Of a stretch of 64,000 nucleotides of DNA, positions 1-64,000 are shown one piece after another (within the stretch, counting starts at the first letter, position 1; every line of letters starts with the position of its first letter). The DNA lies in contig NZ_FMZU01000023.1 in NCBI RefSeq assembly GCF_900101545.1, positions 1 to 64,000 of the forward strand. Direction: 5' to 3'. The position numbers and the translations under genes are program-made. The DNA is from Variovorax sp. CF079. GTDB taxonomy: Bacteria > Pseudomonadota > Gammaproteobacteria > Burkholderiales > Burkholderiaceae_C. The notes under the pieces are model-generated. The model was not told the origin of the DNA and searched no databases. It saw only the letters and a program-made list of their open reading frames with translations.

Positions 1-261
1 GCCAGCACGCTGCTGCGCCGGGTGTGCTTTCACTACACGCCCAAGCACGCAAGTTGGCTCAACATGGCAGAGATCGAGATCGGCATCCTCACGCGCCAAT
101 GCCTGAACCGCCGCCTCCCAAGTCAGCAACTTCTGCGACGCGAAGTCGATGCTTGGCAAACAGATCGAAACGCGCTGCGCCGAACCATCGAGTGGAAGTT
201 CACTCGACAGGATGCAGATCACAAGCTCGGGCGTCATTACGTTTCGAAACTTACGTGTTGA
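1..261 (+). CDS. IS630-family transposase, C-terminal part (cut by left edge)
   Basis: The reading frame is open from base 1, so only the last ~86 residues are visible. They contain HYTPKHASWLNMAEIEIG, the hallmark block around the last catalytic acidic residue of IS630/Tc1-type DDE transposases (H-TP-H-SWLN-E). This is followed by the usual basic tail with W-x-F/T-R spacing. Whether the element is intact cannot be judged because its 5' part lies outside the window. No clear right terminal inverted repeat was recognised downstream. Confidence 0.85.
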   Translation, partial: ASTLLRRVCFHYTPKHASWLNMAEIEIGILTRQCLNRRLPSQQLLRREVDAWQTDRNALRRTIEWKFTRQDADHKLGRHYVSKLTC

Positions 262-685
262 TGTACTAGGGGCGCCTTCGGCACTCCGTCAGTGGACGGC
301 AGCGGCCCCAAGCGGACCTGCCAAAGGTCCGCTCTGTGGCTTGGCGAACTTCTGCTCGGGGCTGCGGATTCAACCGGCTGTTCGCGGCCTGGCCGTCGGT
401 GCCTCGTGACCCTTCTCGAGATCCGGAAAATTCAAAGAGGGGCGAAAAAACCGCCCGAAAATTCAAACTGTGTTGCGCAGCGGGTTCAAAGTGACCTGGT
501 AGATCTGCTCCAAGTCCTTGACGCGCGACGCCTCGGGGGTTGCGTCCTCGGCGCCGATCGACAGCCGGGATCAGTACCAGTACCCCAAGATCGCGAAACC
601 GATCGCGGACACGCCGCATCGGGCTTTGCGGGTCACCTCGGTCAGCCGATTCTTGCCGGGATGGCCCTGTCGCCGCGCCGCCCGT
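262..685. other. Gap between the transposase end and the first usp gene
   Basis: No gene is supported here. Overlapping short frames on both strands have no recognisable motif. The stretch holds one strong short hairpin (311-333) and otherwise looks like decayed flanking DNA beside the insertion sequence. The following usp gene has an odd C-terminal extension that runs into this gap, so the gap may contain material rearranged at the insertion. Confidence 0.5.
311..333. repeat. Perfect 8-bp inverted repeat (hairpin)
   Basis: AGCGGACC and GGTCCGCT are perfect inverted arms around a 7-base loop. There is no T-run after either arm, so it is not a canonical intrinsic terminator. It may be a remnant of an intergenic repeat or of the end of the neighbouring insertion sequence. 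Confidence 0.5.
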
Positions 686-1315
686 TCAGCCGGCAGGCCA
701 ATCTGCGGATCCACCTCCGGGTGCAAGCCCGGGGTTTCCGCAGAATACAGGCGCGCGTTGACAATCGCGAGACCTAGGGCCCGCCCCCAATGCCACTGGC
801 TGGCGCATCCCGTCTCGCACCTCGGCCGTTTCGTGCGGCGCCGCTGCGCGGCTTGCTTCGCCGTCTGCCTGGTGGACATTGACCAGCAGCACCGGGATCG
901 GTGAGATGCGCAGTACCTGTTCCGCATCGCTGCCCAGCAGCACACGCCCGACGCCGTGGCGGCCGTGCGTGCCGATCACGATGAGTTCGGCGTTCCAGGC
1001 CCTCGCCTGCTCGGCGACGAGTTCCGATACGCGACCCGCAAGCGAGGTAAAGAGCACTGTTTCCGCCTTGATTCCGGCGCGCTGCGCACGCTCCCTCCCC
1101 TGCCGGAGAATCTGCTCGCCCGCTGCTTCCATCAGCGGGACCACGTCCGAACTGTAGGCGGCGAAGGTCTCGAAGCCGGTCACATACTTCAGCTCGTCCA
1201 CGACGTGGACGAGCCTCAGCGTCGCGCCCGTGAGCTTGGCCAGACGAAGGGCCTCATCCAGGCCACGCAGGGAGGTCGGGCTGCCATCGATGGGAACCAG
1301 AATGCGTTGGTACAT
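686..1315 (-). CDS. Universal stress protein (UspA family) with C-terminal extension
   Basis: Residues 1-148 form one Usp domain, from MYQRILVPIDGS through GTHGRHGVGRVLLGS to VLLVNV. The G-2x-G-9x-G-S pattern predicts an ATP-binding cytosolic stress protein. Usual members are ~145-150 residues, but this frame continues for about 60 more residues of low-complexity, unfamiliar sequence. That suggests loss of the native stop codon by rearrangement near the insertion sequence. An FNR-like palindrome lies 66-79 bases upstream of the start (1381-1394). The start is the only ATG fitting the Usp N-terminus. Confidence 0.85.
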   Translation of the reverse strand: MYQRILVPIDGSPTSLRGLDEALRLAKLTGATLRLVHVVDELKYVTGFETFAAYSSDVVPLMEAAGEQILRQGRERAQRAGIKAETVLFTSLAGRVSELVAEQARAWNAELIVIGTHGRHGVGRVLLGSDAEQVLRISPIPVLLVNVHQADGEASRAAAPHETAEVRDGMRQPVALGAGPRSRDCQRAPVFCGNPGLAPGGGSADWPAG

Positions 1316-1380
1316 GACTATCCCTCGAGTGGGGCGGTAAGAGTTCGCTATCAGTTTCAGCGCCAGGCGGCCCCTCGACC

Positions 1381-1394
1381 TTGATGCACGTCAA
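1381..1394. promoter_or_regulatory. FNR-type box
   Basis: TTGATGCACGTCAA matches TTGAT-N4-ATCAA with one mismatch. It lies in the leader of the usp gene starting at 1315 on the minus strand. Confidence 0.6.
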
Positions 1395-1423
1395 CTCAAG
1401 GCCGCGCTCTCGCACGCGCCCGC

Positions 1424-2266
1424 TCAATGCGCAATCAGGATTGGAAAGGTCATATGCGCGAGGATCTGCTGTGTGACGCCGCCGAGCACCATCTCGCGCA
1501 GGCGCGAGTGGCCATAGCCGCCCATCACCATCAGGTCGGCGCCGAGATCGCAGGCCCGCGAAAGCAGCGCGGCGGCGATGTCGATCTCGATCACGTCCTC
1601 CTCAGCCGTCGCCTTGATGCCGTGCCTCTGGAGCCACTGGAGCGTTTCGGCAACAAGCAGTCGCGCCGGCTCATGAGGCTCGCCGAGCCTGCGACAGAAA
1701 ACGAGCTTCACCTGGCGCGCCTTGGCCAGCAGCGGCAACGCAGCGCGCATCGCCACCGCCGACGCGCGGGATCCATCCCACGCGACGAACACGTTCTTCA
1801 CTTTCGGCTCGGCGCTTCCCGCGTAGGGCACGACCAGCACAGGACGACCGGCCTGCAGCATCACGCGCGGCACGAGGCCGTGCGCCGGCGCGTCCGAGCT
1901 CGCCGAGCGATCCTCCTGGCCTAGCACGATCAGGTCGCTCGAGCGACCATGCTGCACGATGGCATCGACTGCCGTCCCATCGGTCAGTCGAATCTCGTGC
2001 GACACGGGAATCGGCCCGGACACCCGGACCTTGAAACTTTCGCTGATCGCCTCCGCGCGCCGGCGCAAATGGTCCGCCGATTCGGCAATGAAGTCGGTGA
2101 CACCCGTTGGGATCGCATCCGCGGGAATGACGCCGTCATACAAACCAGTCGGCACGAGGCCGATCAGGTGGCTGCCGTGCGCCCTGGCGAGCCCGGCCGC
2201 GAACGCGACGCGGGCGGAACACCTGTCCGTGTGGTCCAGGTGAACCAGGATGGTCTTGAAGTCCAT
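1424..2266 (-). CDS. Universal stress protein, tandem-domain type
   Basis: The 280-residue protein holds two Usp modules. The N-terminal half begins MDFKTILVHLDHTDRC and the C-terminal half ends with GGYGHSRLREMVLGG. In this second motif the terminal Ser/Thr of the ATP-type signature is Gly, so nucleotide binding is less certain than in the short USPs here. It is a close paralogue of the protein at 37048-37905, with the same HLDHT and ARAHGSHLIGLVPTGL blocks. Two FNR-like boxes lie in the upstream region (2320-2333 and 2374-2387). Confidence 0.9.
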   Translation of the reverse strand: MDFKTILVHLDHTDRCSARVAFAAGLARAHGSHLIGLVPTGLYDGVIPADAIPTGVTDFIAESADHLRRRAEAISESFKVRVSGPIPVSHEIRLTDGTAVDAIVQHGRSSDLIVLGQEDRSASSDAPAHGLVPRVMLQAGRPVLVVPYAGSAEPKVKNVFVAWDGSRASAVAMRAALPLLAKARQVKLVFCRRLGEPHEPARLLVAETLQWLQRHGIKATAEEDVIEIDIAAALLSRACDLGADLMVMGGYGHSRLREMVLGGVTQQILAHMTFPILIAH

Positions 2267-2319
2267 GGGTCATCCTTTCGAAGATGTTCGCATCCTCGAT
2301 CACTTCTCGCGCACCCACC

Positions 2320-2333
2320 TTGACGGCGATCAA
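2320..2333. promoter_or_regulatory. FNR-type box
   Basis: TTGACGGCGATCAA is a near-perfect TTGAY-N4-RTCAA palindrome. It sits 54-67 bases upstream of the minus-strand tandem USP and could also serve the divergent gene at 2526. Confidence 0.7.
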
Positions 2334-2373
2334 AGCGCAGCGCGCCCGAGTCGACGGCTCGAACACTGGAAGC

Positions 2374-2387
2374 TTGATCCAGCGCAA
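2374..2387. promoter_or_regulatory. FNR-like box (CGCAA variant)
   Basis: TTGATCCAGCGCAA is identical over all 14 bases to the site at 39780-39793 in front of the BON gene. It lies between divergent genes and is the second site in this intergenic region. Confidence 0.5.
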
Positions 2388-2525
2388 CAACCTGCACGCC
2401 ACAACGATGGAATATGTCAAGCGTTCGGGGCGAAACAGGAAAGGCGCCCAGGTCGCGCAGCCGACATGGCAACCGAGCACTTCCGTTGTTCGCTCCTTGG
2501 CTTCAAGACTGAAGGAGACCCGGCG

Positions 2526-2861
2526 ATGTGCACGAATCTCTTGGGAATGCTCGCTGACACGAAGCTCCCCCTCACCATTGCCGACAAGGCCCTCATTGAC
2601 CGGTTGCGGATGCTTGACGCCATGGGATACGTCAAGGCATTCATTCCAGCCGTCCACGTCGATTGCGACAACTGCGCGCGTCAGGAACCCGCCATCGCCC
2701 TAGAGGTGACGCCACGCGGTCGAAAGGCGTTGAGCGACGAGCAGAGCCTAGAGGCCGCGCAGGTGCAGCGGCCGGCACAGATGCTGCCGCAGGGGGAGCC
2801 TTCGCGCGGCGCCCATCTAGCTTGGTGGCACGGCGGCAGGAGACTTCGATCTGGCACTTGA
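2526..2861 (+). CDS. Hypothetical protein, 111 residues
   Basis: I do not recognise the family. The frame starts at an ATG preceded by GAAGGAGA at good spacing. It encodes MCTNLLGMLADTKLPLTI and then a stretch with a conserved-looking VDCDNCARQ segment and LEVTPRGRKAL. The last phrase resembles the wing of a winged-helix fold, which is only a suggestion. It lies divergently from a USP, with FNR-like sites between them, so membership of the low-oxygen stress group is an inference from position. Confidence 0.55.
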   Translation: MCTNLLGMLADTKLPLTIADKALIDRLRMLDAMGYVKAFIPAVHVDCDNCARQEPAIALEVTPRGRKALSDEQSLEAAQVQRPAQMLPQGEPSRGAHLAWWHGGRRLRSGT

Positions 2862-2905
2862 GCGGAGAAAGACGCAATGGCCGGCGGCTGCATCGCGCTT
2901 GTCCC

Positions 2906-2919
2906 TTGATCGAGCGCAA
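2906..2919. promoter_or_regulatory. FNR-like box (CGCAA variant)
   Basis: TTGATCGAGCGCAA lies 56-69 bases upstream of the flavodoxin-like gene starting at 2975. Confidence 0.5.
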
Positions 2920-2974
2920 AGCGCTTCCAGCACTCGAGATCGATACTAATTACGCATCAAGCAGCGGAGACAGC

Positions 2975-3589
2975 ATGACCAAAGTTCTCGTCGTCAGCTA
3001 TTCCTATACGGGCACTTCCCGCCGGGTGGCGCAACTTCTGCGCGATCAGCAAGGCTGGGAGGTGGCCGAGATCGCGGAGGTCCGGCCGCGCAGCGGCGCG
3101 TTCGGGAACTTGCGCTGTCTTCTCGATTCCCTGTTCCGACGCTGTCCGGAGATTCGGTATGGCGGCCCGCCGCCCAGGCACTTCGACACGGTGGTGCTGG
3201 TGTCCCCCATCTGGGGACAGCAACTTGCCGGACCCATGCGCAGCTTCGTCACGAGGCGGCGCGATCACCTGCCCGATGTGGCCGTGGTGTCAGTCATGGG
3301 CGGCAGCGGTGCGCCCAACGCCGTTGCCGAGATCGGCCGCATCATCGGTCGCGCTCCCATCCTGAGCACCGCGCTCACCATGCAAGAGGTCAACGACGGC
3401 AGCTGCGCGGATCGCCTGCAGAGGTTCGGCACGGCGGTATGGCACGCCAGTGTGCAACGCAGAGGACACACAGCCGGTCATGCGGACGATCAACATGTCA
3501 CCTCAGGCGCTCCGATGGGCGCGATCGAACCCGGTCCAACATCCCCAACTCCTCGAGATATTCCATGTACGGCTTCACCGTCGCGCTGA
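2975..3589 (+). CDS. Flavodoxin-like family protein
   Basis: The N-terminus MTKVLVVSYSYTGTSRRVAQ carries the S-x-T-G-T phosphate-binding loop of flavodoxins. A second FMN-loop-like segment, VLVSPIWGQQLAGPM, follows near residue 75. The fold predicts an FMN-binding electron-transfer or reductase protein in the cytoplasm. The last ~45 residues are Pro/Gly-rich and the 3' end overlaps the next gene by 25 bases in another frame. The ATG at 2975 was chosen because the flavodoxin core starts there; the frame is open further upstream. Confidence 0.75.
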   Translation: MTKVLVVSYSYTGTSRRVAQLLRDQQGWEVAEIAEVRPRSGAFGNLRCLLDSLFRRCPEIRYGGPPPRHFDTVVLVSPIWGQQLAGPMRSFVTRRRDHLPDVAVVSVMGGSGAPNAVAEIGRIIGRAPILSTALTMQEVNDGSCADRLQRFGTAVWHASVQRRGHTAGHADDQHVTSGAPMGAIEPGPTSPTPRDIPCTASPSR

Positions 3590-3957
3590 GCCACACGCCC
3601 TTCGACGAGGCCGTGGCCAAGGTCATTGATGCGCTCAGGGGTGAAGGCTTCGGCGTCCTTAGCGACATCGACATGCAGCGCACGATGAAGGACAAGCTCG
3701 ACATCAACACGCGTCCGTATCGCATCCTTGGCGCCTGCCACCCGCGGCTCGCGCACCGGGCCTTGCAAGCCGAACCCGACATCGGTCTGCTGCTGCCGTG
3801 CAATGTGGTGGTGCGCGAAGGGGGACCTGAACGTGTGATCGTCGGTTTTCTGAATCCGCAGACCATGGTCGGACTGACGAGCGCCAAGGAGATCCAGGCG
3901 ATCGCCGACGATGCGGAGCAGCGCCTGCGTCGCGCAGGCGCACGCCTGTGCGCCTAG
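3565..3957 (+). CDS. DUF302 domain-containing protein
   Basis: The 130-residue protein begins MYGFTVALSHTPFDEAVAKV. It shows the DUF302 pattern of an N-terminal strand, GFGVLSDIDMQRTMKDKL, and a central GACHPRLAHRAL segment. The latter is the usual N-P/H-x-x-A-x-x-A-L block. Small cytosolic DUF302 proteins are often found beside stress or redox genes; their biochemical role is not settled. It follows the flavodoxin-like gene with overlap, which suggests co-transcription. Confidence 0.85.
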   Translation: MYGFTVALSHTPFDEAVAKVIDALRGEGFGVLSDIDMQRTMKDKLDINTRPYRILGACHPRLAHRALQAEPDIGLLLPCNVVVREGGPERVIVGFLNPQTMVGLTSAKEIQAIADDAEQRLRRAGARLCA

Positions 3958-3961
3958 AAAA

Positions 3962-3975
3962 TTGATCTGGCGCAA
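3962..3975. promoter_or_regulatory. FNR-like box (CGCAA variant)
   Basis: TTGATCTGGCGCAA lies ~90-104 bases upstream of the usp gene starting at 4066, just after the DUF302 stop codon. Confidence 0.5.
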
Positions 3976-4065
3976 AGGTCCACACGGGCTACAGGCCAAG
4001 AATGGTTTGCCCGCCCGCATGGCCGGTGGCGAGCACCCTCCTGATGCGGCCGGCAAGGAACACCC

Positions 4066-4521
4066 ATGTACCAACACATTCTGGTCCCCCTGGACGGCAG
4101 TGCAACTGCAGAGCGTGGCTTGCGCGAAGCGATGCGGCTCGCCGCCGAGCAGAAGGGGAAACTGCGTCTGCTGCATGTCATCGACAACCTTCCGATGCTA
4201 ATGGACATGGCGGCAGCCTCCAGCTTCGAGACGACGATGCGCGAAGTTCGTGCATATGGCGAGGCGCTGCTGGCCAAGAGCCGCAGGACTGCCACCGAGG
4301 CAGGCGTGGAGACCGAGACCGTCTTGCGCGAAGTCATGCAGGGCCGCGTCGCAAATGTCGTGGTGGACGAGGCCGGGAAATCCGGTTGCGACCTGATCGT
4401 CATGGGCACGCACGGCCGCCGCGGCTTCAGCCGACTGGCGCTGGGCAGCGACGCCGACCTGGTGGTACGCGGCAGCCCCGTGCCGGTCCTGCTGGTGCGC
4501 AACGAGCCGGTCGACGCCTGA
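4066..4521 (+). CDS. Universal stress protein (UspA family)
   Basis: This is a single Usp domain of 151 residues, the normal family length. It starts MYQHILVPLDGSATAERGL and ends with GTHGRRGFSRLALGSDAD, which fits the complete ATP-binding signature G-2x-G-9x-G-S. It closely resembles the truncated or extended USP at 686-1315, so these are paralogues within one cluster. Only 12 bases separate it from the protease gene downstream. An FNR-like site lies upstream (3962-3975). Confidence 0.92.
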   Translation: MYQHILVPLDGSATAERGLREAMRLAAEQKGKLRLLHVIDNLPMLMDMAAASSFETTMREVRAYGEALLAKSRRTATEAGVETETVLREVMQGRVANVVVDEAGKSGCDLIVMGTHGRRGFSRLALGSDADLVVRGSPVPVLLVRNEPVDA

Positions 4522-4533
4522 GCCGGCGGCCCC

Positions 4534-5997
4534 GTGCTTCGGATCACCGCCCTTCTTCCCGCCATCGGACTCGCGTGCCTTCTCGGCGCGTGTGCCGCGA
4601 GCCTTGGGCCAACGCCTGAGGCAAGCGCCGGGGGCGAAGTCGCCGCACCGGCCGCGCCGGCCGCGCCTGTCTTCTCGTCGCTCGTGGCGAGCCGCAGCGC
4701 CACCGTGGTGGACATGAGTACCCTGCGCATCGGGCGCGACGAAGGTCGCGAAGATATCGAGCTGGAATTCGCTCCCGAGAACGATTTCGCCGACCGGCTG
4801 GCCTGGCCGCTGCCAGCGAGCGTGCGGCTCAGCGAGGTCCGCGACCTCGCCTCGGGCGTGATTCTCACGAGCGACGGGCTGATTCTCACCTGCGCGCACG
4901 TGGTCGCCAACGTCGACGAGGCGCAGGTCCGCCTCGACGACGGCCGCCGCTTCTCGGCCCGCGTGGTCGGTGTCGACAGACGCACCGACGTCGGGCTGCT
5001 GAAGATCGACGCAGCCGGCCTGCCCGTCGCCGTCATCGGCGACTCCTCGCACCTGGCGCCGGGCGACTGGGTGGCCGCCATCGGTGCGCCGTTCGGATTC
5101 CATAGCAGCGTGACGACGGGCGTGGTCAGCGCCACGAACCGCTTCATCGGCGGCGGCGGCGAGATTCCCTTCATCCAGACCGACGTCGCCATCAATCCCG
5201 GCAGTTCAGGCAGCCCCTTGTTCAACGGCCGCGGTGAGGTCGTCGCCATCAACTCGATGATCTACAGCGGCAGCGGCGGCTACATGGGCCTGTCCTTTGC
5301 CGTACCGATCAACCTGGCGATGAGGATCGTCACCCAGCTGCGCACGGTCGGCGTGGTTCAGCGCGCGCAACTCGGCGCCGAGTTCCAGGAGATGACGCCC
5401 GCGCTGGCGCAGTCTTTCGCGCTGCCCGACGTGGCCGGCGCCCTGGTAGTGCGGGTGGATGCAGACAGCCCCGCCCAGGCGGCCGGCCTGCTCCGAGGCG
5501 ACATCGTCAGGGCGTTCGACGGTGTCCGGATCTTGCACTTTTCCGAGTTGCTGGAGCAGGTATCGAACCGCCCGGCCGGCGCCCAAACCAGACTGGATGT
5601 GTGGCGCCATGGAGCAAAGCGCACGCTCTGGGCCATCCTCGGCCCCCAGCCCCCGATCAGGACTTTCGCGCGCAACGAAGTTGAGCGTGAACGCAGCGGC
5701 GGCCTGGGGCTGAGCCTGAGCGAAGTCCCGGCAGCGCTGCGCCTCCAGCTGCGCATTGACGGCGGCCTGCTGGTCCGCGAAGCTACCGGCGCTGCACGCA
5801 GCGAAGGCATCCGCTCAGGCGGCCTCATCGTCGCCATCAACGATACCCGGCTCGAGCGCGTCGACGATTTCGCCCGCACGCTGGCGCAGATACCGCCCGG
5901 CCAGACGATCGCGCTGCTGGTGATGCGCGACAGAAGGCTGGCCTACGTGCCGGTCCAGCTCCCCGCGCAGCGCCAGCGCAGCCAGCCGTTGCGTTGA
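4534..5997 (+). CDS. HtrA/DegP-like S1C serine protease, probable lipoprotein
   Basis: The 487-residue protein starts at GTG 4534 with a signal peptide ending in a lipobox-like LLGAC (Cys 19), so it is probably membrane-anchored in the periplasm. A trypsin-like domain shows the triad H122 (CAHVV), D152 (RTDVGLL) and S225. Two PDZ-like regions follow (about 290-375 and 385-475). The nucleophile motif is NPGSSGSPL rather than the usual NPGNSGGPL, so activity should not be assumed. The role would be envelope protein quality control. It directly follows a USP gene, which fits a stress context. Confidence 0.85.
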   Translation: MLRITALLPAIGLACLLGACAASLGPTPEASAGGEVAAPAAPAAPVFSSLVASRSATVVDMSTLRIGRDEGREDIELEFAPENDFADRLAWPLPASVRLSEVRDLASGVILTSDGLILTCAHVVANVDEAQVRLDDGRRFSARVVGVDRRTDVGLLKIDAAGLPVAVIGDSSHLAPGDWVAAIGAPFGFHSSVTTGVVSATNRFIGGGGEIPFIQTDVAINPGSSGSPLFNGRGEVVAINSMIYSGSGGYMGLSFAVPINLAMRIVTQLRTVGVVQRAQLGAEFQEMTPALAQSFALPDVAGALVVRVDADSPAQAAGLLRGDIVRAFDGVRILHFSELLEQVSNRPAGAQTRLDVWRHGAKRTLWAILGPQPPIRTFARNEVERERSGGLGLSLSEVPAALRLQLRIDGGLLVREATGAARSEGIRSGGLIVAINDTRLERVDDFARTLAQIPPGQTIALLVMRDRRLAYVPVQLPAQRQRSQPLR

Positions 5998-6003
5998 GAG
6001 ACC

Positions 6004-6588
6004 TCAGGCGGCCCGGCGCCCCAGATCGTGCATCCGCTCCATCCATTGCGCGCGGCGGCCGGCGTCCATCGCTTCGACCGCGCCGATCAGGGTGTCGCGC
6101 ACCGGCGCGACCCCGACGAAGCCGAGGATGCTGCGCTTCAGTGCCTTGAGGCTATGGGCACGGAAGTACCAGCGATAGAGGCTGGCCGGCATCCCCATCG
6201 TGATCACGATTCGCGCGCTGCGGCCGCTCAGCGGCCTGCCGGGCCTGGTCCCCCCGTCGACAAACAACCCGACAGCCGGCCGCATGACTTGCTCCATGAA
6301 TCCCTTCAGCAAGGCCGGCATGCCACCGAGCCAGAGCGGGAAGAAGAAGACCAGATGCTCGGCACTCTTGATGGCCAGCTGGGAGGCCATCAGGCTCTGC
6401 GGCAGCGTGCCCTTGTCCCAGTCGCTCTTGCTGCGCAACAGCGGAAAGTCGAGCTGGCCGACATCGATCGTCTCGACCACATGCCCCGCGCTGCGAGCCC
6501 CTTGCGCATACGCCTCGCTCAGGGCATGGCATAGATGGGGGGTGGAGCCATCGGGATGGCCCTGAATGATGAGGATGCGCTTCGCCAT
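6004..6588 (-). CDS. NAD(P)H dehydrogenase (quinone)-like flavoprotein
   Basis: The 194-residue protein begins MAKRILIIQGHPDGSTPHLC, typical of the KefF/MdaB/NQO-type flavodoxin-like fold. A central FFFPLWLGGMPALLKGFMEQV block, the FMN and dimer region, follows. It probably reduces quinones or other electrophiles using NAD(P)H. The ATG at 6588 is preferred over an in-frame TTG two codons upstream. It converges with the protease gene, their stops being 6 bases apart. Confidence 0.85.
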   Translation of the reverse strand: MAKRILIIQGHPDGSTPHLCHALSEAYAQGARSAGHVVETIDVGQLDFPLLRSKSDWDKGTLPQSLMASQLAIKSAEHLVFFFPLWLGGMPALLKGFMEQVMRPAVGLFVDGGTRPGRPLSGRSARIVITMGMPASLYRWYFRAHSLKALKRSILGFVGVAPVRDTLIGAVEAMDAGRRAQWMERMHDLGRRAA

Positions 6589-6611
6589 GTGCAAGGCCTG
6601 ACGCGGCCGGC

Positions 6612-6968
6612 TCAGTTCGAGGCCGGCCTGTTGCGGCTCCTGTTTGCCGCTGGCACCAGCACGCCCACCGTATTGGATGTGGGCTTGAATCCATAGAAGC
6701 TGTCGTTCAGGTGCCGCGTGACCTCAAGCACATCCTGTTCGCTCCAATCGAGCGCCGCCACCGCTTGCCAGCGCCGCACCTGCAGCTTGAGGCTATTCCA
6801 GTCGGTGGCCAGCTTCCTGTCGCGCCAGTGCACCTGCGTGGTGTGGCAGGCAATGCAGTGGGTCGCGTAGAGCAACTCGCCGCGCGATTGAGCGCTTGCC
6901 GTGGGCGCGCAGGCCAGCGCGCTGGCCAGCACGCATGCTGCCAGCAGCGCCGATGCGGGGCTTCCCAT
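6612..6968 (-). CDS. Small periplasmic c-type cytochrome
   Basis: This 118-residue protein has an N-terminal signal peptide (MGSPASALLAACVLASALA, cut after ASA) and a single haem site CIACH at about residues 38-42. The rest (WRDRKLATDW, LKLQVRRWQ, DVLEVTRHLNDSFY) lacks a clearly placed class I Met ligand. It lies just downstream of acs on the same strand (19-base gap), so it is probably co-transcribed with acetate metabolism and serves as a small electron carrier. The exact partner is unknown. Confidence 0.75.
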   Translation of the reverse strand: MGSPASALLAACVLASALACAPTASAQSRGELLYATHCIACHTTQVHWRDRKLATDWNSLKLQVRRWQAVAALDWSEQDVLEVTRHLNDSFYGFKPTSNTVGVLVPAANRSRNRPASN

Positions 6969-6987
6969 TCCCGTCACGGCATTCCGC

Positions 6988-8964
<1,977 letters not shown>

Positions 8965-9025
8965 GCGTAGCTCCTGTTGGGTTCGGGCGGGTTCCGCATC
9001 GTCGACGACATGGCGGTTGCAAACC

Positions 9026-9039
9026 TTGCGCTAGCGCAA
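9026..9039. promoter_or_regulatory. Perfect palindrome of Crp/Fnr-site geometry between acs and actP operons
   Basis: TTGCGCTAGCGCAA is a perfect 14-base palindrome with the TTG-N8-CAA geometry of Crp/Fnr-family operators. It lies midway between divergent acs and yjcH. A near-identical palindrome, TTGCGCTGACGCAA, occurs at 44274-44287. The cognate regulator is not known; a Crp/Fnr paralogue or the acetate two-component pathway are candidates. Confidence 0.55.
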
Positions 9040-9101
9040 CTGCGTGCGCCGTCGCACCGCGTCCAATCGCCGAAGCCAATCCACCCTTCGAGGAGACCTC
9101 C

Positions 9102-9410
9102 ATGGAAGACGACCTAGTTGCACGCATCGCCGGCCATCCCCAATATCAGGAGTTGAGGGCCAAGCGCACGCGCTTCGGCTGGACACTGACGGCACTGATG
9201 CTGATCGCGTATTACGGCTTCGTGCTGCTCGTGGCTTTCAACAAGCCTTTCCTCGCCCAGCGCCTGGGCGAAGGCGTCATGACCTTGGGCATCCCGATCG
9301 GCTTCGGCGTCATCGTGTTCACCATTGCGATCACCGCCTATTACGTCAGACGCGCCAATGCCGAGTTCGACACCCTGTCGGACGCCGTCGCGAAGGCGGT
9401 GCTCAAATGA
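9102..9410 (+). CDS. yjcH: DUF485 membrane protein (YjcH)
   Basis: The 102-residue protein has two membrane spans ([18 protein letters not shown] and [17 protein letters not shown]) and the DUF485 N-terminal pattern [20 protein letters not shown] strong GAGGAG ribosome site precedes the ATG. The stop overlaps the actP start as ATGA, the standard yjcH-actP arrangement, in which it is thought to assist the acetate symporter. Confidence 0.93.
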
Positions 9411-11134
9411 AGGCCTTCTCCCTGGTCGCACGCCGGGCACTGGCGCTCGCCGCCCTGGTTGCCGCGTCTGCGACCGTCTATGCGGCCGGCGCCGATCTCG
9501 GCCAGGCGCAAAAGCAGGCGACGAACTGGACGGCCATCGGCATGTTCGGGCTGTTCGTCCTCGGCACGCTGTTCATCACCAAGTGGGCCGCGTCCAAGAC
9601 CAAGTCGGCGGCAGACTTCTACACCGCCGGCGGTGGCATCACCGGCTTCCAGAACGGCCTGGCGATCGCCGGCGACTACATGTCGGCGGCATCGTTCCTC
9701 GGCATCTCGGCGGCCGTGATGGCGGCCGGCTACGACGGCCTGATCTACTCGATCGGCTTTCTCGTCGGCTGGCCGGTGATCACATTCCTGATGGCGGAGC
9801 GGCTGCGCAACCTGGGCAAGTTCACCTTTGCCGACGTGGCGGCGTTCCGCTTCAAGCAGGCACCGGTGCGCATCTTCGCGGCCTCGGGCACGCTGGTCGT
9901 CGTGGCCTTCTACCTGATCGCCCAGATGGTCGGTGCGGGCCAACTGATCAAACTGCTGTTCGGCCTCGAATACTGGATCGCCGTTGCCATCGTCGGCTCG
10001 CTGATGATGGTCTACGTGCTCTTCGGCGGCATGACCGCCACGACCTGGGTCCAGATCATCAAGGCCTGCCTGCTGCTGGGCGGCGCCAGCTTCATGGCGC
10101 TGTCGGTGCTGTGGCACTTCGGCTTCAGCCCCGAAGCGATGTTCGCCGGTGCCGTGAAGGTCAAGACCGACCTGGCGCTCAAGGACGGCAAGACTGCGGA
10201 GGCGGCCGCGGCCATCGGCCAGTCGATCATGGGTCCCGGCAATTTCGTCAAGGACCCGATCTCGGCCATCTCCTTCGGCATGGCGCTGATGTTCGGCACG
10301 GCCGGTCTGCCGCACATCCTGATGCGCTTCTTCACCGTGCCCAGCGCCAAGGAAGCGCGCAAGTCGGTCATGTGGGCCACCGGCTGGATCGGCTACTTCT
10401 ACCTGCTGACCTTCATCATCGGCTTCGGCGCCATCACCTTCGTGCTCACCAACCCCCAGTTCGTCGACGCCCAGGGCGTGCTGATCGGCGGCGGCAACAT
10501 GGCGGCGATTCATCTCGCCAATGCGGTGGGCGGCAACGTGTTCCTCGGCTTCATCTCGGCGGTGGCCTTCGCAACCATCCTCGCGGTCGTTGCCGGCCTG
10601 ACGCTGTCGGGCGCCTCGGCGGTGTCGCACGACCTGTATGCGACGGTGGTCAAGAGCGGCAAGGCCGACAGCGCCTCGGAATTGCGCGTCTCGCGCATCA
10701 CCACCGTCGCGCTCGGCGTGCTGGCGGTGCTGCTCGGCATCGTGTTCGAGAAGCAGAACATCGCCTTCATGGTGTCGCTGGCGTTCGCCATCGCCGCGTC
10801 GGCCAATTTCCCGGTGCTGTTCATGTCGGTGCTGTGGAAGGGCTGCACCACGCGCGGCGCGGTGATCGGCGGCTTCCTCGGGCTGGTCTCGTCGGTTGCG
10901 CTGACGATCGTCTCGCCCTCCGTGTGGGAGGCGACGCTGGGCTATCCGAAGGGCTCCGCGTTCTTCCCGTACGCCTCGCCGTGCCTGTTCTCGATGACCA
11001 TCGGCTTCCTCGGCATCTGGATCTTTTCGGTGCTGGATTCCAGCGCGCGCGGCGACGTTGACAAGCGCGGCTTCCTGGCCCAGCAGGTGCGATCGGAAAC
11101 CGGCATCGGGGCGTCCGGCGCCAGCGGGCATTGA
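9407..11134 (+). CDS. actP: Cation/acetate symporter ActP
   Basis: This is a sodium:solute symporter family protein of 575 residues with a cleavable-looking N-terminus ([18 protein letters not shown]) and about 13 hydrophobic spans. The family block [20 protein letters not shown] and [13 protein letters not shown] is present. It should import acetate and other short monocarboxylates at the inner membrane to feed Acs. The start was placed at 9407 because it overlaps the yjcH stop and matches the ActP signal region. A strong intrinsic terminator follows. Confidence 0.96.
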
Positions 11135-11145
11135 GCGGGTAGTGG

Positions 11146-11191
11146 ACGGGCCGGTAGGCAGGCACACTGTCTACCGGCCCGTTCATTTTTT
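11146..11191 (+). terminator. Intrinsic terminator after actP
   Basis: A perfect 12-bp stem (ACGGGCCGGTAG with CTACCGGCCCGT), extendable inward by further pairs, is followed by TCATTTTTT. It ends the yjcH-actP transcript and lies immediately before the start of the next gene. Confidence 0.9.
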
Positions 11192-11203
11192 GTGCCCCGC
11201 ACC

Positions 11204-12634
11204 ATGACGGAACTGCGCGCAGTCGAAACCCAGCGCGAGATGCTCTCGCTCCTCACTGCGCGCGTGCGCGACGCCCATGTGCGCAAGGCCTGCTACGTCG
11301 ATGGCGGGCTCGACCTGGTGTCGGTGTGCCGGGTGCTGTCGCAGCAGGGGCTGCGCGACGCGCTGGTGCGGGACGGCCATCGCCTGGGCATCTTCACCAC
11401 CGCCGACCTGCGCGATGCGCTGCTGCGTCCCGAGGCCCCGGCCGAGCTGGCGGTCCGCGAGGTGGCCCGCTTCGGCCTGGTCGAGATCCACCCCGACGCG
11501 GACCTCTTCGAGGCGCTGTGGCTGATGGCGCGCCACCGGGTGCACCGCCTGCTGGTGCGCGACGGCGACACCGTGCTCGGCCTGCTGGACCAGCTCGACT
11601 TGGTGAGCTTCGTCGCCAACCATTCGCAGATCGCCGCGCTGCAGATCGACGAAGCCGCCAATGTGGCCGAACTGGCGGCCGCAGCCGCGCGCATCGACAC
11701 CATGGTCTCGCTGCTGCACGAGGGCGGCATCAAGATCGAGCGCATCGCGCGGCTCGTGGGGGAGCTCAACGCGCGCCTCTTCGCGCGCTTGTGGTCGTTG
11801 CTGGCGCCATCCGATCTGGTGGCCAACAGCTGCCTGGTGGTCATGGGCAGCGAGGGCCGCGACGAGCAGATCGTCAAGACCGACCAGGACAACGCGCTGC
11901 TGCTGCGCGACGGCTTCGCGTGTCCCGATCTCGAGGCCATCGCCATGCAGTTCAATGCCGCGCTGGCCGAGCTGGGCTATCCCCCCTGCGCCGGGCAGAT
12001 CATGCTGACCAACCCGCTCTGGCGGCAGCCGCTGGCCGGCTTCAAGGAGTCGCTGCGCGACTGGGTACACGGATCCGACCCCGAGGGCCCGATGCGACTC
12101 GCCATCTTCATGGACAGCAAGTCAGTGGCCGGCGACGCGGGGCTTCTGCAGGAGGCACGCCGGCATCTGGAGCGCGTCCTCGACAGCGCAGACGTCTTCC
12201 TCGCGCGCTTTGCCAGCGCGATCGATCTGTTCGACCACCCGACGGGATGGTGGCGCAGGCTCACCGCACGTCACGACGACGAGACAATGGATCTGAAAAA
12301 GCTCGGCACCTTCCCGATCGTTCACGGCGTGCGGGCGCTGGCGCTGCAGCGGCGCCTGCGCGTCAACGGCACGGCCGCGCGGCTGCGCTTGCTGGTCGAG
12401 CAACAGCAGATCGAATCCGGCCTGGCGCGCGACGTGCTGGACGCGCTGCACTACTTGATGGCGCTCAGGCTGACGCATCAGCTGCGTCAGAAGCAGGCCG
12501 GACAAGTGCCAGGCAATGATGTTCGGCTGTCCGAGCTGGGTGCGCTGGAACGTGATGCCCTGCGTGATGCGCTGGGCATCGTGCGCCGCTTTCGCGGCGT
12601 GCTGCGGCAACGCTTCCACCTCGACGCCTTGTAG
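11204..12634 (+). CDS. CBS-domain/DUF294 putative nucleotidyltransferase
   Basis: The N-terminal ~170 residues hold a CBS-pair-like region (LGIFTTADLRDALLRP and MARHRVHRLLVRDGDTVLGLLDQLDLV). The DUF294 nucleotidyltransferase domain follows, with VMGSEGRDEQIVKTDQDNAL fitting the G-S-x(n)-D-x-D metal motif, then a DUF294 C-terminal helical domain. It is ~476 residues from ATG 11204; GTG 11192 is an in-frame alternative, and neither has a clear ribosome site. GlnD-like proteins of this type often sit beside actP and CbrA-like kinases, suggesting a signalling role. The nucleotidylation target is unknown. Confidence 0.85.
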   Translation: MTELRAVETQREMLSLLTARVRDAHVRKACYVDGGLDLVSVCRVLSQQGLRDALVRDGHRLGIFTTADLRDALLRPEAPAELAVREVARFGLVEIHPDADLFEALWLMARHRVHRLLVRDGDTVLGLLDQLDLVSFVANHSQIAALQIDEAANVAELAAAAARIDTMVSLLHEGGIKIERIARLVGELNARLFARLWSLLAPSDLVANSCLVVMGSEGRDEQIVKTDQDNALLLRDGFACPDLEAIAMQFNAALAELGYPPCAGQIMLTNPLWRQPLAGFKESLRDWVHGSDPEGPMRLAIFMDSKSVAGDAGLLQEARRHLERVLDSADVFLARFASAIDLFDHPTGWWRRLTARHDDETMDLKKLGTFPIVHGVRALALQRRLRVNGTAARLRLLVEQQQIESGLARDVLDALHYLMALRLTHQLRQKQAGQVPGNDVRLSELGALERDALRDALGIVRRFRGVLRQRFHLDAL

Positions 12635-12649
12635 TTCAGGCGAGCCACC

Positions 12650-12850
12650 ATGTTCCAAGGCTTGAGATCGCAACGCCTGCTCGGCCTCTTCGCACTGGGC
12701 TGGCTGCTGCTGAACGTGCCGCTGCTCACGCTGTGGGACCGCCCGGTCATGCTCTGGGGGCTGCCGCTGATGCCGCTTGCGCTCTTCGGCGGCTGGGGCA
12801 TCCTCATCGCGCTGGCGGCGTGGGTGGCCGAGGCACCGGGGGAGCACTGA
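12650..12850 (+). CDS. Small two-span membrane protein
   Basis: The 66-residue protein is almost entirely hydrophobic. It has two predicted membrane helices, LLGLFALGWLLLNVPLLTLW and MLWGLPLMPLALFGGWGILIAL. It lies between the DUF294 protein and the SSS-fused kinase with gaps of 15 and 1 bases, so it is clearly in their operon. It resembles the short subunits that accompany sodium:solute symporters (DUF485/DUF3311-like size), and could pair with the symporter-like sensor domain of the next protein. That role is an inference. Confidence 0.7.
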   Translation: MFQGLRSQRLLGLFALGWLLLNVPLLTLWDRPVMLWGLPLMPLALFGGWGILIALAAWVAEAPGEH

Positions 12851-12851
12851 C

Positions 12852-15626
12852 ATGCTGCCCGCTTCCACGGTCATCACCGCCTCTTTCGCCTACCTGGCGT
12901 TGCTGTTCCTGGTGGCGCACGTGGGCGACAAGCGCGCACGCGAAGGCCGTTCGCTGATCGGCAATGCGTGGGTCTACACGCTGTCGCTGGGCGTGTACTG
13001 CACGGCCTGGACCTACTTCGGCAGCGTGGGCCGGGCCGCGTCGTCGGGCCTGTGGTTCCTGCCGATCTACCTCGGCCCGACGCTCGCGATGCTGATGGCC
13101 TGGATGGTGCTGCGCAAGATGATCCGCATCGCGCGCAGCTACCGCATCACCTCCATCGCCGATTTCATCGCCAGCCGCCACGGCAAGAGCACGCTGCTGG
13201 CCATGCTGGTCACACTGATCGCGGTGGTGGGCATCCTGCCCTACGTGGCGCTGCAGCTCAAGGCCATCGCCAGCGGCTATGCGCTGCTCACCGCCGCACC
13301 CGGCGCTGCGCTGCAGCAGCCCTTGGCCTGGTGGCGCGACAGCACGCTGTACATCGCGCTGGCGCTGGCCGGCTTCACGATCGCCTTCGGCACGCGCCAC
13401 CTCGATACCACCGAGCGGCACGAGGGCATGGTGGCGGCGATCGCCGTCGAGTCGGTGGTGAAGCTGCTGGCCTTTCTGGCCGTCGGCGTTTTCGTCACCT
13501 GGCACCTGTTCGACGGACCGGCCGACCTGTTCGGCCGCGCCGCGGCGCGGCCCGAACTGGGCCGCCTGCTGAGCCTTGGGAACACCGGTGGCGCCACAGC
13601 GGCCACTGGCTTTGCGGGCGGCCAGTGGTTCGCGCTGACGCTGCTTGCCATGCTCTCGGTGATCTTCCTGCCACGGCAGTTCCAGATGATGGTGGTCGAA
13701 AACGTCGATGAGCGCCATCTGCGGCGCGCCACCTGGGCGTTTCCGCTGTACCTGCTGCTGATCAATCTCTTCGTGCTGCCAATCGCACTGGGCGGCCTGC
13801 TGTACTTCGGTGTCGGCCGGCAGAATCCCGAGGCCTTTGTGCTTTCGCTGCCGCTGGCCGACGGCCAGCCGGGGCTGGCGCTGGCGGCATTCATCGGCGG
13901 CCTCTCGGCCGCCACGGGCATGGTCATCGTCGAGGCCATCGCGGTCTCGACCATGGTCTGCAACGACCTCGTGATGCCGCTGCTGCTGCGCGCCGGCCTG
14001 CGCACAGCGCGCGACCTGAGCGGCGTGCTGCTGGGCATCCGCCGGACGGTGATCGTGGCGATCCTGCTGCTGGGCTATCTCTACTACCGCGTCGCCGGCG
14101 AGGACTATGCGCTGGTCAGCATCGGGCTCATCAGTTTCGCCGCCGTCGCCCAATTCGCGCCGCCGATGCTGGCGGGCATGTACTGGAAGGGCGGCACGCG
14201 GCACGGCGCGCTCGCCGGCCTTGGCGCCGGCTTCGTGCTGTGGGCCTGGACGCTGATGCTGCCGTCGATCGCCAAGTCGGGTTGGATCCCCGCCGGATAC
14301 ATCGACCAAGGGCCGTTCGGCATCGCCTGGCTGCGGCCCGAGCAGCTGCTGGGCCTCGCGGGCCTGGACAACCTGACCCATGCGCTGTTCTGGAGCCTGC
14401 TGGTCAACACCGCCTTGTACTTCGGCGTGTCGCTGCTGAGCCGCCCTTCCGCACGCGAAGCGAGCCAGGCCTTGATGTTCGTCGACGTCTTCCAGCGTAC
14501 GGAACGCGGGGCCGCCGAGGCTGGGCCGGTGTTCTGGCGCGGCCGCGCCAGGCTGGCCGATCTGCGCCAACTGGCCACGCGATTCCTGGGCGCCGCGGCT
14601 GCCGACCGGCTGCTGAACGACTACGCACGACGCAACGGCCTGGCCGGGCCGGAGCAGCTCGCCGCCGACGCGCGGCTGGTGCAGTTCATCGAAACGCAGC
14701 TCGCGGGCGCCATCGGCAGCGCCTCGGCCCGGCTGGTGGTGGCCTCGGTCGTCGAAGAAGAAGCGCTGGAGCTGGATGACGTCATGCGCATCCTGGACGA
14801 AGCCTCGCGCGAGACGGCGGCGCTGCGCGCCCATTCGCAGGCGCTGGAGGAGAAATCGCTCTCCCTGGAGCGCGCCACCGCAGATCTCAGCAAGGCCAAC
14901 GAACAGCTCAAGAGTCTCGATCGGCTGAAGGACGACTTCATGTCCTCGGTGACGCACGAGCTGCGCACGCCGCTGACCTCGATCCGCGCGCTGGCCGAAC
15001 TGATGCTTGACGACCCGGCGATGGACACCGGACAGCGCCAGCATTTTCTCGGCCTGGTGGTGACCGAGACCGAGCGCCTGACGCGCCTGGTCAACCAGGT
15101 GCTGGACATGGCGAAGATCGAATCGGGCGTCGCCGAATGGCGCAGCACCGAGATCGACCTGCGCGCGCTGGTTCAGCAAGCCGTTCAGACGACGCAGGAG
15201 CTGTTCCGTGAGCGTGGCGCGGTCGTGGCGCTGAGGCTCCCCGATGCGGTGCCGCCGCTGCAACTCGACCCCGACCGCCTCACGCAGGTGCTGATCAATC
15301 TGCTGTCGAACGCGGCCAAGTTCGTGCCGCAGGGGCAGGGCCGGGTCGAGGTCAGCCTGCACTGCGATGTCGATCGCGTCACCATCACTGTGCAGGACAA
15401 CGGCCCCGGTGTGCCGCCGGAGCAGAAGGAGCTGGTGTTCGATAAGTTTCGCCAGGGTGGCGATGCCGCGCATCGTCCGCAGGGTACCGGCCTGGGCCTG
15501 CCCATCAGCCGTCGCATCGTCGAACACTTCGGCGGCCGGATGTGGCTCGACTCCAGGCCGGGTCACGGCGCATGCTTCGGCTTCGAACTGCCGCTGCACC
15601 CCGAGACGCAAGAACTGGAGACATGA
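12852..15626 (+). CDS. Sodium:solute symporter-fused sensor histidine kinase (CbrA/CrbS-like)
   Basis: Residues ~1-510 form an SSS-family transporter domain with ~13 spans (YTLSLGVYCTAWTYFGSVGRAASSG near the start). A linker coiled coil follows, then HisKA with H702 in SSVTHELRTPLTSIRAL, and a HATPase with DNGPGVPPEQ and GTGLGLPISRRIVEHFGG. Such kinases (CrbS, CbrA) sense or transport small carbon compounds; CrbS controls acs and actP in Vibrio and Pseudomonas. Position beside actP and acs supports an acetate-responsive role. The stop overlaps the next start (ATGA). Confidence 0.9.
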   Translation: MLPASTVITASFAYLALLFLVAHVGDKRAREGRSLIGNAWVYTLSLGVYCTAWTYFGSVGRAASSGLWFLPIYLGPTLAMLMAWMVLRKMIRIARSYRITSIADFIASRHGKSTLLAMLVTLIAVVGILPYVALQLKAIASGYALLTAAPGAALQQPLAWWRDSTLYIALALAGFTIAFGTRHLDTTERHEGMVAAIAVESVVKLLAFLAVGVFVTWHLFDGPADLFGRAAARPELGRLLSLGNTGGATAATGFAGGQWFALTLLAMLSVIFLPRQFQMMVVENVDERHLRRATWAFPLYLLLINLFVLPIALGGLLYFGVGRQNPEAFVLSLPLADGQPGLALAAFIGGLSAATGMVIVEAIAVSTMVCNDLVMPLLLRAGLRTARDLSGVLLGIRRTVIVAILLLGYLYYRVAGEDYALVSIGLISFAAVAQFAPPMLAGMYWKGGTRHGALAGLGAGFVLWAWTLMLPSIAKSGWIPAGYIDQGPFGIAWLRPEQLLGLAGLDNLTHALFWSLLVNTALYFGVSLLSRPSAREASQALMFVDVFQRTERGAAEAGPVFWRGRARLADLRQLATRFLGAAAADRLLNDYARRNGLAGPEQLAADARLVQFIETQLAGAIGSASARLVVASVVEEEALELDDVMRILDEASRETAALRAHSQALEEKSLSLERATADLSKANEQLKSLDRLKDDFMSSVTHELRTPLTSIRALAELMLDDPAMDTGQRQHFLGLVVTETERLTRLVNQVLDMAKIESGVAEWRSTEIDLRALVQQAVQTTQELFRERGAVVALRLPDAVPPLQLDPDRLTQVLINLLSNAAKFVPQGQGRVEVSLHCDVDRVTITVQDNGPGVPPEQKELVFDKFRQGGDAAHRPQGTGLGLPISRRIVEHFGGRMWLDSRPGHGACFGFELPLHPETQELET

Positions 15627-16003
15627 CCATGGCCTACAAGGTGCTGATTGCAGACGATGAGCCCAACATCGTGATTTCGCTCGAATTCCTCATGAAGCGC
15701 GAAGGGCACGCGGTGAGCATCGCGCGCGACGGCCAGCAGGCGCTCGAACTGATCCGCAGCCTACAGCCTGACCTGGTGCTGCTGGACGTCATGATGCCTT
15801 TCAAGTCCGGCCTCGAGGTCCTGCAGGCCGTGCGTGCCGACGAGGAGATCGCCGCCACGAAGATCCTCCTGCTCACCGCCAAGGGCCGGGAGACCGACGT
15901 CGCGAAGGGCATGGCCCTGGGAGCCGATGCCTACATGACCAAGCCCTTCTCCACCCGGGAGCTTGCCGCGCGCGTGCGGCAGTTGCTCAGCAGCTCCGCA
16001 TGA
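15623..16003 (+). CDS. Stand-alone response regulator receiver protein
   Basis: The 126-residue protein is a lone REC domain with the acidic pair DDE near the N-terminus, phospho-acceptor D55 in LVLLDVMMPF, a switch Thr in LLLTAKG, and the Lys in MTKPFSTRE. It has no output domain, unlike CrbR, which carries a LuxR-type DNA-binding domain. It overlaps both neighbours by four bases (ATGA), so it is stoichiometrically coupled to the kinase upstream and the exonuclease fusion downstream. The output may be protein-protein signalling. Confidence 0.93.
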   Translation: MTMAYKVLIADDEPNIVISLEFLMKREGHAVSIARDGQQALELIRSLQPDLVLLDVMMPFKSGLEVLQAVRADEEIAATKILLLTAKGRETDVAKGMALGADAYMTKPFSTRELAARVRQLLSSSA

Positions 16004-18180
16004 AGATCGATGCCCACCAATTCGCCGTGGCGCTCGCGCCGGGAGCTCTCCTGGCGCTCCTCGGCTTGGGGCTCGGCGCCATCTTCGCTGCCACGCTTGC
16101 GCCAGACGAGCGCGCCGTGCTGGGGGAGATGATCGCGCCGCGCGTGCCCCTGCTGGTGCTGGGCTGGGCGGTGTTGGCGATCGCGCTGGGTGCGCTGGCG
16201 CGTCGCGCCCATGCGATCTGGGTGACCGAGCCGGCCCGGCTGGCTGAAGCCGCGCAGGCCACGGCGGCCGGCGGCGCGCCCCACCGCAGCGCGCCCCCCG
16301 CGGAGGCGGCATGCGGAGCGGGTGCCCGGGCGCTGGCCGGCGTCGTCGATGAGCTCGCGCGCCAGCGCGACGGCCTGCGCGCCGACATCGACGCCCGGGT
16401 GCAGGAGGCCGCGCGCGGCATCGAGCAGGAACGCAGCCGCCTGGCTGCGCTGATGTCGGAGCTCACGCAGAGCGTGGTCGTGTGCAACCTGGACGGCCGC
16501 ATCCTGCTCTACAACAATCGGGCGCGGCTGCAGTCTCGCGCGCTGTCGTCTGTGCCGGCATTGGCCGACGGGGCGGAGTTGATCGGACTGGGCCGCTCGA
16601 TCTACGCCCTGTTCGACCGCGAGCTCATCGCCCACGCGCTCGAAAGCGTCCAACGGCGGCTGTTGCGCGGAGCACCCCAGCCCTCGGCGCAGTTCGTCAC
16701 CAGTTCGCAGGCCGGTCAACTGCTGCGGGTGCAGCTGGCGCCGGTGCGCGATCCCTCGGCCGTGCCCGGAGATGCCGCGCAGCTGTCGGGCTTCGTTCTG
16801 ATGCTGCAGAACATCACCCGCGAGTTCGAGGAGGATGCCGAGCAGGACCGCCTGCTGCACGGACTGACCGAAGGCAGCCGCTCGTCATTGGGCAGCCTGC
16901 AGGCGGCAGTGGACATGCTCGAGCTGCCCGACCTGGACGCGCCGACGCGCGAGCGCTTCCTGCGCGTCGTGCACGACGAAGTTCGCGCCATGACGGCGCG
17001 CCTCCAGTCGCTCGCAGCGAGCGCCAGCCAGGGCCTGAAGACGCGCTGGCCGCTCGAGGACATGCTCGGCGCCGACCTGGTACAGGCCGCCCTGCGCCTG
17101 ATCGAGGCGCGCTCGGGCGCGCGCGCCTCCGCGCCGGAAGTCGACGCTGGCCTGTGGCTCAGGGTCGACAGCTACGCCTTGCTCCAGGCACTGGCCTCGC
17201 TGGCGACCCGGCTGGTGGACGAGTTCGCGGTCAAGCGCGTTCAATTGCGACTGCGCCGCGCGGGCGAACGCGCCCATCTCGACCTGGTCTGGGCCGGCAC
17301 GGCCATCAGCACCGAAACGGTGACGAGCTGGGAGTCGAGCCCGATGACGGTGGGCGATCGGGCCAGCCCGCTGTCGGTTCGCGACGTGGTCGAGCGCCAT
17401 GGTGGCGAGTTCTGGTTTCAGCGCGAGCGCGCGTTGCAAACGACTTTCTTTCGCTTCCTGCTCCCGCTCGCTCCACCCCAGGAACAACTGGAGGCAGCCG
17501 CGGTGCTGCGCAGCGAAAGCCGCCCCGAGTACTACGATTTCGACCTGTTCCAGCCCGGCATTCAGGCGCGCGAGCTCGACGAGCGTCGCCTGGTGGACCT
17601 GGCCTACACGGTGTTCGACACCGAGACCACCGGGCTCGATCCGTCGCAGGGCGACGAGATCATCCAGATCGGCGCGGCGCGCATCGTCAACGGCAAGCTG
17701 CTGCGGCAGGAGAGCTTCGAGCAGCTCATCGACCCCGGTCGAAGTATCCCGGCCGCCGGCATTCCCATACACGGCATCACTCCGGCGATGGTCGCCGGCC
17801 AGCCGGGCATCGCCGAGATCCTGCCGATCTTCCACGCCTTCGCCAACGACACCGTCCTGGTGGCACACAACGCCGCGTTCGACATGCGCTTCCTGCAGCT
17901 GAAGGAAGCATCTACCGGCGTGCGTTTCGATCAGCCGGTGCTCGACACGCTGCTGTTGTCCGCGGTGGCAAACCCGCACCAGGCGTCGCACGAGCTGGAA
18001 GCCATTGCCGAGCGCTTCGGCATCGCGGTGCTGGGCCGCCACACCGCCCTGGGCGATGCGATCCTGACGGCGGAGGTGTTCCTTCGCCTGATCCCTTTGC
18101 TGGCGGACAAGGGAGTCCACACGCTGGGCCAGGCGCGCGAGGCGGCGCAGCGCACCTGGTACGCGCGTTTGAAGTACTGA
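16000..18180 (+). CDS. Membrane kinase-like/PAS protein fused to DnaQ-type 3'-5' exonuclease
   Basis: The 726-residue protein starts with two membrane spans (about 8-30 and 45-64). A PAS-like region follows (~145-265: VCNLDGRILLYNNRARLQS), then a degenerate histidine kinase core. In that core the HisKA position reads LTEGSRSSLGSLQAAVDML without His, and the ATPase lacks clear N and G boxes. The C-terminal ~190 residues form a DEDDh exonuclease with D540 and E542 (FDTETTG), D628 (AHNAAFD), H681 and D686 (RHTALGD). Nuclease residues appear intact. The operon position ties it to the receiver and symporter kinase; the function of such a fusion is unclear. Confidence 0.85.
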   Translation: MKIDAHQFAVALAPGALLALLGLGLGAIFAATLAPDERAVLGEMIAPRVPLLVLGWAVLAIALGALARRAHAIWVTEPARLAEAAQATAAGGAPHRSAPPAEAACGAGARALAGVVDELARQRDGLRADIDARVQEAARGIEQERSRLAALMSELTQSVVVCNLDGRILLYNNRARLQSRALSSVPALADGAELIGLGRSIYALFDRELIAHALESVQRRLLRGAPQPSAQFVTSSQAGQLLRVQLAPVRDPSAVPGDAAQLSGFVLMLQNITREFEEDAEQDRLLHGLTEGSRSSLGSLQAAVDMLELPDLDAPTRERFLRVVHDEVRAMTARLQSLAASASQGLKTRWPLEDMLGADLVQAALRLIEARSGARASAPEVDAGLWLRVDSYALLQALASLATRLVDEFAVKRVQLRLRRAGERAHLDLVWAGTAISTETVTSWESSPMTVGDRASPLSVRDVVERHGGEFWFQRERALQTTFFRFLLPLAPPQEQLEAAAVLRSESRPEYYDFDLFQPGIQARELDERRLVDLAYTVFDTETTGLDPSQGDEIIQIGAARIVNGKLLRQESFEQLIDPGRSIPAAGIPIHGITPAMVAGQPGIAEILPIFHAFANDTVLVAHNAAFDMRFLQLKEASTGVRFDQPVLDTLLLSAVANPHQASHELEAIAERFGIAVLGRHTALGDAILTAEVFLRLIPLLADKGVHTLGQAREAAQRTWYARLKY

Positions 18181-18226
18181 GGCTGGACATGCGGGACCCG
18201 GTTCCAGCGCACGGCGCGAAGCCTGT

Positions 18227-18240
18227 TTGACGCAGCGCAA
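18227..18240. promoter_or_regulatory. FNR-like box (CGCAA variant)
   Basis: TTGACGCAGCGCAA lies ~60-72 bases upstream of the truncated frame at 18299. It may be the fossil promoter of a gene now lost. Confidence 0.4.
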
Positions 18241-18298
18241 CTCATGACCGCCGCCGCGGCGATAAATCCGTTGTCGCCGCTACCACCCGGAGACCCCG

Positions 18299-18580
18299 AT
18301 GCGCCAAACCAAGGATGTCGTATTCCTCAGCGCCGTGAGAAACACCAGGCCAGCGGCTGAGTGTCACGATGCGCCGTCAGAGATCGCGACGGCCCCGGGG
18401 CCGAGCCGGCCCGGGCGTTCGCGCAAGCACGCGCAGGTGCTGGACGCGATCTACCAGGCGGCCATCGGGCCAGAGGCTACCAAGGAACACGGGCGGTCGG
18501 CCGGACGCTGGCGATGTCGCGAAGGGCAATTGCCCTTGGCCATTCGTGCCGAGCCGGGCCGAGGGCGAAGCCGGGATTAG
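18299..18580 (+). pseudogene. Gene debris beginning with a thiolase-like N-terminus
   Basis: The frame starts at an ATG after GGAGA and reads MRQTKDVVFLSAVRNT, which resembles the first residues of acetyl-CoA acetyltransferases (DVVFLSAVRTP). Homology is lost after ~15 residues. Further on, the phrase HAQVLDAIYQAAIGPE is reminiscent of the N-terminus of some LuxR-type regulators. I read the 18.2-18.6 kb stretch as fused fragments left by deletion. The match is short, so confidence is low. Confidence 0.35.
18522..18537. repeat. Perfect 16-base palindrome
   Basis: AAGGGCAATTGCCCTT is a perfect palindrome. It lies downstream of the lipoprotein gene on the minus strand, and the lipoprotein's own 3' end repeats the AAGGGCAACTGC motif. 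No T-run follows it, so it is not a canonical terminator. Confidence 0.5.
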
Positions 18581-18714
18581 CAGTTGCCCTTTTTTGCCTG
18601 TCCCGGCGGGCATTGTTTCCCGTATCCGCCACCGGGATATCCCGGACCGTCGGGGTAGACAACGCAGCCCCCGAGCATGGCTGTTGCGAGAAGTGCAGCG
18701 ACTAGCTTCTTCAT
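18577..18714 (-). CDS. Very small lipoprotein (45 residues)
   Basis: The minus strand encodes a 45-residue protein that is easy to overlook. A signal peptide MKKLVAALLATAMLGG ends in a lipobox with Cys 17. It is followed by a Tyr/Pro/Gly-rich stretch (about 20-32) and a C-terminal CPPGQAKKGNC with two cysteines that could form a disulfide. An AGAAGGA ribosome site lies ~8 bases upstream of the ATG. It would be exported and lipid-anchored. The C-terminal CPPGQ-KKG-C phrase is seen in small envelope lipoproteins of unknown role. Confidence 0.8.
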   Translation of the reverse strand: MKKLVAALLATAMLGGCVVYPDGPGYPGGGYGKQCPPGQAKKGNC

Positions 18715-18882
18715 GGCGTGGTCCTTCTATCGTTGGCATTCGAGCATAGCCGCCGTGCTTCATGGTCTCGCGCCGTCATCGATGGGATCGCCGTGTAGGA
18801 CTTGGCGACGCGCCCGGACTTCATTTGGCTTGATTGGGGTAGAGGGTCCGAACGTCCGTGGTTGGGCCGGATTCTGCCGCAG

Positions 18883-19131
18883 CTATGGCTGCTCCAGCGC
18901 CGCCCCGCTGGTCCCGAAGTGTTTGGCCGCGAGCTCCTTGGCGCGGCGCAGGCCCTCGTCAGTCAGGTAGACCGACTCTTGCCTGCCGTGGGGCTCCGTG
19001 ATGAGCCCCTTGTCGTGTAGACCGTCCATGACTGCAAAGTCATACCGCTTCCACACGCGTCCGTTCTCGAACTCGAAGACGCCAAGCAACGCCAGAAGCG
19101 CCTCTTCGACCTTGACCATGTCGTATTTCAT
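18883..19131 (-). CDS. DUF6429 family protein
   Basis: This small acidic protein of 82 residues starts MKYDMVKVEEALLALLGVFEF. It contains RVWKRYDFAVMDGLHDKGLI and VYLTDEGLRRAKELAAKHF, the winged-helix-like layout of DUF6429. A Met five codons upstream (19146) is an alternative start. The function is unknown; DUF6429 genes are often scattered in accessory DNA, which fits the debris around it. Confidence 0.75.
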   Translation of the reverse strand: MKYDMVKVEEALLALLGVFEFENGRVWKRYDFAVMDGLHDKGLITEPHGRQESVYLTDEGLRRAKELAAKHFGTSGAALEQP

Positions 19132-19298
19132 GTGCTCGCCCCTCAACGTTCAGCACGACGGTGACCCTGTGAAAGGGCCCAACCTCTGATTGCCTGCGCC
19201 CACTGCACGACTGCAGTTCGACTTTACGATAGTACTTTGGTCATTCGGCCTTAGCCCATCCAATATGGCCTGCCTTCAATTCCGGAAACCGCACAGAG

Positions 19299-19859
19299 AT
19301 GAAAGCAAGCAAGAGTAAGGAAGCCGCGTCCTGGAGTGACGTCAAGGCCAGACTGACCCACTTCGACCACGACGGCCTGGTCGGCTTGGTGCATGACCTG
19401 TACACGGCCAACAAGGACAATCAAGTGTTCCTTCACGCCCGTTTCGGGCTGGGCGAAGATGTCCTGGAGCCGTACAAGACCACCATCAACCGTTGGCTCT
19501 GGCCCGACATGTTCCGGAACCAGAACGCGTCCGTCGCCGAGGCCAAGAAGCCCATCGCGAATTTCAAGAAGGCCATTGGCCAACCGGCGGGTCTGGCAGA
19601 GCTGATGGTCTTCTACTGCGAGCGCGCGTCAGGCTTCAGCGTCGAAGTCGGCCTGCAGGACGAGGGCTACTTCAGTGCGCTGGTGCGAATGTTCGAGCAG
19701 GCGTTGCAGACCATTGCGAGACTGCCGGATGCGCAGCGGCCCTTGTTCATGGAGCGACTGGATGCTGTGTGTCGCATCAGTCAGAACATCGGCTACGGAG
19801 TCGGCGAGGCCATGAGCGACCTGCTGGCCGAATACGACAACATCTCACGACGACGTTGA
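19299..19859 (+). CDS. DUF6155-like hypothetical protein
   Basis: The 186-residue soluble protein has the layout LTHFDHDGLVGLVHDLYTANKDNQVFLHARF followed by LEPYKTTINRWLWPD, KKAIGQPAGLAELMVFYCE and SDLLAEYDNI. That order matches my memory of DUF6155, a small all-helical family without an assigned function. It stands alone, with no operon partner. Codon use is similar to its neighbours. Confidence 0.6.
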   Translation: MKASKSKEAASWSDVKARLTHFDHDGLVGLVHDLYTANKDNQVFLHARFGLGEDVLEPYKTTINRWLWPDMFRNQNASVAEAKKPIANFKKAIGQPAGLAELMVFYCERASGFSVEVGLQDEGYFSALVRMFEQALQTIARLPDAQRPLFMERLDAVCRISQNIGYGVGEAMSDLLAEYDNISRRR

Positions 19860-19964
19860 AGGTCGGCGTCTGGCCGAATTCTGCCGAGGCGACGAGGCTG
19901 GCGACTTAGAGCGTCGGTCTCACCTCTCATGTCCCGCATGATGGTTGTCGTCGATAACAAGCCG

Positions 19965-21128
19965 TCACGCGCGAATCAGCTGCGCTGCCAGGCCACGGCG
20001 CGGCGCAGGACCGACCGGCGGCGCATAACCCACACGCGCCCACATCTGCACGGTCCGCTCGGGTAGCGGCACGGCCAGCAGGCGCCGAATGTCGGCGTGG
20101 GGTCCGGCCTGCTCGGGATACTCCTGCAGGGCCTGCTGCAGCGGCTGCATCGCCAGGCCCTGCCCGGTCGCGGCGAGCTGCACCCGCGCGTAGGCGCGTC
20201 CCGCGTTGACCTGGGTCACCCGGTCGTTGCTCTCGGTCACCATCCAGAGGAAGCCGGGCGTGGACGCGAGCTTCTTGCCGAAGTCCCTGATCTGGCTGGT
20301 GGTGGCGAAGGCATCGGACGCCGGCGCCTTGCTGCGATCGAACAGGCCGATGCGCTCGAGCAGCACCACCGTCGGGTCCAGCATCGACAAGCCGTCACGG
20401 TGCTTCTCGATCTCGGCGGCGCCGACGCGCAGCACCTTGTACGACTCCAGGATCGTGCGCGGCGTGCTCAGCTCGATGCGCCAGGCCTCGGCCGCGATGG
20501 CGCGATGCTGTTCCAGCGCGTCGGCCCGGTCCGCGCCGACGAAGCCGAAATGCAAGGGGTGCGGCCCCACTGCTTCGGCCATCGCCTTCCAGGCCTCGGC
20601 GGGCACCGGCCGCTGCAGGTCGTACAGGCTGCGGTTGGTGCGGCGCGCGAGGATCTGCGCGAACAGCGGGTCCTTGCGCGTGGCCGCATCGGGCATCAGG
20701 CGGACGCGCGCCACCGGTCGCTGATCGACTTTCTCGGGGCCGAACGCACCCTCGGGAAACAGGGTGATGTCGGCACGCAGCCCGCGCTCGCGCGCCGCGA
20801 TGTCGAGCAGCTCCAGGAAGGTGCCGTGGCTCATCATGATCTGGCGCGAGAACGGGTCGGTCTCGGGCAGCAGCCGGCCAAGGTCGCAGCGCAGCACGAT
20901 CTCGTCCGGTGTGCGCAGATCCACCAGCCAGGACTGCAGATTGTGCGAGTGCGGCGCCAGGATCGCGTAGCCGAGGATCCAGCGGCGCGGGTCGGCCTCC
21001 GGCCCCGGCCCCTGCCACGGCTCGATGGCCGCAGCGGGCATCTGCTGGCTGCAGCCGGCGAGTGCCGCCGTCGCCGCAGCGAAGACGAAACCGCCTCCCG
21101 CAATCCGAATGAACTTGCGACGATCCAT
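19965..21128 (-). CDS. Tat-exported nitroreductase-like (Acg family) flavoprotein
   Basis: The true start is taken as ATG 21128, preceded by GAAGGAG. It yields a 387-residue protein with a Tat signal (MDRRKFIRIAGGGFVFAAATAALAGC) whose end could also serve as a lipobox. The body matches the Acg-type FMN-binding nitroreductase fold: APHSHNLQSWLVDL near the start, and RRTNRSLYD in the middle, where the family has RRTVRRPF-like residues. A periplasmic redox function is likely. It is divergent from the acetaldehyde dehydrogenase. Confidence 0.75.
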   Translation of the reverse strand: MDRRKFIRIAGGGFVFAAATAALAGCSQQMPAAAIEPWQGPGPEADPRRWILGYAILAPHSHNLQSWLVDLRTPDEIVLRCDLGRLLPETDPFSRQIMMSHGTFLELLDIAARERGLRADITLFPEGAFGPEKVDQRPVARVRLMPDAATRKDPLFAQILARRTNRSLYDLQRPVPAEAWKAMAEAVGPHPLHFGFVGADRADALEQHRAIAAEAWRIELSTPRTILESYKVLRVGAAEIEKHRDGLSMLDPTVVLLERIGLFDRSKAPASDAFATTSQIRDFGKKLASTPGFLWMVTESNDRVTQVNAGRAYARVQLAATGQGLAMQPLQQALQEYPEQAGPHADIRRLLAVPLPERTVQMWARVGYAPPVGPAPRRGLAAQLIRA

Positions 21129-21231
21129 TGCGACTCCTTCGGCCACCTGCCGCGCGCCTGTGCATGGGATGCTGCGAATCTTGATGTCCAAGTACGCAGG
21201 TGGCAAGCGCACCGCGCACCGCGCGGCGCGC

Positions 21232-21245
21232 TTGAGCAAGATCAA
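21232..21245. promoter_or_regulatory. FNR-like box
   Basis: TTGAGCAAGATCAA matches TTGAT-N4-ATCAA with one mismatch in the left arm. It is ~105-117 bases upstream of the nitroreductase-like start. Confidence 0.4.
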
Positions 21246-21350
21246 GGTAGGGCACCTTGGCGCAGGGTGGAGGAACTCGGAGCTGAAGGCCGCTGGCGTG
21301 CGTCAAGTCGGTACTGCGCGGCTGCACGTGCAACGTGATCCGTTTTGCAG

Positions 21351-21389
21351 CAGTTGCTCCTCGACGGCACAGCCGCCCGCTGGAGCAAC
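21351..21389. promoter_or_regulatory. Candidate upstream activator site for the AcoR-like regulator
   Basis: CAGTTGCTCC at 21351-21360 is faced by GGAGCAAC at 21382-21389. The same ten bases, CAGTTGCTCC, recur at 25014-25023 upstream of the pedF sigma-54 promoter. Location ~80-120 bases before a -24/-12 element is right for an enhancer. Assignment is an inference. Confidence 0.4.
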
Positions 21390-21470
21390 GACGACGCGCC
21401 GCGCCAGGCTGGCGGAAAAACTCCATGCCTGACAACGGCTTGCGTCGTTCGCGATGACGCCGCCGCGGCG

Positions 21471-21486
21471 TGGCCCGCGCTTTGCA
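21471..21486 (+). promoter_or_regulatory. Sigma-54 (-24/-12) promoter of acetaldehyde dehydrogenase gene
   Basis: TGGCCCGCGCTTTGCA matches the consensus TGGCACG-N4-TTGCW at all but one position, with correct GG/GC spacing. It lies 71-86 bases upstream of the start codon at 21557. Confidence 0.8.
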
Positions 21487-21556
21487 CTGAGTCGCTCCGC
21501 GGGCCGCGTCGCGTCCCGCTATCCGTTTTTTTCAACCACCCGACAGGAGACGACTC

Positions 21557-23077
<1,521 letters not shown>

Positions 23078-23079
23078 AG

Positions 23080-23460
23080 ATGCCCGAAGACGGCGTCAGC
23101 CGCGTGTCCGCCACGCCGGCCGCGCAGGCGCTCATCGAGCGCCTGCGCGCCGTGCACGGGCCGCTGATGTTCCACCAGTCCGGCGGCTGCTGCGACGGCA
23201 GCGCACCGATGTGCTTCGCCGCCGGCGAGTTCGTCACCGGCGATTCGGACGTCTGCCTGGGCGAGATCGCGGGCACGCCGTTCTACATGAGCCGGGCCCA
23301 GTTCGCGTATTGGGAGCATACGCATCTCATCATCGATGCGGTGGCGGGCAACGGCGGCATGTTCTCGCTCGAGCGCCCGACCGGCCTGCGCTTTCTCACG
23401 CGCTCGCGCCTGTACGACGACGCGGAGTGGAAGGTGCTCGAAGCGCGCGGAAGGCTCTAG
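23080..23460 (+). CDS. DUF779 domain-containing protein
   Basis: The 126-residue protein carries HGPLMFHQSGGCCDGSAPMC and GTPFYMSRAQFAYWEHT, diagnostic for DUF779. The GGCCDG and MC cysteines could bind a metal. DUF779 genes are nearly always downstream of AcoD/ExaC-type aldehyde dehydrogenases, as here (2-base gap), but the role is unproven. An intrinsic terminator follows. Confidence 0.93.
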   Translation: MPEDGVSRVSATPAAQALIERLRAVHGPLMFHQSGGCCDGSAPMCFAAGEFVTGDSDVCLGEIAGTPFYMSRAQFAYWEHTHLIIDAVAGNGGMFSLERPTGLRFLTRSRLYDDAEWKVLEARGRL

Positions 23461-23481
23461 CGCCGCGGCGCAGCTCACGCG

Positions 23482-23508
23482 AACCCGGCAGCAGGCTGCC
23501 GGGTTTTT
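23482..23508 (+). terminator. Intrinsic terminator after DUF779 gene
   Basis: A perfect 10-bp stem (AACCCGGCAG and CTGCCGGGTT) with a 4-base loop runs into a T-run (TTTTT in total). It separates this operon from the convergent PedG-like gene. Confidence 0.9.
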
Positions 23509-23514
23509 CGCGCG

Positions 23515-24366
23515 TCATGCGGCTTGCCACGCGAGGTTGCCGTGCTCGAAGATCTGACGCAGCCGGCCGCTGGCCGCGATTTCGTTCACCGCGCGCTGCA
23601 GCGCCTGCGCCAGCTCGGTGGCATCACGCTTGACGGCCATGCCGACGGCCCATCCGTCGCGCGGCGCCCGCGGCGAAGGCATCGGCGCGATGGCGAAGCG
23701 CGGGTCGCCGCGCAGCACCGACTCCATCTCCGACGCCAGTCCTGCGGCCACCGCCACCTCGCCGCGCAACAGCGCGCGTGCCGTCTCGGCGCCGTCCTTC
23801 CATTGCGTGATCAACTGGTTGCGGTAGGCGCCGCCATCGGCGCCGATCAGCAACCAGCCCGCGAGCGACTGGCCAGGCACCGCCACCTTGTCGGCGCCCA
23901 ACTGGGACAGCGTCTCGAGCCGCGGCACGCGCTCGAGCTGGCGTGCCATCACGACCCGATCGCGGTAGTACGGCGCGAAGACGCTGACCTGCGGGTTGCC
24001 TTCCATCAGCGGCCGGTCGACCGGCACGTGCAGCAACACGTCGGCCGGGCCGTAGCCGAGGTAATGGCCGCGCCACACCATGTTGCGCAAGTCGTCGTTC
24101 ATGTTGTCGTCGGCATGGAACGGCAGCAGCGAGAGCCTGACGCCCAGCGATTCGGCCAGGGCGCGCGCCAGCTCCACGTCGATGCCCTGGCCGCCGACGT
24201 GGAACGGCGGCATGTCGTGGTAGAGGCCGACCGTCAGCGCGCCGCGCTCGCGCACGCGCTCCAGTGGCGTCGCCCGCAGGTGCAGCGGCGCGCATGCCAG
24301 GGCTGCAGCGCCGGACGCGCCCAGCCAGCGCAGGCAGTCGCGACGGCTCGCTGTCGTGGGTTTCAT
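23515..24366 (-). CDS. Substrate-binding protein of the quinoprotein-associated type (PedG/MxaJ-like)
   Basis: The 283-residue protein starts at ATG 24366 with a Tat-like signal (RRDCLRWLGASGAAAL). An SBP family 3 fold follows, beginning LERVRERGALTVGLYHDMPPF. Proteins of this kind (MxaJ, XoxJ, PedG) accompany PQQ alcohol dehydrogenases and are thought to help their maturation or ligand supply in the periplasm, not classical uptake. It lies 13 bases after pedF on the same strand, so it shares the sigma-54 promoter at 24950-24965. Confidence 0.8.
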   Translation of the reverse strand: MKPTTASRRDCLRWLGASGAAALACAPLHLRATPLERVRERGALTVGLYHDMPPFHVGGQGIDVELARALAESLGVRLSLLPFHADDNMNDDLRNMVWRGHYLGYGPADVLLHVPVDRPLMEGNPQVSVFAPYYRDRVVMARQLERVPRLETLSQLGADKVAVPGQSLAGWLLIGADGGAYRNQLITQWKDGAETARALLRGEVAVAAGLASEMESVLRGDPRFAIAPMPSPRAPRDGWAVGMAVKRDATELAQALQRAVNEIAASGRLRQIFEHGNLAWQAA

Positions 24367-24379
24367 GGTCCCACCCCGC

Positions 24380-24907
24380 CTAGAACGGCTTGTCACGGCG
24401 CGTTTCGAGATAGGCCTTGATCGCCCAGATGGCTTCCTGGTTCATGACCCCTTCGAACGGCGGCATGTACACCGCGCCGTTGCGCGTGCGCCCCTGGCGA
24501 ACGGTCGTGAGGTAGAACTCGTCGATCTCCTTCACGCAGGCCGCCTTCTTGGCGCTGTCCTTGAGCGCTGCGCATTCGTTGTCGATCTTGCGCAGGTCGG
24601 GCGCGATGCCGCCGGAGATCGCTTCCAGCCCATGGCAGCGGGCGCAGTTCTGGTTGTAGGCCGACGTGCCGATCTTGACGGCGGCGTCGTTGGCCCGGAA
24701 CGGGTTCTCGGGACGCCACTCCTGGCCGAGCTTCGGCAGCGCCGAGGTGTCGACGGCCTGCGGCGTCACGTCGCCGTGCGCCCACACGGCGGGGCTTGCG
24801 GCGCAAGCGGCGATGGCCAGCAGCCAGGCGCCGTGGCGCAAGGCAATGCGCCCGCGCCGGTGGCTGGGCGGGGTGGATGCGGCCGGCAGATTTCCGTTTC
24901 GCTTCAT
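24380..24907 (-). CDS. pedF: Cytochrome c-550 PedF
   Basis: The 175-residue exported cytochrome has a long N-terminal region and signal peptide ending SPAVWA, followed by HGDVTPQAVDT. A single haem motif CARCHGLEAISGG follows and a conserved YMPPFEGVMNQEAIWAIKAY provides the Met-ligand region. It should take electrons from a PQQ alcohol dehydrogenase in the periplasm. It is divergent from the AcoR-like activator and has an essentially perfect -24/-12 promoter (24950-24965). Confidence 0.9.
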   Translation of the reverse strand: MKRNGNLPAASTPPSHRRGRIALRHGAWLLAIAACAASPAVWAHGDVTPQAVDTSALPKLGQEWRPENPFRANDAAVKIGTSAYNQNCARCHGLEAISGGIAPDLRKIDNECAALKDSAKKAACVKEIDEFYLTTVRQGRTRNGAVYMPPFEGVMNQEAIWAIKAYLETRRDKPF

Positions 24908-24949
24908 GTCAGGTCTCCGTCATGGTCGTGTTGAAAGATGAGCTCGGTC

Positions 24950-24965
24950 TGCAAACGCCGTGCCA
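24950..24965 (-). promoter_or_regulatory. Sigma-54 (-24/-12) promoter of pedF
   Basis: Read on the minus strand, TGGCACGGCGTTTGCA is a perfect match to TGGCACG-N4-TTGCW. It is 43-58 bases upstream of the pedF start codon. The shared CAGTTGCTCC element (25014-25023) lies further upstream. Confidence 0.88.
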
Positions 24966-25016
24966 CGCGCCGGTGTTGCAGGTGGGAACACAAATTGCCT
25001 GTGATCGATCGCCCAG

Positions 25017-25030
25017 TTGCTCCAGATCAA
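25017..25030. promoter_or_regulatory. Weak FNR-like palindrome overlapping the CAGTTGCTCC element
   Basis: TTGCTCCAGATCAA has the TTG-N8-CAA layout with one good half-site. It overlaps the ten-base element shared with 21351-21360, so it may belong to the AcoR-like activator site and not to FNR. Confidence 0.25.
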
Positions 25031-25200
25031 GCCGCACGGCCGGCACCGCGGCATCCTTGCCACTTTGGCCGGCGTGCTTTGCAACAGACCCGGAGAGCTG
25101 TGCCAAAACGCAGCAGTGCCACGCAGCTGGTGACAACGGCCCGGCGCGTGGTTATTCGACGGAGACAACCTGCCTCGGCAGGCGCAGAGGAGACACAAAG

Positions 25201-27318
25201 ATGTCCGCAACCCATCGCGCCTTGGTCACGAACGCCAAGACCTGGACGACGCCGTCTGCACTGCCTTTCGTGCGGCAGGCCGCGCGCACGGAACTGATCG
25301 AGCAGTCGCATCAGCGCTGCGCCGCACTAGGGTTGACCCGCATCGAGCGCCCCGACTTCGAACCCCTGATGCGCAGCGACCTCAGCGTGGCGCGGGAGCG
25401 CAACCAGCGCCTGTTCACGCACGCGGCGCCGGTGATGGAGATGCTGTTCGAGCAGATCGTGAACACCGAGAGCATGATCGTGCTGGCCGATGCCCAGGGA
25501 ACGATCCTGCACTCGGTCGGGGACGACAAGTTTCTCGAACGCGCCGGCAAAGTGGCACTGTCGCCGGGCGTCAACTGGGCCGAGCATTCGAAGGGGACCA
25601 ACGCCATCGGCACGGCGCTGTTCGAGGAGTCGCCCACGGTCGTTCACGGCGGCGAGCACTTCATCCATGCGAACAGCTTCCTCACCTGTTCGGCGGCCCC
25701 GATCTTCGATCCGCGCGGCAATATGCTCGGCGTGCTCGACGTCACCGGCGACCAGCGTTCGTATCACCAGCACACCATGGGGCTGGTGCGCATGTCGGCG
25801 CGCATGATCGAGAACCAGTGGCTGTCGGACGACTTCGGCAACCGGCTTCGGCTGCACCTGCACAGCCGCGTCGAGTTCATCGGCACCTTGCTCGAAGGCA
25901 TCATCGTTGTCGGCGCCGATGGCAAGATCCTCGGCGCCAATCGCAGCGCGCTGGACCAGCTCGACATGAGCAGCGCGGCGCTGCGAATGCAGAGCCTGAC
26001 CAGCCTGTTCGGCACCACCGTCCCGGCCATGTTCGACCATCTCCGGGCACCGCTGTCGACGCCGATGTGCCTGAGCCTTTCGAACGGCCGGCAGTTCTAT
26101 GTCAAGGCCCGCTTCAACGGCACGCCGCGCTCGATGATGGCCGGCCTGGGCGGCGACGAACCGGCATCGCAGGCCGTCACGGCCCGCGAAGCCGTGCTGG
26201 TCGACGCGAGCCCGCCGCCTCATCCGGCCAACGCCGCGGCCGCGCCACCGAGCGCTTTCTCGGGCCTGCACTACCTGAAGACCGGCGATACGCAGATCGA
26301 GGCGATGGTGCAGAAGGTGCAGCGCGTCCTGAACCGCGACATCCCGCTCCTGATCCTCGGGGAAACCGGCACCGGCAAGGAGCTGCTCGCGCGCGCGGTG
26401 CACCAGGACTCGAACCGTTCCAGGCAGGCCTTCGTGGCCGTGAACTGCGCCTCCATCCCCGAGTCCCTGATCGAGGCCGAGCTGTTCGGCTATGAAGACG
26501 GCGCGTTCACCGGCGCACGCCGCAAGGGCGCATGCGGGCGCATCGTGCAAGCCAACGGCGGCACACTGTTCCTCGACGAGATCGGCGACATGCCGCTCGC
26601 CCTGCAGGCGCGGCTGCTGCGCGTTCTCCAGGAGCGCTGCGTGATGCCGCTGGGCAGCCAGAAGTCGATTCCGGTGGACATCGCCGTGATCGGGGCGACC
26701 CACCGCAACTTGCGCGAGATGATCGAGGCCGGCACGTTCCGCGAAGACCTGTACTACCGCTTGAACGGGCTGGTCGTGCGCCTGCCGGCGCTGCGCGAGC
26801 GCAGCGATCTCGGCGTCGTGGCACGCCGCATCCTGCTGACCGAGTGCCCGCATGGCACGCCGGAGATCAGCCCGCACGTGTCGGCGCTGTTCAGCCGCTA
26901 CGCATGGCCCGGCAACATCCGCCAGCTCGCGAACGTGCTGCGCACGGCCGCCGTGATGGCGGCCGGCGCGCCGCAGATCACCGAACATCATCTGTCGGAC
27001 GACTTCCTCGAGGACGTGCAGCGGGTCCGCTCGTCCGTTCCCGCAGCGGCCCCGGCCATCGCAGCCCCGGCGGCGAGCATGCCGCTTGACGTGCCCGCGC
27101 CGGCGTCCGTGGACCGACCCGCCGAGCCGACCGTCGTCGCCCCGCCGGCCGAGACCGCCTACGACGGCACGTCGTCACTCACGCTCGGAGAAGCCGAGAT
27201 CGAGATGATTCGCGCGGCCCTTGCGGCGGCGAACGGCAACATCTCCATTGCGTCGAAGCGACTGGGCATCAGCCGCAACACCATCTACCGCAAGCTGCGC
27301 TGGGGCAAGGGCGGCTGA
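25201..27318 (+). CDS. acoR: Sigma-54-dependent activator, AcoR/ExaE-like
   Basis: From ATG 25201 the protein has 705 residues. It contains an N-terminal GAF sensor (~70-240: NTESMIVLADAQGTILH), a PAS-like segment, and an AAA+ domain with Walker A GETGTGKE, the sigma-54 contact loop GAFTGA and Walker B GGTLFLDEIGD. A Fis-type helix-turn-helix (NGNISIASKRLGISRNTIYRKL) is at the end. AcoR-type regulators sense acetoin or acetaldehyde-like compounds. Three sigma-54 promoters nearby (21471, 24950, 36884) make it the likely master activator of ethanol oxidation here. Confidence 0.9.
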   Translation: MSATHRALVTNAKTWTTPSALPFVRQAARTELIEQSHQRCAALGLTRIERPDFEPLMRSDLSVARERNQRLFTHAAPVMEMLFEQIVNTESMIVLADAQGTILHSVGDDKFLERAGKVALSPGVNWAEHSKGTNAIGTALFEESPTVVHGGEHFIHANSFLTCSAAPIFDPRGNMLGVLDVTGDQRSYHQHTMGLVRMSARMIENQWLSDDFGNRLRLHLHSRVEFIGTLLEGIIVVGADGKILGANRSALDQLDMSSAALRMQSLTSLFGTTVPAMFDHLRAPLSTPMCLSLSNGRQFYVKARFNGTPRSMMAGLGGDEPASQAVTAREAVLVDASPPPHPANAAAAPPSAFSGLHYLKTGDTQIEAMVQKVQRVLNRDIPLLILGETGTGKELLARAVHQDSNRSRQAFVAVNCASIPESLIEAELFGYEDGAFTGARRKGACGRIVQANGGTLFLDEIGDMPLALQARLLRVLQERCVMPLGSQKSIPVDIAVIGATHRNLREMIEAGTFREDLYYRLNGLVVRLPALRERSDLGVVARRILLTECPHGTPEISPHVSALFSRYAWPGNIRQLANVLRTAAVMAAGAPQITEHHLSDDFLEDVQRVRSSVPAAAPAIAAPAASMPLDVPAPASVDRPAEPTVVAPPAETAYDGTSSLTLGEAEIEMIRAALAAANGNISIASKRLGISRNTIYRKLRWGKGG

Positions 27319-27574
27319 ACACCCGGGCACGGGAAATCCCTGTGCCATCGCTGCACGCCGCTGTCCCCGGATGGAGCAGTCGCAACACAACATTCCCCTT
27401 GCTTGCCCTTCGCCTGCCTTTCGATATCGCGCAGACCCGGCCGCGCACGCCTGTGCCTAGGGGCAAGCACCAGTTTTTTGGGCCAGCGTGCCACAGGCAT
27501 GCGTCTTGCGGAACGGCGTGTGTCCTCACGGCAATCCTGCCCGGACTTTGGATGACAACCCCAAGGAGACTCTC

Positions 27575-27649
27575 ATGCAATGGTCGCAACCCGCATTCGA
27601 AGACATGCGCTTCGGTTTCGAAATCACGATGTACATCTCGAACCGCTGA
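27575..27649 (+). CDS. pqqA: PQQ precursor peptide PqqA
   Basis: The 24-residue peptide reads MQWSQPAFEDMRFGFEITMY up to the key Tyr, followed by four more residues. Glu16 and Tyr20 in E-x3-Y are the residues fused to make pyrroloquinoline quinone. AAGGAGA provides a strong ribosome site. It heads the pqqABCDE operon. Confidence 0.97.
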   Translation: MQWSQPAFEDMRFGFEITMYISNR

Positions 27650-27719
27650 CCCGCTCGACCCAGGCGGCGGCGCCTCGCATGCGATGTGCCGCCGCCGGTC
27701 ACACCAGACACACCTTCCC

Positions 27720-28652
27720 ATGAAAATTCTCGTGCTCGGCTCGGGCGCCGGCGGCGGCTTCCCGCAATGGAACTGCAACTGCCGCTTGTGCGCCGGCCAG
27801 CGGCAAGGCGAGCTGAGCGCGCGTGCGCGAACGCAGAGCTCCATCGCCGTGTCGGCCGACGGTGAGTCGTGGGTACTGCTCAACGCGTCGCCCGACATCG
27901 GCCAGCAGATTCGCAGCCATCCGCAGCTCCACCCGCGGCAGGGGCTGCGCGACACGCCGATCAAGGCGGTGGTGTTGATGGACGCCCAGATCGACCACGT
28001 CACCGGTCTGCTGGGTCTGCGCGAAGGCCCTTGCATCGACCTCTATGCCACGCCCTGCGTGTTCGAAGACCTCACCACCGGCCTGCCGCTGTTGAACGTG
28101 CTCCAGCACTATTGCGGCACGCGCTGGCACATGCTGCCGGTGGCGGGCGACCAGGTGAGCGCCGAGTTCGAGATCGAGGGCTTCGCCTCGCTGCGCTTCA
28201 CTGCGCTGGCCATCCCGGGCAAGGCGCCGCCGTATTCGCCGCACCGTCGCGAGCAGATGGTCGGCGACAACATCGCCCTGCTGATCGAAGACCGGCGCGA
28301 TGGCAGGCGCCTGTTCTACTCGCCGGGCCTCGCCGAGGTGGGCAACCAGGAGCTGCGCTGGATGAGCAATGCCGACTGCCTGTTGGTCGACGGCACCTTC
28401 TGGGAAGAAGACGAAATGCAGCGTGCCGGCCTGAGCGGCAAGACCGCCACCGAGATGGGTCACCTGCCGCAGAGCGCCAGCGCAGTGCGCACCGGCATGG
28501 TCGATGTGATGCGGGCCACGACCGCACGACGCAAGGTGCTCATCCACATCAACAACAGCAACCCGATCCTCGACGAAGGCAGTCCGCAGCGCCGCGTGCT
28601 AGAGGCGCACGGCATCGAGGTGTCCTACGACGGAATGGAGATCACGCTGTGA
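27720..28652 (+). CDS. pqqB: PQQ biosynthesis protein PqqB
   Basis: The 310-residue metallo-beta-lactamase-fold protein begins [20 protein letters not shown], diagnostic for PqqB. It has the Cys pair NCNCRLC and the family [16 protein letters not shown] segment. PqqB hydroxylates the tyrosine-derived part of the PQQ precursor in current models. The start of pqqC (GTG) overlaps its stop. Confidence 0.97.
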
Positions 28653-29425
28653 ATACCGAACTGTTCCAGAGCGCCCCGCCGGCGGCCGATCAGGGCGACG
28701 CGCACGAACCGTGGAGCGCTTCGGCCTTCGAGGCCAGGCTTCGCGACTGCGAGAAGGACTATCACATCCACCACCCCTTCAACAAGCGCCTGAACCGTGG
28801 CGAACTGCAGCCGTTCCAGGTTCGGGGATGGGTGGCGAATCGCTTCTACTATCAGGTCAACATTCCGCAGAAGGATGCGGCGGTACTGGCCAACTGCACC
28901 GACCGTGCGCAGCGCCGGCGCTGGATCGAACGCATCCTCGACCATGACGGCCGCGGCGACTTCGGCGGCAGCAATGCGGGCGGCATCGAGGCCTGGAGCC
29001 GTCTCGGTGAGGCCGTCGGCCTGCGCCGCGAAGACCTCTGGTCGCATCGCCATGTCCAGGCAGGCGTGCGCTTCGCCGTCGACGCCTATGTGAACTTCGC
29101 GCGCAGCAGGCCGTGGGAAGAGGCGGCGATCTCGTCGTTGACCGAGATGTTCGCGCCGAGGATCCACGCGGACCGGCTGGCGGGCTGGCCGACGCTGTAC
29201 CCATGGATCGAAGCGGACGGCCTCGCCTACTTTCGCCATCGCATCCCGCTCGCCACGCGCGATGTCGAGCACGGGCTCGAAGTGGCGCGGCGCTGGTGCA
29301 GCACGCGTGCACGCCAGGAGCGCGCGATTGCCATCCTGCAGTTCAAGCTGGACATCCTGTGGTCGATGCTCGACGCCATCGAGCGCGCCTACCCCGACGA
29401 CCTGTCGTTGGAGTCGCAGCCATGA
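28649..29425 (+). CDS. pqqC: Pyrroloquinoline-quinone synthase PqqC
   Basis: The 258-residue protein starts at GTG 28649, overlapping the pqqB stop. It contains [16 protein letters not shown] and [19 protein letters not shown], hallmarks of PqqC, the cofactorless oxidase that performs the final eight-electron ring closure to PQQ. It is full length for the family. It overlaps pqqD by four bases (ATGA). Confidence 0.97.
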
Positions 29426-29676
29426 ACGCCAGGCCCAACGTGGCGACAATGTTCCGGCTGCAGTTCGAGCCGGCGCAGGACAGCTGGGTGCTGCTCTATC
29501 CGGAAGGCATGGTCAGGCTCAACACGCCAGCCGCCGAGATCCTGCGGCGCTGCGACGGTTGCCGCTCGGTGGACCAGATCGTGGCGGAGCTCGAGCTCGC
29601 GTTCGGACAGCCCGGGCTCGCCGGCGACGTCTGCGCGTTTCTCAGCCAGGCCAGGCAGCGCGGCTGGCTGCAATAG
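29422..29676 (+). CDS. pqqD: PqqA-binding chaperone PqqD
   Basis: The 84-residue RiPP recognition element contains [20 protein letters not shown] and [19 protein letters not shown]. It binds PqqA and presents it to the radical SAM enzyme PqqE encoded 8 bases downstream. Length and order are standard. Confidence 0.95.
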
Positions 29677-29684
29677 GGGCGACG

Positions 29685-30887
29685 ATGCAAGCCGCCGCCA
29701 ACAGCACGATGATCCGGCCTCCCATGTGGCTGCTGGCGGAGCTGACCTACCGCTGCCCGCTGCATTGCGTGTTCTGTTCCAACCCGGTCGACTACGCCCG
29801 GCATGACAGCGAGCTGGACACCGCGACCTGGAAGCGCGTGCTCGGCGAGGCGCGTGCGCTTGGCGCCGTGCAGCTCGGCTTCTCGGGCGGCGAGCCCCTG
29901 CTGCGCGACGACCTCGAAGCGCTGGTCGCACATGCGCGCCAGCTCGGCTTTTATACCAACCTCATCACCTCGGGCGTTGGCCTCACCGAGGCCCGCGCGA
30001 AGGCACTGAAGTCGGCCGGGCTCGACCACATCCAGCTCTCGTTCCAGGACTCGACGCGCGAACTCAACGACTTCATCAGCTCGACCCGCACCTTCGAACT
30101 GAAGTCGAAGGTCGCCGCGATCATCAAGGCGCAGGGATACCCGATGGTGCTGAACTGTGTCATGCACCGTTTCAACCTGCCGCATGTGGGCCGAATCATC
30201 GACATGGCCGAGCGCATGGGCGCCGACTACCTCGAGCTTGCCAACACGCAGTACTACGGCTGGGCCTGGCAGAACCGCGCGGCCCTGATGCCAACCGTCG
30301 ACGAGCTGCGCGACGCCGAGGCGGTCGTCATGGTGCACCGCGATCGCCTCGACGGCCGCATGAAGGTGCTGTGGGTCTCGCCCGACTATGCCGACGCCAA
30401 ACCCAAGCCCTGCATGGCCGGCTGGGGCTCGCTGTTCATGGTGGTGGCGCCCGACGGCAGCGCACTGCCATGCCACAGCGCGCGCATGCTGCCCGGCATC
30501 GCGTTCCCGGACCTGCGCCATGCCTCGGTGCGCGAGGCCTGGTACGAGAGCGACGCGTTCAACCGCTACCGCGGCCAGTCGTGGATGAGCAGCACCTGCG
30601 GCGACTGCGACGAAAAGGACCACGACTTCGGCGGCTGCCGCTGCCAGGCTTTCCTGGTGACGGGCGATGCCGCGGCCACCGACCCGGTGTGCCCGAAGAG
30701 CGAACGCCGCGGGCGCATCGACGCCATGCTCGCCGATGCGGACACCGAACGCGCGCACGCCGGGCAATGCGGCATGCCGGTGCAGCCCTTGCGCTTCGTG
30801 CCGGGTGCGGCGAAGCAGGCCGGGCTGATCTACCGCAGCGACGAGAATTCGCGCGCGCTCTCGGCTTCGCAGGCCGCGCCATGCTGA
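29685..30887 (+). CDS. pqqE: Radical SAM protein PqqE
   Basis: The 400-residue enzyme carries the SAM-cluster motif CPLHCVFC, the GFSGGEPLLRDDLE block, and a SPASM-type C-terminal cysteine set (MAGWGSLFMVVAPDG, CGDCDEKDHDFGGCRCQ). It forms the Glu-Tyr carbon-carbon bond in PqqA. The next gene starts 7 bases before its stop. Confidence 0.97.
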   Translation: MQAAANSTMIRPPMWLLAELTYRCPLHCVFCSNPVDYARHDSELDTATWKRVLGEARALGAVQLGFSGGEPLLRDDLEALVAHARQLGFYTNLITSGVGLTEARAKALKSAGLDHIQLSFQDSTRELNDFISSTRTFELKSKVAAIIKAQGYPMVLNCVMHRFNLPHVGRIIDMAERMGADYLELANTQYYGWAWQNRAALMPTVDELRDAEAVVMVHRDRLDGRMKVLWVSPDYADAKPKPCMAGWGSLFMVVAPDGSALPCHSARMLPGIAFPDLRHASVREAWYESDAFNRYRGQSWMSSTCGDCDEKDHDFGGCRCQAFLVTGDAAATDPVCPKSERRGRIDAMLADADTERAHAGQCGMPVQPLRFVPGAAKQAGLIYRSDENSRALSASQAAPC

Positions 30888-31594
30888 AAGTCCACCAGCT
30901 CACCCAGCGCTACGGCGCGCGGGTGGCGCTCAACGCGCTCAGCATCTCGATCGCACGCGGCAGCTTCGCCGTCCTCCTCGGGCCCAACGGGGCCGGCAAG
31001 TCGACGCTGTTCCAGGTGCTCACAGGCCTGTTCGCGGCCGATGCGGGCGATGTGGAAGTGGCAGGCCTGTCGATGCGCAGCGACGCGCGACGCGCGCTGG
31101 CGCACATCGGCGTGGTGTTCCAGCAGCAGTCGCTCGACCTCGACCTGAGCGTCGCGCGCAACCTGCAGTTCCACGCCGACCTGCAGGGCCTGCCGCGCGC
31201 TGCGGCCGCCGAGCGCATCGCCTTCGAAGCGGCGCGCTTCGGCCTCGTGGCCGACCTGGGGCGGCGCGTGCGAGAACTCTCGGGCGGCAGCCGGCGCAAG
31301 GTCGAACTGGTGCGCGCGCTGCTGCACCGGCCCGAACTCCTGTTGATGGACGAGGCCACCGTCGGCCTCGATCCGAAGTCCCGTCGCGACCTGATCGACG
31401 GCCTGCACCAAGAGGTGCGCGAGCGAGGCGTGACGGTCCTGTGGGCCACCCACTTGGTGTCCGAGGCCGAAGGCGCCGACCGCGTGCTGGTGCTGCACCG
31501 TGGCGAGTTGCTGGCCGAGGGAACACCGGCCGCAGTCACCGCGGCTCTCGGCGGGCCGACGCTCGAGACAGCCTTCCTCAATGCCACCCGCTGA
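30881..31594 (+). CDS. ABC transporter ATP-binding protein of PQQ-dependent alcohol oxidation systems
   Basis: The 237-residue ATPase shows Walker A GPNGAGKST, signature LSGGSRRKVELVRALLHRP and Walker B LLLMDEATVGLD. It overlaps pqqE and precedes a YVTN-type beta-propeller and an ABC-2 permease. That ATPase/propeller/permease order is the conserved transporter cluster found with PQQ alcohol dehydrogenases (PedABC-like). The substrate has not been established; export of a toxic intermediate or a cofactor-related molecule is possible. Confidence 0.88.
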   Translation: MLKVHQLTQRYGARVALNALSISIARGSFAVLLGPNGAGKSTLFQVLTGLFAADAGDVEVAGLSMRSDARRALAHIGVVFQQQSLDLDLSVARNLQFHADLQGLPRAAAAERIAFEAARFGLVADLGRRVRELSGGSRRKVELVRALLHRPELLLMDEATVGLDPKSRRDLIDGLHQEVRERGVTVLWATHLVSEAEGADRVLVLHRGELLAEGTPAAVTAALGGPTLETAFLNATR

Positions 31595-31605
31595 GCCGCC
31601 GGCGC

Positions 31606-32595
31606 ATGAAGCCCATGAAACCCCTCTTCCTGCTCCCGATGCTGCTGCTGGCGGCCACGCTGAGCGCCCCCACCGTCCATGCGAAGGACAGCGGGCTTGC
31701 CTACATCTCCAGCGAGAAGGACCATGCGATCACGATGGTCGACCTGAAGACGCTCGCCGTGGTGGGCACCATCTCGACCTGCAAGCGCCCGCGCCACATG
31801 CAGCGGCTTCGCGCCGACACGCAGCTGATGGTCGCATGCAGCGATTCCGGCCGCGCCGACATCATCGACCTGGCGAGCCGCCGCTCGGTCGGCAGCGTGC
31901 CGCTCGGCGATGACCCCGAGGTCTTCGACCTGTCGCCCGATGGCCGCACCGCCTATGTGTCGGCCGAGGAGGACGGCGCGCTCAACGTCTTCGACCTCGT
32001 CGCGAAGAAGCTGGTCAAGAGCGTGCCGCTCGGCAAGGAGCCCGAGGGCGTGAAGGTCGCCGCCGACGGCAAGCGCGTCTACGTGAGCTCGGAAGTCGCG
32101 AACCTGGTGCACGTGGTCGACACCGCCACGCTGAAGATCGTCAAGAACATCGCGGTGGGCAAGCGCCCGCGGCGCTTCGCGTTCTCGGCCGACGGCAGCG
32201 AGCTGTGGGTCAGCAACGAGCTCGGCAGCAGCGTCAGCGTCATCTCGGTCCACGACCTGGCGGTGGTGGCCACCATCTCCTTCGAGGTGAAAGGCATGCG
32301 CGCCGACGACATCACGCCGGTCGGGCTCACGCTGTCGCGCGACGGCAGAACGATGTACGTGGGGCTCGGCCGCGCCAACCACGTGGCCTTCGTCGACGTG
32401 GCCTCACGCAAGGCGAACCGGCTGGTGCTTGTCGGCAAGCGTGCCTGGGGTCTCGGACTGAACCGCGACGGCTCGCGTCTGTTCGTGGTCAATGGCCTGT
32501 CGGACGACATGACGGTGGTCGACACCGCCAGCGCCAAGGCGCTGAAGACGCTGTCCGTCGGCCGCGTGCCGCACACGGTGGTCGTCGATGACTGA
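31606..32595 (+). CDS. PQQ-dependent catabolism-associated beta-propeller protein
   Basis: The 329-residue protein has a signal peptide (MKPMKPLFLLPMLLLAATLS to VHA) and seven or so YVTN-like repeats, for example GLAYISSEKDHAITMVDLKT, TAYVSAEEDGALNVFDL and KRVYVSSEVANLVHVVDT. This is the periplasmic propeller protein regularly encoded between the ATPase and permease of PQQ-linked ABC systems. It probably binds or scaffolds periplasmic partners. It overlaps the permease gene by eight bases. Confidence 0.88.
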   Translation: MKPMKPLFLLPMLLLAATLSAPTVHAKDSGLAYISSEKDHAITMVDLKTLAVVGTISTCKRPRHMQRLRADTQLMVACSDSGRADIIDLASRRSVGSVPLGDDPEVFDLSPDGRTAYVSAEEDGALNVFDLVAKKLVKSVPLGKEPEGVKVAADGKRVYVSSEVANLVHVVDTATLKIVKNIAVGKRPRRFAFSADGSELWVSNELGSSVSVISVHDLAVVATISFEVKGMRADDITPVGLTLSRDGRTMYVGLGRANHVAFVDVASRKANRLVLVGKRAWGLGLNRDGSRLFVVNGLSDDMTVVDTASAKALKTLSVGRVPHTVVVDD

Positions 32596-33430
32596 GTCGC
32601 ACGCGGCACGCGCTTGCGCCGCGCATGCGCTGCAAGCCATGCGCGCCATCGTGCTGCGCGAGCTGATCAGGTTCGCGCGGCAGAGGGCGCGGCTCGTCTC
32701 GGCGCTGGTGCGCCCGGTGCTGTGGCTGGCGGTGTTTGCAGCCGGCTTTCGCAACGTGTTCGGAGTCGCCATCGTCGAGCCGTACGACACCTACATTCCC
32801 TACGACTTGTATATCGCTCCCGGGCTTGTCGGCATGGTGCTGCTGTTCAATGGCATGCAGTCGTCGCTGGCGATGGTCTACGACCGCGAGATGGGTCTGA
32901 TGCGACTGTTGCTCACGGCGCCCCTGCCCCGCTGGTGGCTGCTGCTGTGCAAGCTGGTCGCGGCCGCGCTGCTGAGCCTGGTGCAGGTGCTGGCCTTCGT
33001 GGCTGTGGCCGCCTTGCTGGGCACGACGCTGCCGATGGACGCGCTATCGCTGCTGCACGCGTTCGGTGCCACGCTCGCCGCCGCGCTGATGCTTGCGTCG
33101 CTGGGGCTGCTGCTGTCGGTGTACGTGCAGCAGCTCGAGAACTTCGCCGGCGCGATGAACTTCGTCATCTTCCCGATGTACTTCCTGTCGACTGCGCTGT
33201 ACCCGCTGTGGAAGCTGGAAGAGTCGGGCGCGACGTGGGTGTGGCGCGCAGCGCAGCTCAACCCGTTCACGCACGCCGTCGAGTGGATCCGCTTCGCGCT
33301 CTATGGCAAGGATCCCGGGATCGCGCCGCTGATCGTCCTGGTCACGTTGCTGCTGTGCTTCACGCTGGCGTGCCGGGGCTACGAGCCGCAGCGCGGCTTC
33401 GGCACCCTGGCGCAGCGGGGGGCGGCATGA
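32588..33430 (+). CDS. ABC-2 type permease of the PQQ-linked transporter (PedC-like)
   Basis: The 280-residue permease has six hydrophobic spans and the ABC-2 pattern LIRFARQRARLVSALVRPVLWL, YIAPGLVGMVLLFNGMQSSL and a conserved AQLNPFTHAVEWIRFALYG near the C-terminus. It pairs with the ATPase at 30881-31594. Its stop overlaps the next start (ATGA), so the Bug-type protein downstream belongs to the same transcript. Confidence 0.9.
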   Translation: MTESHAARACAAHALQAMRAIVLRELIRFARQRARLVSALVRPVLWLAVFAAGFRNVFGVAIVEPYDTYIPYDLYIAPGLVGMVLLFNGMQSSLAMVYDREMGLMRLLLTAPLPRWWLLLCKLVAAALLSLVQVLAFVAVAALLGTTLPMDALSLLHAFGATLAAALMLASLGLLLSVYVQQLENFAGAMNFVIFPMYFLSTALYPLWKLEESGATWVWRAAQLNPFTHAVEWIRFALYGKDPGIAPLIVLVTLLLCFTLACRGYEPQRGFGTLAQRGAA

Positions 33431-34413
33431 TCTCGCGACGTCGCGTCCTGTTCTGTGCAGCGGCCACAGCAGCAGCGAGCGCCGCGCCCTGGGTTCATGC
33501 CCAGCCCGGCAGCGATACCTCGTTTCCGCAGCGCCCCATCTCGCTGTGGGTGCCATGGCCGGCGGGCGGTGCCACCGACGTCACGCTGCGCCTGCTGGCC
33601 GACCTTGCCGGCCGACAGCTGGGTCAGAGGATCCTGATCGAAAACCGCGGCGGCGCCGGCGGCACGCTGGCGATGCCGGTGCTGCAGCAGGCGCCGCCCG
33701 ATGGCTACACCCTGGCGCAGATGCCGCAGCCGGTGTTCCGCGCGCCGCACACGCAGAAGGTCGCCTGGGACCCGATCCGCGACACCACGCCCATCCTGCA
33801 GATCAGCGGCGTGACCTTCGGCCTGGTCGTGCCTGCGGCGAGCGCCTTGCGCAGCGTCGACGACCTGCTGGGCCATGCCGCCGCGCACCCCGGCGAACTG
33901 AGCATCGCCACCAACGGCATCGGCACGACACCGCATGTCGTGCTGGACGGCTTGTTCGCGCGGCACGGTCTGAGCTACATCCATGTTCCCTACAAGGGAA
34001 CCGCCGAGCAGATGGTGGCGGTGGCCTCGGACCAGGTGATGGCGGGCGTCAACTCCAACGGTTTCGCTCCCTATGTTGATTCGGGCCGGCTGCGTCTACT
34101 GGCGACCTTCGGCGCGGCGCGCACCGGGCGCTGGCCGAACGTGCCGACCCTGGACGAGCTGGGCCATGGCATCGTCGCGATGTCGCCCTACGGCCTGGCC
34201 GGTCCGCGCGGCCTGCCGGCCTCCGTGCTGCGCACGCTGCACGATGCGTTCAAGACGGCGTTGTTCGACCCTCGGCACATTGCGGAGTTGGCCAGGTACG
34301 ACCAAGAGATCGCCTACCTGGGCAGCGCGGACTATGGCCGCAGCATGCGCGAATCCTTCGCGGCGCAGCAGCGCATCGTCGAACGGCTGGGGCTGAGGCC
34401 CGGCCAGGAGTGA
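33427..34413 (+). CDS. Bug-family tripartite tricarboxylate receptor-like protein
   Basis: The 328-residue protein has a Tat-like or Sec signal (MISRRRVLFCAAATAAASAA) and the Bug/TctC fold, with FPQRPISLWVPWPAGGATDV and LIENRGGAGG. Bug receptors are expanded in Burkholderiales and bind carboxylates or other small molecules in the periplasm. No TctA/TctB membrane partners are nearby. Its place at the end of the pqq operon suggests a ligand linked to alcohol oxidation, which is inference. Confidence 0.88.
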   Translation: MISRRRVLFCAAATAAASAAPWVHAQPGSDTSFPQRPISLWVPWPAGGATDVTLRLLADLAGRQLGQRILIENRGGAGGTLAMPVLQQAPPDGYTLAQMPQPVFRAPHTQKVAWDPIRDTTPILQISGVTFGLVVPAASALRSVDDLLGHAAAHPGELSIATNGIGTTPHVVLDGLFARHGLSYIHVPYKGTAEQMVAVASDQVMAGVNSNGFAPYVDSGRLRLLATFGAARTGRWPNVPTLDELGHGIVAMSPYGLAGPRGLPASVLRTLHDAFKTALFDPRHIAELARYDQEIAYLGSADYGRSMRESFAAQQRIVERLGLRPGQE

Positions 34414-34657
34414 TGTGCGGCGAGGCCCGGGTGATGGCGACCGTCGCGAGCCGCTGCGCTTTCCGCCGCCGGTGATCGTCGGCGAACGGGATGCGCAGCT
34501 TCCCGGGGCGGCCGATCCTCCAGCAGGACGCCACCGCGAAGGCGCTGGTCGCCTGCGTCTTCGCGCCGATCGACCTCGCCCCCATCCCCCCTTGGCGGGC
34601 GCGCCACCGAACCATTGGGTGGCCGCCGATGCCAACGGCGTGTCTCATGACATGCAG

Positions 34658-34706
34658 GCGCGTTCCCGTGACATGGACAAAAAACAGGAACGCGCGACAA
34701 GTTTTT
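34658..34706. terminator. Hairpin between convergent operons
   Basis: GCGCGTTCC and GGAACGCGC form a perfect 9-bp stem with a 20-base loop. On the plus strand GTTTTT follows after six bases; the minus-strand side lacks a close T-run. It lies at the 3' ends of the Bug gene and the HiPIP gene and probably helps terminate. The rest of the 292-base gap shows nothing I recognise. Confidence 0.5.
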
Positions 34707-35026
34707 CAGCCGGGCTTGGGCGCCCACGCGCTGCACCAGCCGGGACCTGCGATCTGCTTGCGCCCGAACATCGCGCAGCCACCCCATTCGTCGGAGGCAC
34801 CGCCCTGGAAGAAGGAGCAGTTCGTGCAACGCTGCGTGGCGCTGTGCTTGGGAAAGCGCTTCTTGTCCACCTTGGCGGTGTCGTGCTTGTAGCCGAGGGC
34901 CTGGGCCGTCTCGTCGGCCTCGTCGACGCGCGCCGGTGCGGCTTGCGTGACTGCGGAGGATGCAAGCATGGCGCAGCCGCTTGCAAGGGTTCGAGTGATG
35001 AAGATGCGCCGCGTCGTGTCTTTCAT
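34706..35026 (-). CDS. High-potential iron-sulfur protein (HiPIP)
   Basis: The 106-residue exported protein has a Tat-type N-terminus (TRRIFITRTLASGCAMLA) and four cluster cysteines in CTNCSFFQG, GGCAMFGRK and GPGWCSAW, the HiPIP pattern. It would be a soluble periplasmic one-electron carrier. Its ATG is one base after the stop of the PQQ dehydrogenase gene, with the ribosome site inside that gene, so the two are translationally coupled. This strongly suggests it accepts electrons from that dehydrogenase. Confidence 0.9.
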   Translation of the reverse strand: MKDTTRRIFITRTLASGCAMLASSAVTQAAPARVDEADETAQALGYKHDTAKVDKKRFPKHSATQRCTNCSFFQGGASDEWGGCAMFGRKQIAGPGWCSAWAPKPG

Positions 35027-35027
35027 C

Positions 35028-36812
35028 TCAGTCTCCGACAACGTTGGTCTTCGCCGCGCTCGCAGCACTGGTGGCCTTGGGAATCTTGAACACCCATACC
35101 ATCCCGCCCTGTTCGAGCAAGTTCACCTTCTTGGCCACCTCGCCGCCCCACAGGGGCACGGCGCCCCCCCAGCCGGAGACCACGCTCACGTACTGCTCGC
35201 CGCCCTGCTGCCAGGTGACCGGCGGCGCCACGACGCCGGAGCCGGTCTGGAACTGCCACACCACCTTGCCGGTCTTGGCATCGGCCGCCTTCAGATAGCC
35301 TTCGGGCGTGCCCCAGAACACGAGGTTGCCGCCGGTGGTCAGCACACCGCCCCACAGCGGCGCGCCGTTCTTCACTTCCCACACGATCCTGCCGGTCTTC
35401 GGATCGACCGCGCGCAGCGCGCCGATGTAGTCGTCGTTGAGCGGCTTGATCGTGAAGCCGGCGCCAAGGTAGGCCGCGCCCTTCTTGTAGGCAACGGGTT
35501 CGTTCCAGATGTCCATGCCCCATTCGTTGGCGGGCACGTAGAACATCTTCGTGTCGGGGCTGTAAGCCATCGGCATCTGGTTCTTGCCACCGAGGAAGCC
35601 GGGCGCGGCGAAGACCGGGCTGCCCTTCTTGCCTTCCGCGCTCGCGGTCGGGTCGCCGGGCCGGTTGTCGGCGATGAAGTTGGGGCGGCCGGTCTTCAGG
35701 TCGATGCTGCTCGCCCAGGTGATCTTCCTGACGAACGGAAATGCGTTGATCAGCTTGCCGGTGGCGGCGTCGTTCACGTAGAAGAAGCCGTTGCGATCCG
35801 CCTTGCCGCCCACGCGTTTGCCGTCCAGGTCGAAGGTCACGAACTCGTTCACGCCGTCGAAGTCCCAGCTGTCGTTGGGCGTGGCCTGGTAGTGCCACTT
35901 GATCTGGCCGGTCTTCACGTCGATGGCCACGGTGGCGCAGGAGAACAGGTTGTCGCCCTGGCGCAGGTGGCTGTTCCACGGCGCGGGGTTTCCGGTGCCG
36001 AAGTAGGCCAGGCCGGTCTTGCTGTCGTAGGTGCCACCAAGCCAGGTGGCTGCGCCGCCGGTCTTCCACAGGTCGCCCGGCCAGCTCTGGTTGGTGGTGC
36101 CGGAGATGCCGTTTTCCTTGGCGTTGCCATCGGAGTCGTAGACGTAGCCCATGTGGCCCTCGACGGTGGGGCGCGTCCAGACCAGCTGTCCGGTCTTGGC
36201 GTTGCGGGCCTCGACGCGGCCGACCACACCGAACTCGCCACCGGACACGCCGGTGAGGATCAAGCCGTTGGCGATGATCGGTGCGGCGGTGGCCGAATAG
36301 CCGGCCTTGTAGTCGTCGATCTTTTCCTTCCAGACCACGTTGCCCGTGTCCTGGTCGAGCGCCACGAGTTGCGCATCGAGCGTGGCGAAGATCACCAGGT
36401 TGCCGTACAGCGCGGCACCGCGGTTGACGACATCGCAGCAGGGCATGATGCCTTCGGGCAACCGGTGCTCGTACTTCCACAGCTTCTGGCCGGTGGTTGC
36501 ATCGAGCGCGAAAAGGCGAGAGTACGACGCGGTGACGAACATCTTGCCGTTGTGCAGGACCGGCTGCGACTCCTGCCCGCGCTGCTTCTCGCCGCCGAAG
36601 GAGAACGCCCACACCGGCGCGAGCTTGCCGACAGTGGCGACATTCACCTGCTTGAGCGGTGAATAGCGTTGGCCCTGGGTGTTCAAGCCCCAGGTCAGGA
36701 CATCGCCGGTGGCGGTGGCTTCGTTATCGATCATCTTGTCTGTCACGACGGCGTGGGACGCCGTGGCAGCCAGAGCGGCGGACACGAGAACGGTCAAGAG
36801 TTTCAGTTGCAT
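35028..36812 (-). CDS. PQQ-dependent alcohol dehydrogenase, predicted lanthanide type (ExaF/PedH-like)
   Basis: The 594-residue quinoprotein has a signal peptide ([21 protein letters not shown]) and the vicinal disulfide C125-C126 in [12 protein letters not shown]. It carries tryptophan-docking propeller repeats such as [19 protein letters not shown]. Around the catalytic base it reads [14 protein letters not shown]317 is the base and D319 is the extra aspartate of lanthanide-dependent enzymes (D-x-D), where calcium enzymes have Ala or Ser. It should oxidise ethanol or related alcohols in the periplasm. It has its own sigma-54 promoter. Confidence 0.92.
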
Positions 36813-36874
36813 GGGGTGGTCTCCTCAAGGGTTGATCGCGGGTCGAACACGGCCTGTTGGCTGCGTCCTCCACG

Positions 36875-36888
36875 TTGATCGAGGGCAA
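36875..36888. promoter_or_regulatory. FNR-like site overlapping the -12 element of the PQQ dehydrogenase promoter
   Basis: TTGATCGAGGGCAA has a perfect left half-site and a weaker right arm. It overlaps the -12 end of the sigma-54 promoter, a position suited to repression. The match is imperfect. Confidence 0.3.
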
Positions 36889-36899
36889 TGTCCATGCCA
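36884..36899 (-). promoter_or_regulatory. Sigma-54 (-24/-12) promoter of the PQQ alcohol dehydrogenase
   Basis: Read on the minus strand, TGGCATGGACATTGCC fits TGGCACG-N4-TTGCW with correct GG/GC spacing and two mismatches. It is 72-87 bases upstream of the start at 36812. Confidence 0.72.
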
Positions 36900-37004
36900 T
36901 GTCGCAAACGGCTCGGTGAGCCTGCCGATGTGCCGGATGGGGTCAGCGAGCTGCGGGTTTTCCCGCTGCATTGCTACATGCTTGAGCAGTCGGGGCGCCA
37001 GTGA

Positions 37005-37018
37005 CCGTGACATCACGG
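37005..37018. promoter_or_regulatory. Palindrome upstream of the PQQ dehydrogenase promoter
   Basis: CCGTGACATCACGG has perfect 6-base arms around CA. It lies ~105-120 bases upstream of the sigma-54 promoter, a typical enhancer distance. It does not share the CAGTTGCTCC sequence seen at the other two sigma-54 promoters, so its regulator is uncertain. Confidence 0.4.
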
Positions 37019-37047
37019 CACACCAGCGGGCCCCAGCCCCGCTGGCT

Positions 37048-37905
37048 TCAATGCGCCATCAGGACCGGCACGTTCATGCGTGCAAGGATCTCGCGGGTGA
37101 CACCACCGAGCACGAGTTCCCGCAGGCGGGTGTGCCCATAGGCGCCCATCACCATCAGATCCACGCCCATGCTCACCGCGCAAGAGAGCAAGGTGTCCGC
37201 GAAGCCGATGGTGGTCATGTACTGCTCGGCCTTCGCCTCAACGCCGTGCCGCCAAAGCCAGGCGATGGTCTCTGAAATGCAGCGCTTGGCGGCCGCTTCC
37301 GCATCACCTTCCTTGCGCAACGACACCAGCGTGACCCGCGCCGATTCGGCGAACAGCGGTAGCGCGTCGCGCAATGCCATGGCCGCCTCGCGCGTGCCGT
37401 CCCAGGCGACCAGGACGTTCTTGCCCACCTCCGGAAAATGACCGGCGCAAGGAACGATGAGCACGGGCCGCCCCGAGTGCAAGACGATCTGCTCGGGCAG
37501 ATCACGCGCCACCATGTCTGCGGTCTTGTCGTGGTCTACCTTGGCGTAGTCGACCTGCCCCACGATGAGCAGATCGCTGGCGTGACCGTGATGGACAATC
37601 GCATTCACGGGCTCGCCGTCGACCAGCCGCACGTCGTACGACAACGACCCTGGCCCACGCACCAGGTCCCTGAAGACATGGGCGGTCGCCTCCGCACGCA
37701 GGCGCAGGCCGTCAGCGGCAGCCGCGATGAATTCGGTGCTGCGCATCGGATCCGCATCCATCGGCGCGGTGCCATCGAGAAGGCCCGTCGGCACGAGCCC
37801 GACAAGATGGCTGCCGTGCGCGCGGCCCAAGCGCGCGGCGAGCTCGACGCGCGCGGCACACCGCTCCGTGTGGTCCAGGTGGACGAGGATGGTTCCGATA
37901 TTCAT
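37048..37905 (-). CDS. Universal stress protein, tandem-domain type
   Basis: From ATG 37905 (CGGAAG upstream) the protein has 285 residues and two Usp modules: MNIGTILVHLDHTERCAARV and a C-terminal GAYGHTRLRELVLGGVTRE. It is a close paralogue of the protein at 1424-2266, and similarity extends to the GSHLVGLVPTGL region. The second motif again has Gly in place of the ATP-type Ser/Thr. It is divergent from phaC with a strong FNR box between them. Confidence 0.9.
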   Translation of the reverse strand: MNIGTILVHLDHTERCAARVELAARLGRAHGSHLVGLVPTGLLDGTAPMDADPMRSTEFIAAAADGLRLRAEATAHVFRDLVRGPGSLSYDVRLVDGEPVNAIVHHGHASDLLIVGQVDYAKVDHDKTADMVARDLPEQIVLHSGRPVLIVPCAGHFPEVGKNVLVAWDGTREAAMALRDALPLFAESARVTLVSLRKEGDAEAAAKRCISETIAWLWRHGVEAKAEQYMTTIGFADTLLSCAVSMGVDLMVMGAYGHTRLRELVLGGVTREILARMNVPVLMAH

Positions 37906-37961
37906 GGATCTTCCGTTCCAACGAAATGCGACCATCTTCGATTGATCGATGTTGCGGCACC

Positions 37962-37975
37962 TTGACATCGATCAA
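37962..37975. promoter_or_regulatory. FNR-type box between usp and phaC
   Basis: TTGACATCGATCAA is a near-perfect TTGAY-N4-RTCAA palindrome, 57-70 bases upstream of the minus-strand usp and 62-75 bases upstream of phaC. It could control both. Confidence 0.72.
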
Positions 37976-38036
37976 ACGCCGCACTCGTTCTCGCACCCAG
38001 ACTTCGACGCGATCGGTAATCACTTCAAGGATTCAG

Positions 38037-39758
38037 ATGGACGACAGAGTCGACGCGCTGGACCGGACACTGCACGCCGGACTGGCCCAACTGACGAAGG
38101 GACTTTCGCCCGCAGCGCTGATGCTGGCCTGGTCGGACTGGGCCATCCACCTCGCGGCGCAGCCGGCGCGCAGCGCGCAAGTGCTCATGATCCGCCCGCT
38201 GACGCAGGCGGTTGCGGCCGCGACCCAGGCCTTCCAACCCATGCCCGCCCATGGACCACCGACGCCGGATTCGCACGAGGACGACCGCCGCCTCGCAGAT
38301 CCTTCGTGGGATGCATGGCCTTTCAACCTGTACCGGCAGGCGTTCCGCACAGGCACGCAATGGCTGCGGGAGCTGACCGAAGCGGTGCCCGGCGTCGAAC
38401 GTCATCACGAAGAGGTCGTTTCTTTCGCGACGCGGCAGTTGCACAACATGTGCTCGCCGGCAAATTCGCCGGCCACCCACCCGCTGGTGCTGCAAAGAAC
38501 CGCTGCGACCGGCGGACTGAATCTGATGCAAGGTGCCCGCAACTGGGCAGAAGACCTGCAGCGGAGCGTTCAGCGCCTGCCGCCAAAGGGTGCCGAGAAC
38601 TTCGTGCCGGGGCGCGACGTCGCGATCACCCCCGGCAAGGTCGTCTTGCGCAACCACCTGATGGAACTGATCCAGTACGCGCCCACGACGGCCACGGTCC
38701 ATGCCGAGCCGGTGCTGGTCATGAGCGCGTGGATCATGAAGTACTACATCCTCGACCTGTCGCCGCACAACTCGCTGATCCGCTACCTGGTCGACCAGGG
38801 TCACACCGTGTTCGCGATCTCGTGGAAGAACCCGGATGCGAAAGATCGGGACCTCGGCATCAATGACTACCTGGCGCAGGGCCTGATGGCGGGCCTCGAT
38901 GCCATCAACGCCATCGTGCCCCGTCAGCGCGTGCATGCGGTGGGCTACTGCCTGGGCGGCACGCTGCTGGCCATCGGCGCGGCAGCCATGGCGCGCGACC
39001 AAGACGATCGCCTGGCCACCGTGACGTTGCTGGCGGCGCAGACTGACTTCACCGAGCCGGGAGAACTCGGCCTTTTCATCGACGAGAGCCAGCTCAGCTT
39101 CATGGAAGACCTGATGGCGCGCCAGGGCTATCTGGATTCGAGACAGATGGCCGGCGCCTTCCACTTGCTGCGCGCCGTCGACCTCATCTGGTCGCCCATG
39201 GTGCAGAACTACCTCCTCGGCGAGCGAGCGCCGATGACCGATCTCATGGCTTGGAACGCCGACGGCACGCGCATGCCCTACCGGATGCACGCCGACTACC
39301 TGCGCAGCCTGTTCCTCGAGAACGCGCTTGCGCGTGGCCAGTATCTGGTGAACGGACACCCGGTCTCCCTGGGCGACATCGAGGTGCCGGTCTTCGCCGT
39401 CGGCACACGAACCGACCATGTCGCGCCATGGCGCTCCGTCTACAAGTTGAACCTGCTGTGCGATACCGAGATCAGCTTCGTCCTCACGGACGGCGGCCAC
39501 AACGCCGGCATCCTGAGCGAGCCCGGCCACGCGCACCGCCACTATCGGATCCTCCACCGCGCCAGGAATGCACCCTATGTGCCGCCGGATGGGTACACGG
39601 CTCGCGCCGAGCAGATCGAAGGCTCCTGGTGGCCGGCGTTGCAAGTATGGCTGGCGGATCGCTCCGGACCGCGGCGCAAGCCGCCGCGCATGGGCCATGC
39701 GCAGCTCGGCTACGCCCCCATCTGCAACGCACCGGGCACCTATGTCATGGCGCGTTGA
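38037..39758 (+). CDS. phaC: Class I poly(3-hydroxyalkanoate) synthase
   Basis: The 573-residue synthase has the lipase-box-like GYCLGG with nucleophile C305, Asp in GTRTDHVAPW and His in TDGGHNAGI. The N-terminal PHA synthase domain is present (WDAWPFNLYRQAF, AENFVPGRDVAITPGKVV). It polymerises (R)-3-hydroxyacyl-CoA at the granule surface. AAGGA precedes the chosen ATG. An FNR box in the promoter and a nearby acetoacetyl-CoA reductase suggest polyester formation as an electron sink at low oxygen. Confidence 0.95.
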   Translation: MDDRVDALDRTLHAGLAQLTKGLSPAALMLAWSDWAIHLAAQPARSAQVLMIRPLTQAVAAATQAFQPMPAHGPPTPDSHEDDRRLADPSWDAWPFNLYRQAFRTGTQWLRELTEAVPGVERHHEEVVSFATRQLHNMCSPANSPATHPLVLQRTAATGGLNLMQGARNWAEDLQRSVQRLPPKGAENFVPGRDVAITPGKVVLRNHLMELIQYAPTTATVHAEPVLVMSAWIMKYYILDLSPHNSLIRYLVDQGHTVFAISWKNPDAKDRDLGINDYLAQGLMAGLDAINAIVPRQRVHAVGYCLGGTLLAIGAAAMARDQDDRLATVTLLAAQTDFTEPGELGLFIDESQLSFMEDLMARQGYLDSRQMAGAFHLLRAVDLIWSPMVQNYLLGERAPMTDLMAWNADGTRMPYRMHADYLRSLFLENALARGQYLVNGHPVSLGDIEVPVFAVGTRTDHVAPWRSVYKLNLLCDTEISFVLTDGGHNAGILSEPGHAHRHYRILHRARNAPYVPPDGYTARAEQIEGSWWPALQVWLADRSGPRRKPPRMGHAQLGYAPICNAPGTYVMAR

Positions 39759-39779
39759 GTCCCGCGCCGTGCCAATCCC

Positions 39780-39793
39780 TTGATCCAGCGCAA
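39780..39793. promoter_or_regulatory. FNR-like box (CGCAA variant)
   Basis: TTGATCCAGCGCAA, identical to 2374-2387, lies ~103-116 bases upstream of the BON gene. Confidence 0.5.
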
Positions 39794-39895
39794 CGCTCAA
39801 CCCCCAAGCGCTTCCTAAAGTGATGTCACAGGCATTGCGAGCCTGAATCCAGAGCGCCACACGGCTGCCCTCCATCCACCAACGAAAGGAAGCTC

Positions 39896-40549
39896 ATGAG
39901 ATCCGATGCACAACTCAGAAGCGATATCGTCGCCGAGCTGACCTGGGACCCGGCGATCACCGCCACCAACGTCGGCGTGATCGTCAAGGACGGCGTGGTC
40001 ACATTGACAGGCCATCCCTCCAGCCACGCCGAGAAGTACGCCATCGAGCGCGCTGCGCAGCGCGTCAAGGGCGTGAAGGCGTTGGCGATCGAAATGCCGG
40101 TCAAGCTCGCCTCCGACTACGAGCGCACCGACGCCGACATCGCCATGGCGGTGGAGCGCGCCATCGAGTGGAACGTGCTTGTGCCTGACGACAAGATCCA
40201 CCCGATGGTGGAACAGGGCTGGGTCACGCTCAATGGTGAGGTCGAGTGGGAATACCAGCGCAGGGCCGCGGAAGGTGCCGTGCGCAGCCTGCTGGGCGTC
40301 ACCGGCGTCACGAACCGGGTCGTCGTGAAGCCGAAGTTCACGCCGGCCGACGTCGAAAAGAAGATCCGCGAAGCTTTGGAGCGCCAGGCCGATCGCGAGG
40401 CCGAGCAGATCAAGATCGAGGTCAACGGTGCCCACGTCACGCTCAGCGGCAAGGTCCACTCTTGGGCCGAACGCAAGGCCGCCCAGGGAGCCGCATGGTC
40501 GGCGCCGGGCGTCGCCAACGTGATCAACAACCTGCTCGTTGAAGCCTGA
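39896..40549 (+). CDS. Triple BON-domain protein
   Basis: The 217-residue protein consists of three BON modules: VKDGVVTLTGHPSSHAEKYA, VEQGWVTLNGEVEWEYQRRA and VNGAHVTLSGKVHSWAERKA. No signal peptide is visible, so unlike OsmY it is probably cytoplasmic. BON domains bind phospholipids or serve as stress-related interaction modules. A good AAGGAAG ribosome site precedes the ATG. The reductase gene starts two bases after its stop, so both are co-transcribed from the promoter with the FNR-like box. Confidence 0.9.
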   Translation: MRSDAQLRSDIVAELTWDPAITATNVGVIVKDGVVTLTGHPSSHAEKYAIERAAQRVKGVKALAIEMPVKLASDYERTDADIAMAVERAIEWNVLVPDDKIHPMVEQGWVTLNGEVEWEYQRRAAEGAVRSLLGVTGVTNRVVVKPKFTPADVEKKIREALERQADREAEQIKIEVNGAHVTLSGKVHSWAERKAAQGAAWSAPGVANVINNLLVEA

Positions 40550-40551
40550 GG

Positions 40552-41271
40552 ATGCGCGTCGCACTGGTCACCGGCGGCACCGCTGGCATCGGAGCCGCCG
40601 TGGCCGAAGCCCTTTTGGCCGCAGGCTACCGCGTCGCCTCCAACTACGGAACCAACACGCAGGCGGCGGAGGCGTTCACCGCACGAACCGGCATTCCCGC
40701 ATTCGCGTGGAATGTGGCCGATCCTGCGGCTTGCAAGGCGGGCGTGGCCCGCGTGGAGGCCGCCCTGGGACCGATCGAGGTGCTGATCAACAATGCCGGC
40801 ATCACGCGCGACGCGATGCTGCACAAGATGACGTTCGAGCAGTGGCGCGAGGTGCTCGACGTGAATCTTGGCGGGTGCTTCAACATGTGCCGGGCGGTGA
40901 TCGAGGGTATGCGGGAACGCCGCTTCGGCCGTATCGTCAACATGAGCTCGGTCAACGGGCTGTCGGGCCAGGCGGGGCAGACCAACTATGCCGCGACCAA
41001 GGCGGGCCTCGTCGGCTTCACGAAGTCGCTCGCGCTCGAGGGCGCGTCCCGCAACATCACGGCCAATGTCGTCGCGCCGGGTTACACCGACACCGCCATG
41101 GTCGGTGCCGTGCCGCCCGACGCGCTGGCGCAGATCCTGAAGGCTGTCCCGATGGGGCGGCTGGCGACACCGGCGGAGATCGCGCGCGGCGTCGTCTTTC
41201 TAGCCGCCGACGAAGCCGGTTTCATCAGCGGCATCACGCTGTCGATCAACGGCGGCAAGTACATGCCCTGA
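40552..41271 (+). CDS. phaB: Acetoacetyl-CoA reductase-like SDR (PhaB)
   Basis: The 239-residue short-chain dehydrogenase has the cofactor motif [21 protein letters not shown], the catalytic Ser in NMSSVNG and Y-x3-K in TNYAATKAG. It matches PhaB, which reduces acetoacetyl-CoA to (R)-3-hydroxybutyryl-CoA with NADPH, and it sits just after phaC and the BON gene. FabG is the alternative reading; context favours PHB synthesis. Confidence 0.87.
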
Positions 41272-41326
41272 GCGGCCGCATAGCGACCAAACAAACATCC
41301 CCCTTTTTCTGCTCCTGGAGCTTGCC

Positions 41327-42358
41327 ATGCGAACGATGAAAGCCGCGGTTGTCCACGCGTTCGGACAACCCCTGAAGATTGAAGAAGTGCCCGTGCCCGA
41401 GGTGCCCCCGGGGCAGGTGCTGGTCAAGGTGGCCGCCTCCGGCGTCTGCCATACCGACCTGCATGCAGCCGAAGGCGACTGGCCGGTCAAGCCCGCCTTG
41501 CCCTTCATCCCCGGCCACGAGGGCGTGGGCCACGTCGCGGCCGTCGGCGCGGGCGTGAAGCACGTCAAGGAAGGCGACCGCGTGGGCGTGCCGTGGCTGC
41601 ATACCGCCTGCGGCCATTGCGAACACTGCATCACCGGCTGGGAGACGCTGTGCGACCACCAGCAGATGACCGGCTACACCGTCAACGGCGGCTACGCGGA
41701 ATACGTGCTCGCCGACCCGGGCTACGTGGGCCACCTGCCGGCGAATGTCGGCTTCACCGAGATCGCGCCCGTGCTCTGCGCGGGCGTCACGGTCTACAAG
41801 GGACTCAAGGTCCTGGATTGCAAACCGGGCGACTGGGTGGCAATCTCCGGTGTCGGCGGCCTGGGTCACCTGGCGGTGCAGTACGCCAAGGCGATGGGCT
41901 TCCACGTCGCCGCCGTCGACATCGACGACGAGAAGCTGCAACTGGCCAAGGAGGTCGGGGCCGACATGCTGATCAATGCTGCGAAACAGGATCCCGCGCA
42001 GGAGATGCAGAAGGCCCTGCGCGGCGCGCACGGCGTGCTGGTGACCGCCGTCTCGCGCAGCGCCTTCGCCCAGGCGCTGGGCATGCTGCACAAGCGCGGC
42101 ACCATGTCGATGGTGGGACTGCCGCCGGGCGATTTCGCGCTGCCGATCTTCGACATGGTCCTCAATGCCAAGACCGTGCGGGGCTCGATCGTGGGCACCC
42201 GCAAGGACCTGCAGGAGGCGCTGGAATTCGCCGGCGAAGGCAAGGTGCGCACGGTGTGCAGCGAAGACCGGCTCGACAACATCAACTCAGTCTTCGACCG
42301 CATGCGCCAAGGCCGGATCGAGGGCCGAGTCGTCATGCGCTTGACGGACGAGGTCTAG
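41327..42358 (+). CDS. adhP: Zinc-dependent alcohol dehydrogenase AdhP
   Basis: The 343-residue medium-chain dehydrogenase has catalytic zinc ligands in [10 protein letters not shown] and PGHEGVGHV, the structural zinc set [15 protein letters not shown], and the NAD motif [13 protein letters not shown]. It interconverts alcohols and aldehydes with NAD(H), and in this low-oxygen context probably forms ethanol fermentatively. A second homologue follows after five bases. Confidence 0.93.
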
Positions 42359-42363
42359 CTTCG

Positions 42364-43353
42364 ATGCAGGCGATGGTGCTCTGCGCTGCGGGCCAGGCGC
42401 TGCGGATGGAACAGCGCCCACTGCCGGAGCCGGCCGCCGGCGAGCTGCGTCTGCGCGTGCTGGCCTGCGCGGTCTGCCGCACCGACCTGCACGTGGTCGA
42501 CGGCGACCTGCCACTGCCCGTGATGCCGATCGTGCCAGGCCATGAGATCGTCGGCGAGGTCGAAGCGCTCGGTGCGGGCGTCCTCGTGCACCGCATCGGC
42601 GACCGCGTTGGCGTACCCTGGCTGGGCCACAGCTGCGGCCACTGCGCCTTCTGCGCCAGCGGCAGCGAAAACCTGTGCGATGCGCCGCGCTTCACCGGCT
42701 ACCACCGCGACGGCGGCTTTGCGAGCCATGTCATCGCCGAGGCCGATTTCTGCCTGCCGCTCGGCATGTTGACGCAGGAGCCGGCCCGGATCGCACCTCT
42801 CATGTGCGCCGGTCTGATCGGCTGGCGCAGCCTGAAAGCAGCCGGTGAAGGCGCACGGCGCCTGGGCCTCTACGGGTTTGGCGCGGCTGCGCACCTGATC
42901 GCGCAGGTCGCTGCCGGCCAGGGCCGGCAGGTCCATGCCTTCACACGGCCTGGCGACGCAGCAGGCCAGGCCTTCGCGCGCTCGCTGGGCGCCGCATGGG
43001 CCGGGGGTTCGGACGAAACGCCCGCCGTCCCGCTGGACGCCGCGATCATCTTTGCGCCGGCGGGCGAACTCGTGCCGATCGCGCTGAGCGCGGTGCGCAA
43101 AGGCGGCCGCGTCGTCTGCGCTGGCATCCACATGAGCGACATTCCCGCCTTTGCCTACCGATTGCTCTGGGAAGAACGGCAGCTCGTCTCCGTGGCCAAT
43201 CTCACGCGCCTCGACGCCCGTGAATTCCTGGACCAGGTGCAAGCGCACCCGCCGCAGATCCACATCACGACCTATAGCCTGGCCCAGGCCAATGAAGCGC
43301 TCGCCGACCTGCGCGCCGGCCGACTTCTGGGCGCCGCGGTACTGTTGCCCTGA
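42364..43353 (+). CDS. Zinc-dependent alcohol dehydrogenase family protein (second copy)
   Basis: This 329-residue MDR protein retains catalytic (CAVCRTDLHV, PGHEIVGEV) and structural (CGHCAFCASGSENLC) zinc ligands. Its cofactor loop is the divergent GLYGFGAAAHLIAQVA, and it diverges strongly from AdhP in the second half. It fits the YjgB/AdhA-like zinc-binding alcohol dehydrogenase subgroup. It is in one operon with adhP (5-base gap), which implies linked but distinct substrates or cofactors. Confidence 0.87.
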   Translation: MQAMVLCAAGQALRMEQRPLPEPAAGELRLRVLACAVCRTDLHVVDGDLPLPVMPIVPGHEIVGEVEALGAGVLVHRIGDRVGVPWLGHSCGHCAFCASGSENLCDAPRFTGYHRDGGFASHVIAEADFCLPLGMLTQEPARIAPLMCAGLIGWRSLKAAGEGARRLGLYGFGAAAHLIAQVAAGQGRQVHAFTRPGDAAGQAFARSLGAAWAGGSDETPAVPLDAAIIFAPAGELVPIALSAVRKGGRVVCAGIHMSDIPAFAYRLLWEERQLVSVANLTRLDAREFLDQVQAHPPQIHITTYSLAQANEALADLRAGRLLGAAVLLP

Positions 43354-43442
43354 GCGTCGCGACATCGGCCCGCCGCACCGCCATGCAGTACCTGCCCGGC
43401 GCCAATCCACAGCCATCTGCTGGAGCACATGTCGCCCACAGT

Positions 43443-43456
43443 TTGACGGAGGTCAA
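43443..43456. promoter_or_regulatory. FNR-type box
   Basis: TTGACGGAGGTCAA is a perfect inverted repeat (TTGAC/GTCAA) of FNR geometry, 61-74 bases upstream of the DksA-like gene. Confidence 0.55.
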
Positions 43457-43516
43457 GGTGATCGAGACCGACGGCAGCGACGATCAATGCACTCCCCGAT
43501 CTTCTAGTAGGTTCCC

Positions 43517-43891
43517 ATGAAACATCTGACTTCAGCCGACCTCAACGCACTGGCCGCTCAACTCCAGGCCATGAAACACAGCGTCCTCGATGAAATCCGC
43601 GATACCGCGGCCGATGTCGAAGCCCATCTTCAGCCTCAGGACCATGAAGTTCAGAGCCACGCGGACGAAGCCGAAGCCGAACGTCTCGGCGACGTGCGCT
43701 TCGCCGAGATCGAGATCGACCGCGCCAGGCTGCGCGACATCGAGCAGGCCGAGCAGCGCATGTCAGATGGGCGCTACGGCATCTGCGCGGACTGCGGCGA
43801 GGCCATTGCGCGCGAGCGCCTGCTCGCGCAACCCATCGCCATTCGCTGTGCCGCGTGCCAAGCCACGGCCGAGCTCCGGCTTCGTCGCTGA
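43517..43891 (+). CDS. TraR/DksA family zinc-finger protein
   Basis: The 124-residue protein has a helical N-terminal part and the C4 zinc finger CADCGEAIARERLLAQP ending in CAAC, typical of DksA/TraR proteins that bind in the RNA polymerase secondary channel. It is shorter than canonical DksA and lacks the DxxDxA coiled-coil tip in recognisable form, so its effect on transcription may differ. A palindromic FNR-type box precedes it. Confidence 0.85.
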   Translation: MKHLTSADLNALAAQLQAMKHSVLDEIRDTAADVEAHLQPQDHEVQSHADEAEAERLGDVRFAEIEIDRARLRDIEQAEQRMSDGRYGICADCGEAIARERLLAQPIAIRCAACQATAELRLRR

Positions 43892-43894
43892 CCC

Positions 43895-44110
43895 CTAGCC
43901 GTCGAGCGGCACGCCGCCGCCGAAGCGGCATACCCATCGGTCCCACAAGTCCTGGTTGAATGCGCCCAGTGACGTCTGCCAGGCGGACACCATCTGCAAC
44001 TGGCTGCGCTGAGCCTGCATCAAGGCCTCGGTCAATGCGCCCTGCCATTCGAGAGCCGACCGCAAGTAGCCGTCGCGAAGCGAGTAGACGGTGGAAGTTT
44101 CATTGGGCAT
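43895..44110 (-). CDS. Small hypothetical protein, possibly phasin-like
   Basis: From ATG 44110, preceded by TGGAG, the protein has 71 residues: MPNETSTVYSLRDGYLRSAL, then QGALTEALMQAQRSQLQMVS and a Trp-rich end (WDRWVCRFGGG). The amphipathic helix and PHA-gene context recall phasins or other granule-associated proteins, but this is a guess. The frame is open further upstream without support. It is divergent from a USP, with a TTGCG-type palindrome between them. Confidence 0.6.
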   Translation of the reverse strand: MPNETSTVYSLRDGYLRSALEWQGALTEALMQAQRSQLQMVSAWQTSLGAFNQDLWDRWVCRFGGGVPLDG

Positions 44111-44273
44111 ACGGTTCTCCAGGACAAGGGTTGCGCCATTCCGTTGCAGCACGGGTACCAGCTCAGGATCGCTCAGCGGTGTTTCGGGCGTTTTGATGTA
44201 GGTCAACAGTGCCGAACATCGCTCGGATGCAGCGAGGACCGCTGCATCCGAGCGGCTGCGACCCGCCGATTGC

Positions 44274-44287
44274 TTGCGCTGACGCAA
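44274..44287. promoter_or_regulatory. TTGCG-type palindrome of Crp/Fnr geometry
   Basis: TTGCGCTGACGCAA lies 53-66 bases upstream of the usp at 44340. It is the near-twin of TTGCGCTAGCGCAA in the acs-actP control region. Confidence 0.5.
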
Positions 44288-44339
44288 GCCTTGCAGCCGT
44301 GCTGCCGCGCAAGATGGATGAACATGCAGGAGCACCGTC

Positions 44340-45173
44340 ATGCACCCCGTCAAATCCCTTCTTGTTCACCTTGACGGAACGGCGCGCGCCGAGGCACGGC
44401 TGCGCCTTGCGCACCAACTGGCAAGCGCCTATCGGGCCAGGTTGACCGCGCTGTTCGCAGTAGCCCCACGCTACCCGCCCCTGCTGCCCCTCGCGGGAGG
44501 CGTTCCGTTGGTGCCACCGCCCGCCGGCATCGATGCGGATCACCGTGCCCATGCCATGGCCACGTTCGAGCGAGCGAGGCATGCCGGAGCGCCCGAGTGC
44601 GAGTGGCTGGAGTTGAACGGCGATCCGGTGATCTGCAGTTTCGCGCGGCGCGCCCTGGCGTCGGACCTTCTGGTACTTGGGCAACGCGATCCGGGCGATG
44701 CCACGGGCCGCGATGTGCCGGGCGACTTCGTCGAGTGCGCGATCATCGACAGCGGCCGGCCCGCGCTCGTCATTCCATACGCCGGCGAGGCAACCGCCGC
44801 ACCGCAGACCGTGTTGGTGGCCTGGAAGCCGACGCGCGAATCCGCCCGCGCACTCACTGCCGCCCTGCCCTTCCTGCGAGGCGCCCGGCAGGTCCACCTG
44901 GTGTGCGCCGACCAAAACGCCGACTACACGCAGTCGGCGCCATTGGAGGTCCCGAACTACCTTCGCCTGCACGGCATCGAGCACGTGCGCGAGCATCGTT
45001 GGCTCACGGAACGCGATGCCGGCAACGAACTGCTGACCCTGGCGGCGGACACCGGCGCCGAAATGATCGTGATGGGCTGCTACGGCCACAGCCGCGCACG
45101 CGAGTTGGTGCTGGGCGGGGCGACCCGCACAGTGCTGGAGTCGATGACGGTGCCAGCCTTGATGGCTCACTAG
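44340..45173 (+). CDS. Universal stress protein, tandem-domain type
   Basis: The 277-residue protein has an N-terminal Usp module starting MHPVKSLLVHLDGTARAEAR. The second module ends GCYGHSRARELVLGGATRT and closes with VPALMAH, as in the paralogues at 1424 and 37048. The first half is more divergent, and its P-loop-like segment reads DLLVLGQRDPGDATG. It is monocistronic, 84 bases before a two-component system. Confidence 0.88.
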   Translation: MHPVKSLLVHLDGTARAEARLRLAHQLASAYRARLTALFAVAPRYPPLLPLAGGVPLVPPPAGIDADHRAHAMATFERARHAGAPECEWLELNGDPVICSFARRALASDLLVLGQRDPGDATGRDVPGDFVECAIIDSGRPALVIPYAGEATAAPQTVLVAWKPTRESARALTAALPFLRGARQVHLVCADQNADYTQSAPLEVPNYLRLHGIEHVREHRWLTERDAGNELLTLAADTGAEMIVMGCYGHSRARELVLGGATRTVLESMTVPALMAH

Positions 45174-45257
45174 TCGCATCCGCCGGGCCATTTCCCGCCC
45201 TCGGCGTGTCCAGGCGTGGCGTTGCGATGCCGCCGCCACAAGGGATAACATCCCTGG

Positions 45258-45989
45258 GTGACTGCTCCCACCCACCTCGCCGTCCTCGACGATGAAGTCG
45301 AAATCACAACGCTTCTTGCAACCTATCTGCAAGGGCATGGGTTTCGCGTCAGCCAGCTGCATTCCGGTGCAGCGCTCATGGAGTTGATGCAACGCGATGC
45401 GCCCATGCTCGTGCTGCTCGACCTGGGTCTGCCTGGCGAGGACGGTTTCGCCATCGCGCGCCAGTTGCGAGAGCACTGGCGCTGCGGGCTGGTGATCGTC
45501 ACCGGCCGCGGCGATGCGGTCGACAAGGTGGTCGGCCTCGAGATCGGGGCCGACGACTACGTCACCAAGCCTTTCGATCTGCGCGAATTGCTGGCGCGCA
45601 TCAAAGCGGTGCTGCGCCGCCTTACACCTGGTGAACAAGGCCAGGGAAAAGCGAACGCCGAAGCCGCGACGACGCTGTTGCGCTTCGCGCAGTGGGAGCT
45701 CGACACCGCGGCACGGCGGCTGCTGGATCCGGGTCGAAACGAGGTGCCGCTGACTACCGGCGAATTCGACCTGCTGCACACGCTCGTGACGCACCCGGGC
45801 CGCGTGCTGTCGCGGGACTTCCTCCTCGAGCGCACCCGTGGCCGCGACGGTGGTCCCTTCGACCGCACCATCGATGTCCAGGTCGGACGACTACGCCGCA
45901 AGCTGGAAGCCGACCCGAACAATCCGCAGATCATCAAATCGGTCCGCGGCGCCGGCTACATCCTCGTCGCCAAGGTCGAGGCGGGTTGA
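45258..45989 (+). CDS. OmpR-family response regulator
   Basis: The 243-residue regulator starts at GTG 45258. The receiver has the DDE acidic pair, phospho-Asp in LVLLDLGLPGEDG and Lys in VTKPFDLRE. The C-terminal winged helix (LTTGEFDLLHTLVTHPGRVLSRDFLLE to RGAGYIL) binds DNA. It overlaps the start of the hybrid kinase gene, its evident partner. The target genes are not obvious; the surrounding stress and fermentation genes are candidates. Confidence 0.92.
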   Translation: MTAPTHLAVLDDEVEITTLLATYLQGHGFRVSQLHSGAALMELMQRDAPMLVLLDLGLPGEDGFAIARQLREHWRCGLVIVTGRGDAVDKVVGLEIGADDYVTKPFDLRELLARIKAVLRRLTPGEQGQGKANAEAATTLLRFAQWELDTAARRLLDPGRNEVPLTTGEFDLLHTLVTHPGRVLSRDFLLERTRGRDGGPFDRTIDVQVGRLRRKLEADPNNPQIIKSVRGAGYILVAKVEAG

Positions 45990-48037
45990 TGAAACGGAAA
46001 TCCCTCGTTCCCGGATTCGACGACGGGGCCGTATTCCGTTCGCTCTTCGCTGCCTATCCGGACGCACTTCTGCTGGTCGATCTTCAGGGCGTGATCGGAC
46101 TGGCCAATCCGGCGGCGCTCGATTTGCTGGGTTATTCGGCAGATGAACTCGTTGGACTTTCGGTCGACGAACTGGTGCCCGACGCGATCCGGCCACGCCA
46201 TGCGGCCTATCGCAGCGCCTATGCAGCCCACCCGCGTACACGCCCAATGGGCATGCAGATGGACCTGGTCGCCAAGCGGCGCGACGGCAGCGAGGTGATG
46301 GTCGAGATCGCGCTGAGCCCATTGCAGGACCACGGCCTGCCGTATGTCGTGGCCGCGATTCGCAGCGTGGGTACCTATCCGCGCGTCAAGCAGGCGTTGC
46401 AGAGAGCCCGGTACGCCGAGCATCTCGCCCAGTTCGGCCGCTTCGCAGTCGATGCGCGCGACCCGCAAGAACTTCTGGAACTCGTGCCGGCGATCGCGGC
46501 CGAAGCGCTCCAGGTCGAAACGGCCGAGATTCTCCTGCTGGAGCCGAACGGCCTCGAGTTTCGGGTCGCGGCCATCACCGGCGCCTTGCAGGATCTCGCC
46601 GTCGGCGATCGAATTCCCAAGTCCCCCACCTCGCTTGCCGGCAGCGTTGTAGCCGACGGCAAAGCGGTTCTGGTGGATGATCACGCCCGGGAGCAGCGCT
46701 TCCAGTCGGCGGCGCGCGCGATTGAAAGCGGCCTGCCAAGCGAGCTCGCCGTGCCGCTGTCGGATCGTGGCCGGACCATCGGTGTGCTGGCCGTACGTTC
46801 GAGCACGCCCAGACGCTTCGGCGACGACGAACTTCGATTCCTCGATTCGCTGTCGAGCCTGCTCGCGACCGTCCTGCAGCGCGCGCAGAGCGAAGAGGCG
46901 CTCAACCATGCACAGCGGCTGGAGACCGTCGGCCAGCTCACCGGCGGCGTCGCGCACGACTTCAACAACCTGCTGACCGTCATCTCCGGCAATCTGCAGG
47001 TGCTGGAGGACGCTCCTGCGTGCGCCGACGATCCCTTCGTCCAGCAACTCGTCGGCGCCGCCGCCCGCGCCACACGCCGTGGTGCCGAATTGACGAGCAA
47101 GCTGCTCGCGTTCTCGCGGCGCCAGGTGCTTCAGCCCACGATCGTCGACACCTCCGCGTTGCTGCATTCCCTGACCGACATGCTGCGCCGCACGCTGGAC
47201 CAGCGCATCGTCATCACGCTCGATGCCAAGGAGGTGCTGTGTCTGGCGGATCCGGTGCAGCTCGAATCCGCGCTGTTGAACATCGCCATCAATGCACGCG
47301 ATGCCATGCCTCAAGGCGGCACGCTGGCCTTTGCCTGCCGCGCCGTTGCGTCGCTGCCGGCCAGTCTCGATGCCGAGCGAGAGCAGGCCGAGGCGGACGG
47401 CTATGTGGCAATCTCGATCTCGGACACCGGCGAGGGAATGCCCGAGGCCGTGAAGGAGCGCGCCTTCGAGCCCTTCTTCACGACCAAGGAAGCCGGCCGC
47501 GGCACCGGCCTGGGTCTCTCGACCGTCTACGGCTTCGCCAAGCAGTCGCGCGGCGCCGTCGGTCTCAGCAGCGCGCCCGGCGCGGGCACGACGGTAACGC
47601 TTTATCTTCCCCAAGTCGAAGTGGACGGTGCTGCCGACGACGAGTTCGACGCCGCGACTCTGGACAGCGTACCGCCCGGACTGCGTGTCCTGCTGGTCGA
47701 GGACGACGCCGAGGTCCGAAGCGTGGTGCAGAAGTTTCTCACTTCGATGGCCTGCGAGGTCGTCGCCTGCGCGAACGCCGAAGACGCGTTGCGCATGCTC
47801 GCATCAGACTCGGACATCGGGCTGCTGCTCACCGACATCCTGCTCGGCGCCGGCATGCGCGGCACCGAACTGGCGGAGGCGGCACGCACGCGACGGCCAG
47901 GCCTGCCGATGCTGCTGATGTCGGGTTATTCCAGCAAAGTGTTCCACGAGCCGCAGGACTGGGAGCTGCTGCGCAAGCCCTACACGCGGGTCGAACTCGA
48001 ACGCGCGATGGTGAAGGTCCTGGGCGCCGCTCAATGA
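45989..48037 (+). CDS. Soluble hybrid sensor histidine kinase (PAS-GAF-HisKA-HATPase-REC)
   Basis: The 682-residue protein has no membrane spans. A PAS domain (~20-135: [20 protein letters not shown]) is followed by GAF (~160-300), HisKA with [18 protein letters not shown], a HATPase with NAAINAR-like [28 protein letters not shown], and a C-terminal receiver ([22 protein letters not shown]). A cytosolic redox or metabolite signal is likely. It converges with the Crp/Fnr gene, overlapping it by seven bases. Confidence 0.92.
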
Positions 48038-48762
48038 AGGGCCGCCGCCGTCATCGGCGCGGCGATGCGCTGGATGAAGCTCGTCAGCGCCTCGACCTGC
48101 GGGATGTGGATGTCGCGCCGGCCCTTCTCGATGAAGCGGATCACGTCGCCACGCGCCAGCCGCGACAGCGCCCGGCTCACCGACTCCAGCGTCATGCCCA
48201 GGTAGTTGCCGATCTCCGCGCGGGTCATGTGAAGGGTGATCTGGTCGGTGCGCAGGCCGCGCTGTGCGAGCGCGTCGGCCCAGTAGCGCAGGAAACCGGC
48301 TACGCGGGCGTCGGCCGGCAAGGTGCACAGTGAGAGCAGCGAATCGTGGTCGCGCACGAGCTCGCGGCTCATCGCCTGGTGCAGCGCGGTCAGCAAGGCG
48401 GGCGTGCGAACCGCCGCCTGCAGCAGCGCGTCATAGCGAACCGCCCAGACCTCGCCGGTGTCCATCGCGACCGCGTCGCAGCCGTACTGGCCCGCCGCGA
48501 TGCCGTCGAGGCCCAGCCAGTCGCCCTTGAAGTGCAGACCGACCACCTGCTCGCGCCCCTCCCCGGAGAGGTTGACCATCTTGAAGAAGCCCGAGTTCAC
48601 GATGTAGAGGCAGCCGAACTGCTGCCCCACCTGGTAGACCGTGTCGCCCGCGCGGACGATGCGCCGCTGGATCGCCACGCTGTCCTGCAGCAGTTGCAGC
48701 ATGTCGGCAATGCGCCGCGCGGCAGTCCGGTGGCCCTGGGTCACGCTTGTCGCTTCAGTCAT
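48031..48762 (-). CDS. Crp/Fnr-family regulator without iron-sulfur cysteines
   Basis: The 243-residue protein has a cyclic-nucleotide-binding-like sensor domain and a Crp-type helix-turn-helix, MTRAEIGNYLGMTLESVSRAL. The E-S-V-S-R recognition helix matches FNR and should read TTGAT half-sites. Unlike the protein at 54924, it lacks the N-terminal Cys cluster, so it is not an FNR-type [4Fe-4S] oxygen sensor; FixK/DNR-like control is more likely. Many TTGAT-type boxes in this window are its possible targets. Confidence 0.9.
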   Translation of the reverse strand: MTEATSVTQGHRTAARRIADMLQLLQDSVAIQRRIVRAGDTVYQVGQQFGCLYIVNSGFFKMVNLSGEGREQVVGLHFKGDWLGLDGIAAGQYGCDAVAMDTGEVWAVRYDALLQAAVRTPALLTALHQAMSRELVRDHDSLLSLCTLPADARVAGFLRYWADALAQRGLRTDQITLHMTRAEIGNYLGMTLESVSRALSRLARGDVIRFIEKGRRDIHIPQVEALTSFIQRIAAPMTAAALH

Positions 48763-48899
48763 CGCTTGGTCCTCGCAGTTCGATAGCTGGAAGCTTAGAA
48801 GGGCACTGCAACAGGAGCGCCAATGCGGCGGCCCGCTCGGTAACAGTGGGTGAATGCTCTGTGTCAGACCGGTATCGATGGCGGCTGGACGCCGGAATG

Positions 48900-48913
48900 T
48901 TGATGGCGATCAA
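48900..48913. promoter_or_regulatory. Perfect FNR box
   Basis: TTGATGGCGATCAA is a perfect TTGAT-N4-ATCAA palindrome in front of the carbamoyltransferase-like gene. If the centre is at -41.5, transcription would begin near 48948, almost at the GTG start 48949. Confidence 0.82.
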
Positions 48914-48948
48914 AGGTCGTGACCGCAGCGGGGCCTACCTTCGCTCCT

Positions 48949-49701
48949 GTGGAATCCGCTCTCTCCCTCCCTTCTCACCGCCTGGCGCTGGACAAGCCGC
49001 TGGCCGCGGGAGACATCCTGGCGATCTTCGCGGCCGCCCGGCGCCTGCAGGCGCACGCGCATGCGGGCACGATCGGCAAGCCCTTGCACGGCAAGAACAT
49101 CGCCCTGCTGCTGGGTCGATCGCCCAGCGGGGAAACCTCCGCCCTGCATCGCGCCGCGCTGGAGCTCGGCGCCCGGGTCGCCGAGGTGCCATTCGCCGAA
49201 CCGGCCGGGGTGTCAGGACGCGACGATATCCGCGGCCTGGCGCGGATGCTGAGGCGCATGTACGACGCCATCGACTGCGGCACGCTGGCTGCGGTCACCG
49301 TGCGCCAGATCGAGCAGGAGGCGGCGGGCGTGCCGGTCTACGCAGGATTGGCCCTTGAGGATCATCTGGTGCAGGTGCTGGCGGATCTCATGACGCTCTG
49401 TGACCATCGGCCGCCATCGGCATCGAAGGCCTCGAAGCCTTCGATCCTCTACCTCGGCGACCCGCGAACGAAGCGCGGGCGCGCGTTTCTCGCGGCCGCC
49501 CGGCAGATCGGCTTCGAGGTGCGCCTGGGCCAGCGCCTGCAGGCGGCATCGAACGACGCGACGATTTTCGTGGTCGATGCCACGCACCATCCTCGCTGGG
49601 CGCTGCATTCGCCATCGAGCATGCTCGACGAGGCTAGACGCTCGGAGACGCACCGACGCGTGATGCAGGCGGTGTTGCTGGACACGATAGAGAGAGTCTG
49701 A
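48949..49701 (+). CDS. Degenerate aspartate/ornithine carbamoyltransferase-like protein
   Basis: The 250-residue protein aligns by eye with the first two thirds of ornithine carbamoyltransferases: LHGKNIALLLGRSPSGETSA, LHRAALELGARV, LARMLRRMYDAI, VPVYAGLALEDHLVQVLADLMT and ILYLGDPRTKRG. The carbamoyl-phosphate motif S-T-R-T is replaced by SPSGET, the HPTQ motif by DHLVQ, and the HCLP region is absent. It is therefore probably not a working transferase. GTG 48949 is preferred; GTG 48919 is also in frame. Control by an FNR box recalls anaerobic arc operons. Confidence 0.7.
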   Translation: MESALSLPSHRLALDKPLAAGDILAIFAAARRLQAHAHAGTIGKPLHGKNIALLLGRSPSGETSALHRAALELGARVAEVPFAEPAGVSGRDDIRGLARMLRRMYDAIDCGTLAAVTVRQIEQEAAGVPVYAGLALEDHLVQVLADLMTLCDHRPPSASKASKPSILYLGDPRTKRGRAFLAAARQIGFEVRLGQRLQAASNDATIFVVDATHHPRWALHSPSSMLDEARRSETHRRVMQAVLLDTIERV

Positions 49702-49880
49702 CGCGAAAGTCTCAGGCCGAGCGGCATCCCTTCGGTCTTCGCGCGACCGGCAGCAGACGGTCAGGCGGCGTGCGATGACGGCTGGCCGATACGTGGCAGC
49801 CGCCGCACGCTTCGGCTTGATGTTCGTCAAGGCACAGGCGTGCCTCGCTGCGCATGATCGGCTTTTCGCCGGAGGCCCCC

Positions 49881-52559
49881 TTGACCATTCGCCATCTCGA
49901 CCGCCTGCTGTCTCCGAACTCGGTCGCCGTGTTCGGCGCTTCGAACCGCCAAGGCAGTGTCGGCGCCACCGTCTGGCGCAACCTGCGCGCCGGCCATTTC
50001 ACGGGGCCGATCTATGCCGTCAATCCCAAGCACGCTGTGCTGGGTGGTGCGCCCGTGTTCGCGAAGGCTGCCCATCTGCCCGGCGCACCGGATCTCGCCC
50101 TCCTGTGTACGCCGGCGCACACGGTGGCGCAACTGATCGCCGAACTCGGCGCGCTGGGCACCCGCGCTGCCATCATCGTGACCGCCGGTCTGAGTGCAGC
50201 GCAGAAGCAGACAGCGCTCGATGCGGCAAAGCCCTATCTGATGCGCCTGCTGGGTCCCAATTGCATCGGGCTGCTGAGCCCGCACATCGGGCTGAATGCC
50301 AGCTTCGCCCATACCGACGCGCTGCCGGGGGAGCTGGCCTTCGTGTCGCAGTCCGGCGCGCTGGTCACCGCGGTACTTGACTGGGCCAAGAGCCGCGGCA
50401 TCGGCCTGTCGCACCTCGTGTCCCTCGGCGACCACTGCGACGTCGATTTCGGCGACCTGCTCGACCATCTGGCGAGCGACGCGCGCACGCGATCCATCCT
50501 GCTCTACGTCGAATCGGTGGAGTCGCCGCGCAAGTTCATGTCCGCCGCGCGTGCGGCGGCGCGCAACAAGCCGGTGATCGTCGTGAAGGCCGGGCGCGCC
50601 GGCAACGGCGTGCGCGCCGCCGCCTCGCACACCGGTGCACTGGCGGGTTCGGACGCCGTCTACGACGCCGCCATCCGCCGCGCCGGCATGTTGCGTGTCG
50701 ACACGCTGCAGGACCTGTTCATCGCGGCGGAGACCCTGGCGCGTTTTCGCGGCAACCGCAGTGAATCGCTGACCATCATGACCAACGGCGGCGGCGCCGG
50801 CGTGATGGCAGCGGACGCGGCCGCGCGGGCCGGCATCACGCTCGCCGAGCCGAACGAGGCGCTGCTGGAACGCTTGAATGCGGTGCTGCCAGCCAACTGG
50901 TCGCACGCCAACCCGATCGACATCATCGGCGATGCACCGATCGAGCGCTACACCGCCACGCTGTCGGCCCTGCTGGCCGACGAGTCGGCCGGCGCGGTGC
51001 TGTTCGTCCACGCGCCGACCGCGATCGTTCGCAGCGACGACATCGCGCGCGCCTGCCTGCCCTTGCTGCGCACAACCGGGCCGCGCGTCATGAGCGCCTG
51101 GCTCGGCGACGCCGCCGTCGCCCAGGCGCGCCAGCTGTTCGAACAGGCCGGCATACCCGACTACCCGACGCCGGAGGAAGCCGTTCGCGCCTTCGCGATG
51201 CTGCAAACCTACAGACGCAACCAGGACACCCTGATCGAGGCACCGAGCGCCAGCGAGAACCCGGCGCCCGATGTCGCATCGGCACATCGCCGGCTGGACG
51301 CGGTGCTCGCCGAAGGTCGCGAATGGCTTGGCGAGCAGGAGGCCAAGGCCGTGCTCAAGGCCTATGGCGTGCCGGTGGTGCCAACGCTCGCGGTTCCCGC
51401 CTCGGCCGAGGCCATTTTTTCAGCGGCGCGAGAAGTCGGCTACCCGGTGGCGCTCAAGATCGTCTCGCGCGACATCACGCACAAATCCGACGTCGGCGGC
51501 GTCCGGCTCGACCTGCGCGACCAGGCATCGCTGGACCATGCGGTCAGCGAGATGCTGCACGCCGTGCGGACCGCCCGGCCCGATGCGCGCATCGACGGGT
51601 TCACTGTGCAGCCGATGGTGCGTCGGCCTCATGCCCAGGAAGTCATTGTCGGGGCCAGCATCGACAGCGTGTTCGGCCCGGTCATTCTTTGCGGCCAGGG
51701 TGGCACCGCGGTGGAGGTCAGCGCCGACAGTGCCGTCGCCCTGCCCCCTCTCAACCGCAGCCTGGCGCGCGAACTGGTCTCGCGCACGCGCGTGTCGCGC
51801 CTGCTGGCCGGCTACCGCGACCATCCGCCGGCCCGGATGGACGCGCTCTACGACGTGCTGATCGCCGTGTCGCAGATGCTCGCCGACCTGCCGCAGTTGG
51901 CGGAACTCGACATCAATCCGCTGTATGTCGACGAATCGGGCGCTGTCGCTCTCGATGCCCGCATTCGCGTCGCCGCGCGGCCGGTCGCCGGGGCGGAGCG
52001 CTTTGCGATCCTTCCGTATCCTTCGCAATGGGTCCGCACCCTGGCCTGGAACGGCCGCGAGATCACGCTGCGACCGATCCGCCCCGAGGACGAGGCGCAG
52101 CACCGGCGCTTTCTGGAGCAACTCGACCCGGAAGACATCCGCATGCGAATCTTCCAGACAAGGCGTGAGCTGCCGCGCAGCGAACTCGCCCGCCTCACCC
52201 AGATCGACTACGACCGTGAGATGGCCTTCATTGCCGAAGGCTCCGACGCGCAGGGGGCGCCCGAGACGCTGGGCGTGGCCCGTACCGTGAGCGATCCCGA
52301 CCGGGTGGAGGCCGAGTTCGCCATCATCGTGCGCTCCGATCTCAAGGGCGCCGGGCTCGGCAAGCTGCTGTTCGCGCAAATGATCGAGCACGCCAGGAGC
52401 CGCGAAATCGGCCGTCTCGTGGGCATCATCCTGCGCGAGAACACGCGGATGCTGAACCTGGCGCGCGCCATGGGCTTCGAGGCCGATCCGGCGGAACCGC
52501 CCGATTCGGGCGTGCGGCGCGTGGTCAAGACATTGAACAGTCCGATCATCACCCCTTGA
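49881..52559 (+). CDS. ADP-forming acyl-CoA synthetase/GNAT fusion (Pat-like protein acetyltransferase)
   Basis: The 892-residue protein combines a CoA-binding/ligase part (SVAVFGASNRQGSVGATVW, GPNCIGLLSP), an ATP-grasp domain (EVIVGASIDSVFGPVILCGQGG) and a C-terminal GNAT domain (~715-880: ITLRPIRPEDEAQHRRFL, GAGLGKLLFAQMIEHAR). This is the layout and length of Pat/YfiQ, which acetylates Acs. The site ASHTGALAGS keeps the phosphohistidine position of active ADP-forming enzymes. TTG 49881 is chosen because GGAGG lies just upstream; ATG 49854 is an alternative without a ribosome site. Confidence 0.88.
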   Translation: MTIRHLDRLLSPNSVAVFGASNRQGSVGATVWRNLRAGHFTGPIYAVNPKHAVLGGAPVFAKAAHLPGAPDLALLCTPAHTVAQLIAELGALGTRAAIIVTAGLSAAQKQTALDAAKPYLMRLLGPNCIGLLSPHIGLNASFAHTDALPGELAFVSQSGALVTAVLDWAKSRGIGLSHLVSLGDHCDVDFGDLLDHLASDARTRSILLYVESVESPRKFMSAARAAARNKPVIVVKAGRAGNGVRAAASHTGALAGSDAVYDAAIRRAGMLRVDTLQDLFIAAETLARFRGNRSESLTIMTNGGGAGVMAADAAARAGITLAEPNEALLERLNAVLPANWSHANPIDIIGDAPIERYTATLSALLADESAGAVLFVHAPTAIVRSDDIARACLPLLRTTGPRVMSAWLGDAAVAQARQLFEQAGIPDYPTPEEAVRAFAMLQTYRRNQDTLIEAPSASENPAPDVASAHRRLDAVLAEGREWLGEQEAKAVLKAYGVPVVPTLAVPASAEAIFSAAREVGYPVALKIVSRDITHKSDVGGVRLDLRDQASLDHAVSEMLHAVRTARPDARIDGFTVQPMVRRPHAQEVIVGASIDSVFGPVILCGQGGTAVEVSADSAVALPPLNRSLARELVSRTRVSRLLAGYRDHPPARMDALYDVLIAVSQMLADLPQLAELDINPLYVDESGAVALDARIRVAARPVAGAERFAILPYPSQWVRTLAWNGREITLRPIRPEDEAQHRRFLEQLDPEDIRMRIFQTRRELPRSELARLTQIDYDREMAFIAEGSDAQGAPETLGVARTVSDPDRVEAEFAIIVRSDLKGAGLGKLLFAQMIEHARSREIGRLVGIILRENTRMLNLARAMGFEADPAEPPDSGVRRVVKTLNSPIITP

Positions 52560-52569
52560 TCCTTCGCAA
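52556..52569. promoter_or_regulatory. FNR-like box (CGCAA variant)
   Basis: TTGATCCTTCGCAA overlaps the stop codon of the Pat-like gene. It lies 60-73 bases upstream of the DUF2892 gene. Confidence 0.45.
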
Positions 52570-52628
52570 GGACGCTCGCCCATGTCTGGCGCACGATGCA
52601 TGCATTGAAGCTACAAGGAGCGTGCGCA

Positions 52629-52844
52629 ATGAAGCGGAATGTTGGAGCTGCCGATCGCCTGCTGCGCATCACGGCGGGTGTCGCGCTCATCGGCCTGTCG
52701 GCTGCCGGGACGATCGGGCCATGGGGGTATCTGGGCATCGTGCCCCTGCTGACAGGCCTCTTCGGCGCCTGCCCCGCCTACGCGCTGTTCGGCGTCAGAA
52801 CCTGTGCCAGCGACAGCCCTCGAGCCCGGCCAGCAAGACCGTGA
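52629..52844 (+). CDS. DUF2892 (YgaP-like) membrane protein
   Basis: The 71-residue protein begins MKRNVGAADRLLRITAGVAL and has two membrane helices separated by GTIGPWGYLG, ending GACPAYALFGVRTC. This is the DUF2892 pattern seen at the C-terminus of the rhodanese YgaP, including its conserved CPxY-type segment. AAGGAG precedes the chosen ATG. It may be a small sulfur- or redox-linked membrane protein. An FNR-like box lies upstream. Confidence 0.85.
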   Translation: MKRNVGAADRLLRITAGVALIGLSAAGTIGPWGYLGIVPLLTGLFGACPAYALFGVRTCASDSPRARPARP

Positions 52845-52879
52845 ATGTCGGCCCATCGAGGCGCCTTGGGAAACCTGTC

Positions 52880-52972
52880 ATGTGGATGATCGTCGCGGTC
52901 TTGGTGCTGCTCGGCGCGGCACTGCTGTGGCTCGCCTTCCAGGCGCTGATTGCCTGGATCACCCTGGATTGA
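52880..52972 (+). CDS. Candidate 30-residue membrane peptide
   Basis: A short frame encodes MWMIVAVLVLLGAALLWLAF plus ten further residues ending ITLD. It is a single hydrophobic span of the type found in small regulatory membrane proteins. The ribosome site is weak (GGGAAA). It follows the DUF2892 gene by 35 bases and precedes a pseudogene. Hydrophobicity supports it, but it could be chance in GC-rich DNA. Confidence 0.4.
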   Translation: MWMIVAVLVLLGAALLWLAFQALIAWITLD

Positions 52973-53045
52973 TGCAATCGCGATATCCCTGGCGCGCTGG
53001 CGGCGGCGGCTCGGCGAACGCGCAGCTTCAAGCGACACTGAAGGT

Positions 53046-53374
53046 ATGAGCAATTCGCCCCGCCAGGCGTTGGGCCTCGGGCTCCTGCTCGGTATCGAGC
53101 GCGAACGTCGCAAAGGGTCGCAAAGGCGACGGTGATCGTCGCGCCGCCGCAGGCCTGCGCACCTTCGCCGTCGCAGCATAGGCGGGCGCTTGCCGACCAT
53201 CACTTCGTGCGCGGCGCCTTGGTCGCGGTCAGCGCCAACACGGTGATCCAATCTACCCTGGCCGTCAACGCAGGGGCTTGCAGCTTCGCGCTGCGTGTCG
53301 GTGCCGCCCTGTTTGCCAACCTCGCATGCGCATGGGCCGCTGCCGTCTGGTTTGTGCTCATTGAAGGCTCACCC
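53046..53374 (+). pseudogene. MgtC/SapB (DUF4010)-family membrane protein, broken
   Basis: The frame starts MSNSPRQALGLGLLLGIERE, the family N-terminus, but stops after ~29 residues. Shifting frame recovers GDGDRRAAAGLRTFAVAA before another stop. A third piece, FVRGALVAVSANT to WFVLIEG, corresponds to the far C-terminus of DUF4010 proteins. The gene therefore carries frameshifts and a large internal deletion. The former product was a polytopic inner-membrane protein of ~400 residues. Confidence 0.7.
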
Positions 53375-53378
53375 GGCG

Positions 53379-53987
53379 CTAAGGCGCGGCCGAAGCTGTC
53401 TCTCCGCTCAGCGCCCGTCTTTTCGCCCGCCATGATTCCTCAGCGGCCTCGTGGCTCGCCTTTGCTGCCATGCGCAAGGCATCGCGCGCTGTCCGGAGAT
53501 CTTCGTAGGCAGCGCTCGCGGCGCTCTTGGCTTGCGCCCGGCTCGCTCCACCGAACTGGTCGGACGCCGCCTCGATTTGCTCGAGCGCCTGGGTCCAGGC
53601 GACAGAGGCTTGTTCGCTCGCCTGCGCCGCATGCTCGGCCGCTGTCTTGCTTTGGCTCGTCGCGCGATCGGCTGCAACAAGCGCCCTTTGCCAAGCGCGA
53701 TGGGCGGACAGCCCGGTCTTTCGTGCCGCTTCGCCGGCCGCCTTCACGCGGCGATCAGAGGGCCGAGCTGCATACCTTCTTGCCTTGAGCAACGCCGCAG
53801 CGGCGTCCTTGGACGCGTTTCGCGTGGCCGAGGCTGCATCGAGAGCCGCCTGATATGCAACGTCATGGGCGACCATGCCCTGCATCTGAAGTTCTGGTTG
53901 CGCGGGGCGCTGCTGGGCAGCGCAAGGGCTCATGAGCGCGGCGCAGACGGCCGAAAGTCCGATCAGCGCGATCATGTTGCTTCTCAT
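53379..53987 (-). CDS. Exported alanine-rich coiled-coil protein of unknown function
   Basis: From ATG 53987 (GGGAGA upstream) it encodes 202 residues with a signal peptide, MRSNMIALIGLSAVCAALMS to CAAQQ. A long Ala/Gln/Glu/Arg-rich helical region follows (KTAAEHAAQASEQASVAWTQ and similar heptad-like stretches). No family was recognised. It lies 11 bases after the TauE/SafE-like gene, so they may be co-transcribed. A periplasmic structural or binding role is possible. Confidence 0.6.
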   Translation of the reverse strand: MRSNMIALIGLSAVCAALMSPCAAQQRPAQPELQMQGMVAHDVAYQAALDAASATRNASKDAAAALLKARRYAARPSDRRVKAAGEAARKTGLSAHRAWQRALVAADRATSQSKTAAEHAAQASEQASVAWTQALEQIEAASDQFGGASRAQAKSAASAAYEDLRTARDALRMAAKASHEAAEESWRAKRRALSGETASAAP

Positions 53988-53998
53988 GGCGTCTCCCG

Positions 53999-54712
53999 TC
54001 AGCGGCACCATATGTCGATCTGATGACTCAGGTCGATCCACAGCGCCTGAATTGCCACCGCCGCAAGCAGCCCGCCGGCAAGCCGGGTTCCCCATTCCTT
54101 GCGCGCAATGCTGGCACCTGAACGCAAGCGCTGCCACAGCCAAGGGGCCAGAACCAGCGACACGCCGCTGCCCACGGCAAAGAGGGCCATCGTCAGTGCG
54201 CCTTGCGCCGGTCCGTTGGCCAGCCCGGCAAGCATCAGCGCGGAATACAACAGACCGCAAGGCATGGAGACCCAGAGCGCACCCGTCGCGAGCACGCCGG
54301 CCAACGATCCGGTGAGCGGCCGCAGGCGCGTCGCGAGCGCGCGTCCGATACGGTGCGCCCAGAGTGGCTGTCGCCCGAGCGTGGCGAGCACCAGGCCCCA
54401 GGCGAGCACGAACACATGAAGCAGCACCCACAGAGGACGCAACGCCGCGACCTGTTCGCTCGCGAACGCGAGGCTCTGCATCGCCGCTGCGGCGGCCGCC
54501 CCGGCAGCCGTATAGCCCGCGATACGGGCCGCATGGAAGGCGACGGATGCGGAAACAGCCGGAGGGCTCGCCGAAAGCGGTGCCACAGCACCATCCACCG
54601 GCACGCGCACGATGCGGATCACGCCGGCACAGGCAGCGCCGCACATCGCGACGCAATGGGGCCCGCCGACCAATCCCATCAGGAGCGCAGTGCTGGCGAG
54701 CGCAGTCTGCAT
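53999..54712 (-). CDS. Sulfite exporter TauE/SafE-family membrane protein
   Basis: The 237-residue protein has six or so spans and begins LLMGLVGGPHCVAMCGAACAG, the metal-ligand-like GG-x-HC-x-x-MCG motif of the DsbD/TauE-like subgroup found with cbb3 oxidase genes. In that context it is thought to take part in copper handling or oxidase assembly. It is divergent from fnr with an FNR box between the genes, consistent with coregulation with the cco cluster. Confidence 0.85.
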   Translation of the reverse strand: MQTALASTALLMGLVGGPHCVAMCGAACAGVIRIVRVPVDGAVAPLSASPPAVSASVAFHAARIAGYTAAGAAAAAAMQSLAFASEQVAALRPLWVLLHVFVLAWGLVLATLGRQPLWAHRIGRALATRLRPLTGSLAGVLATGALWVSMPCGLLYSALMLAGLANGPAQGALTMALFAVGSGVSLVLAPWLWQRLRSGASIARKEWGTRLAGGLLAAVAIQALWIDLSHQIDIWCR

Positions 54713-54858
54713 GATCAGAAGATGCGCGAGAAGCGCGTGCGGTTGCGCTCAGCCGGGACGGGAGATGAATCGGCAGGGGCGAGGGCGAGAGATGCGTTCA
54801 TGCGGCGGTGGGTGTGGCAGGCAATGACCCACTATGCGGGCAGGTCGGCCCGTCATCC

Positions 54859-54872
54859 TTGATGTGCATCAA
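54859..54872. promoter_or_regulatory. Perfect FNR box between tauE-like gene and fnr
   Basis: TTGATGTGCATCAA is a perfect TTGAT-N4-ATCAA palindrome, 52-65 bases upstream of the fnr start codon. It suggests autoregulation and control of the divergent gene. Confidence 0.83.
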
Positions 54873-54923
54873 GCCTGGGTGGCGCAGCGCGTCACAGAAT
54901 CACTGCAACCCTCGACGCCCTCC

Positions 54924-55640
54924 ATGAAAGCCGAACACATCAAGGTCGCCTGCTCCAGTTGCACCCTGCGCGAGCTGTGCATGCCCGCGGGGCTGGAGCC
55001 GAGCGAGTTGAAACGCATCGACGAGATCGTGGCCACGCGGCGCAAGGTCCGACGTCGCGAGACGCTCTTTCGCAACGGCGAGCCCTTCACCTCGCTCTAT
55101 GCGATCCGCACCGGCGTCTTCAAGACCCGCGTGGCGACCGAGGATGGGCGCGACCAGGTCACCGGTTTCCAGATGGCCGGCGAAATCATCGGCCTCGATG
55201 GCATCGTCAACAACCAGCACACCTGCGACGCGGTGGCGCTCGAGGATGCCGAGGTCTGCGTGATGCCCTTTCACCGCATCGAGGAACTGTCGCGCGAGGT
55301 CGCGGCGCTGCAGCGCCACGTGCACCAGATCATGAGCCGCGAGATCGTGCGCGAACACGGGGTGATGCTGCTCCTGGGGAGCATGCGGGCCGAGGAACGC
55401 CTCGCGGCGTTCCTGCTCAATCTCGTGCAGCGCCTGCATGCGCGCGGCTTCTCGCGTTCCGAGTTCGTGCTGCGCATGACGCGCGAGGAGATCGGCAGCT
55501 ACCTCGGGCTCACCCTCGAAACGGTGAGCCGGACGCTCTCCAAGTTCATGGAGGATGGCATCGTCGAGGTGGAGAAGCGCAACCTTCGCATCGTCGACGC
55601 AGAGGCGCTCCGGCGCATCGTCAATCCTCCGGGTTGTTGA
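54924..55640 (+). CDS. fnr: Oxygen-sensing regulator FNR
   Basis: From ATG 54924 the protein has 238 residues. C10, C13, C19 (ACSSCTLRELC) and C112 (EVCVMPF) reproduce the E. coli FNR spacing of 3, 6 and 93, so a [4Fe-4S] oxygen-sensing cluster is predicted. The helix-turn-helix EEIGSYLGLTLETVSRTLSKF carries the E-S/T-V-S-R residues reading TTGAT. It stands beside the cbb3 genes, and perfect FNR boxes occur at 48900, 54859, 60822 and 63334. The 3' end overlaps the convergent small gene by 20 bases. Confidence 0.96.
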   Translation: MKAEHIKVACSSCTLRELCMPAGLEPSELKRIDEIVATRRKVRRRETLFRNGEPFTSLYAIRTGVFKTRVATEDGRDQVTGFQMAGEIIGLDGIVNNQHTCDAVALEDAEVCVMPFHRIEELSREVAALQRHVHQIMSREIVREHGVMLLLGSMRAEERLAAFLLNLVQRLHARGFSRSEFVLRMTREEIGSYLGLTLETVSRTLSKFMEDGIVEVEKRNLRIVDAEALRRIVNPPGC

Positions 55641-55872
55641 TCTCGGAGGCCGGCCTGGTCAGAAGCAGCGTCAACGCGCTCGACCCTATCGCCAGCAGCC
55701 AGAAGGCGAAGAAGCCGGCCGCATAGACCGCCTGGCGCGACAGGCCGACGGCCTCGCCGCGCCAGTGGAGGTCGCCGGGGTCGACCAGCGCAAACACCAG
55801 CAGTTCGGCCGCGCTCGCCAGCAGAAAGGCGGGCCAGAGAATCGACATCCAGTTGCGCGTCTTCATGGCCAT
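55621..55872 (-). CDS. Small membrane protein at the end of the cco operon
   Basis: The 83-residue protein has two hydrophobic helices, ILWPAFLLASAAELLVFALV and AVYAAGFFAFWLLAIGSSAL. Its start overlaps the stop of the FixH/CcoH gene, so it is the last gene of the cco operon. Short two-span proteins in this position are common in Burkholderiales cbb3 clusters, but the function is unknown. The stop lies inside the 3' end of fnr. Confidence 0.75.
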   Translation of the reverse strand: MAMKTRNWMSILWPAFLLASAAELLVFALVDPGDLHWRGEAVGLSRQAVYAAGFFAFWLLAIGSSALTLLLTRPASEINNPED

Positions 55873-56147
55873 CAGCGCTTGGGTGCGGGCAAGTCGGCAT
55901 CAGGCGTTGCCGCATGATTGCGGCCCGCCAGCGCGGGCATCAGCTTCTTTTCGACCAGTTGCTTGTTGATCTCGAGGCCCTGGCGGTAGTAGTCCGGCGC
56001 CACCACCGGATCGGGCGTGCGCAGGGCGAGCCAGAGCGTCACGAAGCTGGCGACGATGACCACGGCGGGCCCGGCCATCACCATCCACAGCAGCGGGAAC
56101 TGCCACCAGGGTTCGCACTTCGGGGAAGTCATCGCATGATCGTCCAT
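55872..56147 (-). CDS. ccoH: FixH/CcoH family cbb3 oxidase assembly protein
   Basis: The 91-residue protein begins MDDHAMTSPKCEPWWQFPLL, with one membrane span (MVMAGPAVVIVASFVTLWLA). It carries the FixH signature DPVVAPDYYRQGLEIN. GAGGAGA precedes ATG 56147. It assists assembly of the cbb3 oxidase. It lies between ccoG and the small membrane protein. Confidence 0.9.
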   Translation of the reverse strand: MDDHAMTSPKCEPWWQFPLLWMVMAGPAVVIVASFVTLWLALRTPDPVVAPDYYRQGLEINKQLVEKKLMPALAGRNHAATPDADLPAPKR

Positions 56148-56167
56148 CTTGTCTCCTCTTTGCCAAC

Positions 56168-57607
56168 TCAACGAGGCACCAGGAAGGTCGCCTTCTCCGA
56201 CACCTGCGCGCTGCCGTCGGCCGAGCGCACGTCGAAGTGCACGACGTGGGAACCCGCGGTGGCGCTGCCGTAGGGGAGCTGCAGGCGCACCGCGACCCAG
56301 CGCGACTGCGCAGAACCGACCTCGACCGGATCAGGCGGCGACACGCTCAAGCCTTCCAGCCCCCTGGCTTCGATGCGGTAGCGCTGCACCTGCTCGGTCG
56401 CGTTCATGATCTGCAGGCGATAGACGTTCTCGAGTTGGCCGCCATCGACGATGCGCGCGAGCGAAGCCCGGTCGCGCACCACGTCGACCTTCAGCGGCGT
56501 GCGCACGACCAGGCTCGCCAGCACACCCATCGTCAGCGCAGCGAGCAAGCCCGTGTAGATCAGCACCCGTGGGCGCTGCACGCGGCGCAGCACCTGCCTC
56601 GGCGTCCAATGGCCGGCCATGCCGTTCTGTGTCGCGTAGCGGATCAGACCTCGCGGCGTGGCCATCCTGTCCATCACGGTGTTGCAGGCGTCCACACAGA
56701 GCCCGCAGCCGATGCATTCGTACTGCAGCCCCTTGCGGATATCGATTCCGGTCGGGCAGACCTGCACGCACAACGAACAGTCGATGCAGTCGCCAAGTCC
56801 CTGAGCGCGGGCATTGCTGCTCTTGGAACGCACTCCGCGGGGTTCGCCACGCTCGCTGTCGTAGCTCACGATCAGCGTGTCGCGATCGAACATGGCGCTC
56901 TGGAAGCGCGCATAGGGACACATGTACATGCAGACCTGCTCGCGCATGAAACCCGCATTGCCGTAGGTCGCAAAGCCGTAGAAGAAGACCCAGAACACCT
57001 CCCACGAACTCATGCGCGTTTGCAGGAATTCCAGGCCCAGCTCGCGGATCGGCGTGAAGTAGCCGACGAAGGTAAAGCCGGTCCACAGCGCGATGCCGAG
57101 CCACACGATGTGCTTGAACCACTTCTTGACCAGTTTCTCGAGCGAGAAATCGCCCTCGTCCAGGCGCATGCGCGCGATGCGGTTGCCTTCGATCTTGTGC
57201 TCGACCCACAGAAAGATCTCGGTGTAGACGGTTTGCGGACAGGCATAGCCGCACCACAACCGCCCCGCCACCGCGGTGAAGAGGAACAGCGACAGCGCCG
57301 AGATCACCAGCAGGCCCGTCAGGTAGATCAGATCCTGCGGGTACAGCACGAGGCCGAGGATGTAGAAGCGCCGCGCGCCCAGGTCGAACAGCACCGCTTG
57401 GCGCTGCCCCCACTCGAGCCAGGGCAGGCCATAGAACACGAGCTGCGTCAGGAACACCATCGCCCAGCGCCAGCGCGCGAAGACGCCGCGCACCGTGCGG
57501 GGATAGACCTTCTGGTGCGCGGCGAACAGGCCGCCGCCAGACTGGGCGGCGGCGATCGGGATCACTCGACGCCTCACCGGGGTCGACGCGGAAGCGGCAT
57601 CCTTCAT
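56168..57607 (-). CDS. ccoG: Cytochrome c oxidase accessory protein CcoG
   Basis: The 479-residue polyferredoxin-like membrane protein has N-terminal spans, WCGYACPQTVYTEIFLWVEH, and two [4Fe-4S] motifs, CIDCSLCVQVCPTGIDIR and CIGCGLCVDACNTVMD. A periplasmic-type FixG C-terminal Ig-like domain follows. CcoG reduces Cu(II) during cbb3 biogenesis in Rhodobacter. It lies 9 bases after ccoP. Confidence 0.95.
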   Translation of the reverse strand: MKDAASASTPVRRRVIPIAAAQSGGGLFAAHQKVYPRTVRGVFARWRWAMVFLTQLVFYGLPWLEWGQRQAVLFDLGARRFYILGLVLYPQDLIYLTGLLVISALSLFLFTAVAGRLWCGYACPQTVYTEIFLWVEHKIEGNRIARMRLDEGDFSLEKLVKKWFKHIVWLGIALWTGFTFVGYFTPIRELGLEFLQTRMSSWEVFWVFFYGFATYGNAGFMREQVCMYMCPYARFQSAMFDRDTLIVSYDSERGEPRGVRSKSSNARAQGLGDCIDCSLCVQVCPTGIDIRKGLQYECIGCGLCVDACNTVMDRMATPRGLIRYATQNGMAGHWTPRQVLRRVQRPRVLIYTGLLAALTMGVLASLVVRTPLKVDVVRDRASLARIVDGGQLENVYRLQIMNATEQVQRYRIEARGLEGLSVSPPDPVEVGSAQSRWVAVRLQLPYGSATAGSHVVHFDVRSADGSAQVSEKATFLVPR

Positions 57608-57616
57608 GACGGATCC

Positions 57617-58531
57617 CTAGGGCGCAGCGGCAGGCTTGCTCGACAAGCCCCAGACATAGGAGGCCAGCACATGGATCTGGGCCTCGGTCAGTCGGCCCTG
57701 CTGCCCCGGCATCTGATTTGTCCTGCCGGTGTTGATGATCGAGATGATCGCCTCCTGCCCGTAGCCGTGCAGCCAGACCTTGTCGGCCAGGTTGGGCGCA
57801 CCCATCGCCGGGTTGCCGACACCGCCGATGCCGTGGCAGGCCGCGCAGGCGCTGAACTTGCTCTTACCCAGGCCGGCGCGGACCGAATCGTGCGGGCTGC
57901 CCGACAGGCTCAGCACATAGTTGGCGACGTTCTTGACGTCCTCGGGGGTGCCGACCGCCGCGGCCATCGGCGGCATCACGCCGGTGCGCCCCCGGGTGAT
58001 CGATTCCTTGATCTTCTCGGGTGCGCCGCCGTGCAACCAGTCGCGATCGGCCAGGTTCGGAAAGCCCTTGCTGCCGCGTGCGTCCGAGCCGTGGCACTGC
58101 GCGCAGTTGTTGAGGAACAGACGCTCGCCGATCGCCGTCGCCGCGGGTTCGCCCGCCACGCGCTCGATCGGCATGGCCGCATAGGCGGCGTAGACGGGTT
58201 CGAGATCACGCTTGGCCTTGGCAAGGTCCTTCGCATACTCGTTCTCGGTACTCCATGCGAGCTGGCCCTGGTAACTGCCGAGCCCCGGATACGCGACCAG
58301 GTAGGCCACGCCGAAGATGATGGTGAGCACGAAGAGGCCGATCCACCAGCGCGGCATCGGATTGTTGGCTTCGCGCAGGTCTTCGTCCCAGACATGTCCG
58401 GTCGTTTCATCGGTCCCGCCCGGAACCTTCGCGCGGGCAACGAGCCACAGCAGCAATGCGCACAGCAGGATGCTGCCCAGCGAGGCAATGGCGACATAGT
58501 TCGACCAGAAGTCACTGAAGAAATCGCTCAT
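57617..58531 (-). CDS. ccoP: cbb3 oxidase subunit III, dihaem cytochrome CcoP
   Basis: The 304-residue protein has an N-terminal span (NYVAIASLGSILLCALLLWLV) plus a second (WIGLFVLTIIFGVAYLVAYP) and two haem motifs, CAQCHGSDARGSKGFPNL and CAACHGIGGVGNPAMGAPNL. It passes electrons from soluble cytochrome c to CcoO and CcoN. Confidence 0.96.
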   Translation of the reverse strand: MSDFFSDFWSNYVAIASLGSILLCALLLWLVARAKVPGGTDETTGHVWDEDLREANNPMPRWWIGLFVLTIIFGVAYLVAYPGLGSYQGQLAWSTENEYAKDLAKAKRDLEPVYAAYAAMPIERVAGEPAATAIGERLFLNNCAQCHGSDARGSKGFPNLADRDWLHGGAPEKIKESITRGRTGVMPPMAAAVGTPEDVKNVANYVLSLSGSPHDSVRAGLGKSKFSACAACHGIGGVGNPAMGAPNLADKVWLHGYGQEAIISIINTGRTNQMPGQQGRLTEAQIHVLASYVWGLSSKPAAAP

Positions 58532-58540
58532 GTTGCTCTC

Positions 58541-58678
58541 TCAGTCCTGTTCGAACGGCAATTGGGCTGCACCCTCGAAAGCCTTCGCGTTGCGGCGCGA
58601 GTAGGCCCATACGAGGATGCCGATGAAGGTGGCGAAGGAAATCAAGGTGGCGACGATCCGCAAGGTGGTGATGTCCAT
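58541..58678 (-). CDS. ccoQ: cbb3 oxidase subunit IV CcoQ
   Basis: A 45-residue single-span protein begins MDITTLRIVATLISFATFIG and continues LVWAYSRRNAKAFEGAAQLP, the CcoQ pattern. It lies between ccoO and ccoP with ~10-base gaps. The start was placed at ATG 58678, which has GGAG upstream. Confidence 0.92.
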   Translation of the reverse strand: MDITTLRIVATLISFATFIGILVWAYSRRNAKAFEGAAQLPFEQD

Positions 58679-58688
58679 GGCGTGCTCC

Positions 58689-59315
58689 TTACTTGATCGC
58701 GAGCCCGAGCGACTGGAGATAGGCCACCAGCGCATCCATCTCGGTCTTCCCTTTCACCTCGGCCGCCGCGGCGGCGACCTGCTCATCGGTGAAAGGCACG
58801 CCGACGCGGCGCAGGGCACGCATGTGCGTCGCAGCCTCGGCTCCGTCGAGCGGCGCCTTCTCGAGCCAGGCGTAGCCCGGCATGTTCGATTCGGGCACCA
58901 CATCGCGCGGGTTGTTCAGGTGGATGCGGTGCCACTCATCGCTGTACTTGCCGCCGACGCGCTGCAGATCAGGGCCGGTGCGCTTGCTGCCCCACTGAAA
59001 CGGGTGGTCGTAGACGAACTCGCCGGCGACCGAGTAGTGGCCGTAGCGCAGCGTCTCGGCACGGAAGGGCCGGATCATCTGCGAGTGGCAGTTGTAGCAG
59101 CCCTCGCGCACGTAGACGTCGCGGCCCAGCACCTGCAGCGAACTCGGCGGCTGCATGCCCGCCACGGCCTGCGTGGTCGATTTCTGGAAGAAAAGCGGCA
59201 CGATCTCGACCAGGCCGCCGACGGCGACGACCAGCAGGATCAGCACGATCATCAGGAAGTTGTTGGTCTCGATCTTCTCGTGCGAGAAGCCGGTCTTGGG
59301 AGGGTTCGAGCTCAT
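58689..59315 (-). CDS. ccoO: cbb3 oxidase subunit II, monohaem cytochrome CcoO
   Basis: The 208-residue protein has one N-terminal span ([20 protein letters not shown]), the haem motif [18 protein letters not shown] and the Met-ligand region [10 protein letters not shown]. It lies 11 bases after ccoN. The ATG at 59315 was chosen because the family N-terminus begins there, although the frame is open further upstream. Confidence 0.95.
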
Positions 59316-59326
59316 GCTTTTCTTTC

Positions 59327-60766
59327 TCAGGCGTGGGCGGCTGCCGGCAGCGGAATGGATGCGCGCACCGAGCGTCCCGAGATGACGGTCATGACGACGT
59401 TCCATGCCATGACCAGCATCCCGCCCAGGTAGAGCAGACCGCCGATCAGGCGCACCACGTAGTAGGGATAGGTGGCCTTCACGCTCTCCACGAAGGTGTA
59501 GGTGAGCGTGCCGTCCGGGTTGATGGAGCGCCACATCAGGCCCTGCATGACGCCGGCGATCCACATGGCGGCGATGTAGAGCACGATGCCGATGGTGGAC
59601 ATCCAGAAATGCAGCTCGATCGCCTTGACGCTGTGCATCTCGCTACGGCTGTACATCCTCGGGATCAGGTAGTAAAGCGAGCCCATCGAGATCAGTCCCA
59701 CCCAGCCGAGCGCGCCGGCATGCACGTGGCCGACGGTCCAGTCGGTGTAGTGGGAGAGCGCGTTGACCGTCTTGATCGACATCATCGGCCCCTCGAAGGT
59801 CGCCATGCCGTAGAACGAGAGCGCCACGATCAGGAAGCGCAGGATCGGGTCGGTGCGCAGCTTGTGCCAGGCGCCCGAGAGGGTCATGACGCCGTTGATC
59901 ATTCCGCCCCAGCTCGGCGCCAGCAGGATCAGCGAGAACACCATGCCGATCGACTGGGTCCAGTCGGGCAGCGCCGTGTAGTGCAGGTGGTGCGGCCCTG
60001 CCCACATGTAGGTGAAGATCAGCGCCCAGAAGTGCACGATCGAGAGCCGGTACGAATACACCGGCCGGCCGGCCTGCTTGGGGATGTAGTAGTACATCAT
60101 CCCGAGGAAGCCGGCCGTGAGGAAGAAGCCGACCGCGTTGTGGCCGTACCACCACTGCACCATCGCGTCCTGCACGCCGGCGTAGGCCGAGTAGCTCTTC
60201 ATCAAGCCGGCGGGGATCGCCACGCTGTTGACGATGTGCAGCAGGGCGACCGCGATGATGAAGGCGCCATAGAACCAGTTGGCCACGTAGATGTGCCGGA
60301 CCTTGCGCGTGCCGATGGTTCCAAAGAACACGACCGCATAGGCCACCCAGACCAGGGCGATCAGGATGTCGATTGGCCATTCGAGCTCCGCATATTCCTT
60401 GCCGCTCGTGTAGCCCATCGGCAGGCTGATGGCGGCAGCCACGATCACGGCCTGCCAGCCCCAGAAGACGAAGGACGCGAGCGCCGGCGCGAACAGGCGT
60501 ACCTGGCAGGTGCGCTGCACCACGTGAAAGCTGGTGGCCATCAGCGCGCAGCCGCCGAAGGCGAAGATCACCGCGTTGGTGTGCAGCGGCCGCAGCCGGC
60601 CGTAGCTGAGCCAGGGAATGCCGAGGTTGAGCTCGGGCCAGGCCAGCTGCGAGGCGATGATGACGCCGACGAGCATGCCGACCACCCCCCACACGACCGA
60701 CATCAGGGCGAGTTGCCGCACGACGGTGTCGCTGTAGACCGCTGCGGGAGGATTGGATACTTGCAT
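59327..60766 (-). CDS. ccoN: cbb3 oxidase catalytic subunit CcoN
   Basis: The 479-residue, 12-span haem-copper oxidase contains [40 protein letters not shown] and the copper/haem histidines in [14 protein letters not shown]-like and [18 protein letters not shown]. It reduces oxygen with high affinity at the inner membrane. ATG 60766 is preceded by a perfect FNR box (60822-60835), so expression should rise at low oxygen. Confidence 0.97.
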
Positions 60767-60821
60767 CTTCTGGCCTTCTCGTGGATTGCGGTCAGTGTCC
60801 CGGCGCGACATGCGAGACGGT

Positions 60822-60835
60822 TTGATGCAGATCAA
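60822..60835. promoter_or_regulatory. Perfect FNR box of the ccoNOQP operon
   Basis: TTGATGCAGATCAA is a perfect TTGAT-N4-ATCAA palindrome, 56-69 bases upstream of ccoN. It overlaps the stop codon of ccoS. Confidence 0.87.
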
Positions 60836-60969
60836 TCGTTGCGCAGAATGCGCTCGCCCTCGCCTTCGACGTCGTCGAATTGGCCACGCTCGACGGCCCA
60901 CCAGAGTCCGCCCAGGATCACCAGCACGAGCACGACCGAGAAGGGGATCAGGAGAAACAGGATGTCCAT
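60832..60969 (-). CDS. ccoS: cbb3 oxidase maturation protein CcoS
   Basis: This 45-residue gene is easily missed. It begins [20 protein letters not shown] and continues [20 protein letters not shown], a single span followed by the WxVxxGQFDDLEGP-type tail diagnostic for CcoS. Its ATG overlaps the ccoI stop (TGATG), so the two are translationally coupled. CcoS is needed for cofactor insertion into the oxidase. Its stop lies inside the FNR box of ccoN. Confidence 0.93.
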
Positions 60970-63299
60970 CAGCGCCCTTCCTCAACGGGCCTGGCCAGGC
61001 GCGCCGCATTGAGCACCACGAGCAGCGAACTCGCCGCCATCCCGAGCCCGGCGAGCCAGGCCGGCAGCCAGCCTGCGACGGCCAGCGGCACGCACAGCGC
61101 GTTGTAGCCGGCGGCCCACCAGAGGTTCTGCCGCACCACCCGCAGCGTGCGGCGTGCCTGCGCGACCGCTTGCGCAATGACGGCAAGCGAACCGCCCAGC
61201 ACGACGAAGTCGGCTCGCGCCTGGGCCAGCGGAATGGCGTTGCCAAAGGCGAAAGAGACATGCGCGTGCGCCAGGATGGGGCCGTCATTGAGGCCATCGC
61301 CGACCATCGCGACGCGCCGACCGCTCGCTTGGAGCGCCTGCAGGACGCGCAGCTTCTCCTCGGGCGCACAGTCGCCACTGGCTTGCTCGATGCCGGCGCG
61401 GGCGGCGACCTCGCGCGCGGCTGCGTCGCGGTCGCCGGAGAGAAGCTGCACCGACACGCCCTGCCCTTGCAGCGCAGCCACCGCGACGCCCGCATCGGGG
61501 CGAAGATCCTCGGCCAGCACGAAGCTCGCCAGCCAGCCCTGCGCATCGCTCAGATGCACCTGCACCGCCTCGACCTCCAGCGGGGGAACCCCGCAAAAGG
61601 CTGCCGAGCCGAGGCGCACGCAACGCGCGGTGTCGTCCATCGCCGCTTTTCGGCGAACACGTGCTTCGACTCCGAGCCCACCGTACTCCGTCAGTTGAAG
61701 GATCTCCCACGCCGGCGCGGTGCGGAACTGGGCACTCCACGCCGTGACAAGGGCACGGCCTGCGGGATGCAGCGACTGCGCGGCGATCGCCGCGGCGAGT
61801 TCCACCGCGTCGCCCGGGCGCAGGCCTTGCCGGCAATAGGCGCGCTCGAGTCGGGGCACATCGCGCGTGAGCGTGCCGGTCTTGTCGAAGACCACGGTGT
61901 CGACCGAGGCGAGCGCCTCGAGCGCCTGCAGATTGCGCACCACGACGCCACGACGGGCCAGGAAGCCCGCACTCGCGAGCATCGCCGCCGGCGTGGCGAG
62001 CGACAACGCGCAGGGGCAGGTCACGATCAGCACCGCCACCGCGACCATCAACGCCCTGCCCGAATCGACCGGCCACCAGAACGCTGCGGCAAGGACGGCG
62101 GCAGTCAGAACCGCCACCAGGAAGGGCCGCGCCGCGCGATCCGCGAGCCGAGCGAGCCGCGGCTTCTGCAGCGAGGCGCTCTCCATCAGCGCCATGATCT
62201 GCGCGAAGCGCGTGTTCTGGCCCAGCGATTCGACCTGCATCTGCACCGCCGACGACAGGTTGTGACTGCCGGCCAAGACGCGCGTGCCGCAGGGACGCGG
62301 CACCGGGCGCGATTCGCCTGTCAACAAGGCCTCATCCGCCGTGGTGTCGCCGGCCGTCAGGATGCCGTCCGCCGGAAAAGCCTCGCCCGGCAGCACGCGC
62401 ACGATGTCTCCAAGCGCAAGCCGGCGCACGGCCACGCGAGTGAATATTCCGTCGGCGCCGAGCCGCTCGATGCTGTCGGGCAGCCGGTTCATCAAGGCTT
62501 CGAGCGCGCCCGCCGTGCGGTCGCGCAGGCGCGTCTCGAGCCAGCGGCCGGTGAGCAGGAAGAACACGAACATCGTGAGGGAGTCGAAGTACACCTCGCC
62601 GCCCAGCGGGCCAGAGGCATCGAAGGTGGCCGCCGTGCTGACAACAAAGGTGATTGCGATGCCGAGCGCAACAGGCAGGTCCATGCCGATGCGCTTTCGG
62701 CGCAGATCAAGAAGCGCGCTGCGAAAGAACGGGCCGCACGAGAAAAGGATCACTGGCAGGGTGAGCACCCAGGAGGCCCAGCGCAGCAGCTGCGCGGCAT
62801 CGGGCGTCATGTCTCCGGGCTCGGCGATGTACGCTGGGTAGGCATACATCATCACCTGCATCATGCAGAAGCCCGCGACCAGCCAGCGCCAGAGCGCGAG
62901 CCGCGCCTCGCGCGCACGCCGTGCACGCACGAACATGTCGCCGGCCGGCACGAGCCGGTAGCCGGCGGCCGAGCAGGCCGCGAACCAGCGCGAAGGCTTG
63001 ACGGCCGCGGCCGACCACACAATACGGGCGCGCTGGGTTGCGGCATTGACTTCCGCCTTCTCGACGCCCGGCACCTGTGCCAGCGCCGCCTCGACCGTGA
63101 AGGCGCAGGCTGCACAATGCATGCCCTCGACCACAACCTGCGATTCCCAGCGGCCCGCCGCAGGCTGGTCGTCGAGCGAACGCCCGAATGCCGGCCACTC
63201 GGTCGCATCGTCCAGCAGCGAGCAGTCCGCCTGTGCCGCGAGATCGGCGGACATGGGGTCGTGGCGGGCGGGCGGGCTGGACGCAGCTGCGGCTTGCAT
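60969..63299 (-). CDS. ccoI: Copper-translocating P1B-ATPase for cbb3 assembly (CcoI)
   Basis: The 776-residue P-type ATPase has an N-terminal heavy-metal domain with [12 protein letters not shown], eight membrane spans with the CPC motif [11 protein letters not shown], the phosphorylation site DKTGTLTRD and the hinge [10 protein letters not shown]. Coupling to ccoS and neighbourhood of ccoN identify it as CcoI/FixI, which exports copper for the oxidase. An FNR box lies 35-48 bases upstream of the start. Confidence 0.95.
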
Positions 63300-63333
63300 T
63301 GTGCAAGGCTATTGGCACGCATGCAGGGCGGCC

Positions 63334-63347
63334 TTGATCTGCATCAA
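63334..63347. promoter_or_regulatory. Perfect FNR box between ccoI and usp
   Basis: TTGATCTGCATCAA is a perfect TTGAT-N4-ATCAA palindrome, 35-48 bases upstream of ccoI (minus) and 59-72 bases upstream of the usp (plus). Confidence 0.85.
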
Positions 63348-63405
63348 ACCCCCATCACACCGCGTTCCGTACGCTTGCAACGTTCATCCTCATAGGGGAA
63401 AGATC

Positions 63406-63849
63406 ATGTTCAAACGCATCCTCGTCGCCACGGACGGCTCCGCGCTCTCGAAGAAGGCCGTGAAAAGCGCCGTCGCCCTGGCGGCTCAGAACAATGCCGA
63501 CCTCGTGGCAGTCACGGTCGTGCCTCGCTATCCGAAGGCCTATTTCGACGGCGCGATGGTCTTCTCGCACGACGAGGTCGCGCGCATTGAGCGGCAGTGG
63601 GCCGAGACCGCGCAGGGCACGTTGGACGAAGCCACTACGCTGGCAGAGGCAGCGGGTGTCAGGAGCAAGACGGCAACCATCAACTCGGACCTCGTGGGGG
63701 ACGCAGTGATCGCCGCCGCAAAGAAGCACAAGAGCGACTTGATCGTCATGGCATCGCACGGCCGCAAGGGCATCAAGCGGCTGTTGCTCGGGAGCGAGAC
63801 ACAGCATGTGCTGACCCATTCGGCGTTGCCGGTATTGGTGCTTCGTTGA
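63406..63849 (+). CDS. Universal stress protein (UspA family)
   Basis: This is a single Usp domain of 147 residues: MFKRILVATDGSALSKKAVK and ASHGRKGIKRLLLGSETQ. In the nucleotide motif the first Gly is Ala, the rest is intact. AGGGGAAAG precedes the ATG. It is divergent from ccoI over a perfect FNR box, so low-oxygen induction is likely. A small exported protein gene follows after 16 bases. Confidence 0.92.
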   Translation: MFKRILVATDGSALSKKAVKSAVALAAQNNADLVAVTVVPRYPKAYFDGAMVFSHDEVARIERQWAETAQGTLDEATTLAEAAGVRSKTATINSDLVGDAVIAAAKKHKSDLIVMASHGRKGIKRLLLGSETQHVLTHSALPVLVLR

Positions 63850-63865
63850 ATGAGGAGTGGACCCC

Positions 63866-64000
63866 ATGATCTCGAGGCACACCCGAACGCTGAAGGCGCT
63901 GGCCTTCGTTCTTGCAACCCTTGGAGCGACAGCCCTGCTGGTGGCCGCAGGTCTTGCTGAAGAGCCGCAGCCGGCGGCCGCGATGAGAGCTTGCATCATC
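63866..64000 (+). CDS. Exported or membrane protein, N-terminal part (cut by right edge)
   Basis: GAGGAG precedes ATG 63866. The visible 45 residues begin MISRHTRTLKALAFVLATLG and form one hydrophobic segment with a basic N-terminus, a signal peptide or membrane anchor. The sequence after AEEPQPAAAM leaves the window, so the family cannot be named. The 16-base gap to the usp suggests one transcript. Confidence 0.6.
   Translation, partial: MISRHTRTLKALAFVLATLGATALLVAAGLAEEPQPAAAMRACII

What the first reader, a model, noticed from the sequence alone, without database searches (positions are those of the whole stretch)
1381..63347. Dense FNR-type regulon spread over the whole window
I read about 17 TTG-N8-CAA palindromes in intergenic positions: four perfect TTGAT-N4-ATCAA (48900, 54859, 60822, 63334), several one-mismatch sites, and TTGAT-N4-CGCAA or TTGCG variants. 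They precede USPs, phaC, BON/phaB, the DksA-like gene, the carbamoyltransferase-like gene, ccoN, ccoI and fnr. Functionally unrelated genes therefore appear to be gathered into one low-oxygen persistence island. FNR binding to such sites is established; membership of the CGCAA variants is inference.
Basis: partly seen in the sequence, partly recalled or inferred. Interest (0 to 1): 0.72.

Follow-up and report, generated by a model that had tools for sequence, protein, structure and literature searches.

The report
Variovorax low-oxygen gene island
A bacterium of the genus Variovorax appears to keep many of its low-oxygen survival genes side by side, most of them with the same kind of on-switch for oxygen-responsive regulators, much like a gene island already known from Burkholderia.

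Summary
The sites are real and concentrated: the window holds 4 of the genome's 9 perfect TTGATN4ATCAA sites, 11 of 61 TTGAN6TCAA and 5 of 19 TTGATN4CGCAA. A matrix from relatives' sites finds 17 intergenic sites here and none in the intergenic DNA of ten control stretches (threshold 10). They sit like promoter parts: in this genome's two clusters 5 of 6 CGCAA and 21 of 24 symmetric site-gene pairs have a -10-like hexamer 21-22 nt downstream, against 6.6% of random upstream positions. In relatives, 69 of 89 orthologous genes have such a site upstream, against 50 of 419 other genes. The CGCAA variants fit: the identical 14-mer is listed as a putative FixK2 box of a FixK2-dependent gene. Across 25 Variovorax genomes they seem to go with a cysteine-less FNR paralogue (48031-48762) more than with the Fe-S Fnr (54924-55640). 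Corrections: the sites cluster at 1.4-4 kb and 37-64.7 kb; a second cluster with nitrate-respiration-like genes lies on contig C48. Gene content resembles the Burkholderia lxa locus: a new member of a known kind. Expression and binding are untested.

The parts
1381..1394 (-). symmetric-type site TTGACGTGCATCAA before USP 686-1315
   Evidence: 79 nt to start, -10 GAAACT at 22
2320..2333 (-). symmetric-type site before tandem USP 1424-2266
   Evidence: 67 nt to start, -10 GAGGAT at 22; site kept in 3 of 4 orthologues
2374..2387 (+). TTGATCCAGCGCAA, directional site
   Evidence: -10 GAATAT at 22; ORF from 2466 or 2526 to 2861; no Pfam match for the longer frame 2265-2861
2906..2919 (+). TTGATCGAGCGCAA, directional site before flavodoxin-like gene 2975-3589
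   Evidence: -10 GATACT at 22; ORF start; weak Flavodoxin_5 below the cut-off, run on 2972-3589
3962..3975 (+). TTGATCTGGCGCAA, directional site before USP 4066-4521
   Evidence: 104 nt to start, -10 AAGAAT at 22; Usp Pfam; site kept in 3 of 4 orthologues
37962..37975 (.). site between divergent tandem USP (37048-37905) and phaC (start 37926 or, more likely, 38037)
   Evidence: -10 on both strands; same site in G014, similar in G005; phaC keeps a site in 6 of 8
39780..39793 (+). TTGATCCAGCGCAA before BON (39896-40549) and phaB (40552-41271)
   Evidence: -10 TAAAGT at 22; identical 14-mer at the same place in G005 and G014; BON keeps a site in 10 of 12
43443..43456 (+). site before DksA-like gene 43517-43891
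   Evidence: -10 GACGAT at 22; zf-dskA_traR; kept in only 2 of 8 orthologues
44193..44206 (.). site before small ORF 43895-44110 (-) and tandem USP 44340-45173 (+)
   Evidence: -10 GATCCT on the - strand, none on the + strand; USP keeps a site in 1 of 3
45258..48037 (+). OmpR-type response regulator and PAS-GAF-HisKA-HATPase-REC hybrid kinase
   Evidence: Pfam, NCBIfam; kinase beside the paralogue in 11 of 15 loci
48031..48762 (-). cysteine-less FNR paralogue
   Evidence: NCBIfam Fnr 125 bits under the cut-off of 228; no N-terminal Cys triad in any of 15 sequences aligned
48900..48913 (.). perfect site between the paralogue and the carbamoyltransferase-like gene
   Evidence: TTGACGGCGATCAA in the C48 copy, G014 and L030, its reverse complement in G005; on the paralogue side no -10 at 21-22
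48949..49701 (+). degenerate carbamoyltransferase-like protein
   Evidence: OTCace_N only; carbamoyl-phosphate loop altered
49817..49830 (+). site before acyl-CoA ligase/acetyltransferase 49854-52559
   Evidence: -10 CATGAT at 22; same site in G005 and G014; kept in 4 of 5
52556..52569 (+). TTGATCCTTCGCAA before YgaP-like membrane gene 52629-52844
   Evidence: -10 CACGAT at 22; Pfam; kept in 2 of 5
54859..54872 (.). perfect site before fnr
   Evidence: -10 on both strands; kept in G005, G008 and G014, 3 of 3
54924..55640 (+). Fe-S type Fnr
   Evidence: NCBIfam Fnr 237 bits above 228; Cys 10, 13, 19, 101
55621..60766 (-). ccoN-ccoO-ccoQ-ccoP-ccoG and two small downstream genes
   Evidence: Pfam for ccoG and ccoP; the rest by similarity to the annotated V. 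paradoxus genes
60822..60835 (-). perfect site before ccoN, overlapping the end of ccoS
   Evidence: 69 nt to start, -10 GACACT at 22; kept in 7 of 7
60832..63254 (-). ccoI-like P-type ATPase and ccoS
   Evidence: NCBIfam heavy-metal ATPase; order as in V. paradoxus VAI-C
63334..63347 (.). perfect site between ccoI and USP 63406-63849
   Evidence: -10 on both strands; Usp Pfam; kept in 5 of 6 (ccoI) and 5 of 5 (USP)

Best explanation
This is a Variovorax member of the lxa-type low-oxygen island. When oxygen falls, the Fe-S Fnr (54924-55640) becomes active and, with a cysteine-less FNR paralogue (48031-48762), binds sites centred near -41.5 and recruits RNA polymerase (class II activation). Symmetric TTGAY-N4-RTCAA sites drive the cbb3 oxidase, its ATPase, fnr itself, the carbamoyltransferase-like gene, several USPs, phaC and an acyl-CoA ligase. 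Directional TTGAT-N4-CGCAA sites drive part of the persistence set (BON-phaB, a USP, a flavodoxin-like and a YgaP-like gene) and depend mainly on the cysteine-less paralogue. Shown here: site density, position, promoter geometry, conservation, and co-occurrence with the regulators. Inferred: binding, oxygen response, and the split between regulators.
For: Density against the genome and against control intergenic DNA. -10 hexamer at 21-22 nt for 5 of 6 CGCAA and 21 of 24 symmetric site-gene pairs in this genome's clusters, repeated in three sets of relatives (CGCAA 23 of 28, 20 of 24, 5 of 7; symmetric 43 of 59, 29 of 40, 4 of 8), random upstream positions 5.6-6.6%. Orthologues of the window's target genes have a site within 250 nt upstream in 69 of 89 cases, against 50 of 419 genes of the same loci without a match in this island and 0 of 193 genes of the control stretches. 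Regulator classes and site counts in 25 genomes: GCGCAA-type means 14.8 (both regulators, n=11), 8.0 (paralogue only, n=8), 5.5 (Fnr only, n=2), 4.2 (neither, n=4); paralogue-only above the six genomes without the paralogue, p=0.006. In the two Fnr-only genomes the fnr-cco regions (40 kb each) hold symmetric sites and no CGCAA; in paralogue-only G009, G013 and G019, 8 of 10, 11 of 16 and 5 of 7 GCGCAA-type sites lie in the fetched 60-100 kb. Published precedents.
Against: No expression or binding data. The recognition helices of the two regulators share the E..SR contacts, so sequence gives no reason for different preferences. The genome comparison ignores relatedness, has only two Fnr-only genomes, and two paralogue-only genomes (G010, G017) are only 89% complete; genomes with Fnr also carry more CGCAA sites than those without (p=0.001). 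Paralogue-only genomes keep perfect sites at cco and exceed the 'neither' genomes for symmetric sites too (p=0.014), so the paralogue would have to read both types. CGCAA sites scored in the reversed orientation also exceed background in some sets (1 of 3, 8 of 18, 4 of 17, 4 of 5). In the smaller or other fetched regions few GCGCAA-type sites fall: G138 1 of 4, G004 0 of 7, G016 1 of 6, G024 1 of 8, G005 2 of 22, G014 1 of 21 (G014 lists ten more on an unfetched contig, C70). DksA-like, YgaP-like and USP 44340 orthologues mostly lack a site (2 of 8, 2 of 5, 1 of 3).
Confidence: 0.83

Rival explanations
1. The Fe-S Fnr reads both site types and the cysteine-less paralogue is a minor or unrelated regulator.
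For: Same E..SR contacts in both proteins; genomes with Fnr carry more CGCAA sites than those without (p=0.001).
Against: Eight genomes have the paralogue without a match to the Fe-S Fnr; in three of the six examined (G009, G013, G019) most GCGCAA-type sites lie in the island, and the six together show the -10 spacing (20 of 24). Two Fnr-only genomes have low CGCAA counts and none in the fnr-cco region.
Confidence: 0.15
2. The two regulators act as heterodimers on the asymmetric sites, as proposed for Fnr3-Fnr1 in Herbaspirillum seropedicae.
For: Hybrid half-sites and Fnr1-Fnr3 interaction in H. seropedicae, with USP genes among the co-regulated group; CGCAA counts are highest where both regulators are present.
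Against: Asymmetric sites with -10 spacing exist in genomes with the paralogue alone.
Confidence: 0.2
3. The cysteine-less paralogue is a DNR-like nitric oxide sensor, so part of the island answers to NO rather than oxygen.
For: No Fe-S cysteine triad; the second copy lies on C48 within tens of kb of nar- and nor-like genes (named by eye).
Against: Closest profiles and structures are FNR, then FixK; the DNR structure is not among its matches at E 0.001, while it is for Fnr.
Confidence: 0.12
4. The CGCAA sites belong to an unrelated regulator and merely share the neighbourhood.
For: The proximal half differs from the FNR consensus, and the sites have a preferred orientation (25 one-sided against 3).
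Against: The identical 14-mer is listed as a putative FixK2 box; same -41.5 geometry as the symmetric sites.
Confidence: 0.06
5. Chance or base composition.
For: CGCAA-type matches occur in every one of 150 family genomes.
Against: Shuffles, control stretches and genome-wide counts.
Confidence: 0.01

Closest known systems
Burkholderia cenocepacia lxa (low-oxygen-activated) locus
   Same: A gathered set of USPs, a BON protein, phbB and zinc alcohol dehydrogenase. A B. stagnalis stretch with USP, BON and Fnr relatives also has FNR-type sites, 14 of 15 with a -10 on one strand.
   Different: Here the cbb3 oxidase, fnr, a cysteine-less paralogue and CGCAA sites are part of it. Low-oxygen induction and the persistence phenotype are reported for Burkholderia, untested here.
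FixK2 regulon of Bradyrhizobium diazoefficiens
   Same: Box TTGA/C-N6-T/GCAA; identical TTGATCCAGCGCAA listed before blr1289; FixK2-dependent genes include a USP, phaC2, hemN2, phosphoketolase and oleate hydratase.
   Different: The paralogue here scores closer to FNR than to FixK, and its neighbour is an OmpR-type regulator, not FixJ.
Herbaspirillum seropedicae Fnr1/Fnr3 network
   Same: Several FNR proteins sharing fixNOP, phaC1, a dksA-phaC2 operon and USP promoters, with hybrid sites.
   Different: That paper treats its Fnr dimers as needing an Fe-S cluster; here one protein is cysteine-less. I saw no statement there that the targets form one island (passages and one section read).
Pseudomonas/Burkholderia Anr (FNR) class II regulation
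   Same: TTGATN4ATCAA sites near -41.5 (recalled; an Anr box in B. cenocepacia is mentioned).
   Different: Adds the directional CGCAA class.

Membership tests
FNR-type regulon, class II promoters | TTGATN4ATCAA-like sites enriched in promoters | tested here: met
FNR-type regulon, class II promoters | site centred near -41.5, -10 at fixed spacing | tested here: met
   transcription starts not mapped
FNR-type regulon, class II promoters | oxygen-dependent expression through the regulator | not testable with these tools
   needs RNA-seq or reporters
Fe-S FNR protein (54924-55640) | N-terminal cysteines plus E..SR helix | tested here: met
   motif meaning recalled
Fe-S FNR protein (48031-48762) | N-terminal cysteine triad | tested here: not met
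   absent in 15 of 15 sequences aligned, 2 of them from this genome; NCBIfam cut-off not reached
FixK/FixLJ system | box TTGA/C-N6-T/GCAA | tested here: met
FixK/FixLJ system | regulator in the FixK family | tested here: not met
   Caulobacter-type FixK profile 66 bits against a cut-off of 300, below FNR 125 bits; no tree made
FixK/FixLJ system | adjacent FixLJ pair | tested here: not met
   neighbour is OmpR-type with a PAS-GAF hybrid kinase; FixLJ elsewhere in the genome not searched
lxa-type low-oxygen island | clustered USP, BON, PHB and alcohol dehydrogenase genes | tested here: met
lxa-type low-oxygen island | induction at low oxygen and need for anoxic persistence | not testable with these tools
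   reported for Burkholderia
Herbaspirillum Group III hybrid sites | two FNR proteins bind one asymmetric site | not testable with these tools
   needs ChIP or EMSA

The most novel reading that the evidence does not exclude
In part of Variovorax a cysteine-less protein of FNR descent is the only FNR-type regulator of the island (8 of 25 genomes have it without a match to the Fe-S Fnr). It reads both symmetric sites and a directional TTGAT-N4-CGCAA class II site. Oxygen sensing has passed to another protein, most likely the PAS-GAF hybrid kinase and OmpR-type regulator whose kinase sits beside it in 11 of 15 loci.
Probability: 0.35. Interest if true: 0.65.

Novelty: new member of a known kind. 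Interest (0 to 1): 0.45.

Why it matters
It puts the genus Variovorax on the list of bacteria that gather low-oxygen survival genes in one place. It also gives a natural experiment: related genomes with Fnr, with the cysteine-less paralogue, with both or with neither. That makes testable which regulator reads which box and how a regulator without an Fe-S cluster can be tied to oxygen.

Tried and rejected
The tool's built-in control (pattern read backwards) is a poor baseline for CGCAA: 150 of 150 family genomes have matches, and these usually outnumber the backward pattern, so clustering and geometry were used instead. A clean split 'Fnr reads ATCAA, paralogue reads CGCAA' was considered and rejected, because paralogue-only genomes keep perfect sites at cco. 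FixLJ-FixK was considered and rejected for the neighbour pair. Joining contigs C48 and C45: no overlap; C45 begins in a transposase-like remnant and C48 ends in a USP-like remnant (named by eye); in G008 and G005 genes of both contigs share one neighbourhood. Adjacency stays unproven. The single genome-contig scan returned one named locus. My first gene caller put several genes on the wrong strand; it was retrained on genes chosen by Pfam matches and by eye. One paper search gave no papers; a search for cysteine-less FNR paralogues listed 8 of 114 papers, none opened. Limits: gene calls are home-made, the -10 matrix uses recalled E. coli frequencies, and the site matrix comes from relatives whose sites are homologous to the window's. 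In one search symmetric sites between divergent genes count once per gene.
Full report
What was checked. The window is contig C45:1-64000 of a 6.85 Mb, 71-contig genome. The genus is Variovorax: relative G013, placed in the same genus, has a contig of exactly the length of the V. paradoxus VAI-C record CP063167.1, with the paralogue match at the same place.

Density. The genome has 9 perfect TTGATN4ATCAA sites, 4 of them here; 61 TTGAN6TCAA, 11 here; 171 sites within one mismatch, 12 here; 19 TTGATN4CGCAA, 5 here. Outside contigs C45 and C48 the rates are 206-, 31- and 57-fold lower for the perfect, TTGAN6TCAA and CGCAA types. With a matrix made from relatives' sites, at threshold 10, the window has 25 hits, 17 of them in 8.5 kb of intergenic DNA; ten control stretches (200 kb) have 16 hits, none in their 12.6 kb of intergenic DNA (1 at threshold 8); C48:60-121 kb has 11 intergenic hits in 10.0 kb.

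Where they are. The hits fall at 1.4-4 kb (five) and 37-63.4 kb (eight), plus two at gene ends (52556, 60822). The middle of the window holds acetate-type transport and activation, a large sensor kinase, an aldehyde dehydrogenase, and PQQ-dependent alcohol oxidation with genes that look like pqq (pqq by eye). It has four weaker cases (18227, 21232, 25017, 36875): two lack a -10, one has a -10 but no gene within 350 nt, one has a modest -10, with a similar site near the orthologues in G008. So 'over the whole window' is too wide, and the cluster also continues to C45:64.7 kb.

Promoter geometry. Scored with an E. coli -10 matrix (frequencies recalled), sites with a gene start 20-300 nt downstream have a -10-like hexamer 21-22 nt after the 14-mer in 5 of 6 CGCAA and 21 of 24 symmetric site-gene pairs of this genome's two clusters, against 6.6% of random upstream positions. 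With the -10 starting at -12, an offset of 22 puts the site centre at -41.5. All five CGCAA sites inside the window have it when scored on the + strand (hexamer scores 4.6, 5.4, 4.3, 8.1, 1.5). The pattern repeats in three sets of relatives: CGCAA 23 of 28, 20 of 24, 5 of 7; symmetric 43 of 59, 29 of 40, 4 of 8; the second set is six genomes without an Fe-S Fnr match. Of 75 CGCAA sites in all these loci, 25 have a gene only on the CGCAA side, 3 only on the TTGAT side, 41 both and 6 neither. The reversed-orientation control is not clean: 1 of 3, 8 of 18, 4 of 17 and 4 of 5 also have a hexamer. Two genes that my callers missed or mis-started turned up behind such sites: 2975-3589, and an ORF ending at 2861.

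Conservation. Counted over the 14 fetched relative loci, 69 of 89 orthologues of the window's target genes (at least 55% identity) have an FNR-type site within 250 nt upstream; so do 50 of 419 genes of those loci with no match in this island, 68 of 261 with another match, and 0 of 193 genes of this genome's control stretches. Best kept: ccoN 7 of 7, cysteine-less regulator 12 of 13 (both copies' matches), BON 10 of 12. Poorly kept: DksA-like 2 of 8, YgaP-like 2 of 5, USP 44340 1 of 3. In G005 and G014 TTGATCCAGCGCAA stands before BON-phaB at the same place. Modules are rearranged between genomes but sites mostly stay with genes.

Regulators. 54924-55640 is an Fe-S type Fnr: it passes the NCBIfam Fnr cut-off (237 against 228 bits) and has the cysteines. 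48031-48762 is of FNR descent (125 bits to Fnr, 66 to FixK; best structural relatives FNR, then FixK2) but lacks the N-terminal cysteine triad, as do all 15 sequences aligned: two of this genome and 13 others, among them 6 of the 8 paralogue-only genomes; single N-terminal cysteines occur in some. The second copy, 88% identical, lies on C48 with its own carbamoyltransferase-like partner. Among 25 genomes of the genus 11 have both regulators (Fnr at least 84%, paralogue at least 66% identical), 8 the paralogue only, 2 Fnr only, 4 neither; the two Fnr-only genomes also have more distant relatives (36% and 34%). G012 (62% complete) was left out and G138 added. Mean TTGATN3GCGCAA counts are 14.8, 8.0, 5.5 and 4.2; TTGAYN4RTCAA counts 29.5, 15.2, 21.0 and 10.5. 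Paralogue-only genomes exceed the six genomes without it for CGCAA (p=0.006) but not for symmetric sites (p=0.21); against the four 'neither' genomes they exceed for both (p=0.008 and 0.014). Genomes with Fnr exceed those without for CGCAA too (p=0.001). The two Fnr-only genomes have cco, fnr and hemN with symmetric sites and no CGCAA in 40 kb, one GGCAA variant in G023. In the fetched regions of paralogue-only genomes lie 8 of 10 (G009), 11 of 16 (G013), 5 of 7 (G019), 1 of 4 (G138), 0 of 7 (G004) and 1 of 6 (G016) of the genome's sites; the last three regions are only 20-40 kb. Where the cco operon was fetched in such genomes (G009, G013, G138, G004) it keeps perfect sites. Reading: symmetric sites can be served by either protein; CGCAA sites go with the paralogue. 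Relatedness was not corrected for.

Oxygen sensing without Fe-S. The hybrid kinase (PAS, GAF, HisKA, HATPase, receiver) lies beside the paralogue in 11 of 15 loci, in 10 of these with the OmpR-type regulator; the exceptions are the C48 copy (a fragment only), G008 (absent), G019 (about 10 kb away) and G004 (none in the fetched 20 kb). It is a candidate sensor, not shown to be one.

Comparison with what is known. Papers seen: PMC6127331 (passages and section 7), PMC5934665 (passages and section 17), PMC9104804 (passages, including parts of Table 2), PMC9104464, PMC4603805 and PMC11742914 (passages). The lxa locus holds six USPs, a BON protein, phbB, a zinc alcohol dehydrogenase and more; it is absent from strain H111. 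FixK2's box is TTGA/C-N6-T/GCAA. The table lists putative boxes of FixK2-dependent genes, among them the identical TTGATCCAGCGCAA before an oleate hydratase (down 23-fold in the fixK2 mutant); hemN2 and bsr7087, with CGCAA half-sites, are said there to be validated by in vitro transcription. V. paradoxus VAI-C carries an oleate hydratase and a phosphoketolase in this island, with CGCAA-type sites near the oleate hydratase. H. seropedicae Fnr1 and Fnr3 control fixNOP, phaC1, dksA-phaC2 and USPs, some through hybrid sites. Of 170 plasmid-collection records with a BON relative I fetched five: one is V. paradoxus, and in the four others (B. stagnalis, S. meliloti pSymA, C. oxalaticus, P. caribensis) 14 of 15, 8 of 8, 10 of 11 and 16 of 17 sites have a -10 on one strand or the other, against 13-18% of random positions; CGCAA sites number 2, 3, 2 and 0. 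So the arrangement is wider than Variovorax. Two full-text searches naming Variovorax and FNR showed no paper whose title or opening abstract describes this island (10 of 27 listed; 3 of 3); only the listings were read.

Verdict. A real, dense, well-positioned set of FNR-type promoters in a likely low-oxygen island: a new member of a known kind. The less expected part is the cysteine-less paralogue and its tie to the directional CGCAA sites. Function is inferred throughout; nothing here measures binding or expression.

Noticed in passing
window 48949-49701; C48:67364-68092: Carbamoyltransferase-like protein with only an N-terminal domain match; the carbamoyl-phosphate loop (STRTR in true enzymes, recalled) reads SPSGETS, so it is probably not an enzyme. 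A relative stands divergent to the cysteine-less regulator in 14 of 15 loci and is annotated ornithine carbamoyltransferase in V. paradoxus VAI-C.
   Followed up: partly
contig C48:60-121 kb of the same genome (L016-L019): Second dense site cluster with genes that look like narGHJI, narK, narXL, hemN, norB and nsrR (named mostly from sequence by eye), USPs and a second regulator/carbamoyltransferase-like pair; possibly adjacent to the window.
   Followed up: partly
window 1-261: Contig starts in what looks like an IS630-type transposase remnant, probably the cause of the contig break (family recalled).
   Followed up: no
L072, S. meliloti pSymA 608967-649614: Forty-kb stretch with relatives of the response regulator, kinase, acyl-CoA ligase, USPs and BON of this window, an FNR-like gene and FNR/FixK-type sites, 8 of 8 with a -10 on one strand, in an alphaproteobacterium.
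   Followed up: partly
G008:C1:3.01-3.09 Mb and 3.68-3.76 Mb (L035-L042): Island split into two loci about 0.67 Mb apart, one with nar-like, PQQ and cco genes, the other with USP, BON and PHA genes and many CGCAA sites, each with a carbamoyltransferase-like gene.
   Followed up: partly
G014:C70:3-39 kb: Ten TTGATN3GCGCAA sites listed within 36 kb of a contig that was not fetched: probably another part of that genome's island.
   Followed up: no
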